This document shows, in pieces, positions 1 through 64,000 of a stretch of DNA of 64,000 nt (position 1 is the first letter of the stretch; the number at the start of each line of letters is the position of its first letter). Where the stretch lies: contig CM077164.1 in assembly GCA_039583875.1 (NCBI GenBank), forward strand, positions 65,627,628 through 65,691,627, in the 5' to 3' direction. Origin of the DNA: Platanthera guangdongensis (Eukaryota; Streptophyta; Magnoliopsida; Asparagales; Orchidaceae). A program made the translations under genes and the position numbers. The notes below the pieces were generated by a model that ran no database searches, was not told where the DNA came from, and saw only the letters and a program-made list of their open reading frames with translations.

Positions 1-981
1 GAATTTTGAATTCCTTCTTCATTCAATGCTGACGGCCTAGAGAATAAGCAGCATTGAATAATTTCCCCAAATATCCCGTGGAAAAATGGCAGGCAATAAT
101 CCTGGAGAATATCCCAATCAATGCTCCTCTAACTGTTATATTCAGAGAATGTTAGATCATTGATTACCCAGGAATCATTGCAGTAATAATGGGGACAGGG
201 CTGGAAATGACTTAGTCTGTAATCGTCGAACAGATGACAGAAATCGTCGAACTAAGTCCACAGTTCGTCGAGCTGAGATATTGTGTTCGTCGACCAGACG
301 GCTTCTGTTCGTCGAGCTGAGTTCCATGATCGTCGAGCTGGAAACTAAACTGCTATCTCTTCTGAACTTTGCCTATTCTGTGTCTGAAGTTCGTCGAGCT
401 GGTAAATGTGTTCGTCGACTGTAGTTCAGTCTAGACTTAGAATAATTTCTGAATGAAAGTGTTGAAGTATAGAGTCCAGAATTCGTCGACCAGAGAACTG
501 GGTTCATCGAACTGAGACTACAGAACATAGTCTTGATAGAATGTTGTAGTAGTCCAAAGATTCGTCGACTAAAGAATAGAGTTCGTCGAGCTGAGAACTA
601 AGTTCGTTGACCAAAGTCTGATACTAAGGACTTAGAATATCTTGATGTTTTCTGACCATGAAGTGTTGTTGTAGTGTCCAAGCTTTCGTCGACCTGAGTA
701 CCAAGTTTGTTGAGCTCAGCTCAGAGAATTTTCTCTGAGATCGTCGAGCTGAGCACGACTATCGTCAACCTGAGTTTGACGAACATCGAAATCACTTTAC
801 AGAGTCTTGAAATCTTCTAAGTCTTGAGTCTCTAGTAGTCTTGTTGATAGCTGGTCCATGTGATATTGACTCTAAGGACTTTGCCTAGACTCTAGGATAT
901 AACTATGACCCTGGCTATACATTGTGGGTCACAAGATCATGAGTTAGTGAACCTAGCCCAAATCAAACTAGGGATCCAACA
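1..981 (-). repeat. Element A 3' LTR (partial)
   Basis: This stretch matches the right-hand LTR from about 10676 onward nearly base for base and ends in gatccaaca at 981, giving the TGTTGG start on the minus strand. The rest of the LTR (R/U5 end) is outside the window. Confidence 0.9.
224..790 (-). promoter_or_regulatory. TCGTCGA motif array in U3 of A 3' LTR
   Basis: More than a dozen copies of TCGTCGA or its complement TCGACGA, usually in the setting ttCGTCGAgctgag or tcgtcgaccaga, are spaced irregularly at roughly 20-60 bases. Several are decayed to ttcatcga or tcgttga, the changes expected from loss of methylated CpG. The intervening sequence is not repeated, so this is not a simple tandem repeat. 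The array lies in U3, upstream of the presumed TATA box of the LTR. Confidence 0.75.
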
Positions 982-994
982 ATCTCCCCCTATT
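982..994 (-). other. Element A polypurine tract
   Basis: The minus strand reads AAATAGGGGGAGA just before TGTTGGATC, the 3' LTR start. This is the usual plus-strand primer site of LTR retrotransposons. Confidence 0.85.
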
Positions 995-1176
995 TGGGTG
1001 AGGTAACTAACCACAGACTCAGACTTAAACTGAAAATAAACAAAGCAGAAAAAGCATATATCTGGCAGAGACAGATAACATATGCAGCAGATATATATAT
1101 ACATGAGCTTTGTTCAAAAAATATAAAGCAGTTATAAATAATGCAGAAAGATAAAAAGAGTTCAAAATCACTTCTT

Positions 1177-4034
1177 CTACTTCTTTTCCTTTGGCATTGC
1201 ATCCTTGCTCTTGTCTCCTGGCTTTGTAAATATTATTTCTATGTTAGGATTTGAAGCTTGCACACTGGTCATGGTCATGTCAGCAGCCCCTATAATCTTC
1301 AGAGATGTAGCCCTCGGGACAACTGCTTCTGGGTGCAACTTCATGTAGTCATCCACATTGAAAATCTTGTTAGCTCTATCAAATCTTTTAAGTTCCTCTT
1401 TCCTGTACTTTGACATGGTAGTATATTCAGAGGGATCCTTTCCTTCAGCTTTGGCCTTATTAATCAGAGAAAGGCCTACAAGTTCCTGGAACCTGGCCAT
1501 TCTAGCAGTAGTAGCTGTTTCAGGATCTTCAAAAGGAACAAGAGGAGAGGATGGTCTTTTAGAGCATTCAGCTGGTTGATTTTCAGTGGATTGTTATTAT
1601 TGTTGTTGATGTTGTTGCTACTGTTGATGTTGCTTTCCTGAAGAATATTTCATGTGCTGGCTGCTTTCATGATGAGATCTCCCTTGATGTCTTTGATATG
1701 TTTGAATAGGGGAAGATCTTTGAGAACTAGAACCTGAAGCACCAGCAGCTGGAGGAGGTGGAAGAGGTGGATCTTTTCTGTATCTATGAACTGGAGGAGG
1801 AGAGTATCTTCTGCTTTTCTTCCTCTCCTTCTACTGATTCTTGGACAGCCACATCCAAGCTGGTATCCCTTTATATGGTGTAATATTTTGAAGAATAAAA
1901 TAAGTAGTGTCATTGTTTGTATTAGGCTTAGGAGCAGGAGGAGGAGCTTTTCTTTTCTTAGATACTGGCTTCCTCTTTGGTTCATGATCAGATTCATCAT
2001 CATCATCCTCATCATCACTATCCTCATCATCAGATCTTTGAGGATTATCATATAAAGCATTCAGAGCCTTCAGTGCCTTAGCAGAAATGATAGGCTTATC
2101 AGGTTGAGAAGGAGCTTGAGCAGGAATATCAACAAGAACTGGAGGAGAAGCCATAGAAGAAGCTGGAGTGTCATCAACTCTGACAGTGCTTTCAGCAGCT
2201 ACCTTTTCCTCTTGTTGAATGTCAGCGAAGATCACATCATCTAGATCTGGCAATGGAGAGTCATCCATGACATAACTAGGAGCAGAAGAAAATGCTGAAG
2301 GAGCTGGAATAACTATGGGCTCAGGAACAGCAAAACTATCACTAAGTTGCTTTACAACTTGTGGACTTACTTGGGATGTATATGGTACAATAGCCAAGGA
2401 TTGCTCAGTAGTATGATCTGCTGTAAGACATTTCAAAACTGCAAATTCAAAATTCTTCAACAAATTCTCTAAATCAACTATGGGATTAATGATGAAATCA
2501 CCACCAGTAGTTATTTTCTCAGAGACTGACTCTTCCAAGTCCATGTCAGTATCAATAAGATTAATAAAATCAATATCATCTGTATCAATATAATCTGTAC
2601 AATCTGCTGCAACTATTGCTGCCTCTGCTACTGGAGCTGCTATTACTAGAACTACTGCAGCTTCATCATCAGACATCTCCCCCTACATGGTTTTAGTAAG
2701 ACCTGAAGCCAGGCCCCTGACTAAAGATGTGGCAGTAGTGAGGGCAGAGATCTGTGCAGATAGGGTAGTAATTGAAGTAGCAAGAGGTGTAATGGCCTCT
2801 GCTATTAGTGTTTTGAGAAGGGGAGTGAGGAGGGCAGTGAGAGAAGTAATTGTTGAGGTGTCCAATGGTGGAGTGGGAGATGGTGTTGCATAAGGTGTAG
2901 AAGTGGGAACTGTGGGAGGGATAGGAAGTGGAGCATCTAGTATGTGAACATCTGGAGTGGATTCATGTTGAGGGATGGTAGATGTTGATGAGGATGGATG
3001 GGTGACATCTTCCTTGTGGGTGTTTGGAGGAAAAGGGGAATTGGGAGGTGATGGTGGTATGTTGAAAAATGGTATGGAGGATAAAGGAGGAGGAAGTGGA
3101 TATGATGGAGGAGTTGGTGCTGGTGAAGCATGTGGTGATTCTGGTGGATTAGGAGGTTGAGTAGGGGATGATGGAGGTGTGGGAGAGGGATGGATTTGTG
3201 TTGCTGGAAGGGGGCTTGAAGAGATGGTGGTGTTGGATGAATCTCTTCAGTAAGTTGGGGAGTGTCTTTAACAGCCCTGGTGCCTTCAGAAGCTGGGGTG
3301 GAAGAGGTAGAAGCCTTGGATGGATTAGGTATGGTCCTCTCCCACCTGCCAAACAAGGCACAGGTAAGCCTTTTCGTGGCATTAATGAATATGGTCTGGG
3401 AGACCAGGGATTCAGCAGCCTTCTCCTTTAGGAAGATCCCTAGGATCCTTCCAAAACACACTTCTTTCTTATTATTTTTCTTCTTTATCAGATCAAAGAG
3501 GATCTGAGCCCAATCCACTTGCTTCTTATTTATCACTGCATACATGACCAAGAACTGATGCCTTGTGATGTAGTCATGGGCAGTATGCTTGCCAAGCAAG
3601 TCCTTCCCAACAATGTCTTCCAGAAACTTGTATGTTGCAGACAGATGTTTCTTCAACAATTTATTTGGGTTGTCACCAACATAACCCATCAGATTTAGCA
3701 TCATATCAAACTCTTCAGAATCAATTTCTAATTCCTCTTCTCCATTTGTCAAACCAAAGATTTCAGTTAAAATTGCGGGAGTTAAGGAAACAGTGTTACC
3801 CGCGATTGATCCCGTCATAGTATTGTCTTCAGAAGTGGATGAAGTATAGTCCCATTCTCTGATTTTTGTTCCTGCCAACTTTATCCTTGTAGTCATCAGG
3901 TTCTTCAAATTCTATTCTTCCAGAAGTTCCAGAATATATAGAAAGATTGGATCCGAGTGCTGGAACGATTCGAAGTCGACATCAAATCCGGTGTCAAATT
4001 TCATAGCGGCTAGAGCTCTTGCTGGAATCGCCAT
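1177..4034 (-). pseudogene. Element A extra (env-like) ORF, decayed
   Basis: I place the start at the ATG at 4034, which lies in one frame with the conserved part; a TAG at 3912-3914 now interrupts it. The order is: an N-terminal globular domain (about 3900-3350; it includes TEIFGL, AHDYITRHQFLVMYAV and ending LFGRWERTI), a proline/serine-rich linker reached after a frame change near 3250, a leucine-rich stretch (2865-2690), an acidic middle region, a run of Asp/Glu followed by the basic cluster KRKPVSKKRK (about 1990-1930), a Gln-rich segment with stops, and a C-terminal piece ending at 1177. The N-terminal domain resembles that of the extra ORF of element B2. No signal peptide or membrane segment is visible, so a true envelope protein is unlikely; a nuclear protein is the better guess. 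Sirevirus family members are known to carry an env-like ORF here. Function unknown. Confidence 0.7.
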
Positions 4035-4159
4035 GGAATCACCTGCAAAAGAGAGAAACGATGATCAAGTGCAAGAGAATAGAAAGCTCTGGACGGAGGT
4101 CGAAGAAAACCTAGATATAAGGTTTTCCAGAATATGAATAGACAAACTCCGTTCCACGA

Positions 4160-4420
4160 AAACAAAAATAATTCTTCGAACTGAGTTCGATGAAATGATT
4201 TAGAAGTAAATAATTCGTCGATCTCATCCTAAAGAATTGAAGACAATTCGTCGAGCACCGTTCGACGAATATCTTCTAAATCAAGTTCGTCGATCTCCGG
4301 TCGACGAAAATTATTTCACTCACAGAGAGTTCGTCGTCCTCTATTTGACGAAGATCTCTCAAACCTTCCCCGGTTCATCGAACTCTGTTCGACGAACTTT
4401 GGAAAATTCGTCGAGTGTAG
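4160..4420 (-). promoter_or_regulatory. TCGTCGA motif array between pol and extra ORF of A
   Basis: About ten copies of TCGTCGA/TCGACGA, some decayed, fill the gap between the original pol stop (4428-4430) and the extra ORF start (4034). The motif is the same one found in the LTR. A TATA-like stretch (cttatatcta on the minus strand, near 4120) follows the array and precedes the ATG by about 85 bases. The placement suggests an internal promoter for the extra ORF; that is inference. Confidence 0.55.
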
Positions 4421-4427
4421 ACAGAAC

Positions 4428-7400
4428 TTAAATTAAATCTTCTACATTTATCATTCCAAGCTGATTTATAAAGAATACATGATTTTTCTCATCCAGAGGT
4501 TAGGTGAATATATCAGCTCTTTGTAAATCAGTGTAGATATAGACAAGATTAATTTTGTTTTTGTCTACACACTCTCTAATGAAATGATGCCTAATGTTTA
4601 TATGCTTTGTCCTACTGCGATGGACTGGATTCTGTGCTATGGCTATAGCACTTGTATTATCATAAAGTAGAGTTGAATTATTTAAGTTAAGACCATAGTC
4701 TAGTAGTTGGTTTTGTATCCATAGCATCTGTGAGCAACAGCTACCAGCTACAATGTATTCTGCCTCAGCAGTGGAGGTTGACATAGAGGATTGCTTTTTA
4801 CAAAACCAGGACACTAATCTCATACCAAGGAACAGGCAAGTTCCTGAGGTACTTTTTTTGTCCACCCTGCATCCAGCAAAATCAGCATCTGAGTATCCAG
4901 TTAACTCAAATTCTGATTTTGTGGGATACCATAGGCCTAGACTAGGACAACCCTTTATATATCTCAAAATTCTTTTTAGGAAAATAAGGTGAGATACTTT
5001 TGGGTTCACCTGAAACCTAGCACAAAGGCATGCGAGAAATATGATATCAGGTCTACTAGTTGTGAGATATAGTAGGGACCCAACAATGCCCCTATAAAGT
5101 TTCTGATCTACAGGTTTCCCTGATGCATCAGAGTCAATCACAACATTTATAGCCATAGGTGTTTTCCTTGCTGAGGCATCAGCCATCCCAAACTTCTTTA
5201 TTAGCTCTTTAGCATATTTAACTTGGGAGATGAAGATGCCATCAGGGAGCTGTTTCACTTGCAGACCAAGGAAATAGGAAAGCTCACCCATGCTACTCAT
5301 TTCAAATTTGGAATGCATGAGGTCAGAAAACCTCTTGCACAATTTTGAATCAGTAGAGCCAAAGATGATGTCATCCACATATATTTGTACTAACAAGATT
5401 TGGTCCCTATGATGTCCAGTGAAAAGTGTTTTATCTACTATGCCTCTAATGAATTTATGCTCTAATAAAAAGCTTGCTAGGGTCTCATACCAAGCTCTTG
5501 GAGCTTGATTTAGACCATAGAGGGCTTTATGCAACTTGAATACATGCAAAGAATGAGTTGAAGAGACAAAACCTGGAGGTTGTTCAACATAAACCTCTTC
5601 TTTTACTACTCCATTAAAGAATGCACTCTTCACATCCATTTGGTAGACCTTGAATTTCTTGTAGGCTGTATATGCTAGGAATATTCTTATGGCTTCTAAC
5701 GTTGCAACAGGAGCAAAGGTTTGATCATAATCTATTCCTTCCTCTTGCCTGTAGCCTTGAGCAACAAGCCTATCCTTGTTTCTCACAATAACTCCTTGGG
5801 CATCAAGCTTATTTCTGTATACCAATTTGATTCCAATAACTGGGTAGTTTTGTTGTCTTGGAACCAAATCCCAAACTCTACATCTCTCAAACTGATTTAA
5901 TTCCTCCTGTATTGCAATGATCCAGTGGGGATCTTGCTCTGCATCTTGAATGGATTGAGGTTCAATCTTAGAGAGAAAACAAGCATGCATCACATCTTGA
6001 TTGAGTTGATGCCTTGTTTGTACACCTACTGATATGTCTCCAATCACTTGAGATCTTGGGTGATCCCTAAGTGTGACAAGATCAGTGGATGGAGTTGGTT
6101 GTGTAACAGTATTTAAAACCAATTCCTCTTGTGGAATTATGTTGGCTATTGGAGAAGAGTCAATCCCTTCAATGCTTTCTTCTTCACTATCTTCATTGAC
6201 TTGTGGAGAGGGATGAGTTGGAACCCCTTGGGTAAGGTTTAGGTCATCCAGCTTCTCGCACAAGTGAGGTACCTGCAGAGAGTTACTGGTAGAAACTTCT
6301 TTCTCCTTGCAATACATGTTAGTCTCATCAAAGCTTACATGAATTGATTCCTCAATTTTCAGTGATGATTTATTAAAGACCCTATAGGCTTTGCTTACTT
6401 GGAAATATCCTAGAAAATTTCCCACTTCAGCCTTACCCTCAAACTTTCTAATGTATTTTTTGTTGTTATTATGTATATAACAGGTACAACCAAATACTTT
6501 AAAATAGTTGATTTTAGGTTTCTTCCCTTTAAGCAATTCATAGGGAGTCCTGTTCTTTAGTTTGTGAATTAAGCTTCTGTTTAGGACATAGTTTCAGTGT
6601 GTACAACCTCAGCCCAAAATGTTAGTGGCATGTATGCATCAGCAAGCAATGTACCCGCAGCTTCAATGAGTGTCCTATTTTTCCTTTCTACTACCCCATT
6701 TTGTTAAGGATTTATAGGAGCTGAGAAGCAATGCCTGATACCTTCCTTCTCATAGAACTCATGCATAAGAAGAGACTCAAACTTTGTGCCATGATGACTT
6801 CTGATCAATGCAAAATGAGTAGAGAACTCAATCTGTATGGTCCTGAGAAACTCTGTAAGAACCTTGAAGGTATCTGACTTAGATCTCAGAAAAAATACCC
6901 AAGTGAACCTTGAGAAGACATCCACAATGACTAAGGTATAGGATTTCCCTCCTAGGCTTTGAACAACTATGGGTCCAAAAAGATCCATGTGTAGCAAATA
7001 CAAAATCTTAGGTGAATCACTTTTATTAATGGATTTGAAACTAGATTTAGTTTGCTTGCCTAATTGACAAGCCCTGCAAAGGCCTTCCTTCTTGTAGGGA
7101 CCAGGAGGTAGACCTCTAATAAGGTTGTCTTTAGATAGCCTAGCAATATTTTTCAGATTTACATGACCTAGTCTTTTATGCCATAAATCATTTTGGTTAC
7201 TAGTTAAATTAAGTAAACAGATATCAGAAGTGGCAGATAGAAAATCAACTAAGTATATGTTGCCTTGTCTATTTCCAATTAAAACAGGTTTGTTTCCTTT
7301 AGATGAAATAATACAAGAGCTAGAGTTAAACGTTACCTGACAACCTTCATCACAAAGTTGACTTATTGAGATGAGGTTATGTTTGAGTCCTCTTACATAT

Positions 7401-7603
7401 GTTACTTTCTTGAATGTAACTACTCCAATCTTCACTACTCCATATCCTTCAGACTGGCCACTTTTTGAATCACCAAAGATCACCTTTGTCCCTAGCTTGG
7501 ACTTGTAATTGGTGAGATTGTCCTTGCTACCTGTCATGTGTTTGGAGCATCCACTGTCCAGGTACCATGGCTGATTTACTCCTGGACAGCTCTTCTCATG
7601 CAA
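4428..7603 (-). pseudogene. pol: Element A pol: protease, integrase, reverse transcriptase, RNase H
   Basis: Protease shows WYLDSGCSKHMTG near the start. The integrase zinc-binding HHCC region (WHKRLGH... CRACQLGK) is followed by the core beginning LHMDLFGP; the second catalytic region reads RSHHGTKF where family members have an Asp (RSDHGTEF), so a catalytic Asp is lost. NP*QNG at 6703 is a stop replacing Gln. A short frame break lies at 6540-6700. Reverse transcriptase is well preserved, with [10 protein letters not shown], and RNase H with [10 protein letters not shown]. The reading frame stops at 4500 (ADIFT*), but the frame continues PLDEKNHVFF... to a TAA at 4428-4430, which I take as the original end. 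The copy cannot encode an active integrase. Confidence 0.9.
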
Positions 7604-7612
7604 TGAAAATAG

Positions 7613-9733
7613 TTAAAAATTCCTGACCCAGGTTACCTTGGATCCTTTGTTTTGTTGATATGAAAAGCTGGATATAACTGAAAATTCTGGTTGGGATTTA
7701 TATCCTAGAGGGTGATATCTTCTACGTGGTATAACCCAATCATCTAGAGGATTAAAATCTTTTCTAGAATTATTTAAGTTGTCGTTATAGTTAAAATTTT
7801 GGTTAAGTCTTTCTGGGTTCGACGAATTTCTGTAAGTTCGTCGACCAGAGTTCGACGAATTGGGTTGAGATCGTCGATCTCTGCCCAGAGAATGAACATA
7901 TTCATTTTCTGTGCCGCACGTTCGTCGACCTTTGCTCGACGAACCATACAAAGTTCGTTGATCGCAGTTAGACGAATGATTATTATTGAAGTTTGCGTTC
8001 AGAGATCGTCATTCTAAGTTCAACGATCTGTTCCTATATCGTCGATCTGAGTTCGACGATAACTGCCGAACATTGTTATTTTTATCATTCTTCTGGTTTT
8101 TAATTTTGTACTTAGCTTCAATTTGTTCTAGAATTTTTTTAACCTTATTTACTTGTTCAGTGTTTTTCTTTCCTTTATCAGAGATAAAATTTACAGGTTT
8201 TTAAAGATGATTCCTTTGGATTAGGGTTGGTTCACTGGATGTGGCTCCTAATCCTAATCTGCAGTTATTTGTTCTAGCATTTACTATGTTGGTTATATCT
8301 AGCAATTTCAAACTTCTGCCATTTAATGATTCTTCTAATATCTTAGCTTTGCGAAGTTCTGATTTCCGAAAAGTAATTTGTCCATTTGCAAATTTAAGTT
8401 CACTTGATAGATTTGCATTTTCAAAAGTGATTTTATCTAGCTCATTCAATTTATATCTGAGAAGTTTGATTTCCTTCTCAGAGCTTATCAAATCTAAGCA
8501 TAAGTTTTTAAATTCAAATTTAAATTCATCAGATTCAAAATTATAAGATGTTATTACCTGATCTTCAGCTGATAGGTTTTCTTCATTATCAGATTCATCT
8601 GTATCTGATCTGCTACTGCTTGCATCAATTGCTATGAGGCAAACCTCCTTTGCCTTGGCCTCCTCTTCTTCTTCACTGGAGCTTGAAGATGTGGATTCAT
8701 CTTCTGTGTCACTCCATGTTTCAGCCACAAATCCTTTGTCCTTCTTTTTGTGCTTGCTGGAAGAGGGCTTACTGTAGTGCTTGCTTCTTGATTCCTTCTC
8801 TCTTCTTATTTCCTTCCTTTGATTTTCAGGACATTCAGACATTAAATGTCTTGGTTTCCTGCACCCAAAACACACTACCTCTTTAGTGGGGGGTTTTGTC
8901 ATACCTTGACTGGCTGTCATTTCTGGATGACTTCCTTGTGAAGTCTTTCCTTGCCATTTTGAAGAATCTCATGGCAAAGAGACTCATTAGCTCTTCATTG
9001 ACTATTGGGGCTTCAGTTTCTTCAGCAGCCATGAATGCAATGGATTGTTCTTTCCTTGCTAGAGGAGGAGTCCTGTGTTTGACTACTTCTCTGGACTTGA
9101 TTAGCTGCTCATAAGATTTGAGCTTTCCCAGGAGAGATTCAGTTGAAATCTCATTCAAGCTTCTAGCCTCTTTGATTGGCCAGATTCTGGTGTCCTATGA
9201 GCTTGGGAAGCACATTAGGATCTTGTCATTCACTTCAGTCAAGTTGATTTCTTTATCTAAGGTCCTTAGCTCACTGATGATGGAGCTAAGCCTGTTGTAC
9301 ATCACTTCAACAATTTCTGTCTCATCCTTCTTGAAGTTTCATATTGTGTGATGAGGTTTGATCTTCTATCTTTCCTCTCATCTGCTGAGCCAGCAACCAT
9401 TTGATTGAGTGAATCCCAGATTGATTTTGTAGAGGTGCACTCAGCCACCTTCTGAAATATGTCATCTGACATAGTCTGAGCCAATATGTTCATGGCTTTG
9501 GCATCATCAATCTTTGCTTTCTTCTGGGCTTCAGTCCACTCAGGTGGTGGGACTGCATTATTGCTGGAATATGTTGTAGATGCAAATGCCTGTGGGGGAC
9601 CTGTCAAAATAGAGTTGTAGATTTCTTCATCAATAAAGTTCATGTACAACTTGATTCTTGCCTTCCAGATGGCAAACCTATTAAGGTTGCAAACTGGAGG
9701 TCTGGTTCTTGCATAATCCTTGTTTTATGCCAT
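7613..9733 (-). pseudogene. gag: Element A gag, decayed
   Basis: The start is the ATG at 9733, about 90 bases after the primer site; codon 3 is now TAA. The N-terminal capsid-like part (KARIKLYMNFIDEEIY, then IWDSLNQM) is followed by a frame break near 9300-9160, a CCHC zinc knuckle (CFGCRKPRHLMSECP, about 8865), a Ser/Glu-rich segment, a coiled-coil stretch, and a Ser/Asn/Arg-rich C-terminal region (8070-7800). The C-terminal region is encoded by a TCGTCGA motif array. Stops lie at 8201 and near 8000. A TAA at 7613 separates gag from pol in the same frame. Confidence 0.85.
7818..8062 (-). repeat. TCGTCGA motif array inside gag coding sequence of A
   Basis: Around ten TCGTCGA/TCGACGA units or decayed forms lie within the C-terminal part of gag, where they encode Ser-Ser-Asn and Arg-Arg runs. 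The density is as high as in the LTR array, in a region that must also be translated. Confidence 0.65.
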
Positions 9734-9828
9734 GGCTGTGTTTATAATCTAAATGAAAATGAAATAATGTTTAGATCTAACAAAGGATCTTTGGTTTAAG
9801 GTTTAGCTTGTACAACCAAAGGAACCTC

Positions 9829-9839
9829 CTCTGATACCA
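9829..9839 (-). other. Element A primer-binding site (Met-tRNA type)
   Basis: The minus strand reads TGGTATCAGAG, complementary to the 3' end of initiator-Met tRNA, 13 bases after the 5' LTR end. Confidence 0.85.
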
Positions 9840-10642
9840 ATTGAAAGTGATGTGTTAGATCTAATATACTCTAGAGGGGGGGTGAATAGAGTATTTGTAG
9901 GTCCTTATAAAACTATTACTGTTCTGCTGTAATTAAAAGGGTGCAGAATTAAACTAAAGTAAATAAACACACAACAGTCCTAAAAACACAAGCACAGCAA
10001 GATCAAAAAGAAAAAGGGCAACCAGACGACACAAGAAATTTTATAGTGGTTCCCCAACCTGGGTACATCCACTCTTCTACCACCCTGGTAGGAATCCACT
10101 CAGGTTTTTGATCAGGTGCCTGACACAAATGAGCTTTTGATCAGGTGCTCAAAAACCAAATCCTCAAGTCTTTTGATCAGGTGACTTGTAACCAGGAATC
10201 ACTTTTGAAGGGAGATGACAACCCTTTATAGAGGTGGGGATGAGTGAGTGATGAAAGTCTTCTTTTCTCAATCACAATGAGAAGACTATGTGGATTCAGT
10301 GATGTTGTCAAAGCTCCCCCTGAGATGTAGAAGAGTTTAGGAGAACTGGAGCTTTGCACAGGGTGATAAGCCTTCAAGCTTTCAGCCTTGATCAGAGAGA
10401 TCTTCAGGAACTTCTTTGACAGATGGAAGATTTGTTGTCCTGTGAAGTGTCCTAGAGAGTTTGAAGAATGAAGACTCTTGATATTTGAATGATTGTTCTT
10501 CTTCTTCAATATCAGAAATCTTGTGTCAGACTGAGAGCAGACAGGTTGAGTTTTTCTTGTCTGATTCAGTAATCTTCTCTTTGGATATTTTTGACTATCT
10601 TTCTATCTGTCTCATATACTATCAGGAAAGAGAGTAAAATCT

Positions 10643-10655
10643 CTTTTTATATTTT
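10643..10655 (-). promoter_or_regulatory. Probable TATA box of element A LTR
   Basis: The minus strand reads AATATAAAAAGAG, about 240 bases downstream of the motif array in the direction of transcription, the expected place for a U3/R promoter. Confidence 0.5.
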
Positions 10656-10896
10656 CTGGGGAAATTGGTCTTTCGAATTTTGAATTCCTTCTTCATTCAA
10701 TGCTGACGGCATAGAGAATAAGCAGCATTGAATAATTTCCCCAACTGTCCCGTGAAAAAATGGCAGACAATAATCCTGGAGGATATCCCAATCAATGCTC
10801 CTCTAACGGTTATATTTAGAGAATGTTAGATCATTGATTACCCATTAATCATTGCAGTAATAATGGGGACAGGGTTGGAAATGACTTAGTCTAGAA

Positions 10897-11455
10897 TCGT
10901 CGAACAGATGACAGAAATCGTCGAACTGAGTCCACAGCTCGTCGAGCTGAGATGTTGTGTTCGTCCACCAAACAGCTTCTATTCATCGAGCTGAGTTCCA
11001 TGATCGTCGAGCTGGAAACTGAACTGTTGTCTCTTCTAAACTTTGTCTATTCTGTGTCTAAAGTTCGTCGAGCTGGTAAATGTGTTCGTCGACTGGAGTT
11101 CAGTCTGGACTTAGAATAATTTCTGAATGAAAGTGTTGAAGTACAAAGTCCAGAATTCGTCGACCAAAGAACTGGGTTCGTCGAACTGAGACTAGAGAAC
11201 AAAGTCTTGAAAGAATGTTGTAGTAGTCCAAAGATTCGTCGACCAAAGAATAGAGTTCGTCGAGCGGAGAACTAAGTTCGTCGACCAAAGTCTGATACTA
11301 AGGACTTAGAATATCTTGATGTTTTCTGAACTTGAAGTGTCATTGTAGTGTCCAAGTTTTCGTCGACCTAAGTACCAAGTTCGTCGAGATCAGCTCAGAG
11401 AATTTTCTCTGTGATCGTCGAGCTGAGCACGACTATCATCGACCTAAGTTCGACG
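10897..11455 (-). promoter_or_regulatory. TCGTCGA motif array in U3 of A 5' LTR
   Basis: Same array as in the 3' LTR, with position-for-position matches. Individual units differ between the two LTRs by CG to TG/CA changes, showing independent decay after insertion. Confidence 0.75.
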
Positions 11456-11655
11456 AACGTCGAACTCACTTTATAGAGTCTTGAAATCTTCTAATTCTTG
11501 AGTCTCTGGCAGTCTTGTTGATAGTTGGTCCATGTGATATTGACTCTAAGGACTTTGCCTAGACTCTAGGACACAACTATGACCCTGGCTATACATTGTG
11601 GGTCACAAGATTCTAAGTTAGTGAACCTAGCCCAAATCAAACTAGAGATCCAACA

Positions 11656-12209
11656 AGGTGTCGACATTCGTCGAGTGAAAAACGTTGAGTGCGTTTTCGT
11701 CGTGTTAGGTGGAGAAGTGACACCCCAGGTCACGGGCGTGACTCTGGGCGTGTCGGGTTGTTCGACGTTCGTCGAGCGGAAAATGTCGAGCTAGGAGCCT
11801 TGATCGTCGATCGGGAATGACACGGGCATGGCGGGTTGGGTGACACGGGTGTGTCCCATTGGTCGACGAATGTCGAGTGCAAATTATCGAGCTTGCGTAA
11901 CACGGGCTGGGGTCACGGGGCGTGTCATTGGACACGGGCGTGATGTCGGGCGTGTCAAGATTTTTTCATCAAAAATTGCTGAGTTCACGGGATTTGAACT
12001 CTCATGCCCTGGTCACGGGCGTGACCAACAGTACACGGGCATGTACTTGACTTTTTTGCAATTTTTCCTGAAAAATTCAGGAAACAAAAATAACTTAAGT
12101 TAGAACAAAAAAGAAGCAATTTATTAAAGAAACATATACAAAAATAACAAAAATAAACTAAAACAACTTATTTATTGTACATAAATATAGGTATATTTAC
12201 AATTCAACA
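11656..12209 (-). repeat. F array LTR1, right-hand remnant
   Basis: Matches 17369-17902 of LTR2. It begins at the A insertion point and ends in aattcaaca at 12209. The rest of this LTR should continue left of element A, beyond the window. Confidence 0.85.
11660..12040. promoter_or_regulatory. Mixed TCGTCGA and CACGGGCGTG motif array, LTR1
   Basis: Units of tcgtcgag/gtcgac alternate with cacgggcgtg, gggcgtgtc and related forms across the first part of the LTR. The same mix occurs in LTR2 and LTR3. Confidence 0.65.
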
Positions 12210-14914
12210 AATACCCCCCATACTTAAGCTTTTGCTATTCCAAAGCAAAATTTGGAGATGAACTTATAAGAAATTAAAGAAATCCTAAGTTTATATACCG
12301 CTTGAATTAATTAAAGGTAAGATCAAAATAAATATCCGGGGTAGTAGAGTTAAATCCTAATTTATGAAATGTTATAAATAGAGGAAGAGTTTTAAAAGAC
12401 TTCTAGATAAAACAAATAGAAAGCAAAAATTTATTTTTGTTAGTTTAACAAAGATGGATTGAAATTATATAAAAAAACTTTAGCTTAAAAGAAGTTAAAG
12501 GAAATAATGCAATTTAAAAATTATGCTCTCAAAAAATTTTAAATTAATTCTAGAATCATTGAAATATGCTAAGTGGTTTGGTGGTTTATGGAGAGGCCTT
12601 GGATTTAGAGGCGAGGTAATTTTTTCTCGAACCTCTATATATTTTTTTCTTTTGAATAATTAGGAAAATGAAATCTTATTTCCCTAACATATAAATTTTT
12701 TCTTTCTTCATAAATAATAAATAACCCAATGTATATGTATAGGAATAATGAATTTTATCCTCTTACTTCGTAACATATAATATTTTTAAATATTGGGTGT
12801 CTATGTTTACGGAACGAAATCTTATTCCCATTGACATAAGATCTTTTTAAGGGATAAAATATGGGTAAGCATGTCAAGTGAGACATGAAAAAAATGGAGG
12901 TGTGTTTATTTTTTTCAAAAAGAAAACTAGATTTTAATAAAAATGCTTTGAGAGCAACCTTTTTAAAATGAACGTTCCTATGTTTCTAAAAGCAAAAAGT
13001 AGAAATAATTAAAATCCATGATTGTTATTTTCTAACCTAAAATACGAGCTTCAATTTATAAAAATTAGAAGTGGTGGTGAAAAACAGGTTCCCTAATATA
13101 AGGAAAAGACATAAAAAATCTTTAAAACTTAACCCCAGACACTTAAATCTATCGAACTTTAATTAATAAACGAATAGTAAACAAAGAATAAGTAAAATTC
13201 GAATATAAATTAACTCGAAACTAGATTTTTGGAAAGCATAAACGGTTAAATGTGGTATATTCGATTTTATTTGTTACATAATTTAACAAAATATTTTTTG
13301 AATTTTAAGGGTTTTATCATTTTTTTGCAATTTTGATGTGATTATTATTATATTTTTAATTTTTAGCTATTTTTTATCTCTTTTTCTTTTGATTTTTTTG
13401 AATTTTTAGAGTTATTCTCTTTTTTGGATTTTTGGTTTTTATCTTTTTTGGGTTTTTGGATTTTCAAATTTTTTGATTTTTTGATTTTTTTATCAAATTA
13501 TAAGAAGGGGGAGAGAAAGAAGTGTTATTTATAAAGAAGAGAGGGGGAAAGAGAAAAATTTTTACAAAAATGTACAAAGTAAAAACTCGATGGCCCGCGA
13601 ACAAACTCTTATTTATGTACTTGGTTCGATGCGTCGAACGCCACGGGCATGCTAAAAAATGAGCTTTTACAAAAAAGAAGAGAGGGGGGGGGGGAAGAAA
13701 GATTTAGTATTTTTTTAAGAAGAAGAAGACAGGGGGAAAGAGAAAGAGTTTTTACAAAATTATTTTACAAATTAAAGTAAACAAATTTTTTTTTTGATAT
13801 TTCTGTTTTATGGTTTTTTTTGAAGTTTTTTATTGTTATAAAAACAATGAAAATTTGTTTGAGGTTTTGATTTTTTGTCATTTTTTGTATTTTTTGCTAA
13901 GTACAGAATATAAAAAATGCAGAATAGGAAAACACCCTCATACTTAAACCCAACATTGTCCCCAATGTTGCAATCTAAGTATGCAGAACGAATAATTAAC
14001 AAAATAAAATATGTACAAAAATTAAAAGAGAGGGTAGAAGCTTCCCTTAGACGAGTTCGGGGAGGCCCATATGGAACCCTGCATTATTTAGAAGAAAAAA
14101 CAAAAATATAACAGAAAAAAAAATAAAACGAAAATATAAACTCGGCCTAAAGAGTGGGGGTTGTAGGGGATGGCAAGTGTAGGTGTGACTCGATTAGCTA
14201 ACGTCTTAACTTTAAGTGCGCAGACAGAAATGCGGACCCCGAACGCGCCCAAAAGAGTAAAGCGCGCCGACGCAAAATGAAACAAAATAAGTTAAAATAA
14301 GTTAAAATCAGATATATACATTTTTATAACAAAATAGATATATATTTTTTCTGTTATAGATTTTTTTGTTATATTTTTTGTGGTTTTTAAGTTTTTTAAG
14401 TTTATTTTTATTTTCTTTTTTTTTGAATTTTTGAGGTTTTTAGAGTTAGTTTTTTGTTTTTTAGGTTTTAAGAGTTTTTCAGTTTTTAGAGTTTTAGTTA
14501 GTATTTTTTTTTATTTTTTGGTTTATAGTGTTTGTTTTTCATAAAAATAATGAAAATTTTTTAAGTTTTGTTTTTTTTAGTTTTTAGATTTTTTTAGGTT
14601 TTTTTAGGTTTTTCAAGTTTTTAGTTTTATAGGTTTTTCAATTAATATTTTTTTGGAAACAACGCTATTTCATTTTTTTATAGATAAATATATATGAAAA
14701 TATAAGTATAAAATAATCTCATTTTTTTTCATTTTTTTAAAGTTTTTTTATTATTATTATATTATTATTATGATTATTATTATTATTATTAGTATTTTTT
14801 TTGTTGGTCATTTTAATTTTTTGTTATATATATATATAGATATAGGTAAAATTAATAGATTTCCAGGTTTCAAAATAACGACGCGAAAAATCCCCGGAGG
14901 CGGTACCAAAAACT
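12210..14914 (-). mobile_element. F array internal domain 1, no coding capacity
   Basis: The polypurine tract (AAGTATGGGGGGTATT on the minus strand, 12210-12225) marks the 3' end. The primer site region on the plus strand is 14891-14910 (minus strand TTTGGTACCGCCTCCGGGGA, a mutated form of the Asp-type site). Between them the DNA is AT-rich with long T/A tracts, T-rich low-complexity stretches near 13300-13500 and 14330-14800, and an ATT microsatellite near 14750-14795. I see no gene. The plus-strand ORF at 13917-14111 is also open in domain 2 but runs against the element and has no recognisable motif. Confidence 0.8.
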
Positions 14915-17902
14915 TGATTGATATTTTCACATCGGGTCCGAAAACTTTATGCGGTTAAAACTCCAAAAATTGGTGAGAATTCCAGCGGCTCCCCGGGCGG
15001 TTTATTTAAGGAAAAAGGCGGATTTGGTTTTCATTTAGAAAACGGGGCGTACGGCTTTATTATTTTGGATATAAAAAGATGAGATCGAGTTTTAACGAAA
15101 GGAGGCAAGTGCACCTATCGCGTGTAGTACATGATATTCTGGGGTGGAATATCAAGGTCGTATTATTCTTCGGGGTCGGTTCGATTATTTCTACTCTTCC
15201 CTGGAGGGGACTATTATTTTACCGATAATTATCTTGTCGGGATATTTTTTATATATATAAAAGAAAAAAGTAAGACAAAACAGAAAATGAAGGAAATAAA
15301 GGGGGAGCCGATGATAAGCTTAGCGCGACAGAATCGAATAAAATTTGAACTAAAATAAACTTTCAATAAAAAGAGATCCTAAATTTCAAATTAATTAAGG
15401 AGGAGACTAGGCCGTGGAGGTTCCACTAGAATGAGCTCACTTATCTCTAGGACTATCGCTCACCTGAACGCTAAGACTATTCGATCGAACGTTAGTCCGA
15501 CGAAGGGTTCCTCTTAACGCCCGAATTACGCTAGGAACCCCACTATTGAGTGGGGAACCCAATCCGGTAGAGTTGGCGCGCCTCCTCTCTCGAGGGTTAG
15601 TACAGAACTCTCTTTACCAAGGGGCGATCGGTCCATACGCACGACCTCTCGGCTAACTAGCGTATGGACTACAGAAATAGGGCCCACACATTGATTATGT
15701 GGTCCTACGCATCGTAAACCCTAAGCAAACCTTAAGTTAATTTAATTAATTAGAAAATAAGAACCTTTAATTATTGAAAGTTATTTTTTCGGTCCCAATT
15801 CTCTTTGATACTGAGGGCTAAGAACGGTTAGCCACTCATCGAAATGGGGACGGCAGGCGGTGAAAGCAATAAAAGGAAAGCAGTAAATAAAGCAGGAAAG
15901 AAAGCAGTAAAGGAAAGTAGTAAATGGAAACAGTAAATTGCAAGTCCTACTCAAACGAGTAGTACTGAAATGAAAGCAGTAAAGTGCGAGTCCCGACGCA
16001 AATACGTGGGCAGGAGAAATGAAAGCGAGTCCTACTCAAACGAGTAGGATAAAATAAATGCAATGCACGCACAAACTCAACAGAAATGAAAAACTCTCTC
16101 ACACACACTCTCGATAGTAAATTAAAAAACAACTCTCTCTACTGAATTGAAAACACACACACACTGCATAAAGGTAAAACAAACACACGCACTCGACATG
16201 AAAGTAAAATACGCATACACACACTCTACTGAATGAAATAAAAACAATGCGCCATTTAACTCTTAACGAGTAAGCGGAAATAAATGCGCACACATAAAAA
16301 ATTGCAAAAAACTAAGTTACCGAAAAATTAAAATAACTACATTTCTAACGCTAAAATGCTGTAGAAATGAATAAAAAGCTAAAATAACAATTAAACAGAG
16401 CAAAAAGTTTTGCAAATAAACGCAAAAATAGAAGTGCTTGAAAATTAAATCGAATACATTTCTACTGCTAGAATGCGGTAGAAATGAATAAAAAGAGGAC
16501 AGAAATATTAAAGGAGCAAAAGTTTAAAATGAAAATGAAAATGCTCGAAAAATTAAAACAACTATATTATCATTCCTATAACTTGATAAAAATGCTAAAA
16601 AAGTGTAAATAAAGTAAAAAAGAACGAAAACGTTAAACAACGTAAACAAGAAAATCTAAGTTAAAGAAAATTAAAAACCACTTTGAAAACATTTTTACGC
16701 ATTTATAGGAATGAAATAAAAGCTACAAAATTCTAAATCTAACCAAATTAAGTTACGAAATGAAAATTAAAACATAAAAAGTACAAGTTATTCTCATACA
16801 CGCACACACGGATATTAAAAGAACAAAAACTAAGTTAGAAAAAAGAAAAAAAAGAATGAGATTGCATAAAGAGAAGGCACATAGATGAAGTCCAAATCCA
16901 TAGAAAGGGAGAAAAACTACAAATTTTATTAATCTAAAAGGAGATTACAAAGCTAAAACCAAAAAGGAGAGGGGGAGAAAATCCCTTACATAGGCCTTGG
17001 AATCATCTAAGCAGCATTTCCCTTATACAAAATGGCCCAAAAAGTGGAACAGGATTACAAGGAGAAGGCTGGAATTTATAGACAAAAAATTTCACGGGAC
17101 ACGCCCTCAAACATGAGCGTGTCAGGGGGCGTGTCAGAACTATTCAAGATTCGATCTGGCAAATTGACGGCGTAGTTGACTTTGGGCTGGACACGTGTCG
17201 GTAACGCAGTGGTCACGCCCCAGGTCCTGGGCGTGACTATGGGCATGTCGGAGAGGTAGAACTGGGCGCGGGTTGCGTCGAAATGTCACCGCGCGGGTCT
17301 TGTCGGCCAGGTGGAGGAGTACACGCCCGTGTTGCATCTTGACACGAGCGTGTCGGGGAGGTGTCGACATTCGTCGAGCGAAAAATGTCGAGCACGTTTT
17401 CGTCGAGTCAGGTGGAGAAGTCACGCCCCAAGTCACGGGCGTGACTCTGGGCGTGTCGGGTTGTTCGACGTTCGTCAAGCGGAAAATGTCGAGATAGGAG
17501 CCTTGATCGTCGATCGGGAATGACACGGGCGTGGCGGGTTGGCTGACACGGGCGTGTCCCGTTGGTCGACGAACGTTGAGTGCAAATCGTCGAGCTTGCG
17601 TGACACGGGCTGGGGTCACGGGGCGTGTCATTGGACACGGGCGTGACGTCGGGCGTGTCAAGCTTTTTTCATCAAAAATTGCTGAGTTCACGCGATTTGA
17701 ACTGTCATGCCCTGGTCACGGGCGTGACCAACAGTACACGGGCGTGTACTTAACTTTTTTGCAATTTTTTCAGTAAACAAAAATAACTTAAGTTAGAACA
17801 AAAAAGAAGCAATTTATTAAAGAAACATATACAAAAATAACAAAAATAAATTAAAACAACTTATTTATTGCACATAAATATAGGTATATTTACAATTCAT
17901 CA
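14915..17902 (-). repeat. F array LTR2, shared by both units
   Basis: About 2.99 kb, TGATGAATTG at the minus-strand start (17902) and ...CAATCA at its end (14915). It serves as 3' LTR of the right unit and 5' LTR of the left unit. It contains the motif array at 17091-17745, two decayed copies of the CATTTCTACCGC hairpin near 16338 and 16455, AGTCCTACTC/GAGTAGGA inverted repeats near 15950 and 16025, and CA-rich low-complexity DNA at 16090-16230. Confidence 0.85.
17091..17745. promoter_or_regulatory. Mixed motif array in F LTR2
   Basis: GACACGGGCGTGTC-type units (many partly decayed) and TCGTCGA/GTCGAC units occur throughout, lying in the U3 end of the LTR. Confidence 0.65.
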
Positions 17903-20567
17903 AATACCGTCATACTTAAGCTTTTGCTATTCCAGAGCAAAAGTTGGAGATGAACTTATAAGGAATTAAAGAAATCCTAAGTTTAGCTACCACTTTAATT
18001 AATTAAAGGTAAGATCAAAAAAAATATCCGTAGTACTAGAGTTAAATCCTAATTTATGAAATGTTATAAATAGAGGAAGAGTTTCAAAAAGACTTCTAGA
18101 TAAAACAAATAGAAAGCAAAAATTTATTTTTGTTAGGTTAAAAAAGATGGATTGAAATTATATAAAAAAACTTTAGCTTAAAAGAAGTTAAAGGAAATAA
18201 TGCAAATTAAAAATTATGCCCTCAAAAAATTTAAAATTAATTCTAGAATCATTGAAATAGGCTAAGTGGTTTGGTGGTTTATGAAGAGGGCTTGGATTTA
18301 GAGACAAGGTAATTTTTTCTCGAACCTCTATATATTTTTTTCTTTTGAATAGTTAGGAAAATGAAATCTTATTTTCCTAACATATAAATTTTTTGTTTCT
18401 TCATAAATAATAAATAACCCAATGTATATGTATAGGAGTAATAAATTTTATCCTCTTACTCCGTAACATATAATATTTTTAAATATTGGGTGCCTATGTT
18501 TACGGAAAAAAATCTTATTCCCATTAACATAAGATCTTTTTAAGGGATAAAATATGGGTAAGCATGTCAAGTGAGACATGAAAAAAAAATGGAGGTGGGT
18601 TTATTTTTTTCAAAAAGAAAACTAGATTTTAATAAAAAAGTTTTGAGAGCAACCTTTTAAAATGAACGTTCCTATGTTTCTAAAAGCAAAAAGTAGAAAT
18701 AATTGAAATCCATGATGGTTATTTTCTAACATAAAACACGAGCTTCTATTTATAAAAATTAGAAGTGGTGGTGAAAAACAGGTTCCCTATTATAAGGAAA
18801 TGACATAAAAAAAATCTTTAAAACTTAACCCCAGACACTTAAATCGATTGAACTTTAATTAATAAACGAATAGTAAACAAATAATAAGTAAAATTCGAAT
18901 ATAAATTAACTCTAAACTAGATTTTTGGAAAGAAAAAAAGGGTTAAGATTTCTTATATTTAATTTTATTTGTTACATAATTTAACAAAATATTTTTTGAA
19001 TTTTTAGGGGTTTTATCATTTTTTTAGAATTTTGATGTGATTATTATCTTTTTTTTTGAATTTTTAGAGGTTTTTTAATCTCTTTTTTTTATTTTTTTGA
19101 TTATTATTATTATTTTTGATTTTTTAGAGTTATTCTCTTTTTTGGATTTTGGTTTTTTATCTTTTTAGGGTTTTTGGATTTTCAAATTTTTTTTTTTTGT
19201 TTTTTTATCAAATTATAAGAAGGGGAGAGAAAGAAGTGTTATTTATAAAGAAAAGAGGGGGGAAGAGAAAAATTTTTACAAAAATGTACAAAGTAAAAAC
19301 TCGATGGCCCGCGAACAAACTCTTATTTAGGTGGTTGGTTCGATGAGTCGAACGTCGCGGGCATGCTAAAAATGAGCTTTTACAAAAAAGAAGAGAGGGG
19401 GGAAAGAGAAAGAGTTTTTACAAAATTATTTTACAAATTAAAGTAAACAAAATTTTTTTTTATTTTTCTGTTTTATGGTTTTTTTTGAAGTTTTTGATTG
19501 TTATAACAATGAAAATTTGTTTGAGGTTTTGATTTTTTTTCATTTTTTTGTATTTTTTGTTAAGTACAGAATATATAAAATGCAGAATAGGAAAACACCC
19601 CCATACTTAAACCCAATATTGCCCCCAATATTGCAATCTAAGTATGTGGAACGAATAATTTACAAAATAAAATATGTACAAAAATTAAAAGAGCGGGTAG
19701 AAGCCTCCCTTAGACGAGTTCGGGGAGGCCCATATGGAACCCTGCATTATTTAGAAGAAAACGCAAAAATATAACAGAAAAAAATAAAACGAAAATATAA
19801 ACTCGGCCTAAAGAGTGTGGGTGGTAGGGGATGGCAAGTGTAGGTGTGACTCGATTAGCTAACGTCTTAGCTTTAAGTGCGCGGACAGAAATGCGGACCC
19901 CGAACGCGCCCAAAAGAGTAAAGTGCGCCGACGCAAAATGAAACCAAATAAGTTAAAACCAAATATATACATTTTTAATAACAAAATAGATATATATATA
20001 TTTTTTCTTATATATTTTTTGTGGTTTTTAAGTTTTTTAAGTTTATTTTTGTTTTCTTTTTTTTGGATTTTTGAGGTTTTTAGAGTTAGTTTTTTGTTTT
20101 TTAGGTTTTAAGAGTTTTTCAGTTTTTAGAGTTTTAGTTAGTGTTTTTTTTTATTTTTTGGTTTGTAGTGTTTTTTTTCATAAAAGTAATGAAATTTTTT
20201 TAAGTTTTGTTTTTTTTTTAGTTTTTAGATTTTTTTTTCGGTTTTTTTAGGTTTTTCAAGTTTTTAGTTTTATAGGATTTTTAATTAATTTTTTTTGGAA
20301 ACAGCGCTATTTCATTTTTGTTTTTTTATAGATAAATATATATGAAAATATAAGTATAAAATAAACTCATTTTGTTTTTCATTTTTTTAAAGTTTTTTTT
20401 ATTATTATATTATTACTATTATTATGATTATTATTATTATTAGTAGTAGTATTTTTTGTTGGTCATTTTAAATTTCTGTTATATATATATAGATATAGGT
20501 AAAATTAATGGATTTCCAGGGTTCAAAATAACGACTCGAAAAATCTCCGGCAGCGGCGCCAAAAACT
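17903..20567 (-). mobile_element. F array internal domain 2, no coding capacity
   Basis: Colinear with domain 1. The primer site on the minus strand (plus 20544-20563) reads TTTGGCGCCGCTGCCGGAGA, closer to the canonical Asp-tRNA-type site than in domain 1. The polypurine tract near 17903-17920 has decayed (tacggtatttg). AT-rich, with a TAT/ATT microsatellite at 20395-20455. No gene is seen. Confidence 0.8.
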
Positions 20568-21600
20568 TGATTGATATTTTCGCATCGGGTCCAAAAACTT
20601 GATGCGGTTAAAACTCCAAAAATTGGTGAGAATTCCCGCGGCGCCCCGGGCAGTTTATTTAAGGAAAAAAGGCAGATTTTGTTTTTATTTAGAAAACGGG
20701 GCGCGCATATTTATTATTTTGGATATAAAAAGATGAGATCGAGTTTTAACGAAAGGAGGCAAGTGCACCTATCGCGTGTAGTACAGGATATTCCGGGGTG
20801 GAATATCGAGGTCGTATTATTCTCGGGATCGGTTCGATTATTTCTACTCTTCCCTAGAGGGGACTATTATTTTACCGATAATTATCTTGTCGGGATATTT
20901 TTTATATATATATAAAAGCAAAAAGTAAGACAGAAAACAGAAAATAAAACCAATAAAGAGGGAGCCGATGATGAGCTTAGCGCGATGGAATCGAATAAAA
21001 TGTGAACTAAAATAAACTTTTAATAAAAAGAGATCCTAAATTTCAAATTAATTAAGGCGGAGACTTGGCCGTGGAGGTTCCACTAGAATGAGCTCACTTA
21101 TCTCTAGGACTATCGCTCAACCGAACGCTAAGACTATTCGACCGAACGTTAGTCCGACGAAGGATTCCTCTTAACGCCCGCATTACGCTAAGAACCCCGC
21201 TATTGGTTGGGGAACCTAATCCGGTAGAGTTAGCCCGCCTCCTCTCTCGAGAGTTAGTGCGGAACTCTCTTTACTAAGGGGCGATCGGTCCATACACACG
21301 GCCTCTCGGATAGCTAGCGTATGGACTACGAAAATAGGGCCCACACATCGATTATGTGGTCTTATACGCCGTAAACCCTAAGCAAACCTTAAGTTAATTT
21401 AATTAATTAGAAAATAAGGACCTTTAATTATTGAAAGTTATTTTTTTCTGTCACAATGCTCTTCGATACTGAGGGCTAAGAACGGTTAGCCACTCATCGG
21501 AATGAGGACGGCAGGAGGTGAAAGGAATAAAAGGAAAGAAGTGAATAAAGCAGGAAAGAAAGCAGTAAAGGAAAGTAGTAAAAGAAAGCAGTAAATTGCA

Positions 21601-21624
21601 AGTCCTACTCAAACGAGTAGGACT
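21601..21624. other. Inverted repeat AGTCCTACTC / GAGTAGGACT in F LTR3
   Basis: A perfect 10-bp stem with an AAAC loop. A second copy follows near 21687, and decayed copies occur in LTR2. Role unknown. Confidence 0.5.
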
Positions 21625-21998
21625 GAAATGAAATCAGTAAAGTGCGACTCCCGGCGCAAATGCGTGGGCGGGAGAAATGAAAGCGAGTCCTACTCAAATG
21701 AGTAGGACAAAATAAATGCAACGCACGCACACACTCGATAGAAATTAAAAACTCTCACACACACTCTCGACAGTAAATTAAAAACATAACTCACTCTACT
21801 GAATTGAAAATGCACACACACTGCATAAAGGTAAAATAAACGCACACACTCGACATGAAAGTAAAATACGCACACACACACACTCTACTGAATGAAATAA
21901 AAATAATGCGCCATTTAACTCTTAACGAGTAGGCGAAAATAAATGCGCACACATAAAAAATTGCAAAAAACTAAGTTACCGAAAAATTAAAATAATTA

Positions 21999-22028
21999 CA
22001 TTTCTACCGCTAAAATGCGGTAGAAATG
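21999..22028. other. Perfect 12-bp hairpin in F LTR3
   Basis: CATTTCTACCGC, loop TAAAAT, GCGGTAGAAATG. A second, slightly imperfect copy lies about 110 bases further on, near 22114-22144. The same hairpin pair occurs in LTR2 and in F1. Confidence 0.6.
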
Positions 22029-22749
22029 AATAAAAAGCTAAAATAATAATTAAACGGAGCAAAAGGTTTTGCAAATAAACGCAAAAATAGAAGTGCTCGA
22101 AAAATTAAAATGAATGCATTTCGACTGCTAGAATGCGGTAGAAATGAATAAAAAGAGGACAGAAAAATTAATGGAGCAAAAGTTTAAAATGAAAATGAAA
22201 ATGCTCGAAAAATTAAAACAACTATATTATCATTCCTATAACTTGATAAAAACGCTAAAAAAGTGTAAATAAGGTAAAAAAGAACGAAAAAGTTAAACAA
22301 CCTAAACATGAAAATCTAAGTTAAAGAAAATTAAAAACCACTTTGAAAACATTTTTATGAATTTATAGGAATGAAATAAAAGCTACAAAATTCTAAATCT
22401 AACCAAATTAAGTTACGAAATGAAAATGAAAACATAAAAAAGCACAAGTTATTCTAATACATGCACACACGCATATTAAAAGAACAAAAACTAAGTTAGA
22501 AAAAAGAAAAAAAGAATAAGATTGCATAAAGAGAAGGCACATAGATGAAGTCCAAATCCATAGAAAGAGAGAAAAACTACAAATTTTATTAATCTAAAAG
22601 GAGATTACAAAGCTAAAACCAAAAAGAAGAGGGGGAGAAAATCCCTTACATAGGCATTGGAATCATCTAAGCAGCATTTCCCCTATACAAAATGGCCTAA
22701 AAAGTGGAACAAGATTACAAGCAGAAGGCTGGAATTTATAGACAAAAAA

Positions 22750-23415
22750 TTTCACGGGACACGCCCTCAGAAACGGCCGTGTCAGGGGGCATGTCAGTAC
22801 TATTCATGATTCGATCCAGCGAATTCACGGCGTAGTTGACTTCGGGCTAGACACGTGTCGGTCACGCAGCAGTCACTCCCTAGGTCCCGGGCATGATTAT
22901 GGGCGTATCGGGGAGGTAGAACTGGGCGCGGGTTGCGTCGAAATGTCATCGCGCGGGTCTTGTCAGCCAGGTGGAGGAGTACACGCCCGTGTCGCATCTT
23001 GACACGGGCGTGTTGGGGAGGTATCGACATTCATCGAACGGAAAATGTCGAGCGCATTTTCGTCGAGTCGGGTGGAGAAGTCACGCCCCAGGTCACGGGC
23101 TTGACTCTGGGCTTGTCGGGTTGTTCGACGTTCGTCGAGCGGAAAACGTCGAGCTAGGAGCCTTGATCATCGATCGGGAATGACACGGGCGTGGCGGGTT
23201 GGCTGACACGGGCGTGTCCCGTTGGTCGACGAACGTCGAGTGCAAATCGTCAAGCTTGCGTGACACGGGCTGGGGTCACAGGGCGTGTCATTGGACACGG
23301 GCGTGACGTCGGGCGTGTCAGGCTTTTTTCATCAAAAATTGCTGAGTTCATGGGATTTGAACTGTCGTGCCCTGGTCACGGGCGTGACCAACAGTACACG
23401 GGCGTGTACTTGACT
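22750..23415. promoter_or_regulatory. Mixed motif array in F LTR3
   Basis: Same arrangement as in LTR2: cacgggcgtg-type units through the block, with gtcgac, tcgtcgag and tcgacgaacgtcgag units in the middle. Confidence 0.65.
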
Positions 23416-23514
23416 TTTTTTGCAATTCTTTAAATAAACATATACAAAAATAACAAAAAAAACTAAAACAACTTATTTATTGTACATAAATATAGGTATA
23501 TTTACAATTCATCA

Positions 23515-25198
23515 GATACTAAGCCAGATACACTAATTGTGCATCTGACTGATGATGTACAACCTACTCAAGACAATGTTGCTGCACAGGATATAACAAT
23601 GGAAGACACATCTGCATTAGATGATGCCCCATTAAATGTATAATATACAGATGTTCCACCTGTACAAACTCAACAAGAATTCACTCTTGAAGAGTTATTT
23701 CCTGATATTCAGGAGGCAAGGACTGAGGGGGGGTTGCCTAGGACTGAGAAGGAGCTGCCCTCTAGTCCTAAAGAGCCAGTTGATATAGACAGTTCCTCAG
23801 CTTCTGAAGATGACGAGGCCTCCAAAGCCAAGAAAAGGAAACTTATGGTTGTTAAGAAGAAGATCTTAAGCTACAAGAGGGCTTTGCAAACAGTCACTCA
23901 ACAACCAGCCCCAGTAGTTGACTATATTTCACTGTTGGTGTCTCTGCAGGTTAAACTGGATGAACAAAGAGCAGCCATGGAGAAATATATAGATGAAAGT
24001 TACAAAGAACTCTAGTTCACCTTGGCACAAGACATTAATTCAATCAGATTTGAAGTAAATCAAAATAAGAAGGAGATGACAGATTGCTTCAATAAGGGAG
24101 GTAATGTTGTAGTTTATCTAGCCAAGCAGCAACAAGAGGCAAGGACACAAATTGATGATATAGTGGTAAGGCAAGGATATGTCCTAGAAAATCAAATTAG
24201 AATGAATGACAATCTTACTAAATCTCATAATGTGATAGTCACAGAACTTCAGAATACAGCAACTGCTTTAACTGCAAACATTGCTAAAGACAAGACTGAG
24301 TTTGATACACTTCTCAAAGCACATTTGACTGATGTTAGCATTGCTCTTCAAGAATCTCAGAAGATAATTTCTGATCAGCTACTGAAGTTCAGATCATTCT
24401 ACAAGGAGGGAACAAATTATCTAGCAAATCAAATAAGCTTCCAAAAGGATGATCTCAGGGATAATGTTGAGAGAGAAGTCATAAAGGGGGAGAGGTTGTT
24501 AGTCAACGCAGGCTCTGATCATGCCAAATGATAACTAATTCTATCAGAGCCACTCTTGGATATCCACCCTTGTGTGATGATGATAATACAACTGAGTCAG
24601 ACATTCAAGTTACAGGAAATGAAGGGGGTCAGCAGGAGGTAGCTCAAATCATATACCCTGCTTCTAACTTTGAGGGAATTCAACAATTGGTTCAACAGAT
24701 GTACAGCCCTCCAGAGGCTGCTAAGAATTTTATATTTGAGAAAGTGGAAATGTCTGAGGCTGTATTAAAGAGAGAGCAATAAACTCAACTTTCCAAGAAA
24801 AGATTTAGAGAACAAACTGAATCAAAGCCAGATTTTGAAAGATGGAGTCCCACTTCAAGGAACATAATACTCACTGCTTGGCAAGCTGTGAAAGGTAAAA
24901 TGCATGATAGAGGCAAGTCGTATTCTGAACTAGAGTGGAACAAGTATCAACAGAGGCAAGATGTCATATATCAGTTTAGAAGAGATCAAAAAGCTGGGGA
25001 GGTACCTGCTACTGCTGTGGAGCTAAGTAAATACTTCCCTAAGCCTTACCATTATTTTGAAAGGCAGAAGACCAAGGATGAAGAGCTTAAGAAGAAAATC
25101 TTAAAGGAAAGAAGCTAGCTGAAGACACTGGAACTAGTGTACAAGCAAGGGTTCTATCTGGCAAAGGAATAGTGTTCAAGGAGCCTTATCAGCCTTAG
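23515..25198 (+). pseudogene. B1 extra (env-like) ORF, C-terminal part, decayed
   Basis: Matches 47410-45703 of B2 on the other strand. Visible parts: an acidic/Thr-rich stretch, a Ser-rich acidic patch next to the basic cluster KAKKRKLMVVKKK (about 23825-23870), then a long helical, coiled-coil-like region rich in Gln, Asn and Lys (23890-24530), and a C-terminal basic region (KYFPKPYHYFERQKTKDEELKKK). In-frame stops lie at 23641, 24013-24015, 24529 and 24779; a frame slip near 25110 removes the last 30 codons, whose original stop is 25196-25198. No membrane segment. The break at 23515 is the F insertion point. Confidence 0.7.
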
Positions 25199-25432
25199 GA
25201 TAGTTTTATTAGATTTTAACAAGGTGTAAATCTATGTAATCATTTGAATGTTAAACACTTTTGAAATTCAACAAAACTTTGATTCCTGTTCATTACATGT
25301 TATCATACTTTGTGTTGATATAGTATTTTGTTTCTGTCTATGAATTACCCTGTCTGAGAAATGTTTGTACATCATTATTTGTGTTTTACTATAAGTGATG
25401 TATATCATTGACTAAGGGTTATGACTTCTCCA
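25199..25432 (+). other. B1 3' untranslated region
   Basis: AT-rich sequence between the extra ORF and the polypurine tract, also present in B2 (45471-45702). No ORF or repeat is seen. Confidence 0.6.
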
Positions 25433-25445
25433 AATATGGGGAGAT
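25433..25445 (+). other. B1 polypurine tract
   Basis: AATATGGGGAGAT immediately before TGTTGGGTAC, the LTR start. Confidence 0.85.
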
Positions 25446-25585
25446 TGTTGGGTACATTGGAAAATGTGTACCAGATTTGGAGAAGCCCCACCTAACTCAA
25501 TGATATTCATCAAGGTGTATTTGATGTGGTGTTGAGTTTCCATGTGCAAGTTAAGGAAATGAAAGAAAATTTTCTAAGTATAAGT

Positions 25586-26090
25586 GTCGACACTTGAGAA
25601 GCATTGTGTCGACACATGAGAAAGACTATGTAGACACCATGAGTCAGTTTGTGTCGACATAGAGGACTTGTGTCGACACACAGAATGCTCAGTCGACAAC
25701 AACTGTGTCGACACATAGAACTTGTGTCGACACACAGAAAGCTCAGTCGACAATAACTCTGTCGACACACAGGACTTGTGTCGACACATAGAATTATGTC
25801 TACAGCAATTTTGTCGACACACAGGACTTGTGTCGACACACAGAATTATGTCTATAGCAATTGTATCGACACACAGGAATTGTGTCGACACATTCCAGAA
25901 TTGTGTCAAGACAACCACAATGTCAAGACAAGAAGTATTTGTGTCGACACACAGGACTTGTGTCGACACACAGGACTTGTGTCGACATATTTTACAGGAG
26001 CCGTGTTAAGAACATTAAAGTGTGCTGTGTCGACATTATGGGAGCTGTGTCGACATCACCAAGGATTGGGTCGACACATAGTCTATTTAT
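25586..26090 (+). promoter_or_regulatory. TGTGTCGACACA palindrome array in U3 of B1 LTR
   Basis: More than fifteen copies of TGTCGACA, most with the longer palindrome TGTGTCGACACA, lie about 15-35 bases apart, with intermixed decayed units such as tgtctacag and tgtcaagaca. Spacers such as caggactt recur, giving partial tandem structure. The ORFs that cross it, with repeated CRHT or STHRT, are products of the repeat and not genes. Confidence 0.8.
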
Positions 26091-26254
26091 TTTGACACAT
26101 TTAATGGAATGTCTCGAAACTTTGCTGACTGAGACAAAGTATAATGAAGTAACTGGTGACTTGATAGCTGTCATGACCAACAAGGCTGTTGCATCTGTTA
26201 CTGCTGTCAGAAGGTTGTTATGAACAGGATCAGCCGGTAACCTTGGATGAAGCC

Positions 26255-26263
26255 TATATAAAG
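26255..26263 (+). promoter_or_regulatory. Probable TATA box of B1 LTR
   Basis: TATATAAAG, about 165 bases after the palindrome array. The reverse copy in B2 is ttatatag at 44551-44558. Confidence 0.55.
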
Positions 26264-27135
26264 ACATGTTCTATCATCAGATAAGAAGAGAGCTTGAAGC
26301 ATAAAAGACAAAACCAATCTAAGAAGAAGAAGAGAAGTCTTCATCCAGAAGTCATCAAGTCTCTAGCAGATCCAGAACAAGTCTACAAAAGGAATTCAGA
26401 TTTAATTCTAAAAAGGAGAAGGAAGCTGGATTGAGGATCAACTCCACTTCACAAGAAGATCAACCCGACTTTGTTCAAATTCAAGAAGCTTTGAAGAAGC
26501 TAAGACAGGTTGATTCTAAAGTTATCTGTTCTAGCAAGAACAAATCAAGAAACCTTCATCCCTTTCTCGCTCTACTTGGGTGAAGGATTTATTCTTTTTT
26601 ATTATCAATTTACTGTAGGATCTATCATAGATCTGAGTTATAAGCCTAAATTATGAAGGCTGTGGTAGGGCTGAGTGCTTGAGGTTGGGGATTAATATCT
26701 CTGAGTTGTAGGTCTGTGGAAGAGGCTGAGGTAGGGCCTGTATGCCTGAGTTATAGTAGTGTGGACTCACTCTGAGGTAGGATTTTTTGAGAGAATCTAA
26801 GCTGTAGGACTTGCTGAAGTCTGAGTTGTAGGAACCATTCAGGTTTCTGAGTTGTAAGATCTGAGGATCTGAGAAGGAAGAAGGAAGTTAGGCCAAATCT
26901 AGTATACTGCTAGATAGGTGAAGGGGGAAAGTGGATGTACCCATCACTTGGGGAACTACTATAAAACTGTGTTTTTTCTGTGTGTGCTGTGTTTATTTTT
27001 ATTTGTGCTGTGATAGTGTGCATAACAGGTTTTATTGTTATAAATTTGTCTGCTTAAGCAATAAAAAAAGAGAAAGGAATTGTACCTATTCAGCCCCCTC
27101 TAGGTGTTTAGGTCATCTTGAAACCAATTCTTTCA

Positions 27136-29103
27136 CGCGTGGTCGATGAAATTCGGTCGACGAAGTTTTCGGGAGGTCACGCCCTGTGACAGGGGGCATG
27201 ACAGGGGGCGTGACAGGGGGCGTGACCTAGGGCATATCCCCTCTGGTCGACGAACTGCGCTCGACGATCGTCGTGCGGCAAGCAAGGGGTACACAGCCTG
27301 TCACACGAGCATGTCACAGGGCGTGTCCCGCTGTGTCGAGAGGTTGACAATTTTCTCTCGATGAGGTGTCGAGTGGGTTACACGCCCTGGGTCACGGGCG
27401 TGACTAGGCCGACACGGGCGTGTACCCTGGCTGTGTTCTATTTTGGATATGTCAGAATGAGTCGGTTCATGTGCCGCTTATGGTACACGCCCTGTGACAC
27501 GGGCGTGTCATAGGGCGTGTCAGGTTAGAAAAGTGATTTTGTTAGCATTTCTGGCCGTTCATTTCCCTGTTTTGGATCTAATGGTCTAGGCTTCTTTCCT
27601 GTGGATAATAAGGTCGAGAATGAGATAAAGTCCCTTCATTCTCATCTCCATCTTCTTCTCATTTCAAGAGAGAGAAAAAGAAATGGAAAAGCAAAGGCAA
27701 GGAAGGGAGAAAGGAAAACCAGCTGCTGCAGGAGCTGTGGAGTGCGGATTGAAGATCCGAGAATAGATTCGTGAAGGCAAAGCCGGGGCAGTGACTTCCA
27801 TCCGACTACTTCATGGTGTCGAAGCGATCTTTGAGGGTAACGATCTCCTTCTTAGACATCAAAGTTCTTGCTTTATGCATGTGCGTGGAATCCTCCACCA
27901 AGAGGTGGTTCTCGTAAGTGATTCCTTAGTTAAATTTGCATCTACAGCCAGAAGTGTGGAGTACGGCATATGCATATTGTGTGAAGCCCATCTAGATGGA
28001 TAGTCTGGATTGGTGATGATCATGGGTAAACCAGAGAAGACTCCGTGGATTTAACGATATGAAATATGTGTTTGGGATGAATAAATGATATGTGATGTTG
28101 CTTCTAGATGAATGGAGGCTCTGGTTAAGCTCCTTGTGTTATGAGCGCTGCGGGTGCTATTTGTTCTGCGAGTACGGTAAAAAGTTGTGGCTGATCAGGA
28201 GGGAAAGCCGACCCACATCATGCTGCGGTATTGACGATTTGAGCACGGGAAAAGGCTGACCTCTACCTGGTTATTTTAGGAGGTCGATTGGTGGCAATAT
28301 AAATGGGGGTTGCGGTCGTACCCGGCTTGCTACACCACAGTGGTGGGTCGATCTAAATGCTCAATTTTGCTGTGGGGTTAGTACCTCTAAATGGTTTGGG
28401 CAGAATGTTCACAGCATGTGTGTTGTGGTGACTTGGACTGGACAACTAACAAGTTAATAACGCCCTATCGGTGGTGTACGCTTGGGATACCCGGTACACC
28501 AAAAAGGTGCCCTGAGTGCATGAAGCGTCTGGTGGATGCCGGCGTTTGTGATGTGATTGTGATTGCTAAGCTGATAGAGTTTATGATATGGCAATGCATA
28601 CAAGGAAGGAACCACTGCCCCGGGTAAGGGGTAGGGTCGTTATAATTGGTCAGTTAAGACTGACCGTTACTTTGTTTGCCGCACTTGGGTGGATATGTGT
28701 TTGCAGGTGATGATGATTTAAGATGAAATGAGCGGGTTGAAGGCTTGCTGCTTAAGGCCCTTGAAGGTCGTGCGAAGCGTGTTTGGATTTCATGTGTGGC
28801 CGGCCTGCATGCTGATGTATGAAGCTGTATTTGTGTAAGGAGAAACTTGTAAGGCCATAAGGCCAGTGTGTGGGTGAGTTGTATACATTCCTGGTTTTGA
28901 TATGTAAATGTGGAATTTATATAGTGGTGGACATTCTTTGAGTTGAGTTCATTTAACTTAAAATGATGCGCTAGAATGTATTGAGTTAGGATGCGAGTAG
29001 ATTTTGATTTTTGCAAGAAATTACGCCGCTTGTCTGTGACATATGGCATGGGGCCCCAACCGGACCCACCATTATATGCCACGTGACGAGTGGTGGCGTT
29101 ACA
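27136..29103 (+). repeat. C1 5' LTR, left end removed by B1 insertion
   Basis: Matches 30865-32794 of the 3' LTR. Its first hundred or so bases should lie to the left of B1. It ends in ggcgttaca at 29103. Confidence 0.85.
27170..27530. promoter_or_regulatory. GACACGGGCGTGTC-type motif array in C1 5' LTR
   Basis: Repeated cacgccctgtgac, cagggggcgtgac, acacgggcgtgt and similar units, with tcgacgatcgtcg units in the middle (about 27247-27275). Confidence 0.7.
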
Positions 29104-29106
29104 AAG

Positions 29107-29122
29107 TGGTTTCAGAGCCAGG
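29107..29122 (+). other. C1 primer-binding site
   Basis: TGGTTTCAGAGCCAGG, one change from the TGGTATCAGAGCCAGG in C2; complementary to initiator-Met tRNA, three bases after the LTR. Confidence 0.8.
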
Positions 29123-29163
29123 TTTAGATTATTTGGGAGGAGAGAATATAATTGACCTCGCGA

Positions 29164-30461
29164 ATGTCCACTAGGAATGTATTTCATGCACGAAAGGGGC
29201 ATGCGTGTGTAGTCAATGTATACTTACCGTTATGATATGGTTGATTAATGGTGTTACATTGATAGGTGGCGAGGAGTGATGCTGGGCAGTCTGAACCCCA
29301 GCGGTCTGACGAGAGTGCAGCACCCGTTGAAGCGCCTACGCCTCCTTCGGCGGAGACCATACGGGTGGTGACAGAGACAGTGCTTGTGGTATTACAAACA
29401 CAACCGATTGGGCAGGCAAGGGTGCAGGAGTACCAGTTCAGACTGGTGCAAGGCAAGAACGTGTTGCAGTTGTGGTGGAGGAGCAAGCAACGAATGAGTC
29501 ATTAAAAAGCTTTATGGGGTTTCATCCACCTACGTTTGGTGGAGCGCTTTCCCCAACGCAGGCGGAAGATTGGTTGGCTAGAGTAAAGAGGATCCTGACT
29601 GCAATCAGGATGCTAGAGGAGCAGAAGGTGACCGTAGCCACTTTTCTGCTAGAAGAAGATGCGAGATTATGGGGGGATGATATGGAGGTACATCACTTGG
29701 CAGGTCGAGGTTTAGCGGAGGTCTCAATTGAAGAATTCTCCCGATTGTTTTTAGCCAAGTATTTGCCAGTGTCGCAGCGGATTGCGATGGAAAACGAGTT
29801 TCAATGTCTGGTGCAGGGTGAGACTGATATTGATACGTACCTGCATGAGTTTACCAGACTTGGTCGCTATGCGGGGTCTACTTTCGCTGATGAGGCTTGA
29901 AAGACGAATCAATTTTATGAGGGACTGCGTGATGAATGGTGATTGGCACTCCCGAGTTCGGTGAATCAAGGCTTCCAAGCGTTGGTCGATATGGCCAGGG
30001 CATTGGAGAAAGATTTGAAACGAGTGCAGGATAAAAAGAAGTTGGCAATGGAGAAGCCGAAATTTAAAGTCCCGCAGTCTCAACAATTGGAGTTTCAAAA
30101 ACGAGACAAGAAGAAGTTTAGGTCTACTGAACCAACTTCTTCAATTGTTTCATTCGGCGCAACCTATGGACAAGGATGGGTTGAAACCCGTACATGTTTT
30201 AAATGTGGAAAACAAGGACATATAGCCCCTAATTGTTGGAGTGGCCCTCCAAGGAGTGAGAAAAGGATGGGTGCGTCTTATAACGAAAAGGGTAAAGCCG
30301 TGTCTGAATGATCTGCATCCCAAACGCAACCTCGATTGCATAATCTGGAAGTGCAAGAGCCGCAAAGCTCAATCGGTGAAATATAGCGTCGCGTGTTAAG
30401 GTTGGAACTACAAGAGGCTATCAAACGTATTATGAATGAAGATGCGGCTGAGCGGAAATAA
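29164..30461 (+). pseudogene. gag: C1 gag, probably with an 87-nt leader intron
   Basis: The long ORF starts at GTG (29266) directly after an in-frame TAG, so it lacks its own start. A mini-exon ATG-TCC-ACT-AGG-AAT (29164-29178) followed by gtattt...ttgatag (29179-29265) would splice in frame onto this GTG; C2 has the same layout and spacing. The protein has a Ser/Pro-rich N-terminus, the retrotransposon gag domain (FHPPTFGGALSPTQAEDWL to EFSRLFLAKYLPVSQR), and a CCHC knuckle CFKCGKQGHIAPNC (about 30196-30237). Frame slips near 29435 and stops at 29898, 30309 and 30387 break it. The original end appears to be the TAA at 30459-30461; instead of continuing into protease, the ORF ends in about 50 residues of unknown type. 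Confidence 0.75.
29179..29265 (+). other. Candidate leader intron of C1 gag
   Basis: GT donor after GGAAT, AG acceptor in ttgatag, 87 nt, moderately AT-rich. Supported by the ATG-less ORF and by the identically sized counterpart at 39443-39529. Confidence 0.45.
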
Positions 30462-30758
30462 ATGCCCTATGTGATTGTTTTGGTGTACATATTTGTGGTG
30501 TATGTTATATCATATGTGAATATGATGTTTGAGCTATCTGTACGTACATATGTTAGTAATATGTATGTGTGTATGGTATACACATGACGTTTCTTTTGTG
30601 CGATGCCGTGGGGAGAGACAAGCTACGACCGCTGAGCTCGAACCCGGATCGTTTTGTTAAGGTGATCGTTTGCTTGTGGTACAACGAGAAATGCGTATTT
30701 GACGGTTTGTAGGTAAGCCAAATTATGAGGACGAAATTTCTTTGAAGGAGGGGAGGAT
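30462..30758 (+). other. C1 3' region and polypurine tract
   Basis: Noncoding remnant ending acgaaatttctttg then AAGGAGGGGAGGAT (30745-30758), typical of the end of a Gypsy chromovirus just before TGTAACACC. The pol gene is missing between gag and here. Confidence 0.75.
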
Positions 30759-32794
30759 TGTAACACCCCAAAATTACAGAGTTGGCAACTTTTAGGTGAC
30801 ACGACCTGGGACACGGGCGTGTCCCAGGGCGTGTCCTGCTTGGGTTGAGCAGTTGGGTGTGTGGTCGACGAAATTCGGTCAACGAAGTTTTCGGGAGGTC
30901 ACGCCCTGTGATAGGAGTGAGACAGGGGGCGTGACCTAGGGCGTGTCCCCTCTGGTCGACAAACTGCGCTCGACGATCGTCAAGCGGCAAGCAAGGGGTA
31001 CACGGCCTGTGATACGGGCGTGTTATAGGGCGTGTCCCGTTGTGTCTAGAGGTCGATAATTTTCTCTCGACGAGGTGTCGAGTGGGTTACACGCCCTGGG
31101 TCACGGGTATGACTGGGCCGACACGGGCGTGTACCCTGGCCGTGTTCTATTTTGGATATGTCAGAATGAGTCGGTTCGTGTGCCATTTAAGGTACACGCC
31201 CTGTGACACGGGCGTGTCACAGGGCGTGTCAGGCCCGAAAAGTGATTTTGTTAGCATTTCTGGCCGTTCATTTCCTTGTTCTGGATATAATGGTCTAGGA
31301 TTCTTTCCTGTGGATAATAAGGCCGAGAATGGGATAAAGTCCCTTCATTCTCATCTTCATCTTCTTCTCATTTCAATAGAGAGAAAAAGAAAGGGAAAGG
31401 CCAAGGTAAGGAAGGGAGAAAGGAAAACCAGCTGCTGGAGGAGCTGTGGAGTGCGGATTGAAGATCCGAAAACAGATTCGTGAAGGCAAAGCCGAGGCGG
31501 TGACTTCAATCCGGCTACTTCATGGCGCCGAAGCGATCTTCGAGGGTAACGATCTCCTTCTTGGACATCGAAGTCCTTGCTTTATGCATGTGCGTGGAAT
31601 CCTCTACCAAGAGGTGGATCTCGTTAGTTAAATTTGCATCTAGAGCCGAATGTGTGGAGTACGGCATAGGTATGCTGTGTGAAGACCATCTGGACGGATA
31701 GTCTTGATTGGTGATGATCATGGGTAAACCGAAGAAGACTCCGTGGATTTAACGATATGAAATATGTGTATGGGATGAATAAATGATATGTGATGTTGCT
31801 TATGGATGAATGGAGGCTCTGGTTAAGCTCCTTGTGTTATGAGCGTTGCGGGTGCTATTTTTTCTGCAAGGATGGTGAAAAGCTGCGGCTGATCAGGAGG
31901 GAAAGCCGACCCGCATCAAGCTGCAGTATTGACGATTTGAGCACGGGAAAAGGCTGACCTCTACCTGGTTATTTTGGGAGGTCGATTGGTGGCAATGCAA
32001 ATTGGGGCTGCGGTTATACCCGGCTTGATACACTACAGTGGTGGGTCGATCTAAATGCTCAATTTTGTTGTGGTGTTAGTACCTCTGAATGGTTTGGGTG
32101 GAATGCTCACAGCATGCGTGTTGTGGTGACCAGGACCGACCGGCTAACAAGTTAATAACCCCTGATCGGCGGTGTACGACTGGGATAATCGGTACACCAA
32201 AAAGGTGCCCTGAGTGCACGAAGCGTTTGGTGGATACCGGCGTTTGTAATGTGATTGCTAAGCTGATAGAGTCTATGATATGGCAATGCATACAGGGAAG
32301 GAACCACTGCCCCGGGTAAGGGGTAGTGTCATTATAATTGGTCAGTTAAAGCTGACCGTTACTTTGTTTGTCGCTCTTGGGTGGATATGTGTTTGCAGGT
32401 GATGATGATTTGAAATGAAATGAGCGGGTTGAAGGATTGTTGCTTAAGGCCCTTGAAGGCAATGCGAAGCGTGTTTGGATTTCATGTGTGGCCGGCCTGC
32501 GTGCCAATGTATGAAGCTATATTTGTGTAACGAGAAACTTTTAAGTCCATAACGCCAGTGTGTGGGTGAGTTGTATACATTCCTGGTTTGATATATAAGT
32601 GTGGAATTTATATAGTGGTGGACATTCTTTGAGTTGAGTTCATTTAACTTAAAATGCTGCGCTTGAATGTATTGAGTTAGGATGCGAGTAGATTTTGATT
32701 TCCACAAGTAATTCCGTCGCTTGTCTGTGACATATGGCGTGGGGCCCCGATCGGACCCACCGTTATATGCTACGTGATGAGTGGGGGCGTTACA
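30759..32794 (+). repeat. C1 3' LTR, complete
   Basis: About 2.04 kb, TGTAACACCCCAAAATT to GGCGTTACA. A motif array lies at 30795-31235. Small ORFs in it have no recognisable product. Confidence 0.9.
30795..31235. promoter_or_regulatory. GACACGGGCGTGTC-type motif array in C1 3' LTR
   Basis: Includes gacacgggcgtgtccc, cacgccctgtgacacgggcgtgtca and ctcgacgatcgtca; colinear with the arrays of the 5' LTR and of C2. Confidence 0.7.
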
Positions 32795-33108
32795 TATTTT
32801 CACCGATCAAACAGTTACGATTGCATGAACCTGAGATTGTTTGAAAAATCTGTAATTTTAGGGTCGGCTTAGCGTGTGTTTAAGAAATGTGTATTAGTTT
32901 AAAAAACAGCAGTTTAGAAGAGATTCAAAACTGTAATTTTAAAATTGAGATTGTTTTTGGATAATCTCTTGGTGATTTAATTAATTAATCAAAGAATAGA
33001 GTATTCATTCATTTATTTGAATATTAATTATTACAAAGTAAATATAAAATATTTAAATCAAAATATTAATTGTTATCAAAGTAGATATAAAATATCAAAG
33101 TATTCATT
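32795..33108. other. AT-rich non-LTR flank
   Basis: No ORF or repeat is seen beyond short direct repeats (aaagtagatataaaatat and attcattcattt, each about twice). Confidence 0.5.
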
Positions 33109-33117
33109 CATTTAGGG

Positions 33118-33650
33118 GCTTTTTGGCACTTTGCAACCCCCAATTACAATGTTTTGACACTTTGCACCCCCAAAGTTTAAAATTGGCAGATTGCACCCCC
33201 GAATTCATAAATTCTGGCACTTTGCACCCCATGACCGAGTTTTAAAGGATATTTAGTTCCTGTTCCTCTACAAAAAGCCATTTTGGCGCTTTGCACCCCA
33301 GACTTCTTTTTTTTAGCCAGAGTGTATGATTTCGGGGGAAATAAAAACCCTAAACCTGGTAAAGTGCCAGAGTGTATTATTTCGGGGGACTTCTTTTTGT
33401 TTACCCTCCATGGGGTGCAAAGTGCCAGAATGTATGATTTCGGGGTACTTTTTTTTGCCCTCCATGGGGTGCAAAGCGCCAAAATAGCTTTTTGGAGAGG
33501 AGCCGGACCTAAATACCCCTCAAAAATTGGTCATGGGGTGCAAAGTGCCAGAACTTATGAATTCAGGGGTGCAATCTGCCAATTTTAAAGTTTGGGTGTG
33601 CAAAGTGCCAAAACCTGATAATTGGGGGTGAAAAGTGTCAAAAAACCTTT
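33118..33650. mobile_element. MITE with long inverted arms and 9-bp flanking repeats (Mutator-like)
   Basis: The left arm (33118-33300) and right arm (33465-33650) are long imperfect inverted repeats built from tttggcactttgcaccccc phrases. Both sides are flanked by CATTTAGGG (33109-33117 and 33651-33659). A 9-bp duplication is typical of Mutator-superfamily elements. The centre has three direct copies of gccagagtgtatgatttcgggg (33317-33445). No transposase. ORFs inside are translations of the repeats. Confidence 0.7.
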
Positions 33651-33746
33651 CATTTAGGGCACCGGATTTTTTCACCCGTAACGGCGGCTGTGAAGCGTTC
33701 TCCTCACCCGGCGAACGGAGGGAGCGGCTGGTGTTCAACCCCCGAC

Positions 33747-34940
33747 ATGGATCTACTCCTAAGTTACGCAGATGGCAAATCGCCGGAAGAAAGCCTCAGA
33801 GAACCTGTCCAAAACAGCGGCCCCGACGACTGCCCATCCTCGCTAGACTCCTCTTCCGACTCACCTCCACACATCTTCCTCCCTGCTAAGACATCGTCTC
33901 CACGTGTCGACGACACTGTACTCGCCCTAACGGCCGCCGTCTCCGATCGCAGTATTCACCGCCCCCTCGATCCATCCCAGCACGCAGTTGGCTTCAATCC
34001 AAATTACGATCAGCTTCGGGCTCCGATCTACGGTCCCGCCCACCCTTATGCCAAAGATGACATCACCCAGGGCATGCGCAATCACAAACTCAGTTTCGTT
34101 GAGGACTCCTCAATCCAATCCTTCCTCTTTGACGAACAGTACAACACCTTCCACAAGTACGGCCATGCCGCCGACCCCTCTGCCCTCTCCTATATTGGCG
34201 ATATTGAAACCCTCGAATGCAACCAAGCCTTCTCCGTCTATAACATCCCCCAGCAGTAGCAGAAGCGCCGCCGCCTAGAGCTCATGTCTGCTAAAACTGA
34301 ATTCGATGATCCTGTGACGGCTGCTGTCTATGCCGCTGGCCCGGACGTGGAAGACCCCGCGATGTCGGAGTGGCTCCTCAAAAACAAAAAGAGCCCTTGG
34401 TTTGGGAAGAAAGATGTCATCCAAGGGGATCTTACAAAGGAGCAGAAGAAGTATGCTGAGGAGTACGCAGAGAAGAAGTTCGAGAAGGGAAGAGAGGGGA
34501 AGGGGGAGAAGACTGATCATGTGGACAAAACTACCTTTCATGCCAAGGAGGAGAGCGATTACCAGGGATGTTCCTGGGTTGCTCCTCTCAAGGATGCCAA
34601 GCCCTCCAATGATCACTGCTAAATCCCAAAGAGGTGGGGTCACACTTAGAGTGGCCACACGAAAGGGGTTACTGCAATTCGATTCGTCCCCAAGCATGGT
34701 CATCTCCTCCTCTCGGCCGGCATGGACACCAAGATCAAGATCTGGGATGTGTTCAATTCAGGGAAGTGCATGAGAACCTATATGGGACACTCCAAGGCAG
34801 TCCGAGATATATCGTTCTCCAATGATGGTTCAAAGTTCTTGAGTGCTGGATATGACAAGAACATCAAATTATGGGATACTGAAACTGGCAAGGTGATCCC
34901 AACTTTCTCCACAGGGAAGATTCAGGGGAGGTTAATATAA
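33747..34940 (+). pseudogene. PRP17: PRP17/CDC40-like splicing factor, truncated pseudogene
   Basis: One reading frame from ATG 33747 to TAA 34938-34940 resembles the N-terminal half of pre-mRNA-processing factor 17, a WD40 protein of the second splicing step. Recognisable stretches: MDLLLSYADG at the start, [64 protein letters not shown], then the first WD40 repeats ([31 protein letters not shown]). Stops interrupt it at 34257-34259, 34620-34622 and about 34647, all in frame. It ends FSTGKI then diverges, so most WD40 repeats are missing. No introns are visible in this part. Either a partial retrocopy or a gene fragment carried by a transposon; the parental gene should be elsewhere. Confidence 0.8.
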
Positions 34941-37621
34941 TGTTTTGTAACATTCAGAGGAGGTTTTTGTAATTCAATAAAAGAGGGGTGCAATCTATAA
35001 TTTTTCAAACTAAGATGAGAGAATGTAATTGAGTCTTGCTTTATTTTGGATTTTGTTATATGCATAGCGTTGCTGGTAGTTTATAATACACCACACTCCA
35101 CACATATATAGACACGTAAATAGATATGTATACAGTTGCTTGTAGTTTAAAGTTGTGGGTAGTTTAAAGTTGCTTGTAATTTACACTCCCTCGTCGACCC
35201 GTCTGCTCCATCACCCCAAAATCCCTTGGCGGCTTCTTTTCTCTCTCTCTCTGCAGCTCTCTATCGCTATGACTCTCTACCTCCTCCATGCCTCCATCGA
35301 TTCCTACAACACCGTTCTTACTCCCTCCGCATTGTCGACCCCAATGACCGTTCTTACTCCATCCGCATTGTCGACACCAATGATTGTCGTGTCGACACTT
35401 CCCGATACCATGCCGGAGTGCTTTCCCATACCCGATGTCACTTCTCCAACGAATTCATCTCCCGAACACACTGGTTGAGGGATTGTTGCCGTAAAATACC
35501 CGAAGGGGAAAAAATCTGAATTCTTCGGCCATTACAGCTTCCTCTTTCATTCAGACCTTACGTTATTTTTGTATTTCTTTCAGCATTGCTTTAAAAGTTA
35601 TTCAACTGAAAATCTCCCTTTCTGATAGATGCTATCTTAGTACTTTAGAGAGGACTCTTAGATCTACAACTTTAGCTGCCTCTTAGAAACTAGAGTTTTC
35701 AATTCTGTTTTTTTTTTATTAGCATAGGGGCTAAGATTGTATATCAATTGCCAAATGATAGAATGCTTCCACATCCTATTGATTCAAACAATTAGGAATA
35801 GGGATTTAGGGATATGGTAGAGTCCATCACGATCACAGTTAGGATAGGGGCGAAGCCCCGTACTATTCAGTCGGCATAGGGGCGGAGCCCTATGTCATCA
35901 CTGCCACCGTACCGTCACGGCTGGGGATACGGGCGGAGACACATGCCTTTCAATTGTAGACATACATACCTAGTATTAATTACTCAAGTATTCTCAAGGA
36001 GTTAGCATAATTACAAGTCACACCTCTCTTCTTTTTGAATTTGTAAAAACATCTTTCATGCAAGTTTACATTTCATAACATATTAATATGAACTTAAGGC
36101 GGGAGGTTTTTATAATTTCAAAAGATAGAAGAGTGCAACATGTAATTTATAACACTTACAAGGGGGACTCGGACCATTAAAATAAATACATATTTATATT
36201 TATATATTACCCCAACAGTGATAGTTCCTCCGACCATAATTTAATAATTTATTATAATTATATACATCATTAAACAATCACATAAAAATTATTAATGAAA
36301 TTAAATATTAGTTAAATGAATATAAAATAGTAATTAGTTAATTTTCTGCAGTCCTCTTACTTTTTATTGCAAAACAGTAGGGAGAGACAGAGCAATCACA
36401 CTTTAGATGATTAATAAAATAAATTTCTTAGGTGGTTTCATAATCTATATTTAAAAAGTGGACGGTGACGTTTTTCAAAAAATGAAAAGGAGGAAAAAAG
36501 TCCTCTCAAACGGGACCTTAAACTCATTCATGCAACACTTTGGCTCTGTTTGGCGTGATGTTTTTGCTCTTATGTGTTTGGACAAAAACACCATCTCATA
36601 GAATGGATGTTGGGCATGACAATGATTGTGACCGCCACTAAGAAAAGAAAACTAGTTCTGAACATTAAAGTAGATGAAGTTCCTTAAGTCTACTTGATCG
36701 CACATTCACGAACAATGGTTCATAACCACCGCGTTCATGACCACCACCGCCGTGTCAAACAGAGTCTTCATTAAATAAACAAAAAATGTGATTAATGATT
36801 TACTAATCATTTATATTAAAGATAATATGTTCTAAGATGCAATGCATAATGTAATGTTTTAAGATGCATGGTGTAGTAATATTTAAGAGTTTATGAACCA
36901 ATCTTCCTTCATGTAGTTTCTACTGTGTGCTTGAGTCAGCCCCTTAATAATCTGAATTAGATTGTTATCAGAGTACTAAGAAATTTGACCTATGGGCATT
37001 AATAATGGAAAAATGTTGGTTGATTTGGCGACTCCATTTGGCACGGTGATGTCAGTCATGAACATGGGGGTTAAATTGTCATTTTGTAACGCCCACCTAA
37101 GAAACTTCATTCACTTTTTTATTCAAAGGGATGATATTTGTTAGGTGATCTTTAATGAATGACAGTTTAACCCATACATTTACAACCGCCACCATCGTGT
37201 CAAAGGGATCCTTGAACTCTTTCATAAGCAGATGGCAATGATGATCGGCGTGATGCTGGTCTAGATGCCCAAAAAGACAATTTCAAAGACATGCTGTAAT
37301 TTGTAATTACAGTCTTGTTGTAAATGGTCCATGCCTTGATCGCGTGCGTGGTCGCGTTAGCTGATTTCCCTTTTTTGGCTCAACACAAGTATTTAAGATC
37401 TTATTTATGCATTAAAACGTGTTTTAAAAAATAACTTATGGTCAAACCCTTAAAATACAATCTGAAATCAATTTTTTAATGACTTTTTTACTGGTGGTCC
37501 AATGGCTGGTGGAATAGTTGAAATTTCACCCCATCTATCTTTTGTATACTTGCTTCCATAAAATTGCTCCCTTGTTGATAGTAGAAGTAGATTATTCAGG
37601 CTCGGTTTGAGGGACTTATTT
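34941..37621. other. Intergenic DNA without recognised gene
   Basis: AT-rich. Holds a 36-bp tandem duplication (35313-35348 and 35349-35384, cgttcttactccntccgcattgtcgac core) inside an ORF at 35226-35519 that I do not recognise, GC-rich hairpins at 35847-35894, and gtttggcgtg-type low-copy sequence near 36550. No rRNA, tRNA or LTR boundary is seen. Confidence 0.5.
35847..35894. other. Pair of GC-rich hairpins
   Basis: GGGGC-GAA-GCCCC (35847-35859) and CATAGGGGCGGAGCCCTATG (35875-35894), followed by a third related ggatacgggcggag (35930-35943), in otherwise AT-rich DNA. Could be part of a small transposon end; no terminal features are recognised. Confidence 0.4.
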
Positions 37622-39367
37622 TGTAACACCCCAAAATTGCAGAGTGGGCAACGTTTGGGCGACACGGCCTAGGACACGGGCGTGTCCTAGGGCGTATCCC
37701 AGGGTGTGTCCTGCTCGGGTTGAGCAGTAGACACATGGTCGATGAAGTTTTCGGGAGGTCACGCCCTGTGACACGGGCATGACAGGGGGCGTGACAGGGG
37801 GCGTGACCTAGGGCGTGTCCCCTCTGGTCGACGAACTGCGCTCGACGATCGTCGAACGGCAAGAAATGGGTATACGGCCTGTGACACGGGCATGTCCCGC
37901 TGTGTCGAGAGGTCGACAATTTTCTCTCGACGAGGTGTCGAGTGGATTACACGCCCTGCATCATGGGCGTGACGGGGCCGACACGGGCATGTACCCTGAC
38001 CGTGTTCTATTTTGGATATGTCAGAATGAGTTGGTTCGTGTGCCGCTTAAGGTACATGCCCTGTGACATGGGCGTGTCACAGGGCGTGTCAGGCCCGAAA
38101 AGTGATTATGTTAGCATTTATGGCCATTCATTTCCTTGTTCTGGATCTAATGGTCTAGGCTTATTTCCTGTGGATAATAAGGCCGAGAATGGGATAAAGT
38201 CCGTTCATTCTCATCTCCATCTTCTTCTCATTTCAAGAGAGAGAAAAAGAAATGGAAAGGCCATGGCAAGGAAGGGAGAAAGGAAAACCAGCTGCGGGAG
38301 GAGCTGTGGAGTGCGGATTGAAGATCCGAGAACGGATTCGTGAAGGCAAAGCCGAGGTGGTGATTTCCATCCGGCTACTTCATGGCGCCGAAGCTCCTTG
38401 TGTTATGAGCGCTGCGGGTGCTATTTGTTCTATGACAACGGTGAAAAGCTGCGGCTGATCAGGAGGGAAAGCCGACCCGTGTCAAGCTGCGGTATTGACG
38501 ATTTGAGCATGGGAAAAGGCTGACCTCTACCTAGTTATTTTGGGAGGTCAATTGGTGGCAATGCAAATGGGGGCTGCGGTCATACCCGACTTGCTACACC
38601 ATAGTGGTGGGTCGATCTAAATGCTAAATTTTGCTGTGTGGTTAGTACCACTGAATGGTTTGGCCTGAATGCTCACAACATGCATGTTGTGGTGACCAGG
38701 ACCGGCCATCTAACAAGTTAATAACCCCTGATCGGCGGTGTACGACTGGGATACCCGGTACACCAAAACGGTGCCCTGAGTGCATGAAGCGTCTGGTGGA
38801 TACCTGCGTTTGTGATGTGATTGTGATTGCTAAGCTGATAGAGTTTATGATATGGCAATGCATACAGGGAAGGAACCACTGCCCCGGGTAAGGGGTAGTG
38901 TCATTATAATTGGTCATTTAAAGCTGACCGTTACCTTGTTTGCCGCTCTTGGGTGGATATGTGTTTGTAGGTGATGATGATTTGAAATGAAGCGAGCGGG
39001 TTGAAGGCTTGCTGCTTAAGGCCCTTGAAGGCCGTGCGAAGTGTGTTTGGATTTCATATGTGGTCGGCCTGCGTGCCGATGTATAAAGCTGTATTAGTGT
39101 AACGAGAAACTTGTAAGGCCGTAAGACCAGTGTGTGAGTGAGTTGTATATATTCCTGGTTTTGATATATAAATGTGGAATTTATATAGTGGTGGACATTC
39201 TTTGAGTTGAGTTCATTTAACTTAAAATGTTGCGCTATAATGTATTGAGTTAGGATGCGAGTGGATTTTGATTTCCACAAGTAATTCCACCGCTTGTCTA
39301 TGACATATGACGTGGGGCCCCGGCCGGACCCACCGTTATATGCCACGTGATGAGTGGGGTCGTTACA
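37622..39367 (+). repeat. C2 5' LTR with internal deletion
   Basis: TGTAACACCCC to TCGTTACA, about 1.75 kb. Compared with C1 it lacks roughly 290 bases where ggcgccgaagc (about 38385-38395) jumps to tccttgtgttatgagc. Motif array at 37660-38090 (gacacgggcgtgtcc, cacgccctgtgacacggg, gctcgacgatcgtcgaacgg). Confidence 0.9.
37660..38090. promoter_or_regulatory. GACACGGGCGTGTC-type motif array in C2 LTR
   Basis: Colinear with the C1 arrays; includes one perfect TCGACGATCGTCGA palindrome at about 37841-37856. Confidence 0.7.
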
Positions 39368-39370
39368 AAG

Positions 39371-39386
39371 TGGTATCAGAGCCAGG
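39371..39386 (+). other. C2 primer-binding site
   Basis: TGGTATCAGAGCCAGG, three bases after the LTR; canonical initiator-Met type. Confidence 0.9.
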
Positions 39387-39427
39387 TTTAGATTGTTTGG
39401 GAGGAGAGAATATAATTGACCTCACGA

Positions 39428-39955
39428 ATGTCCATTAGGAATGTATTTCATGCACGAAAGGGGCATGAGTGTATAGTCAATATATACTTAACGTTATGAT
39501 ATGGTTGATTAATGGTGATACATTGATAGGTGGCGAGGAGTGATGCTGGGCAGTCTGAACCCCAGCAGTCTGACGAGAGTGCAGCACCGATTGAAGCGCC
39601 TACGCCTCATTTGGCGGAGACCATACGGGTGGTGACGGAGACAGTGCTTGCGGTATTACAGGCACAACCGATTGGGCAGGCAAGGCATGCAGGAGTACCA
39701 GTTCAGACTGGTGCAAGGCAAGAACATGCTGCTTTTGTGGTGGAGGAGAAAGCAACGAATGAGTCATTAAAAACTTTTATGGAGTTTCATCCACCTACGT
39801 TTGGTGGAGCGCTTTCCCCAACGCAAGCGGAAGATTGGTTGGCTAGAGTTAAGAGGATCCTGACTGCAATCAGGACACCAGAGGAGCAGAAGGTGACCTT
39901 AGCCACTTTTTTGCTAGAAGGAGATGCGAGATTATAGTGGGATGATATGGAGGTA
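39428..39955 (+). pseudogene. gag: C2 gag, 5' part
   Basis: Mini-exon ATG at 39428, candidate 87-nt intron 39443-39529, then an open frame from GTG 39530. It reads through the Ser/Pro-rich N-terminus and into the gag domain (EFHPPTFGGALSPTQAEDWL, VKRILTAIRTPEEQK) without the frame slip of C1. A TAG at 39935-39937 replaces a Trp codon, and the frame is cut at 39956 by the F1 LTR. Confidence 0.75.
39443..39529 (+). other. Candidate leader intron of C2 gag
   Basis: GTATTTC donor and ttgatag acceptor, 87 nt, same as in C1. An in-frame TAG sits immediately before the GTG exon start, so the ORF needs either splicing or non-AUG initiation. Confidence 0.45.
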
Positions 39956-40124
39956 TGATGAATTGTAAATATACCTAATTTTATGTACATTAAATAAGTT
40001 GTTTTTAGCTTATTTTTGTTATTTTTGTTTATTTTTCTTTAATAAATTGTTTCTTTTTTGTAAATTTTATTCTAACTTAATTTTATTTTTGTTTCCTGAA
40101 TTTTTCAGGAAATTGTCAAATTTT

Positions 40125-40655
40125 GCATGGGTCACGCCCGTGTTCTTTGGGTCACGCCCGTGACCAGGGCGTGACACGTCAAATTCCAGTGAAATCAGCT
40201 TTTTTGATGAAAAATCAACCGTCACGCCTGTTACCCCAGCCCGTGTCACTCCCTCTCGATGATTTTCCTCTCGACGATCGTCGACACATTGGACAGGCCC
40301 GTGTCACTCGCTCTCGACGATCGTCAACACATTGGACACGCCCGTGTCACATCCGCTCGAGAAAATTTCTCTCGCCGATTGTCGACTCAACCCGACACGC
40401 CTAGCGTCACGTCCGTGACCTAGTGCGCGACTCCTCCACCTAGCTGACAAGACCCGCGCGGTGACTTTCAACGCAACCCGCGCCCAGATCCACCTTCCCG
40501 ACACGCCCACCGTCACGCCCGTGACCTGGGGTGTGACCGCTGCGTGACCGCCATGGGTCCAGGCCGAAGTCAACTTTGATGTCAAATCTCGCCGGCCACC
40601 ATTTGTACAGTGCCGACACGCCCCCTGACACGCCCGTGTCAGAGGGCGTGTTACA
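40125..40655. promoter_or_regulatory. Mixed motif array in F1 LTR
   Basis: cacgcccgtg units, a ctcgacgatcgtcgac palindrome (about 40271-40286), a related ctcgacgatcgtcaac, and gacacgcccgtgtcag near 40627. Confidence 0.65.
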
Positions 40656-41383
40656 TGAAATTTTTGCCAATTTAAACCAGTTTGATGGATGTATTCCTGT
40701 TCCACTTTTTGGATCCATTTTGTATAGGGGATATGCTGCGTAAATGAGTTCCAATGCTATGTAAGTGATATTTTCTCCCCCTCTCCTTAGTTTTTGTTTT
40801 CGTTCCTTTGTAACTCCTTCATTTTAACTTAATAAAATGTGTTTTCATCTCTTTATTTGGCTTTGGAATGAATGTAAACGACCTACTCTTATGCAATCTT
40901 ATTTTTTTCTTGTTTGTTTTAACTTAGTTTTTGTTCTTTTAAAATATGTGTGTGTGTGTGTATGAGATTAATTTTCATGTTTTTTTGTTTAGTTATTTTT
41001 ACTTAGTTTTGGTTATACTTAGCATTTTTATAGCTTTTTCAGCCATTCATATAAACCCGTAAAAACGTTTAAGAGTGTTTTTCATTTTCCTTCAAACTAG
41101 ATTTTCATTTTTAGGTTGTAAAACGTTTTCGTTTTTTTCCTTTATTCGCACTACTTTAGCATTTTTACGGAGTTATAGGAATGATAATATAGTTGTTTTA
41201 ATTTTTCAAGCATTTTCATTTTCATTTTAAACTTTTGTCCGTTTAATTTTTCTGTCCTATTTTTATTCATTTCTATTGCATTCTAGTGGTAGAAATGTAT
41301 TTATTTTAATTTTTCGAGCACTTAGCTTTTGCGTTTATTTACAAACCGTTTTGCTCCGTTACTTTTTATTTTCACTTTTTATG

Positions 41384-41413
41384 CATTTCTACCGCATTCT
41401 AGCGGTAGAAATG
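41384..41413. other. Perfect 12-bp hairpin in F1 LTR
   Basis: CATTTCTACCGC, loop ATTCTA, GCGGTAGAAATG. Same stem as 21999-22028; a second, imperfect copy lies at about 41268-41297. Confidence 0.6.
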
Positions 41414-41996
41414 TAGTTTTTTTTATTTTTCAACCACTTAGTTTTTCTTATTTTTTTGTACTTGTGCGCATTTATTTTCGTCTACTCGTTAAGAGTTAAA
41501 TGGCGCATTGTTTTTATTTCATTCAGTAGAGTGTGTGTGTGTGTGCGTATTTTACATTCTGTCAAGTATGTGTGTGAGTTTTACTTTCTGTAGAGTGTGT
41601 GCGTGTGTTGCATTTATTTACTCCTACTCGTTTGAGTAGCACTTGCTTTATTTTCCCGCCTACTCATTTGAGTGGGACTTGCAATTTACTGCTTTCCTTT
41701 TCCAGCTTTCTTTACTGCTTTCCATTTACTGCTTTCTCTTTATTGCTTTCACCGCTTGCCATCCCCATTCCGATGAGTGTCTAACCGTTCTTAGCCCTCA
41801 GTATCGAAGAGCAATGGGACAAATAAAATAGCTTAAAATAATTAAAGGTCCTTATTTTCTAATTAATTAAAATTAATTAAGGTTTGTCTAGGGTTTACGA
41901 AGCATAGGACCACATAATCGATGTGTGGGCCCTATTTCCGTAGTCCATACGCTAGCTAGCCGAGAGGCCGTGCGTATGGACCGATCACCCCCATCA

Positions 41997-43614
41997 AGTT
42001 TTTGGCGCCGTTGCCGGGGAATTTTCAAGTCGTTATTTTGAACTCTGGAGACCTATTAATTTTACCTATTTATATATATATAACAAAAATTTAAAAAATG
42101 GCCACCAAAAATACTAATACTAATAAAAATAATAATAATAACTACCTTAAAAAAACAAAAAACATAAAAAAAACTTACGAAAAAAAAGAGTTTATATATA
42201 TACTTATAATTTCATATATATTTATCTTAAAAAAAATGAAATAGCGCTGTTTCCCAAAAAAATTAAAAAACCCTATAAAACAAAAAAATTCAAAAAAAAA
42301 CTACAAAATAAAAAAAAAAACAAAAATCTTGAAAATGAAAAAACTTAAAAAAAAATTTCATTATTTTTATGAAAAAAAAATACAAAAAACCCCTAAAAAA
42401 TCCAAAAACCTCAAAAAGATAAAAATCAAAATCCTAAAAAGAGAATAAATATAAAAATAAAAAAAAATGATAATTAAAAATACAAAAAATGATGAAAACC
42501 CTAAAATTCCAAAAAAAATTTGTTAATTTTGTAACAAATAAAATCGAATATATCATATCATAACCTTTTTTGCTTTTCAAAAATCTAGTTTTGAGTTAAT
42601 TTATAAGCGAATTTTAGTTATTCTTTGTTTACTATTCATTTATTAATTAAAATTTGATAGATTTAAGTGTCTGGAGTTAAGATTTAAAGAATTTTTTATG
42701 TCTTTTTCTTATAATAGAGAACTTGTTTTTCACCACCACTTCTAATTTTTATAAATAGAAACTCGTCTTTTATGTTAGAAAATAACAACTATGGATTTCA
42801 ATTATTTCTACTTCATGCTTTTAGAAACATCGGAACGTTCATTTTAAAAAGATGTTCTCAAAACTTTTTTTATTAAAATCTAGTTTTCTTTTTGAAAAAA
42901 TAAACCCACCGCCTTTTTTTCATGTCTTACCTGGCTTGATTACCCTTATTTTATCCCTTAAAAGATCATATGTCAATGAGAATAAGATTTCATTCCGTAA
43001 ATATTGGCACCCAATATTTAAAAAGATTATATGTTACGGAGTAAGAAGATAAAATTCATTACTCCCCCACATATATATTGGGTTAATTTAATTATTATGA
43101 AGTTGAAAAAGAAAAGAAAAGAAAAATGATATTAGGAAAATAAGATTTTGTTTTCCTAATAATCCAAAAGAAAAAAAATATATGCTGAGGTTCGAGAAAA
43201 AATTACCTCGCCTTTAAATCCAAGCACTATTCATAAACTACCAAACCACTTTTCCTATTTCAATGATTCTAGAATTAATTTAAATTGTCTCTGAGAGCAT
43301 AATTTTTAAATTGCATTATTTCCTTTAACTTCTTTTAAGCTAAAGTTTTTTATATAATTTCAATCCATCTTTGTTAAACTAACAAAAATAATTTTTTGCT
43401 TTCTATTTGTTTTATGTAGAAGTCTTTTTGAAACTCTTCCTCTATTTATAACATTTTCATAATTTAAGATTTAATTCTTTAACCCCGGAAGTTTATTTTG
43501 ATCTTACTTTCAAATAAATCAAACGGTAGTTAAAACTTAGGATTTCTTTAATTCCTTATAAGTTCATCTCCAACTTTTGCTTTGGAATAGCAAAAGCTTA
43601 AGTATGGGGGTATT
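41997..43614 (+). mobile_element. F1 internal region
   Basis: The primer site TGGCGCCGTTGCCGGGGA (42003-42020) is a canonical Asp-tRNA-type site. AT-rich with A tracts thereafter; ends with the polypurine tract AAGTATGGGGGTATT (43600-43614). Colinear with parts of the F array domains but with the GGGGACAATGTT block deleted. No gene. Confidence 0.8.
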
Positions 43615-43685
43615 TGATGAATTGTAAATATACCTAATTTTATGTAAATTAAATAAGTTGTTTTTAGTTTATTTTTGTTATTTTT
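43615..43685 (+). repeat. F1 3' LTR, first 71 bases
   Basis: TGATGAATTGTAAATATACC matches the 5' LTR start at 39956; it is interrupted by the B2 LTR after a run of T, the likely B2 target duplication. Confidence 0.85.
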
Positions 43686-44550
43686 TGAAAGAATTGGTTT
43701 CAAGATGACCAAAACACCTAGAGGGGCGGGGTGAATAGGTATAATTCCTTTTTCTTTTTTTTATTGCTTAGGAAGACAAATTTATAATAATAAAACCTGT
43801 TATGCACACGGTCACAACATAGATAAAAATAAACACAGCACACACAGAATACACACAGTTTTATAGTGGTTCCCCAAGTGATGGGTACATCCACTTCCCC
43901 CTTCGCCTATCTAGCAGTATACTAGATTTGGCCTAACTTCCTTCTTCCTTCTCAGATCTGAGCTCAAAACCCTGAATGGTTCCTACAACTCAGACTTTAG
44001 CAAGTCCTACAGCTCAGATTCTCTCAAAGAATCCTACCTCAGAGTGAGTCCACACTCCTACAACTCAGGCATACAGGCCCTACCTCAGCCTCTTCCACAG
44101 GCCTACAACTCAGAGATATTAATCCCCTACCTCAGGCACTCAGCCCTACCTCAGCCTTTATAATTTAGGCTTACAACTCAGATATATGATAGATCCTATA
44201 GTAAATTGATAATAGAAAAGAATGAATCCTTCACCCAAGTAGAGAGAGAAAGGGATGAAGGTTTCTTGATCAGTTCTTGATAGAACAGATAACTTTTGAA
44301 TTAACCTGTCTTAGCTTCTTCAAAGCTTCTTGAATTTGGTAAATTATGGTTGATCTTCTTGTAAAGTGGAGTTGATCCTTAATCCAGCTTCCTTCTTCTT
44401 TTCAGAATTAAATCTGAATTTTTTTGCAGACTTGTTCAGGATCTGCTAGAGACTTGATGACTTTTGGTTGAAGACTTCTCTTCTTCTTCTTAGATTGGTT
44501 CTGTGTTTTATGATTCAAGCTCTCTCCATATCTAATGATAGAACATGTCT

Positions 44551-44558
44551 TTATATAG
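44551..44558 (-). promoter_or_regulatory. Probable TATA box of B2 LTR
   Basis: Minus strand CTATATAA, about 140 bases downstream of the palindrome array in the direction of transcription; the same place as in B1. Confidence 0.5.
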
Positions 44559-44694
44559 GCTTCATTCAAGGTTACCGGCTGATCCGATTCATAATAACCT
44601 TCTGACAGCACTAACATATGCAATAACCTTGTTGGTCATGACAGCTGTCAAGTCACCAGTTACTTCATTATACTTTGTCTCAGTCAGCAAAGTG

Positions 44695-45315
44695 TCGAGA
44701 CATTCCTTTAAATGTGTCAACACAAATAGACTATGTGTCGACACAATCCTTGGTGATGTCGACACAGCTCCCATAATGTCGACACAACATAATTTAATAT
44801 TCTTAACACAGCTCCTGTAAAATGTGTCGACAAAAGTCCTGTGTGTCGACACAAATACTTCTTGTCTTGACATTGTGGTTGTCTTGATACAATTCTGGAA
44901 TGTGTCGACACAAGTCCTGTATGTCGACACAATTGCTATAGACATAATTCTGTGTGTCGACACAAGTCCTGTGTGTCGACACAATTGCTGTAGACATAAT
45001 TCTGTATGTCGACACAAGTCCTGTATGTCGACATAATTGTTGTCGACTGAGCTTTTTGTGTTTCGACACAAGTCCTGTGTGTCGACACAGTTGTTGTCGA
45101 CTGAGCTTTCTGTGTGTCGACACAAGTACTGTGTGTCGACACAGTTGTTGTCGACTGAGCTTTCTGTGTGTCGACAGAAGTACTGTGTGTCGACACAGTT
45201 GTTGTCGACTGAGGTTTCTGTGTGTCGACACTAGTCCTGCGTGTCGACACAAACTGACTCCTGGTGTTGACATAGCCTTTCCCATGTGTCGACACAATGC
45301 TTCTCAAGTGTTGAC
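44695..45315 (-). promoter_or_regulatory. TGTGTCGACACA palindrome array in U3 of B2 LTR
   Basis: More than twenty TGTCGACA-containing units, many with the full TGTGTCGACACA. The segment 45030-45250 is a partly regular repeat with unit tgtgtcgacacagttgttgt followed by cgactgagctttc. Longer than the B1 array by additional units. Confidence 0.8.
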
Positions 45316-45455
45316 ACTTGTACTTAGAAAATTTTCTTTCATTTCCTTAACCTGCACATGGAAACTCAACACCACATCAAATACACCTTGATGAATATCA
45401 TTGAGTTAGGTGAGGCTTCTCCAAATCTGGTACACATTTTCCAATGTACCCAACA

Positions 45456-45470
45456 ATCACCCCCTAATTG
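45456..45470 (-). other. B2 polypurine tract
   Basis: The minus strand reads AATTAGGGGGTGAT before TGTTGGGTAC. Confidence 0.8.
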
Positions 45471-45702
45471 GAGAAGTCATAACCCTTAGTCAATGATATA
45501 CATCACTTATAATAAAACACAAATAATGATTTACAAACATTTATCAGACTGGGTAATTCATAGACAGAAACAAAATACTATATCAACATAAAGTATGATA
45601 ACATGTAATGAACATGAATCAAAGTTTTGTTGAATTTCAAAAGTGTTTAACATTCAAATGATTACATAGATTTACACATTGTTAAAATATAATAAAACTA
45701 TT

Positions 45703-48477
45703 CTAATGCTGATCAGGCTCCTTGATCACAATTCCTTTGCCAGATAGAACCCTTGCTTGTACCCTAGTTCCAGTGTCTTCAACTGGCTTCTTTCCTTTAA
45801 GATCTTTCTTCTTAAGCTCTTCAGCCTTGGTCTTCTGCCTTTCAAAATAATGGTAAGGCTTAGGGAAGTATTTACTTGGCTCCACAGCAGTAGCAGGTAC
45901 CTTCCCAGCTTTTTGATCTCTTTTAAACTGATATATGACATCTTGCCTCTGTTGATACTTAATTCCACTCTAGTTCAGAATACCACTTGCCTCTATCATG
46001 AATTTTATCTTTCATAGCTTGCCAGGCAGTGAGTATTATGTTCCTTGAAGTGGGACTCCATCTTTCAAAATCTGGCTTTGATTCAGCCTGTTCTCTAAAT
46101 CTTTTCTTGGAAAGTTGAGCTTCTTGCTCTCTCTTTAATGCAGCCTCAGACATTTCAACTTTCTCAAATATAACATTCTTAGCAGCCTCTGGAGGGATGT
46201 ACATCTGTTGAACCAGTTGTTGAATTCCCTCAAAGTTAAAGGGGGGTATATGATTTGAGCTACCTCCTGCTGACCCCCTTCATTTCCTACAGCTTGAAAG
46301 CCTGACTCAGTTGTATTATCATCATCACATAAGGGTGGATATCCAAGAGTGGCTCTGATATAAATAGTTATCCATTTGGCATGATCAGAGCCTGCATTGA
46401 CTAACAACCTCTCCCCCTTTATGACTTCTCTCTCAACATGATCCCTGAGATCATCCTTTTGGAACCTTATTTGATTAGCTAGATAAATTGTTCCCTCCTT
46501 GTAGAATGCTCTAAAATTCAACAACTGTTCAAAATTTATCTTCTGAGATTCTTGGAGATCAATGCTAACATCAGTCAAATGTGCTTTGAGAAGTGTATCA
46601 AAATCAGTCTTGTCTTTAGCAATGTTTGCAGTTAAAGCAGTTGTTGTATTCTGAAGTTTTGTGACAATCACATTATGAGATTCAGTAAGATTGTCATTCA
46701 TTCTAATTTGATTTTCTAGGACATATCCTTGCTTTACCATTATATCATCAATTTGTGTCCTTGTCTCTTGTTGTTGCTTGGCTAGATAAACTACAGTATT
46801 ACCTCCCTTATGGAAGCAATCTGTCATCTCCTTCTTATTTTGATTTACTACAAATCTGATTGACTTAACGTCTTGTGCCAAGGTGAACTGGAGGTCTTTG
46901 TGACTTTCATCTATATATTTCTCCATGGATGCACTTTGTTCATCCATTTTAACCTGCAGAGCCACCAATAGTGAACTATAGTCAACTGCTAGGGCTGGTT
47001 GTTGAGTGACTGTTTGCAAAACCCTCTTGTAGCTTAAGCTCTTCTTCTTGACAACTATAAGTTTCTTTTTCTAGGCTTTGGAGGCCTCATCATCTTCAGA
47101 AGCTGAGGAACTGTCTATATCAAATGGCTCTTTAGGACTAGAGGGCAGCTCCTTCTCAGTCCTAGGCAACTCCCCCTCAGTCCTTGCCTCCTGAATATCA
47201 GGAAATAACTATTCAAGAGTGAATTCTTGTTGAGTTTATACAGGTGGAACATCTATATTTTGTACAGTTAATGGGGCATCATCTAATGCAGATATGTCTT
47301 CCATTGTTATATCCTGTGCAGGGATATTGTCTTGAGTAGTCTGTATAACATCAGTCAAATGCACAATTAGTGTATCTGGCTCAGTATCTAGTGTAGTTTG
47401 TTTAATATCATGTATTACCTCAAGGATAGTTTGAGTGGCTGTTTCACTCTCTAATACAGCTTGCTCTTTCTCATCAGCAACTTCTGAAGGTAATGCCTCT
47501 TGTTGAGCTGAAGCTGGAGAAAGCTCATTGGCTCCCCCTAGATGAGGCACTTCTTGAACTTGATCCAGTTGGATGGTGCTTTTTGGAATCTGCTCCACGT
47601 GCACCTGACTATCATCTACATGCTTAGGAGCAGGTGAGTTTCTTGCAGATTCTGGTTGTTCTTCATCTGAACTAAAGGTCACTTGTTATTCTGAATCACT
47701 AGAAGATTCAGGTTTCCTGAGGGTTTGTTTCTTCTTTTGCTGTGGTAGTTGTTTTTGTGGAGTAGGAATATCTTTTGTTAGCACCCTTTCCCATCTGGAG
47801 AGTATTCTTAAATCCATCCTTCTCATATGGTTGATCGTAGGTCCTGCTGTCTGGTGCATCACTTCAGGTATAGTCTCAGCCAGATATAGACTTAGTATTC
47901 TCCCTAGGTTTGGTTTCTTGAAGCTTTCTTGTATCTTCTCAAATATTACTGCAGACCAGTTAGTGTTGATCTTGAAGATGACTCTGGTCATGAGGCTGAA
48001 CATGTAGGCAGATATCCAATCATGACCTTCTGGTTTGCATAGAATTACTTTTCCAACTATTTCAGAAAGAAATTTTCCTTGCGAGTTAATCCCCTTTCTA
48101 TTCATAGAAGATCCAATCTTGGTGGTGGAATCCAGTCCACACCATTGGAGAGCTTCCCTGGTCTTGGAAGATGTAACCTCATCTTCTTCTTGAACTCTGG
48201 GCAAGTGTAGAGTCATTCTTAAACTCTTCAAGGTGAGTTTGACCTTTGTGCCTTGAACTGAGGACCTAATCTTTAGTCCTGTTGAATCCAGAGATACTGC
48301 TGCATAAAATTCAAGGATCTCATTCTTCCAAATATTTGTCGGTTCTGACACAAGGTATTCTAATCTATTGACTATGTTTAGGGTAATCACAGCTTTGATT
48401 TTGGGTTTCGCACTGTCAAAGGCATCACGAACGAGTTCATAGCCCTCGTTAATGTTGTCGTCTTGTTTGGGCGCCAT
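45703..48477 (-). pseudogene. B2 extra (env-like) ORF, decayed
   Basis: The ATG at 48477 (MAPKQDDN) is the preferred start; a longer in-frame opening begins at 48528 inside the array flank. N-terminal domain to about 47780 with LEFYAAVSLDSTGLKI, FLSEIVGKVIL, GHDWISAYMFSLMTRVIF and LRILSRWERVL; its layout and several positions match the extra ORF of element A. Then a Glu/Asp/Thr/Pro-rich region (47690-47240), a Ser-acidic patch with adjacent basic cluster (about 47130-47030), a helical coiled-coil-like region (47010-46260) and a basic C-terminus. Stops at 47686, 47236, about 47200, 47073 and 45971, and a frame slip near 46240. About 900 codons originally. No signal peptide or membrane segment. 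Known as an env-like ORF in Sirevirus relatives; function unknown. Confidence 0.75.
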
Positions 48478-48549
48478 GGGGGATGAGTGAAATTTTGGAT
48501 TAGGAAGAGGAAGAATTTGTCGAAACAAGGATTTTGTCTCGAGAATTTG

Positions 48550-48918
48550 GAGAGCGTGTCGACAGGGGTTGTTTTCGACCTATTTATATATTTCTAGACA
48601 CAGAAGGTCAAAAGGCGCATTGAAATAACCTTAATGTGTCGACACTGTTGAGATGGTGTCGACACAGACTACTAAGTTCTCGACATGGGTATTTACTACT
48701 ATGTGTCCACACCAAACTTAGTGTCGACAGAATGTTCTTGATGTGTCGACACAATTTACTTCATGTGTCGACACCAAGCTAAGTGTCAGAAATTCTCTGT
48801 GTTGACACCAAATTCTAAGTGTCGACAAAACGTTCTGGATGTGTCGACATAACTTTCTTGAAGTGTTGACACCAACTACTAAGTGTCGACACAAACTTCT
48901 TCATGTGTCGACACAGAA
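48550..48918 (-). promoter_or_regulatory. TGTGTCGACACA palindrome array between pol and extra ORF of B2
   Basis: About fifteen TGTCGACA-type units, mostly TGTGTCGACAC, fill the gap from the pol stop at 48941 to just upstream of the extra ORF. Spacers differ from those in the LTR array, so it is not simply a copy of the LTR. Read from the extra ORF, this is where an internal promoter would lie. Confidence 0.65.
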
Positions 48919-48940
48919 TTACTTAGTCAAATTTGTCATT

Positions 48941-51900
48941 TTATTCTGTGTTCAGTATTCCTAATTCAATTTTGAAATTATTGAATTTTGTTTCATCTAG
49001 GGGTTTGGTGAACATGTCAGCAATTTGATAATTAGTATTGACAAATTCTAAACATATAACTTCTCTTTCTACATGATCTCTAATGAAGTTAAATCTGATT
49101 TCTATATGCTTAGTTCTGCTATGTGAAACGGGATTTTTAGCAATAGAAATAGCACTTATAGAATCACAAAATAGTGGAGTTCTACTTACCTTAAGACCAT
49201 AGTATTCAAGTTGATGTTGAATCCATAATAGCTGAGCACATCAGCTGCCTGCAGCAACATATTCTGACTCAGCAGTGGATATTGCCACACTAGTCTGCTT
49301 TTTACTGCTCTAGGACACAAATCTTCCACCTAAAAACTGACATGTAGCAGTAGTACTTTTCCTGTCTTCTTTGCATCCTGCAAAGTCTGCATCTGAATAC
49401 CCAGTCAGTAGAAAATCTCTATTCCTAGGGTACCAAAGGCCAAGATTTGGTGTTCCCTTAAAATATCTCAAAATTCTTTTGACTGCAGTATAATGAGACT
49501 CTTTAGGGCTGGCTTGATACCTAGCACAGACACATGTAGCATACATGATGTCTGGTCTACTAGCAGTTAAGTATAAGAGGAAGCCAATTATCCCTCTATA
49601 CAAAGACTCATCTACAGGTTTCCCTGCATCATCTTTGCCTATAGGCATACTTGACCCCATTGGAGTTCTCATGGTGGAGGTTGACTCCATTCCATACTTC
49701 TTAATCAACTCCTTGGTGAAGTTAGACTAAGATATGGACAAGCCATCATCAGTCTGTCTAATTTGGAGTCCCAAGAAGAATTTAAGCTCACCCATACTAC
49801 TCATCTCAAATTTCCCTTGCATAAGTTTGGCAAACTTTCTACAAATGTTTTTTTCTGTTGATCCAAAGATAATGTCATCAACATATATCTGAACTAGGAT
49901 CATCTTGCCTTTAGATTTCCTAAGGAATAAAGTCTTGTCTATTTCCCCCTTGAGAATTTATTCTCAATGAGGAAAGTAGACAGGGTTTCATACCAATCCC
50001 TAGGAGCTTGTTTCAATCCATATAGGGCTTTCTTAAGCCTATAAACATAATTAGGAAAAAGAGGATCTACAAAACCTGAGAGCTATTCAACATAGACTTC
50101 CTCTTTTAAGTTACCATTTAGAAATGCTGATTTGACATCCATTTTAAATACCTTGAACCCCTGTTAAGCTGTATAGGCAAGGAATAGGCTTATTGCTTCC
50201 AATCTTGCCACTGGAGCAAATGTCTGATCAAAGTCTATTCCTTCTTCCTGCCTATAGCACTTGGCAACTAATCTTGCTTTGTTCTTGACTATGATGCCAT
50301 TCTCATCTAGTTTATTCATGTAGATCCACTTAGTCTCAATCACATTGTGATTCTTTGGTTTTAGGACCAGCTCCCATACTTTACAACTCCTGAATTGATT
50401 CAACTCCTCCTGCATTGCATCAATCCAGTTTGAATCCTTTATGGCTTCTTAAAATCTTTTAGGTTCCAACTGAGACAGGAAGCTTGAACAAAGGACTGTG
50501 TTCATGTTCTTGCTTCTGGTTTGAACATCATGTCTTAGATCACCAATGATTTGGTGTTCTGGATGATCCTTTAGATGTCTTATTAGTGGAGGCAATCCTT
50601 CTACAGTTTGAACTTCTCCATTCTCCCCATCATGATGTGCTTCATTGTCTTCATCAGCAACTTGTGAGTCTTGTACTCCCCCTGGACAGTAACCAACATT
50701 TTCCTCATTCTGCCTTGTAGTTTGGTCTTCACTAACAGTTAGCATGTCCATCTTTTCTTTTAAACCTGTAGAGCTACAAGAATTGCTAGACAGCTCATAG
50801 TTAATTAGCTTAGATTCATCAAATACTACATGAACAGATTCTTCTACAACTTGTGTAGTCAAGTTGTAGACCCTGTATGCTCTACTACAGTTGCTGTACC
50901 CAACAAATATCCCATCTTGGGATTTGGCAGCAAACTTAGTTAGGTAATTCTTGTCATTGTTAAGTACATAACACTTGCTACTAAAGATCCTAAAATAGGA
51001 TATATTTGGTTTTCTGCCTTTCATAATCTCATATGGTGTCTTTTTATGGTTGTTGGTGATGGAAGCTATATTGAGAACATGGCATGCAGTATTTATTGCC
51101 TCAGCCCAGAAATATTCTGGGAGAGAAGTCTCACTCAGTAGTATTCTTCCAGCCTCAATAAGTGTCCTATTCTTTCTTTCAGCAATACCATTTTGCTGAG
51201 GAGTTCTAGGTGAGGAGAATTCTTGATGAATCCCTAGTTCTTCACAAAACTTTATCATACTTTCAGACTGAAATTCAGTTCCATGGTCACTTCTGATTTT
51301 GACCACTGAATTGTTAATTTCATTCTGAATTTGTTTAACAAAATTGTGGAAGATAGTTGGGGTTTCAGATTTCTTCCTTAGGAAGAAAACCCATGTAAAT
51401 CTAGAATAGTCATCCACAACCACAAAGGTATAGACTTTCCTACCTAGACTATGAACTGGCATAGGACCAAATAGATCCATATGTAAAAGGTACAAACACC
51501 TCACTGAGACTTTGGTATCAAGACTGTGAAAGGAGGATTTGGTCTGCTTGCCTTTTTGACAAGCTGAACATATACCACCCTTAATGCACTTGACTTGAGG
51601 ACCATTCCTCACTAACTCTTTACTAAAGAGTTGTCCAATAGTCTTGTAGTTAAGATGAGCTAGCCACTTGTGCCATTTGACACAATGAGAGGCTTTCTCA
51701 TCAGCAACAAGACAAATAGGAGAATCATTATTCTCACTCACAAAATTTAGGCAATAAACATTTCCTTTCCTATAACCAGACAAGATGACCTTTTGATCAC
51801 TTGTCCTTTTAATCTGACACCCATTCTTAATAAATGAAGTGTCATAACCAAGATCACTCAGTTGGCTTATGCTTATTAGGTTATGTTTTAGACCCTTCAC

Positions 51901-52110
51901 ATAAGGCACTTGAGTGATATTGATAGAACTATTAGATATGTTACCAAACCCTTTGATGACCCCTTTTTCAGATCCACCAAAGATCACTTTGGGTCCATTC
52001 TCTATAGGAGAGTAGTCCTTTAGCATTCTCCTTATTCCAGTCATGTGCCTGGAACATCCACTGTCCAAGTACCATATAGGGGTATGGTCACTTGGACTCA
52101 CCTGCATCAA
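48941..52110 (-). pseudogene. pol: B2 pol: protease, integrase, reverse transcriptase, RNase H
   Basis: Protease WYLDSGCSRHMTG near 52080; integrase zinc region (WHKWLAHLN... CSACQKGK), core LHMDLFGP, RSDHGTEF and PQQNGIAERKNR: all three catalytic acidic residues are present. This first ORF is open to 50449. Reverse transcriptase is broken by stops near 50449, 50164 and 50085 and by a frame slip near 49955, but [10 protein letters not shown] is present near 49885. RNase H ([10 protein letters not shown]) is at 49380. The original end is the TAA at 48941-48943 after the conserved DMFTKPL region. A TAA at 52119-52121 separates gag from pol in one frame, as in element A. Confidence 0.88.
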
Positions 52111-52121
52111 ATAAAATTACT

Positions 52122-52395
52122 TAACCTTAGAACCCCAATAATTATTGGGTCTTAGGTTCAGGTTAGACTGAAACGTGTCATACTTACCAGCAGTCTTTCT
52201 GACAGGTAAGCTTACATTCTTCCTGACAGTTGTGTTGTACCAACAGTCAATAGTATAATGGCCCACCTTGCCACAACACCAGCACTCATATCTATTATAT
52301 CTTCTTTTTAATACAGTTTTAACAGTATTGTTGTCAACAGTCTTTAAAACTGTAGGTTGAGTGGTTCTATTCTTGAGAGCTGGGGCTGGAGCATT
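52122..52395 (-). pseudogene. gag: B2 gag, C-terminal part with zinc knuckle
   Basis: The minus strand encodes YECWCCGKVGHYTIDCW (about 52288-52240), a CCHC knuckle, followed by a basic region up to the stop at 52119. It continues from the piece at 61285 across element D. After removing D and one copy of the target duplication, the frame reads through the junction. Confidence 0.75.
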
Positions 52396-54044
52396 TGTAA
52401 CACCCCCTATCCGTCATATAGCATATAGCAGTAGGTCCGGCCGGGGCCCGACGTCATATACCACGGACAGACCGGGTGGTTACTCAATGGAAATCATCCA
52501 ACCAATCACAACATCCTACACAGAGCATTCTAGCGGAAGCAGTTTAAATAGTTGCAATTAAAAGAACCGAGCAACAAGCATGAATGTCCACTAACAAGCC
52601 AAAAAGGAATGAAGTACATACACAAGTACTGGCCTTAAGGCATTACAAATGGTTTACTCATATTACATGTTTTCCATACCACGGCACGCAGGCCGGTCAT
52701 ACATGAACAAAAGCAAGTAAAACACTCCAATTAGGCCTTCGCGGGCCGGCTTCGCAAATTGGGCTTTAGCCCGCTATTGACTGCTTGGTCCAGCAACACC
52801 TGCAAGCAACAAACCACCGCACGGTGGAAAACAAAGGCAACGGTCAGCAATGCTGACCAAATTATAACGATCCTGCCCCCAAAATTGGGGCAGCGATGCT
52901 CCTTCCCTGCACTTTATTAGTATAACCAAGCAGTATAGTAAAGTCACTACATCACAGGCGTAGGCTCACACGGCCACACACCCCATGCACTCAGGGTACA
53001 TTCTTGGAGAACCGGTCGATGTCACGTCAATTTAAGCCATAGACATTCCGATCTCACCGCCGCCACTTTGACGACCAAACTATGAGAATTTTGTCTTCCC
53101 GGCATGGGTCACGTCAATTTAAGCCATAGACCGCCGAAGACCCTCATCTATGCCAACGGCTCTAACCGAACGACATATAACGGGTACGGTTCCATCTGAC
53201 CCGTGCTCACATCGCAACGATAATTTAATCCATATGCGTAGGTCAAACTTCTCCGAGTCCCGTTTCCGTCACACACTTCACATAACCCGGTTATGTTCAA
53301 GCTGGCTCCCAGGCCACCAAGTTGGCAAGATCACGTATCCACCCAGTTTTCCGGGTGCACCTTAGGGTTAATCCCCAAGGCTCCCTGTTGCAATCTACCA
53401 CGTAGAAAACCCAAAAAAACAAACATTTGCACGGAGTATTCTCTAGCATTTATGCAATGCAACATCACCGATCCAGACCAACATGTCCGGAAAGGCTTCA
53501 CACATCATGCATATGTTCGTTCTCAATTACGGACTCTACAAAATGGGGACTTCACATATCTACCCGAAGGAATGCCTCCAACTCACCGCAAACTCGCGAG
53601 AGCGGGCTTCCTATACAAAAGAAGGAGAGCTTCACATGCTCAAGTAGAGAATCGTTACCCTAGCGTTCTTCCTTGGCGCCATGGAAATGAACGCGGATGT
53701 AAAGCACCGCAATCTCCTTGCCTTCGTAGATCCGAAGTTGGCTCGCGATTTGGAGCTCTGAAACTCCTCCAATGACTAGATCTAGACTCCTTCTTCCTCT
53801 TTTGCTCTCCCCTCTCTCTAAGATTTAGACAGAGAACCACATAGAAGAATAAGGGTTTTGAAACCCTGTACTAGGGTATAACCCCATCGGGAAATAACCA
53901 CAGCCGTCGGATCCCACAAAAGGGATGCACAGATACAATCCAGGTCCGACCTGGACAAATGGGGCTAAACACCGCACGAATCACCAACAGGAGCAGGACA
54001 CGTCCGCGTCAAAATAGTGTCTGAACAATTAGTCAACTCCCGCC

Positions 54045-54362
54045 AAAACCCATGTGTCGACACTTTGCGTCGAGTGTCAAATATGCCACATAACGTCCCG
54101 CGCTCGACGATCGTCGAACACTGCCAAAACGTCGATCCCAGATCACTGGCCATTCATCGAACGAAGATCGCTGGCCATTCATCGAACGAAGATCGTCGGC
54201 AATTCGTCGAATGAAGATCGCTGGCGATTCATCGACCGCAGAATGTCGACAATTTGTCGACTGCAGAATATCAACAGATCGTCGACCCCAGAATAACGAC
54301 AGATCGTCGACCGCGGAATTGTGACCAGATCGTCGACCGCTGCTCGACGATCGTCGAACCCA
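54045..54362 (-). promoter_or_regulatory. TCGTCGA motif array in D 3' LTR
   Basis: Units such as ctcgacgatcgtcgaac, attcatcgaacgaagatcg, agatcgtcgaccgcagaat. Partly regular: attcrtcgaacgaagatcgctggc repeats at about 27-base steps (54150-54235), and atcgtcgaccgcagaat at about 20-27-base steps (54235-54350). Same core as the Copia element A. Confidence 0.7.
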
Positions 54363-54410
54363 GAAAACTGCCTGATCGATTTGCCAGATCTTTGAACTAT
54401 CCCGACACGC

Positions 54411-54446
54411 TCTGGGACACGCCCGTGTCCCAGGCCGTGTACCCCT
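54411..54446. promoter_or_regulatory. GACACGCCCGTGTC-type unit in D 3' LTR
   Basis: gggacacgcccgtgtccca followed by ggccgtgta: the C/F-family motif occurring about once, between the TCGTCGA array and the LTR start. Confidence 0.55.
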
Positions 54447-54508
54447 GCCAAATTCCAAATTTGGTACAGAACACCTCCCGTCGCTCTTTTGAGTTTCGGG
54501 GCGTTACA

Positions 54509-54523
54509 GCTCTCTCCATCTTA
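54509..54523 (-). other. Element D polypurine tract
   Basis: The minus strand reads AAGATGGAGAGAGC before TGTAACGCCCC. Confidence 0.8.
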
Positions 54524-54582
54524 AAAGAATTTCGTCCACGAAATTTCATAAAGGAAATATAAGTACAAAATTAAATTGTACC

Positions 54583-57500
54583 TCAGCGGAACAACTCAGG
54601 ATACTCGTCAAGCATAGTCTGCTATCGTTCTCAAGAGAGCTCTTCTCGGCCGTAATTGTCCCAACGGACCTTGACCATCCTGATGTCTTTATTGCGTTGC
54701 CGCTTGACCTCCGAGTCCTCAATCCGCACGGGCTTGACCTTTGTCGTCAACCCACTATCCACCAGCACTTGATCAACCGCGATCACTTGCGAAGGCTCTA
54801 GCACCGCCTTCCGAAGCATCGATATGTGGAATACATCGTGTAAACCACTAAGCTCCACTGATAGCTTCAACCGATAAGCCGCTTCGCCAATCCTCTCCAG
54901 AACCTCAAACGGCCCAAGGTACCTCGGGCTTAGCTTTTTCAAGCGCCGCACCCGCGAGACACCCTTGAACGGCTTGATCTTTAAGTACACCCAATCGCCC
55001 ACAACGAACTCCACATTCCTGTGCTTGGCACTATAGTTCTTCGCCTGACTGTCCTGAGCAATTAGCAACCTCTCCCGAATGATTCGCACCAATGAAGTAG
55101 CATCTTCCACCTCTTGACGTTTGTACAACTTTGACTCACCCGTTTCTAATCAAGACAACGACGTGCGACATCTCCTACCATAAAGGGCCTCGAAGGGCGC
55201 CATTTGAATACTCGCTTGGTAGCTGTTGTTGTACGCGAACTCCACCAAATAAAGGTGATCTTCCCATTGCCTTCCAAAGTCCAGGACACACATGCGGAGC
55301 ATGTCTTCAATTGTCCTATTGACCCTCTCAATCTGCCCATCCGTTTGCGGATGGAAGGCTATGCTAAAACTCAGCTTTGTTCCCAACATCTGCTGCACAA
55401 GCCTCCAATCATTGGACGTGAACCGCCCATCTCGCTCACTCACGATGCTTCGGGTCACACCATGAAGCCGCACAATATTGTCTACATACAACTTTGCCAA
55501 TTTCTCAACCGGATCATCCTTCCTATGCGGAATGAAATGCGACACCTTCGTTAAACGATCTACGACCACCCAAATGGCGTCGTTCCCCTTTTGCGACCTT
55601 GGCAACCCGTGCACAATGTCCATAGTGATGTCATCGAACTTCCACTCAGGAATAGGCAAGGATTTCAAGAATCCTCCCGGCTTTTGGCACTCCGCCTTCA
55701 CCAAGGCGCAAGTTTGGCACTTCGCCACGTACAACGCCACATCCTTCTTCAGTCCTGGCCACCAGAACAATTTCTTAACATCGCGGTACATCTTCGTGCT
55801 ACCCTGGTGAATTGAATACTTGGTATGATGCGTCTCGTACAACAATTCCACCCGCAAATTGCCCACGCTTGGGACACACAGACGACCGTCTTTCCAAAGT
55901 AATCCGTCCTCCACAACGAATTGGGAATTTGACCCATCCAGAGCCTCTATCATGAGTTGCTTCATGTGGACATCCATATCCAATGCCTTCTGAATCCGAT
56001 CAGCCAGGTCATATTGATCTTCAGTCCAATTCAATAGTGCTTCAGCACTTGACTGCTTATCCACGCAAGAAATCTCCAACGCCTCCAACTTCCGAACCAA
56101 CCGCTCATCATGCACCGATATCCAATTGGCTTGAGCTGGGGCTCGGCAACTCAACGCGTCCGCAACCGCATTGCCCTTACAAGGCACGTAGTGGATCTTA
56201 AATGTATAGTCCCCCAGGAACTCCATCCATCTACGCTGCCGCATGTTCAGGTCTTTCTGATCAATCAAATACTTCAGGTTCTTATGATCGGTGTAGATAT
56301 CAATCTTCACACCGTACAAATAATTCCTCCGTAGCTTCAAGGCAAAAATCACGGCTGCTAACTCCAAGTCATGGACCGAATAGTTCCTCTCGTGCACCTT
56401 CAGCTGTCTCGAGCCATATGCTATAACGCTTCCATGCTGTAACAGCACACAACCCAAACCACTGTCTGAAGCATCGCTATAAATCTCATAACCTTCGGTC
56501 CCACTCGATGAACTCAACACAGGCGCCGTGGTCAACCGACATATCAACTCCTCAAAAGTTCGCGTGCACTCCGGCGTCCAAACGAACTTCTGCTCCTTCC
56601 TCGTCAAAGTAGTGAGAGGTAACGCTATCCGCAAGAAGTTCTCTACGAAGCGCCTATAGTAGCCGGCAAGCCCCAGAAAGCTCCGGACTTCCGCCACCAT
56701 AGAAAGCTCAGGCCACTCCTGTATCGCAACAATCTTCGCCGGATCCACTACAATACCTTCCCCACTCACTATATGACCGAGGAACGCCACCGAGGACAAC
56801 CAAAACTCGCACTTCGAGAACTTGGTGTACAATTGATTCCTCCTTAGCGTCTCCAAAACCAAATGAAGATGCCTGAAGTGATCTTCCTCACTCTGCGAGT
56901 ACACCAAAATATCATCGATGAAGACGATCACAAAATGGTCCAAGTACTCCCTGAAGGTCCTGTTCATCAAATCCATGAACACTGACGGCGCATTAGTCAG
57001 CCCAAACGGCATGACCGTAAACTCATAATGCCCGTATCTCGTATTGAACGCTGTCTTCGGGATATCACTATCCCTTATTCGCATCTGATAGTACCCGGAC
57101 TTGAGGTCCAACTTTGAGTACACCGTCGACCCGACTAACTAATCGAATACATCATCAATCCGGGGGATCGGGTACTTGTTCTTTTCCGTCAACTTGTTGA
57201 GCTCCCGATAATCAATACATAGCCTCAAGCTTCTGTCCTTCTTCTTAACAAAGAGGACCGGAGCGCTCCAAGGCGAAGAACTTGGACGCACATACCCTTG
57301 CTCCAACAACTCTTGCAGTTGAACCTTCAGCTCCGCCATTTCCTTAGTTGCTAGCCGATATGGAGAGCGTGACACAGGCTTCGCACCTGGTACGAGCTCT
57401 ATCGTAAAATCTATCTTCCGCTACGGCGGGGCTCTAGGAAGATCGCTAGGGAACACATCAGGGTACTCTGATTCCACTAGCGGCAATAATGACGCTTGCA

Positions 57501-57710
57501 AATGGAACTCCGGGCTCCCAATTCGAATCTTCACGCCACAGATTCTATCCGCACGCATCGAACACCCATTGAGCAACAACACATCCAACTTGTCCTTCGC
57601 CATTGAAGAAGGTACTCCGATGCGCAATATGAATCCTTCAGACAAGAAGGAGTATGAAGCTCCCGTGTCAAAGAGTGCTCTTGCCGGATACTCATAAATC
57701 AAAATAAATC
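54583..57710 (-). pseudogene. pol: Element D pol: protease, reverse transcriptase, RNase H, integrase, chromodomain-like tail
   Basis: One frame, interrupted by stops at 57421, 57139, 55150, 54631 and one more near 54622. Protease ALFDTGASYSF; reverse transcriptase [12 protein letters not shown] and [10 protein letters not shown]; RNase [11 protein letters not shown] and DHKNLKYL; integrase zinc region ([12 protein letters not shown]... CQTCALVK), catalytic [18 protein letters not shown] and [10 protein letters not shown], so DDE residues are present. The C-terminal tail EVKRQRNKDIRMVKVRWDNY resembles the modified chromodomain of plant chromoviruses (Tekay-like), thought to guide integration to chromatin. 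Most stops replace a Trp, Gln or Lys codon, consistent with C-to-T decay. The frame opens just after a possible 3' splice site at 57711. Confidence 0.9.
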
Positions 57711-57786
57711 CTAAACAAGCAGTGGTAAGGTAACAAGCACATAACAAGTATTTAAAAGATTAACCTGCTATAAATTTCAATTTTAC
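57711..57786 (-). other. Candidate 76-nt intron at gag-protease junction of D
   Basis: On the minus strand ACAG is followed by GTAAAATTG and the segment ends TGCTTGTTTAG before GATTTATT. Removing the 76 nt joins gag (...ADVVTG) to protease (FILIYEYPARALFDTGA) in frame. Unspliced, the two are in different frames with stops between. Donor, acceptor and size suit a plant intron. Confidence 0.55.
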
Positions 57787-58933
57787 CTGTCACCACATCT
57801 GCCTGTTTGATGGCCTCCTGTTGGCCAAGATTATAATCCCTCTATTGGGCCGGAGCATAATGGGACGTGGTTGACTCCACCGCCTTGCCCTTCTCTTCAT
57901 AAGTTGCTCCCGGCTTCCTTTTGGACTTGGGACGTCCGCTCCAGCAATCGCGGGCAAAGTGCCCCGGCTTTCCACAAGTAAAGCATGCACCCGGGGTCCA
58001 ACCCATAGTCGCCCTAGAAGCACCTGAAGAAGGAGCTGGACCCAAAGTCCTAACCTTCTTAAAGAATTTACGGTACCCAGACTTTGAGGTAGTCGACACC
58101 TTGAACTCAGATTTCTTGTCACCAATGCTTTTCTTTGCTTGTACATTCTTCATGTCCTTCTCCAAGGACCGGGACGTGTTCACCAAGGTCAAGAAACCAT
58201 CGGTCATCGGCCCCGAGAGTAGTAACCTTAAATTATCTCTCAACCCTTCGTAGAATCGGTTCATCTTGCGCTCCTCATCCGCGATGGTCGAGCTAGCATA
58301 CCGACTCAATCGAGTAAACTCGTGGAGATATTCATCCACGCTACTCTCTCCTTGAACCAACATCAGGAACTCGTTCTCCAAAGCTATCCTCTGCATCGAA
58401 GGGAGGTACTTAGCCAAGAACAGTCTCGAGAACTCCTCCATCGAGATGTCTGTAAGTTGCCTACCTCTCAATATATGCATCTCCAATCCTTCCCACCACA
58501 ATCTAGCTTCACCGTCCAGATGGAACGTAGCAACAGTGGTCATTTGCCATTCTTCCGTCTCCGTCACTGTCAAGACTCTCTTCACACGGGAGAGCCAGTC
58601 TTTAGCTTGAGATGGGGTTCCCAACCCCAAGAATACCGGAGGATTAAAGCTCATGACATGTTTGAGCTATCTCTGGGTTGCCCTCCTCGGCACCACCGGT
58701 TCCTCTACTACCTGTTCAACCCTTATCTGCTCAGCTGCTTGTAGTGGTACCTGCTCTATCGCAGGAGCGGGCTGCTGCACCTGCCTTGGAGGCTGCGCAT
58801 TGATCACTACAAACACTGCTTCAGCCACCAGTCGAATGGTTTCGGCCGAAGGAGGTGTTGCAGGAGCATCATTTGGTGCACTGCTAGCCTCAGAAACTCG
58901 ATGTTCCGACGGCTTAGCACCGCTTCTGGTCAC
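57787..58933 (-). pseudogene. gag: Element D gag
   Basis: The N-terminal ORF starts at GTG 58933, directly after an in-frame TAG in TATAG, the same odd start as in C1/C2. It is in frame with the main gag ORF (58654-57842) across one stop at 58667. Domain: FNPPVFLGLGTPSQAKDWL, EFSRLFLAKYLPSMQR; CCHC knuckle CFTCGKPGHFARDCW near 57960. A TAG at 57842 interrupts the last segment, which runs on in frame to 57787 and then to the candidate intron. Clearly related to C1/C2 gag. Confidence 0.85.
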
Positions 58934-59142
58934 CTATAGTGGCACAAAACACCATTAAGAGACCAAACAAAATTGCAAACAACAATTATAGGAACACGCA
59001 GGTTCCCCAAACACGTGTATTTTCATTCCTAAGTGGACATTCATGGGTTCTTTTGTTGTTATAACGATGACGCACATACATGTGCTCACCACCCCTTAAA
59101 AAGAATTCGTCCACAAATTCATTTAAGCCTGACCGAAACCAG

Positions 59143-59157
59143 TAGTCTGAAACCAAA
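59143..59157 (-). other. Element D primer-binding site
   Basis: The minus strand reads TTTGGTTTCAGACTA just after the LTR, a decayed Met-tRNA-type site. Confidence 0.6.
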
Positions 59158-59158
59158 T

Positions 59159-61284
59159 TGTAACACCCCCTATCCATCACATAACATATAGCAGTACGTT
59201 CGGTCGGGGCCCGATGCCATATACCACGGACAGACCGGGTGGTTACTCAATGGAAACCATCCAACCAATCACAACGTCCTACACAGAGCATTCTAGCGGA
59301 AGCAGTTTAAATAGTTGCAATTAAAAGAACCCAGCAACAAGCATGAATGTCCATTAACAAGCCAAAAAGGAATGAAGTACATACACAAGTACTGGCCTTA
59401 AGGCCTTACAAATGGTTTACTCATATTACATGTTTTCCATACCACGACACGCAGACCGGTCATACATGAACAAAAGCAAGTAAAACACTCCAATTAGGCC
59501 TTCGAGGGCCGGCTTCGCAATTTGGGCTTTAGACTGCTATTGACCGCTTGGTCCAGCAACACCTACAAGCAACAATCCACCGCACGGTGGCAAACAAAGG
59601 GAACGGTCAGCAATGCTGACAAAATTATAACGATCCCGCCCCCAAAATCGGGGCGGCGATGCTCCTTCCCTGCACTTTATTAGTATAACCAAGCAGTATA
59701 GTAAAGTCACTATATCACAGGTGTAGGCTCACACGGCCACACACCCCGTGCACTCAGGGCACATTCTTGGTGAACCGGTCGATGTCATGTCAATTTAAGC
59801 CATAGACATTCAGCTCTCACCTCCGCCACTTTGACGGCCAAACTATGAGCATTTTATCTTCCCGGTATGGGTCACGTCAATTTAAGCCATAGACCGCTGA
59901 AGACCCTCATCTATGCCAACGGCTCTAACTGAACGGCATAGAACGGGTACGGTTCCATCTGACCCGTGCTCACATCGCAACGACAATTTAAGCCATATGC
60001 GCGGGTCAAACTTATCCGAGTCCCGTTTCCGTCACACACTTCACATAACGCGGTTATATTTAAGTTGTCTGTCAGGCCACCAAGTTAGCAAGATCACGCA
60101 TCCGCCCAATTTTCCGGGTGCACCTTAGGGTTAATCCCCAAGGCTCCCTGTTGCAATCTACCAAGTAGAAAACCCGAAAAACAAACATTTGCACGGAGTA
60201 TTCTCCGGCATTTATGTAATGCAACATCACCGATCCAGACCAACATGTCCGGATAGGCTTCACACATCATGCCTATGTCCGTTCTCGATTACGGACTCTA
60301 CACAACGGGGACTTCACATATCTACCCGAAGGAACGCCTCCAACTGACCGTAAACTCGTGAGAGCGGGCTTCCTATGCAAAAGAAGGAGAGCTTCACATG
60401 CTCAAGTAGAGAATCATTACCCTAGCGTTTTTCCTTGGTGCCATGGAAATGTACGCAGATATAAAGCACCACAATCTCCTTGCCTTCGTAGATCCGAAGT
60501 CGGCTCGCGATTTGGAGCTCTGAAAATCCTCCAATGACTGGATCTAGACTCCTTCTTCCTCTTTTGCTCTCCCCTCTCTCTAAGATTTATACAGAGAACC
60601 ACACAGAATAATAAGGGTTTTGAAACCCTGTACTCGGGTATAACCCCGTCGCGAAAAAACCACAGCCGTCGGATCCCACAAAAGGGATGCACGGATACAA
60701 TCCAGGTCCAACCTGGATAAATGGGGCTAAACACCGCACGAATCACCAACAGGAGCAGGACAAGTCTGTGTCAAAACAGTGTCGGAACAATTAGTCAACT
60801 CCCTCCAAAACTCGTGTGTCGACACTTCGCGTCGAGTGTCAAACACGCCACATAACGTCCCGCGCTCGACGATCGTCGAGCCAAGATCATCGAACGCTGC
60901 CAAAACGTCGATCCCAGATCACTGGCCATTCATCGAACGAAGATCGCTGGCCATTCGTCGAACGAAGATCGCCGGCGATTCGTCGAATGAAGATTGCTGG
61001 CGATTCGTCGACCGCAGAATGTCGACAATTCGCCGACCACAGAATCTCGACAGATCGTCGACCGTAGAATATCGACAGATCGTCGACCGCAGAATTGTGA
61101 CCAGATCGTTGACCGCTGCTCGACTATCGTCGAACCCAGAAAACTGCCTGATCGATTTGCCAGATCTTTGAACTATCCTGACACGCTCTGGGACACGCCT
61201 GTGTCCCAAGCCGTCTACCCTTGCCAAATTCTAAATTTGGTACAGAACACCTCCCGTCGATCTTTTGAGTTTCAGGGCGTTACA
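59159..61284 (-). repeat. Element D 5' LTR
   Basis: About 2.13 kb, partner of 52396-54508. Motif array at 60818-61135. Confidence 0.92.
60818..61135 (-). promoter_or_regulatory. TCGTCGA motif array in D 5' LTR
   Basis: Colinear with 54045-54362, with one extra unit (cgagccaagatcatcgaac near 60880) and differing CpG losses. A decayed gacacgcctgtgtccc unit lies at 61192-61207. Confidence 0.7.
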
Positions 61285-62274
61285 CCATCAACCATTGATG
61301 ATTCATGATGACCATGTGTGATATCATATCATATCTGTTAGTTGGCTGCCACACTTTTCTAAAGGAAATGGGGGGTTTGAAGGCTAGTGGCTGAACTGGG
61401 GCTTTGCCTTTTCTTTTGGAATTGGTAGCCCTTGCATTTCCCTTAAAGCCTAATCCTGTCTTACCCTTTTGGGGAATAAAGTCATCAATTAAGGGTAAGA
61501 CTGATTTTAGCTTAGAGAATTTAGCCACCAAATCCTTCTCTCTCTGAAGTTTGACTTCCAGACTTTTGATTTGATCATTCTTGAATGTAATTGTACCCAT
61601 CTGAATAACAATTATGTTTTTCAGTTTGACAACTTCATTCATCTATAGATCCAGCATTTTTTCTGAATCTAATACAGCCATCTTAAGAGATGTAATTTCC
61701 TTAGTCTGACTTTTAATAAGGTTCCTGCTTCTCTTAAGTGATTTCAACAAATCACCATATTCATCAATGAGTTGATGAATATCCCCTTCAGATTCAGATC
61801 CATCCACATCTCTTGATGTAGATGCTTCTGATTCTGATCCAGTGTATTAATCAGAACTGATGGCATATTGTTTACCTTACTGGGACCAGGCTGATCCTGG
61901 CACTGATCTTCATCAGTCATATCCATCAGCCCTTTGTAATGAGGATCTTCAATCCCATTGATAGAGTCCATTATTTCCAAGAATTTTGTCTCTTCTGAAT
62001 CCTCTTCAGTTGTAAATAATCCAATGTATGCTTCTGCTTCAGCTTCAGCTTCAGATTCTGATGATGAAGAGTCTGTCCAGCTTTTCTCCTTCTTTACTAC
62101 TAAGGATTTCTCCTTTTTGCCCTTATGTTGCAATTTCTTCTTGTCATTTGATTCCATTCTTTTGTCAGGACAGTCAGCAACTACATGTCTAGGCCTGTTG
62201 CAACAATAGCAAACAATCTTAGTAGAAGATAATTTACTAGGTTTAGTGTCATACGTGTCCTTTCTTGAAGATTT
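61285..62274 (-). pseudogene. gag: B2 gag, middle part with zinc knuckle
   Basis: The minus strand encodes CYCCNRPRHVVADCP (about 62215-62170), then Lys/Ser/Glu-rich sequence, an acidic stretch, a coiled-coil segment (LKNIIVIQMGTITFKNDQIK) and a GLGF motif, parallel to the gag of element A. A stop or frame slip lies at 61744-61642. Near the D junction a GATAT triplication (about 61316-61333) shifts the frame. Upstream sequence is replaced by E at 62275. Confidence 0.75.
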
Positions 62275-62589
62275 TGTTGGGTATTGTATCCACACTAACC
62301 CAGATTTGATGAAGTCACCCTTGAACTAAGATGAATTAAGTTGTATTTGATGCTTGGTTTAAGTTATGTGTTTGCAGGATTCTAATGGGAAGTGTAGACC
62401 AATGTCAGTCCACAATGGGTCACCAAACATAGGACCATACAATGTAATCCCTCATTGTGTGTTCCAAAGTGTTGACTCATGTGTAGCCTCTCTATTGGGA
62501 TACACTTCATATTCAAGCTCTAGGACCATGTGAAAAGACTTGATGCTGGTCATCCCTTAGAAGAAGAAAATTCAGTCAAGAAAAATTTC

Positions 62590-63420
62590 CTAAGTAAAGT
62601 ACTCGAGTAGTTCTTTACATACTCGAGTAAGTTACTGAATTCATAGTTAAGTAATAATACTCTTACTCGTGTAGATAAGATGTATCCGAGTAGTTACATC
62701 AACTACTCGAGTAGTTCCCTTTCTTCTCTCTTATTTTACACGAATTATCTTCTAAATTTTTCTAAGTTAAATACTCGAGTAGTACTATATAGTACTCGAG
62801 TAGTTCTATCTTCTGTCTCGAGTAATTGGACTCTGACTCTCGTGTAGTTCTCACTTACTCGAGTAGTCTAAATCATATACTCGAGTAGTTCATCTACTAC
62901 TCGAGTAGTCCAGTGTTTATACTCGAGTAATCCAGAATCCCTTTCCAGAAAATTTCTCTAAGTGAATTACTCGAGTAGTTCATGTTATATACTCGAGTAG
63001 TTCCTTTTATCTCGAGTAGTTCATGTTATATACTCGAGTAGTTCTATTTGTCTCGAGTAGTTTATTTTTTATACCCGAGTAGTTCAGTTTTCCTGTTCCA
63101 GAAATTTTCTAAGTGTTTTTATCGAGTAGTTTCTGATATACTCGAGTAGTTCATTTTTATATACTTGAGTAGTATATCTTTTACTCGAGTAATATACTCC
63201 ACCTCTCGTGTATGTACTAAAGTACTCGAGTAAGCCATTTTTGTTACTCGAGTAGCTGAATCTATCTCATTCTTATTTACTCGAGTAGTTGACTCCATGT
63301 ACTTGAGTTATCATCTCTCTTTCTCCCGAGTAGTTTTTCTCATATACTCGAGTAGTCATCTTCTACCTACTCGAGTAGTGCTGCATATACTCGAGTAGTC
63401 CACTACATCTCGAGTAATTT
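62590..63420 (+). promoter_or_regulatory. TACTCGAGTAGT palindrome array in E LTR
   Basis: About thirty copies of CTCGAGTA, most as TACTCGAGTAGTT, at 15-40-base spacing, with variants such as ctcgtgtag and cccgagtag. Spacers are not repeated. The array stops about 120 bases before the TATA box. Confidence 0.8.
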
Positions 63421-63540
63421 ACTTTTACTTTTCAGAAAATTCTTCAAGTCCAGACTTAACGGTCATATTCATAAACTCAGACGTGATTGGTCCACGTGTC
63501 TTTCTCAAAATGACTCAGTTAAGTCTAATCTTTTCTGATC

Positions 63541-63549
63541 CTATAAAAG
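63541..63549 (+). promoter_or_regulatory. Probable TATA box of E LTR
   Basis: CTATAAAAG between the palindrome array and the presumed transcript start. Confidence 0.6.
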
Positions 63550-64000
63550 GTCTTGTCTAAACCGACAAACCCTAATTATTCAAAGATTATTCTAAGAAAG
63601 TTTTTGCAGCCGTACTCTCAAAAGCATTATGTCTCCTCTTTCTCTCTCCAAGAAAGAAACTCGCCGCCGCCTCCATCGCAGATTTCCGACCGGCTAGGGT
63701 TTCACCTTTTTGAGGATTCAGATCAAGAAGACTTTACAGATCGAGATGTCCGCTCAACACTTCATCTTCTAATTCGATCATGTAAAGTCAAGAAGTCCAG
63801 ATCTGATATTGCCAAGGTTTTCTTCACCATTCTGCTAAAGCCGAAAAGTCTAGAAGAAGAAGATCCAGGCCGATTTCTTGCAGATCTGACAAGGATTTAC
63901 TGTTTGTATTTCTGTACAAGTTTATTTCATTATTGTAGGAGTCGTTTTCTCCGAGTGTAGGAGTTTTCAACTCCGAGATTGTAGGAAGTTTTGCCTTCCG

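Follow-up and report, generated by a model that had tools for sequence, protein, structure and literature searches.

Dense, spaced CpG palindromes in Sirevirus-like and Tekay-like retrotransposons as candidate platforms for a dimeric switch protein

Introduction

VANC-type anti-silencing belongs to Mutator-like DNA transposons and has been described in eudicots. In the available text on this system, VANDAL elements carry arrays of short motifs in their non-coding parts, with related elements displaying a different motif; the effect of VANC is strongest in non-coding regions, the unrelated element AT9TSD1 is also affected, and for VANC21 the motif is YAGTATTAY, an AT-rich word rather than a CpG palindrome (PMC5735166, PMC10398659). 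A closer parallel is offered by the repeated motifs (RM) of Sireviruses. According to the accessible part of Bousios et al. 2010 (PMC2829016), these are palindromic, number at least eight in each element and sit in the upper LTR ahead of the TATA box, with further copies before the envelope-like (ENV-like) gene, and are CpG-island-like; a consensus is given for each of 13 elements, and Tnd-1 lacks a CGG-CCG core. The same text calls them Sirevirus-specific relative to classic Ty1/copia elements and views them as possible regulators, with ENV expression from an internal promoter put forward as a hypothesis (PMC2829016). Finally, for Retand, the available text describes antisense 3' ORFs between pol and the 3'LTR, with a TRP28 domain and predicted DNA-binding capacity, together with tandem arrays in the same region (PMC11963269).

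Results

Motif arrays in the window and their placement

The window, i.e., the whole 64,000-bp stretch of DNA analyzed here, contains elements A to F, whose arrays are collected in Table 1. Exact motif counts were compared with the maximum from 500 Markov-1 shuffles of each stretch itself. Arrays in A, B, C, D, E and F exceed this maximum, in line with the motif arrays described in the first-pass annotation. The weakest case against the shuffles is the element A array at 4170-4440. In total, 171 of the 175 occurrences of four motif classes fall inside 17 zones covering 8,625 bp of the window, a figure that describes clustering rather than independent localization, as the zones were drawn around the arrays.

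Table 1. Motif arrays and associated features of elements A to F (shuffle maximum in brackets).
Feature	Position	Strand	Remarks
A 3'LTR U3 array, TCGWCGA	223..790	-	13 exact motifs (3); U3 start ~981
A 5'LTR U3 array, TCGWCGA	10895..11465	-	15 exact motifs (2); sequence read
A TATA-like box	~10641-10650		downstream of 5'LTR U3 array
A array separating pol from ORF3, convergent TCGWCGA pairs with N7 spacer	4170..4440	-	7 exact motifs (5); CpG o/e 2.19
A array within gag-pol reading frame, SSNxDRR repeats	7815..8060	-	8 exact motifs (3)
A ORF3, PF20167-like	2940..3911	-	candidate DNA-binding regulator
A piece downstream of ORF3	1834..2682	-	contains an acidic stretch, a basic cluster (KRKPVSKKRK) and a single hydrophobic stretch
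B left copy, U3 array, TGTGTCGACACA	25580..26120	+	16 TGTCGACA (2)
B right copy, U3 array, TGTGTCGACACA	44660..45325	-	19 TGTCGACA (2); sequence read
B right copy TATA box	~44552-44557		downstream of U3 array
B pre-ORF3 array, following the pol stop	48540..48925	-	10 TGTCGACA (1)
B internal TATATA	48585-48590		close to end of pre-ORF3 array; ATG at 48477
B ORF3, PF20167-like	47689..48477	-	Pfam E 0.0012, below cut-off; 58% identity to a Platanthera protein
B frame downstream of ORF3	46138..47070	-	basic clusters; no Pfam family at meaningful E-value
C U3-like array, ACACGSSCGTGT + TCGWCGA	17150..17800	-	18 M3-type words in 16980-17903 (2); sequence read
C TATAAA	~17075-17080
Homologues of C array	11656-11900, 22800-23450, 40100-40700
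D (Tekay-like) U3 array, ACACGSSCGTGT + TCGWCGA	30780..31260	+	15 M3-type words (3)
Further D array copies	27136-27620, 37640-38110
E U3 array, TACTCGAGTAGT	62598..63420	+	20 ACTCGAGT (2); sequence read
E TATAAA	63542-63547
F (Tekay-like) 3'LTR U3 array, mostly TCGWCGA	54040..54450	-	8 exact motifs (3); N7 pair at 54330
F 5'LTR U3 array, mostly TCGWCGA	60800..61230	-	8 exact motifs (3)

Elements A and B, which are Sirevirus-like, possess Copia-type pol domains and an extra ORF, ORF3, between pol and the 3'LTR. Their arrays belong to the known kind of Sirevirus palindromes, as had been suggested from the first reading: the motif is palindromic and present in at least eight copies (13-15 per LTR in A, 16-19 in B and 20 in E), and the arrays of A, B and E lie in the upper LTR, beginning about 190 bp (A), 127 bp (B) and 321 bp (E) into it and ending ahead of a TATA-like box. 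Moreover, extra copies stand upstream of the ENV-like gene in all seven regions examined (window A, window B, L006, L008, L009, L014 and L023), and the clusters are CpG-island-like as judged by CpG o/e rather than by formal island criteria. Unlike the Sirevirus RM, they lack the CGG-CCG core, as does Tnd-1, and instead show the cores TCGA, CTCGAG and spaced TCGWCGA. We found no counterpart in the available text of PMC2829016 for the one-base-exact pairs, the nearly CpG-free body, the in-frame gag-pol array or the sharing with Gypsy elements. The original assignment of the arrays to U3 holds for the LTRs, but arrays are also found before the extra ORF (A and B) and inside gag-pol (A).

Pair geometry and CpG retention

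The spacers, first described as unrelated, indeed differ in sequence, but their lengths do not vary freely: for two motifs, spacings of 18-22 bp form the most frequent class, and the members of a TCGWCGA pair lie at distances exact to one base while the spacer sequence varies. Genome-wide, TCGTCGA-N7-TCGACGA occurs 258,569 times versus 1,780 for the N6 form. The motifs in the listed 21-bp pairs of the element A LTRs are same-orientation half-sites. Helical phasing (multiples of 10.5 bp) was rejected as a rule in favor of pair geometry, the spacings being 13-15 and 19-25 bp. Some arrays of stretch L014 are true tandem repeats, alternating 13 and 21 bp.

In the A and B lineages, gag-pol is nearly CpG-free and the arrays are CpG-rich (o/e of 0.75-2.19 versus 0.00-0.15 in the coding parts), such that the arrays contain most CG sites of the element. 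In the coding linker of element A, the motif overrides the codon bias: it brings in CGN and TCG codons that are almost absent from the rest of gag-pol, and motif codons are present in the gag-pol frame of five A-lineage copies. Between families, which are ~68-70% identical, the motifs persist longer than the spacers, with 75-87% of them retained versus 16-23% of other 6-mers, a difference to which alignment bias might contribute; between LTR copies, CpG within motifs differs less. In a CpG-retention test with three motif lists, the A and B pairs separated motif from other CpG each time, F did so more weakly, and D gave a weak or null result.

Motif sharing among families

Motif type tracks lineage in the Sirevirus-like Copia elements. 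However, the first-pass claim of one private motif per family is contradicted by TCGWCGA, which is common to A, C, D and F, and by the presence of both TCGWCGA and GTGTCGACAC in the Gypsy (Tekay-like) LTRs. F, which had been listed with the motif of C, mostly uses TCGWCGA (8 versus a single exact ACACGSSCGTGT in its 3'LTR). The first 900 bp of element D hold three M1, one M2 and six M3 motifs, while GACACGGGCGTGTC appears in the window six times exactly and three times with the other center orientation (by position, four C-type, four D and one F). Comparable mixtures of three motif classes occur in the Tekay-like U3 arrays of L009 (4/5/10) and L012 (4/12/14), and the Copia motif spacing recurs in Gypsy LTRs in a few checked pairs (window F, L019). 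With the same motifs in Gypsy LTRs and many families, activation that is strictly family-specific, as initially envisaged, is unlikely. The TCGTCGA array of L010 was rejected as a Gypsy case, as its match to a Tekay-like LTR is confined to the LTR end, with no LTR start detected; its four convergent pairs stay within the 29/42 pair tally.

CpG-word arrays from a small common vocabulary are present in 16 of 20 random 10-kb stretches. With respect to whether they are ordinary satellites, many of these arrays lie in or beside LTR matches or before an extra ORF, but several (e.g., L014:901-2000, L020:6101-6900, L021:4401-5400 and L024) are without such an assignment. Rfam and tRNA scans returned no matches, and pol had none among viral contigs.

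ORF3 compared with known regulators

In its fold, ORF3 may bear a weak resemblance to VANC21 (PDB 9lnj), and through this extra ORF the first-pass parallel with VANC would gain slight structural backing. Other features differ: DUF1985, found in VANC, was absent from a Pfam scan of ORF3 and two relatives up to E 10; the motifs are CpG palindromes, unlike the AT-rich YAGTATTAY; and VANDALs are Mutator-like DNA transposons, whereas ORF3 sits in a Copia retrotransposon. What the two share, as far as the available VANC literature goes, are short motifs in non-coding parts that differ between related elements. A sequence search of solved structures gave no relevant relative, and for ORF3 of element B the predicted model was too poor to use and the Foldseek list uninformative. 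ORF3 may instead be an envelope protein, a reading kept by the hydrophobic stretch in the element A piece downstream of it (Kyte-Doolittle 2.36 over 19 residues), which falls outside the part covered by the L006 match. No such extra ORF was seen here in the C and Tekay-like elements. To judge from the accessible description of Retand, the A and B elements resemble it in having an extra ORF between pol and the 3'LTR, with repeats arrayed in that part of the element too; they differ in that Retand is a Gypsy element whose ORFs are antisense and whose repeats stand in tandem, not as palindromes arrayed ahead of TATA boxes.

Discussion

Dense, spaced palindromes that hold most CG sites of an element suggest platforms for a dimeric switch protein, which the A/B element group may itself encode. 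The earlier proposal of sites for a trans-acting factor gains from several features of the sequence, namely the two-fold symmetry of the motifs, pair spacings exact to one base, the persistence of motifs between diverged families, codon-bias override and placement before TATA boxes. We favor, with a probability of roughly 0.45, a reading in which the arrays serve in bulk as DNA recognition sites for a dimeric, sequence-specific protein, the ORF3 protein being the most likely factor. It would act like VANC, as an element-encoded activator or anti-silencing protein binding its own arrays, and the C and Tekay-like elements would exploit it through identical sites. As arrays lie ahead of both the LTR promoter and the presumed internal ORF3 promoter of one Sirevirus-like element, a single factor would switch both; and as the coding parts are nearly CG-free, CG methylation and protection against it could act almost only at the arrays. 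A bolder version, which we consider doubtful, would make the Sirevirus ENV-like gene a nuclear, VANC-fold dimeric regulator that binds the palindromes of its own element and un-silences or activates the LTR and its own internal promoter, nearly all other CG sites having been discarded so that methylation is contested only at the arrays, with Gypsy elements devoid of the gene having evolved the same sites in order to use the factor.

A tentative but real competitor is that one or a few dimeric host factors bind the arrays, with lineages differing in the factor used, Copia and Gypsy elements having converged, and ORF3 being unrelated to the arrays. The recurrence of motifs, and in a few pairs of their spacing, across unrelated superfamilies would fit this, as would the two or three motif types in the mixed Tekay-like U3 arrays and, from the available text of PMC2829016, matches of the RM to mainly stress-related sites in PLACE and the listing of motifs also in elements without ENV. 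Yet with more than 250,000 perfect pair sites per genome, such a factor would presumably be titrated, the differences between palindromes within related LTRs suggest a turnover with which a host factor would hardly keep pace, and the repeated array before ORF3 is left unexplained by a host factor alone.

Two further explanations strike us as very improbable. If the arrays acted in the genomic RNA, where they would be present in U3, before ORF3 and in the linker, they could fold as hairpins for packaging, dimerization or small-RNA precursors; by inspection, stems are possible for TCGTCGA-N7-TCGACGA, CGAGAATCA...TGATTCTCG and TTGAGTGAA...TTCACTCAA, and palindrome-rich LTR regions are small-RNA hotspots according to the accessible text of a paper citing maize work. 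But hairpins as the sole explanation were rejected, since two motif types, GTGTCGACAC and TACTCGAGTA, are gapless palindromes for which a stable hairpin is not expected; the same-orientation half-sites in element A also speak against it, and CpG retention and pre-TATA placement indicate DNA. Equally, passive minisatellite growth by slippage, with CpG kept through a chance lack of methylation and no selected function, would accommodate the L014 repeats and the lesser difference of motif CpG between LTR copies, but sits poorly with one-base-exact spacing across variable spacers, with the retention of motifs over other 6-mers (the possible alignment bias notwithstanding) and with the otherwise almost unused codons of the linker.

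Read together, the arrays and ORF3 bear on what the envelope-like gene of Sireviruses and the palindromes of their LTRs do, and a single binding experiment could test this directly, given the strict pair geometry, arrays that match between two sites of an element and the candidate protein proposed here. The nearly CpG-free body with CpG-keeping arrays is a striking layout that predicts where CG methylation can act. Should ORF3 prove VANC-like, anti-silencing of the sequence-specific type would reach beyond Mutator-like DNA transposons to LTR retrotransposons that are abundant in a probable orchid, with site mimicry between superfamilies.

Nested LTR Retrotransposons of the Window

The window contains LTR retrotransposons nested in one another, namely elements A, B, C, D and F along with one E LTR; judged from its flanks, A sits within a C LTR. 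The pol of both A and B has Copia-type domains, and these, together with the extra ORF after pol (ORF3) and the LTR form, suggest that the two are Sirevirus-like. The top protein matches of the extra ORFs, with 58% and 70% identity, are in the orchid Platanthera zijinensis, which suggests an orchid host. One Platanthera protein, P0008, whose annotation is homeobox-leucine zipper HOX32, includes ORF3-like stretches and probably reflects a gene model joined across a retrotransposon. The gag-pol of F is Gypsy-type, and the LTRs of D and F end in TGTAAC...GTTACA; we take both to be Tekay-like. Element C seems to form an LTR-internal-LTR-internal-LTR tandem with a ~5.7-kb period, in which no stop-free frame of at least 200 aa was found. 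The window also has an inverted repeat of ~184 bp (88% identity).

Locations and CpG counts of the described features (numbers prefixed by L are further loci compared with the window)
Feature	Location	CpG count
A, cut by the window edge	window 1-11655	
B, without the part beyond F	window 43687-52394	
C tandem	window 11656-23519	
Inverted repeat	window 33117-33300 / 33465-33647	
232-aa frame	window 33561-34259	
Motif copies beyond array zones	window 33907, 35191, 35369, 35390	
LTR-like pair	L024:1-800 / 5883-6700	
Array of inverted repeats	L018:8250-9350	
Linker array copies	window 7815-8060, L006, L009, L021, L023	
CAGAAAATTTTCTAAGT-form word (by eye)	window 25560-25600, 62570-62600, 63090-63110, about 440-460 (minus)	
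CAGAAAATTTTCTAAGT-form word (by eye)	L018, L019	
A gag-pol	window	7 in 3,762 bp
A ORF3	window	5 in 957 bp
B pol	window	1 in 3,108 bp
B ORF3 and next frame	window	10 in 1,722 bp
pol	L006	3 in 3,098 bp
gag	L006	0 in 693 bp
Coding	L009	5 in 3,095 bp
Coding	L023	5 in 3,072 bp
Coding	L021	2 in 2,784 bp
Coding	L008	0 in 3,107 bp
Coding	L014	0 in 885 bp
Coding	L012	0 in 1,002 bp
Coding	L018	6 in 1,924 bp

Presence and Position of the Arrays

Searching the window and 24 loci de novo for 7-mers repeated locally, with a minimum of 6 copies per 500 bp, recovered 62 regions; one Markov-1 shuffle of each sequence gave none. Loci L001-L004 overlap each other, and part of the 62 consists of A-rich words that lack CpG (e.g., window 13001-13600 and 14101-14900). 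The motif arrays exceed shuffled sequence in all the families for which the first-pass annotation had reported them. A TATA-like box lies downstream of the LTR array in A, B, C and E. In the Tekay-like LTRs, the arrays lie at the U3 end: with the two ends assigned by our own reading, motifs of the three main classes are present at 9/9 U3 starts and 0/9 opposite ends, one of which has a single CTCGAG. An extra, unrelated match to the LTR-end pattern in L014 has one motif.

Four motif copies, two TCGWCGA and two TGTCGACA, were seen beyond the array zones, near a 232-aa frame for which no Pfam match was found. A second, AT-rich word of the form CAGAAAATTTTCTAAGT recurs at array edges in A, B and E, as well as in LTRs related to them whose palindromes differ. 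In the LTR-like pair of L024 (95% identity), the arrays consist of long palindromes, for example GCGCACGACCACTGGTCGTGCGC. The L018 array comprises inverted repeats, TTGAGTGAA...TTCACTCAA, from which CpG is mostly absent, with a TGGACTTAG-like word after many units.

The U3 had been proposed as the location of the arrays; arrays are indeed found there, but further ones lie before ORF3 in A and B and inside the gag-pol frame of A. In B, the array follows the pol stop and has a TATATA close to its end, with one motif beyond it and the ORF3 ATG 113 bp downstream of the TATA start. The B-lineage relatives in L008 and L014, with 64-67% identical ORF3, have the same array/TATA/ATG order and a TATA-to-ATG distance of 105-106 bp. 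The array of the A lineage (window, L006, L009 and L023) is again located between pol and ORF3; in L023 a canonical TATA stands between it and the ATG, and none is clear in window A, L006 and L009. The U3 and pre-ORF3 motifs are the same in window A, window B, L006, L008 and L014; they are also identical in L023, where U3 was placed by distance from gag alone and a search for an LTR match found none. The coordinates of E-type arrays on contig C1 point to the same two-place layout.

For 13 elements, the consulted sections of a 2010 Sirevirus study (PMC2829016) describe CpG islands and palindromic repeated motifs, located in the LTRs upstream of TATA and also before ENV. The arrays of A and B belong to this kind, but lack the CGG-CCG core given in those sections.

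Motif Sharing and Turnover

The first-pass annotation had assigned a private motif to each family. This does not hold, as motif types recur among unrelated LTRs and differ among related ones. By our reading of the scan list, CpG-word arrays of the described types are present in 16 of 20 random 10-kb stretches (sampled from contigs C1-C18 with seed 7, taking the first 20 of a draw of 60); L016 has AT-rich words and one non-palindromic CpG word (AACGAAA, 6 copies), L018 has CACTCAA words with no CpG, and the repeated-word scan gave no array in L007 and L022. The recurring types are few: TCGWCGA, GTGTCGACAC, ACACGSSCGTGT, CTCGAG types, CGAGAATCAC...GTGATTCTCG and GCGCACGA. E-related LTRs, 68-79% alike at their start, have different palindromes: E carries TACTCGAGTA, L005 and L010 carry CGAGAATCAC, and L019 has CTCGAG in other flanking sequence. 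F-type LTRs are 83-85% alike outside the array and unlike inside it: TCGWCGA, GTGTCGA-type and ACACGGGC-type motifs number 8, 2 and 2 in window F and 4, 12 and 14 in L012. Thus, motifs turn over within related LTRs and recur in unrelated ones.

Concentration of CpG in the Arrays

CpG is almost absent from the coding parts of the A and B lineages. It is kept in the coding parts of Tekay-like elements, where CpG o/e is 0.84-0.93, and of three other Copia elements, where it is 0.60-0.80; hence, the loss is lineage-specific. The arrays have a CpG o/e of 0.75-2.19 and hold 117/154 CpGs of A and 42/61 of B. If the count is restricted to sequence lying in motifs with no more than one mismatch, 4.9% of A accounts for 106 of its 154 CpGs and 5.2% of B for 37 of its 61, with a similar concentration in five further elements. 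The consulted part of a sunflower methylome study (PMC12844716) reports strongly reduced CG methylation and high CHG in the central part of SIRE, a pattern that fits the CpG-poor bodies.

Probable Selection on the Motif Letters

The A-lineage linker array, which lies within the gag-pol frame, encodes SSNxDRR-like repeats in five copies, interrupted by some stops. Its Arg codons are CGN in 57/71 cases versus 8/213 in the remaining gag-pol, and its Ser codons TCG in 49/92 versus 0/383, the body frames of 4/5 copies having 2-5 stops and being counted unaltered, and the L021 linker and body coming from two adjacent elements. This codon usage is unexplained by protein selection alone. When translated, the linker array yields an SR/RS-rich Gag segment, which may itself bind RNA.

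In comparisons of families that share 68-70% identity, motif 6-mers are retained in 18/23 and 20/23 cases for B and 18/24 for E, against 16-23% of other 6-mers. Other CpG-containing 6-mers, many of which overlap motifs, are retained in 75/132, 84/132 and 93/227 cases. The D comparisons gave 24/46 and 25/46 versus 21% of other 6-mers, and the F comparison 6/19 versus 35%, indicating motif turnover in F. All these retention values are upper estimates, since alignment favours the pairing of repeated motifs.

Between LTR copies, differences affect 25/238 motif CpG positions versus 131/656 other CpG positions (Fisher p 0.0009, with five pairs pooled and the two positions per CpG non-independent), and 12/335 motif versus 349/6,646 other non-CpG positions. 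A stratified test of the CpG difference over four pairs gave p 0.003; the D pair alone showed no difference between motif and other CpG. The lower CpG divergence in motifs would be consistent with reduced methylation or protection there.

Spacing of Motif Pairs

Across 267 kb, in which LTR copies are not independent, TCGWCGA pairs within 70 bp are 14 bp apart in 29/42 convergent cases; direct pairs are 21 bp apart in 29/100 and divergent pairs 19 bp apart in 9/41. Among Gypsy elements, only a few cases of the favoured spacings are secure: window F has one N7 and one 21-bp pair, and L019 has two pairs at 21 bp. Genome-wide (4.25-Gb assembly, 274 contigs), with all families pooled, there are 258,569 occurrences of the convergent N7 form versus 6 for the reversed control, and 1,780 of the N6 form versus 11. 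Neighbouring TGTCGACA motifs within 70 bp are spaced by 18-22 bp in 92/163 cases, and ACTCGAGT neighbours by 20-22 bp in 25/42. The E-type pair TACTCGAGTA-N5-25-TACTCGAGTA occurs 128,764 times genome-wide versus 0 for its control; the places listed all fall in a single 21-kb stretch of contig C1, with a spacing of 20-24 bp where 15-35 was allowed.

Our literature search found no account of this pair geometry, the CpG-poor body, the codon override, the presence of these motifs in Gypsy LTRs as well, or a link between ORF3 and VANC, although part of this may already be in print. Slippage alone does not yield exact spacing combined with varied spacers; this is the requirement of a rigid protein dimer.
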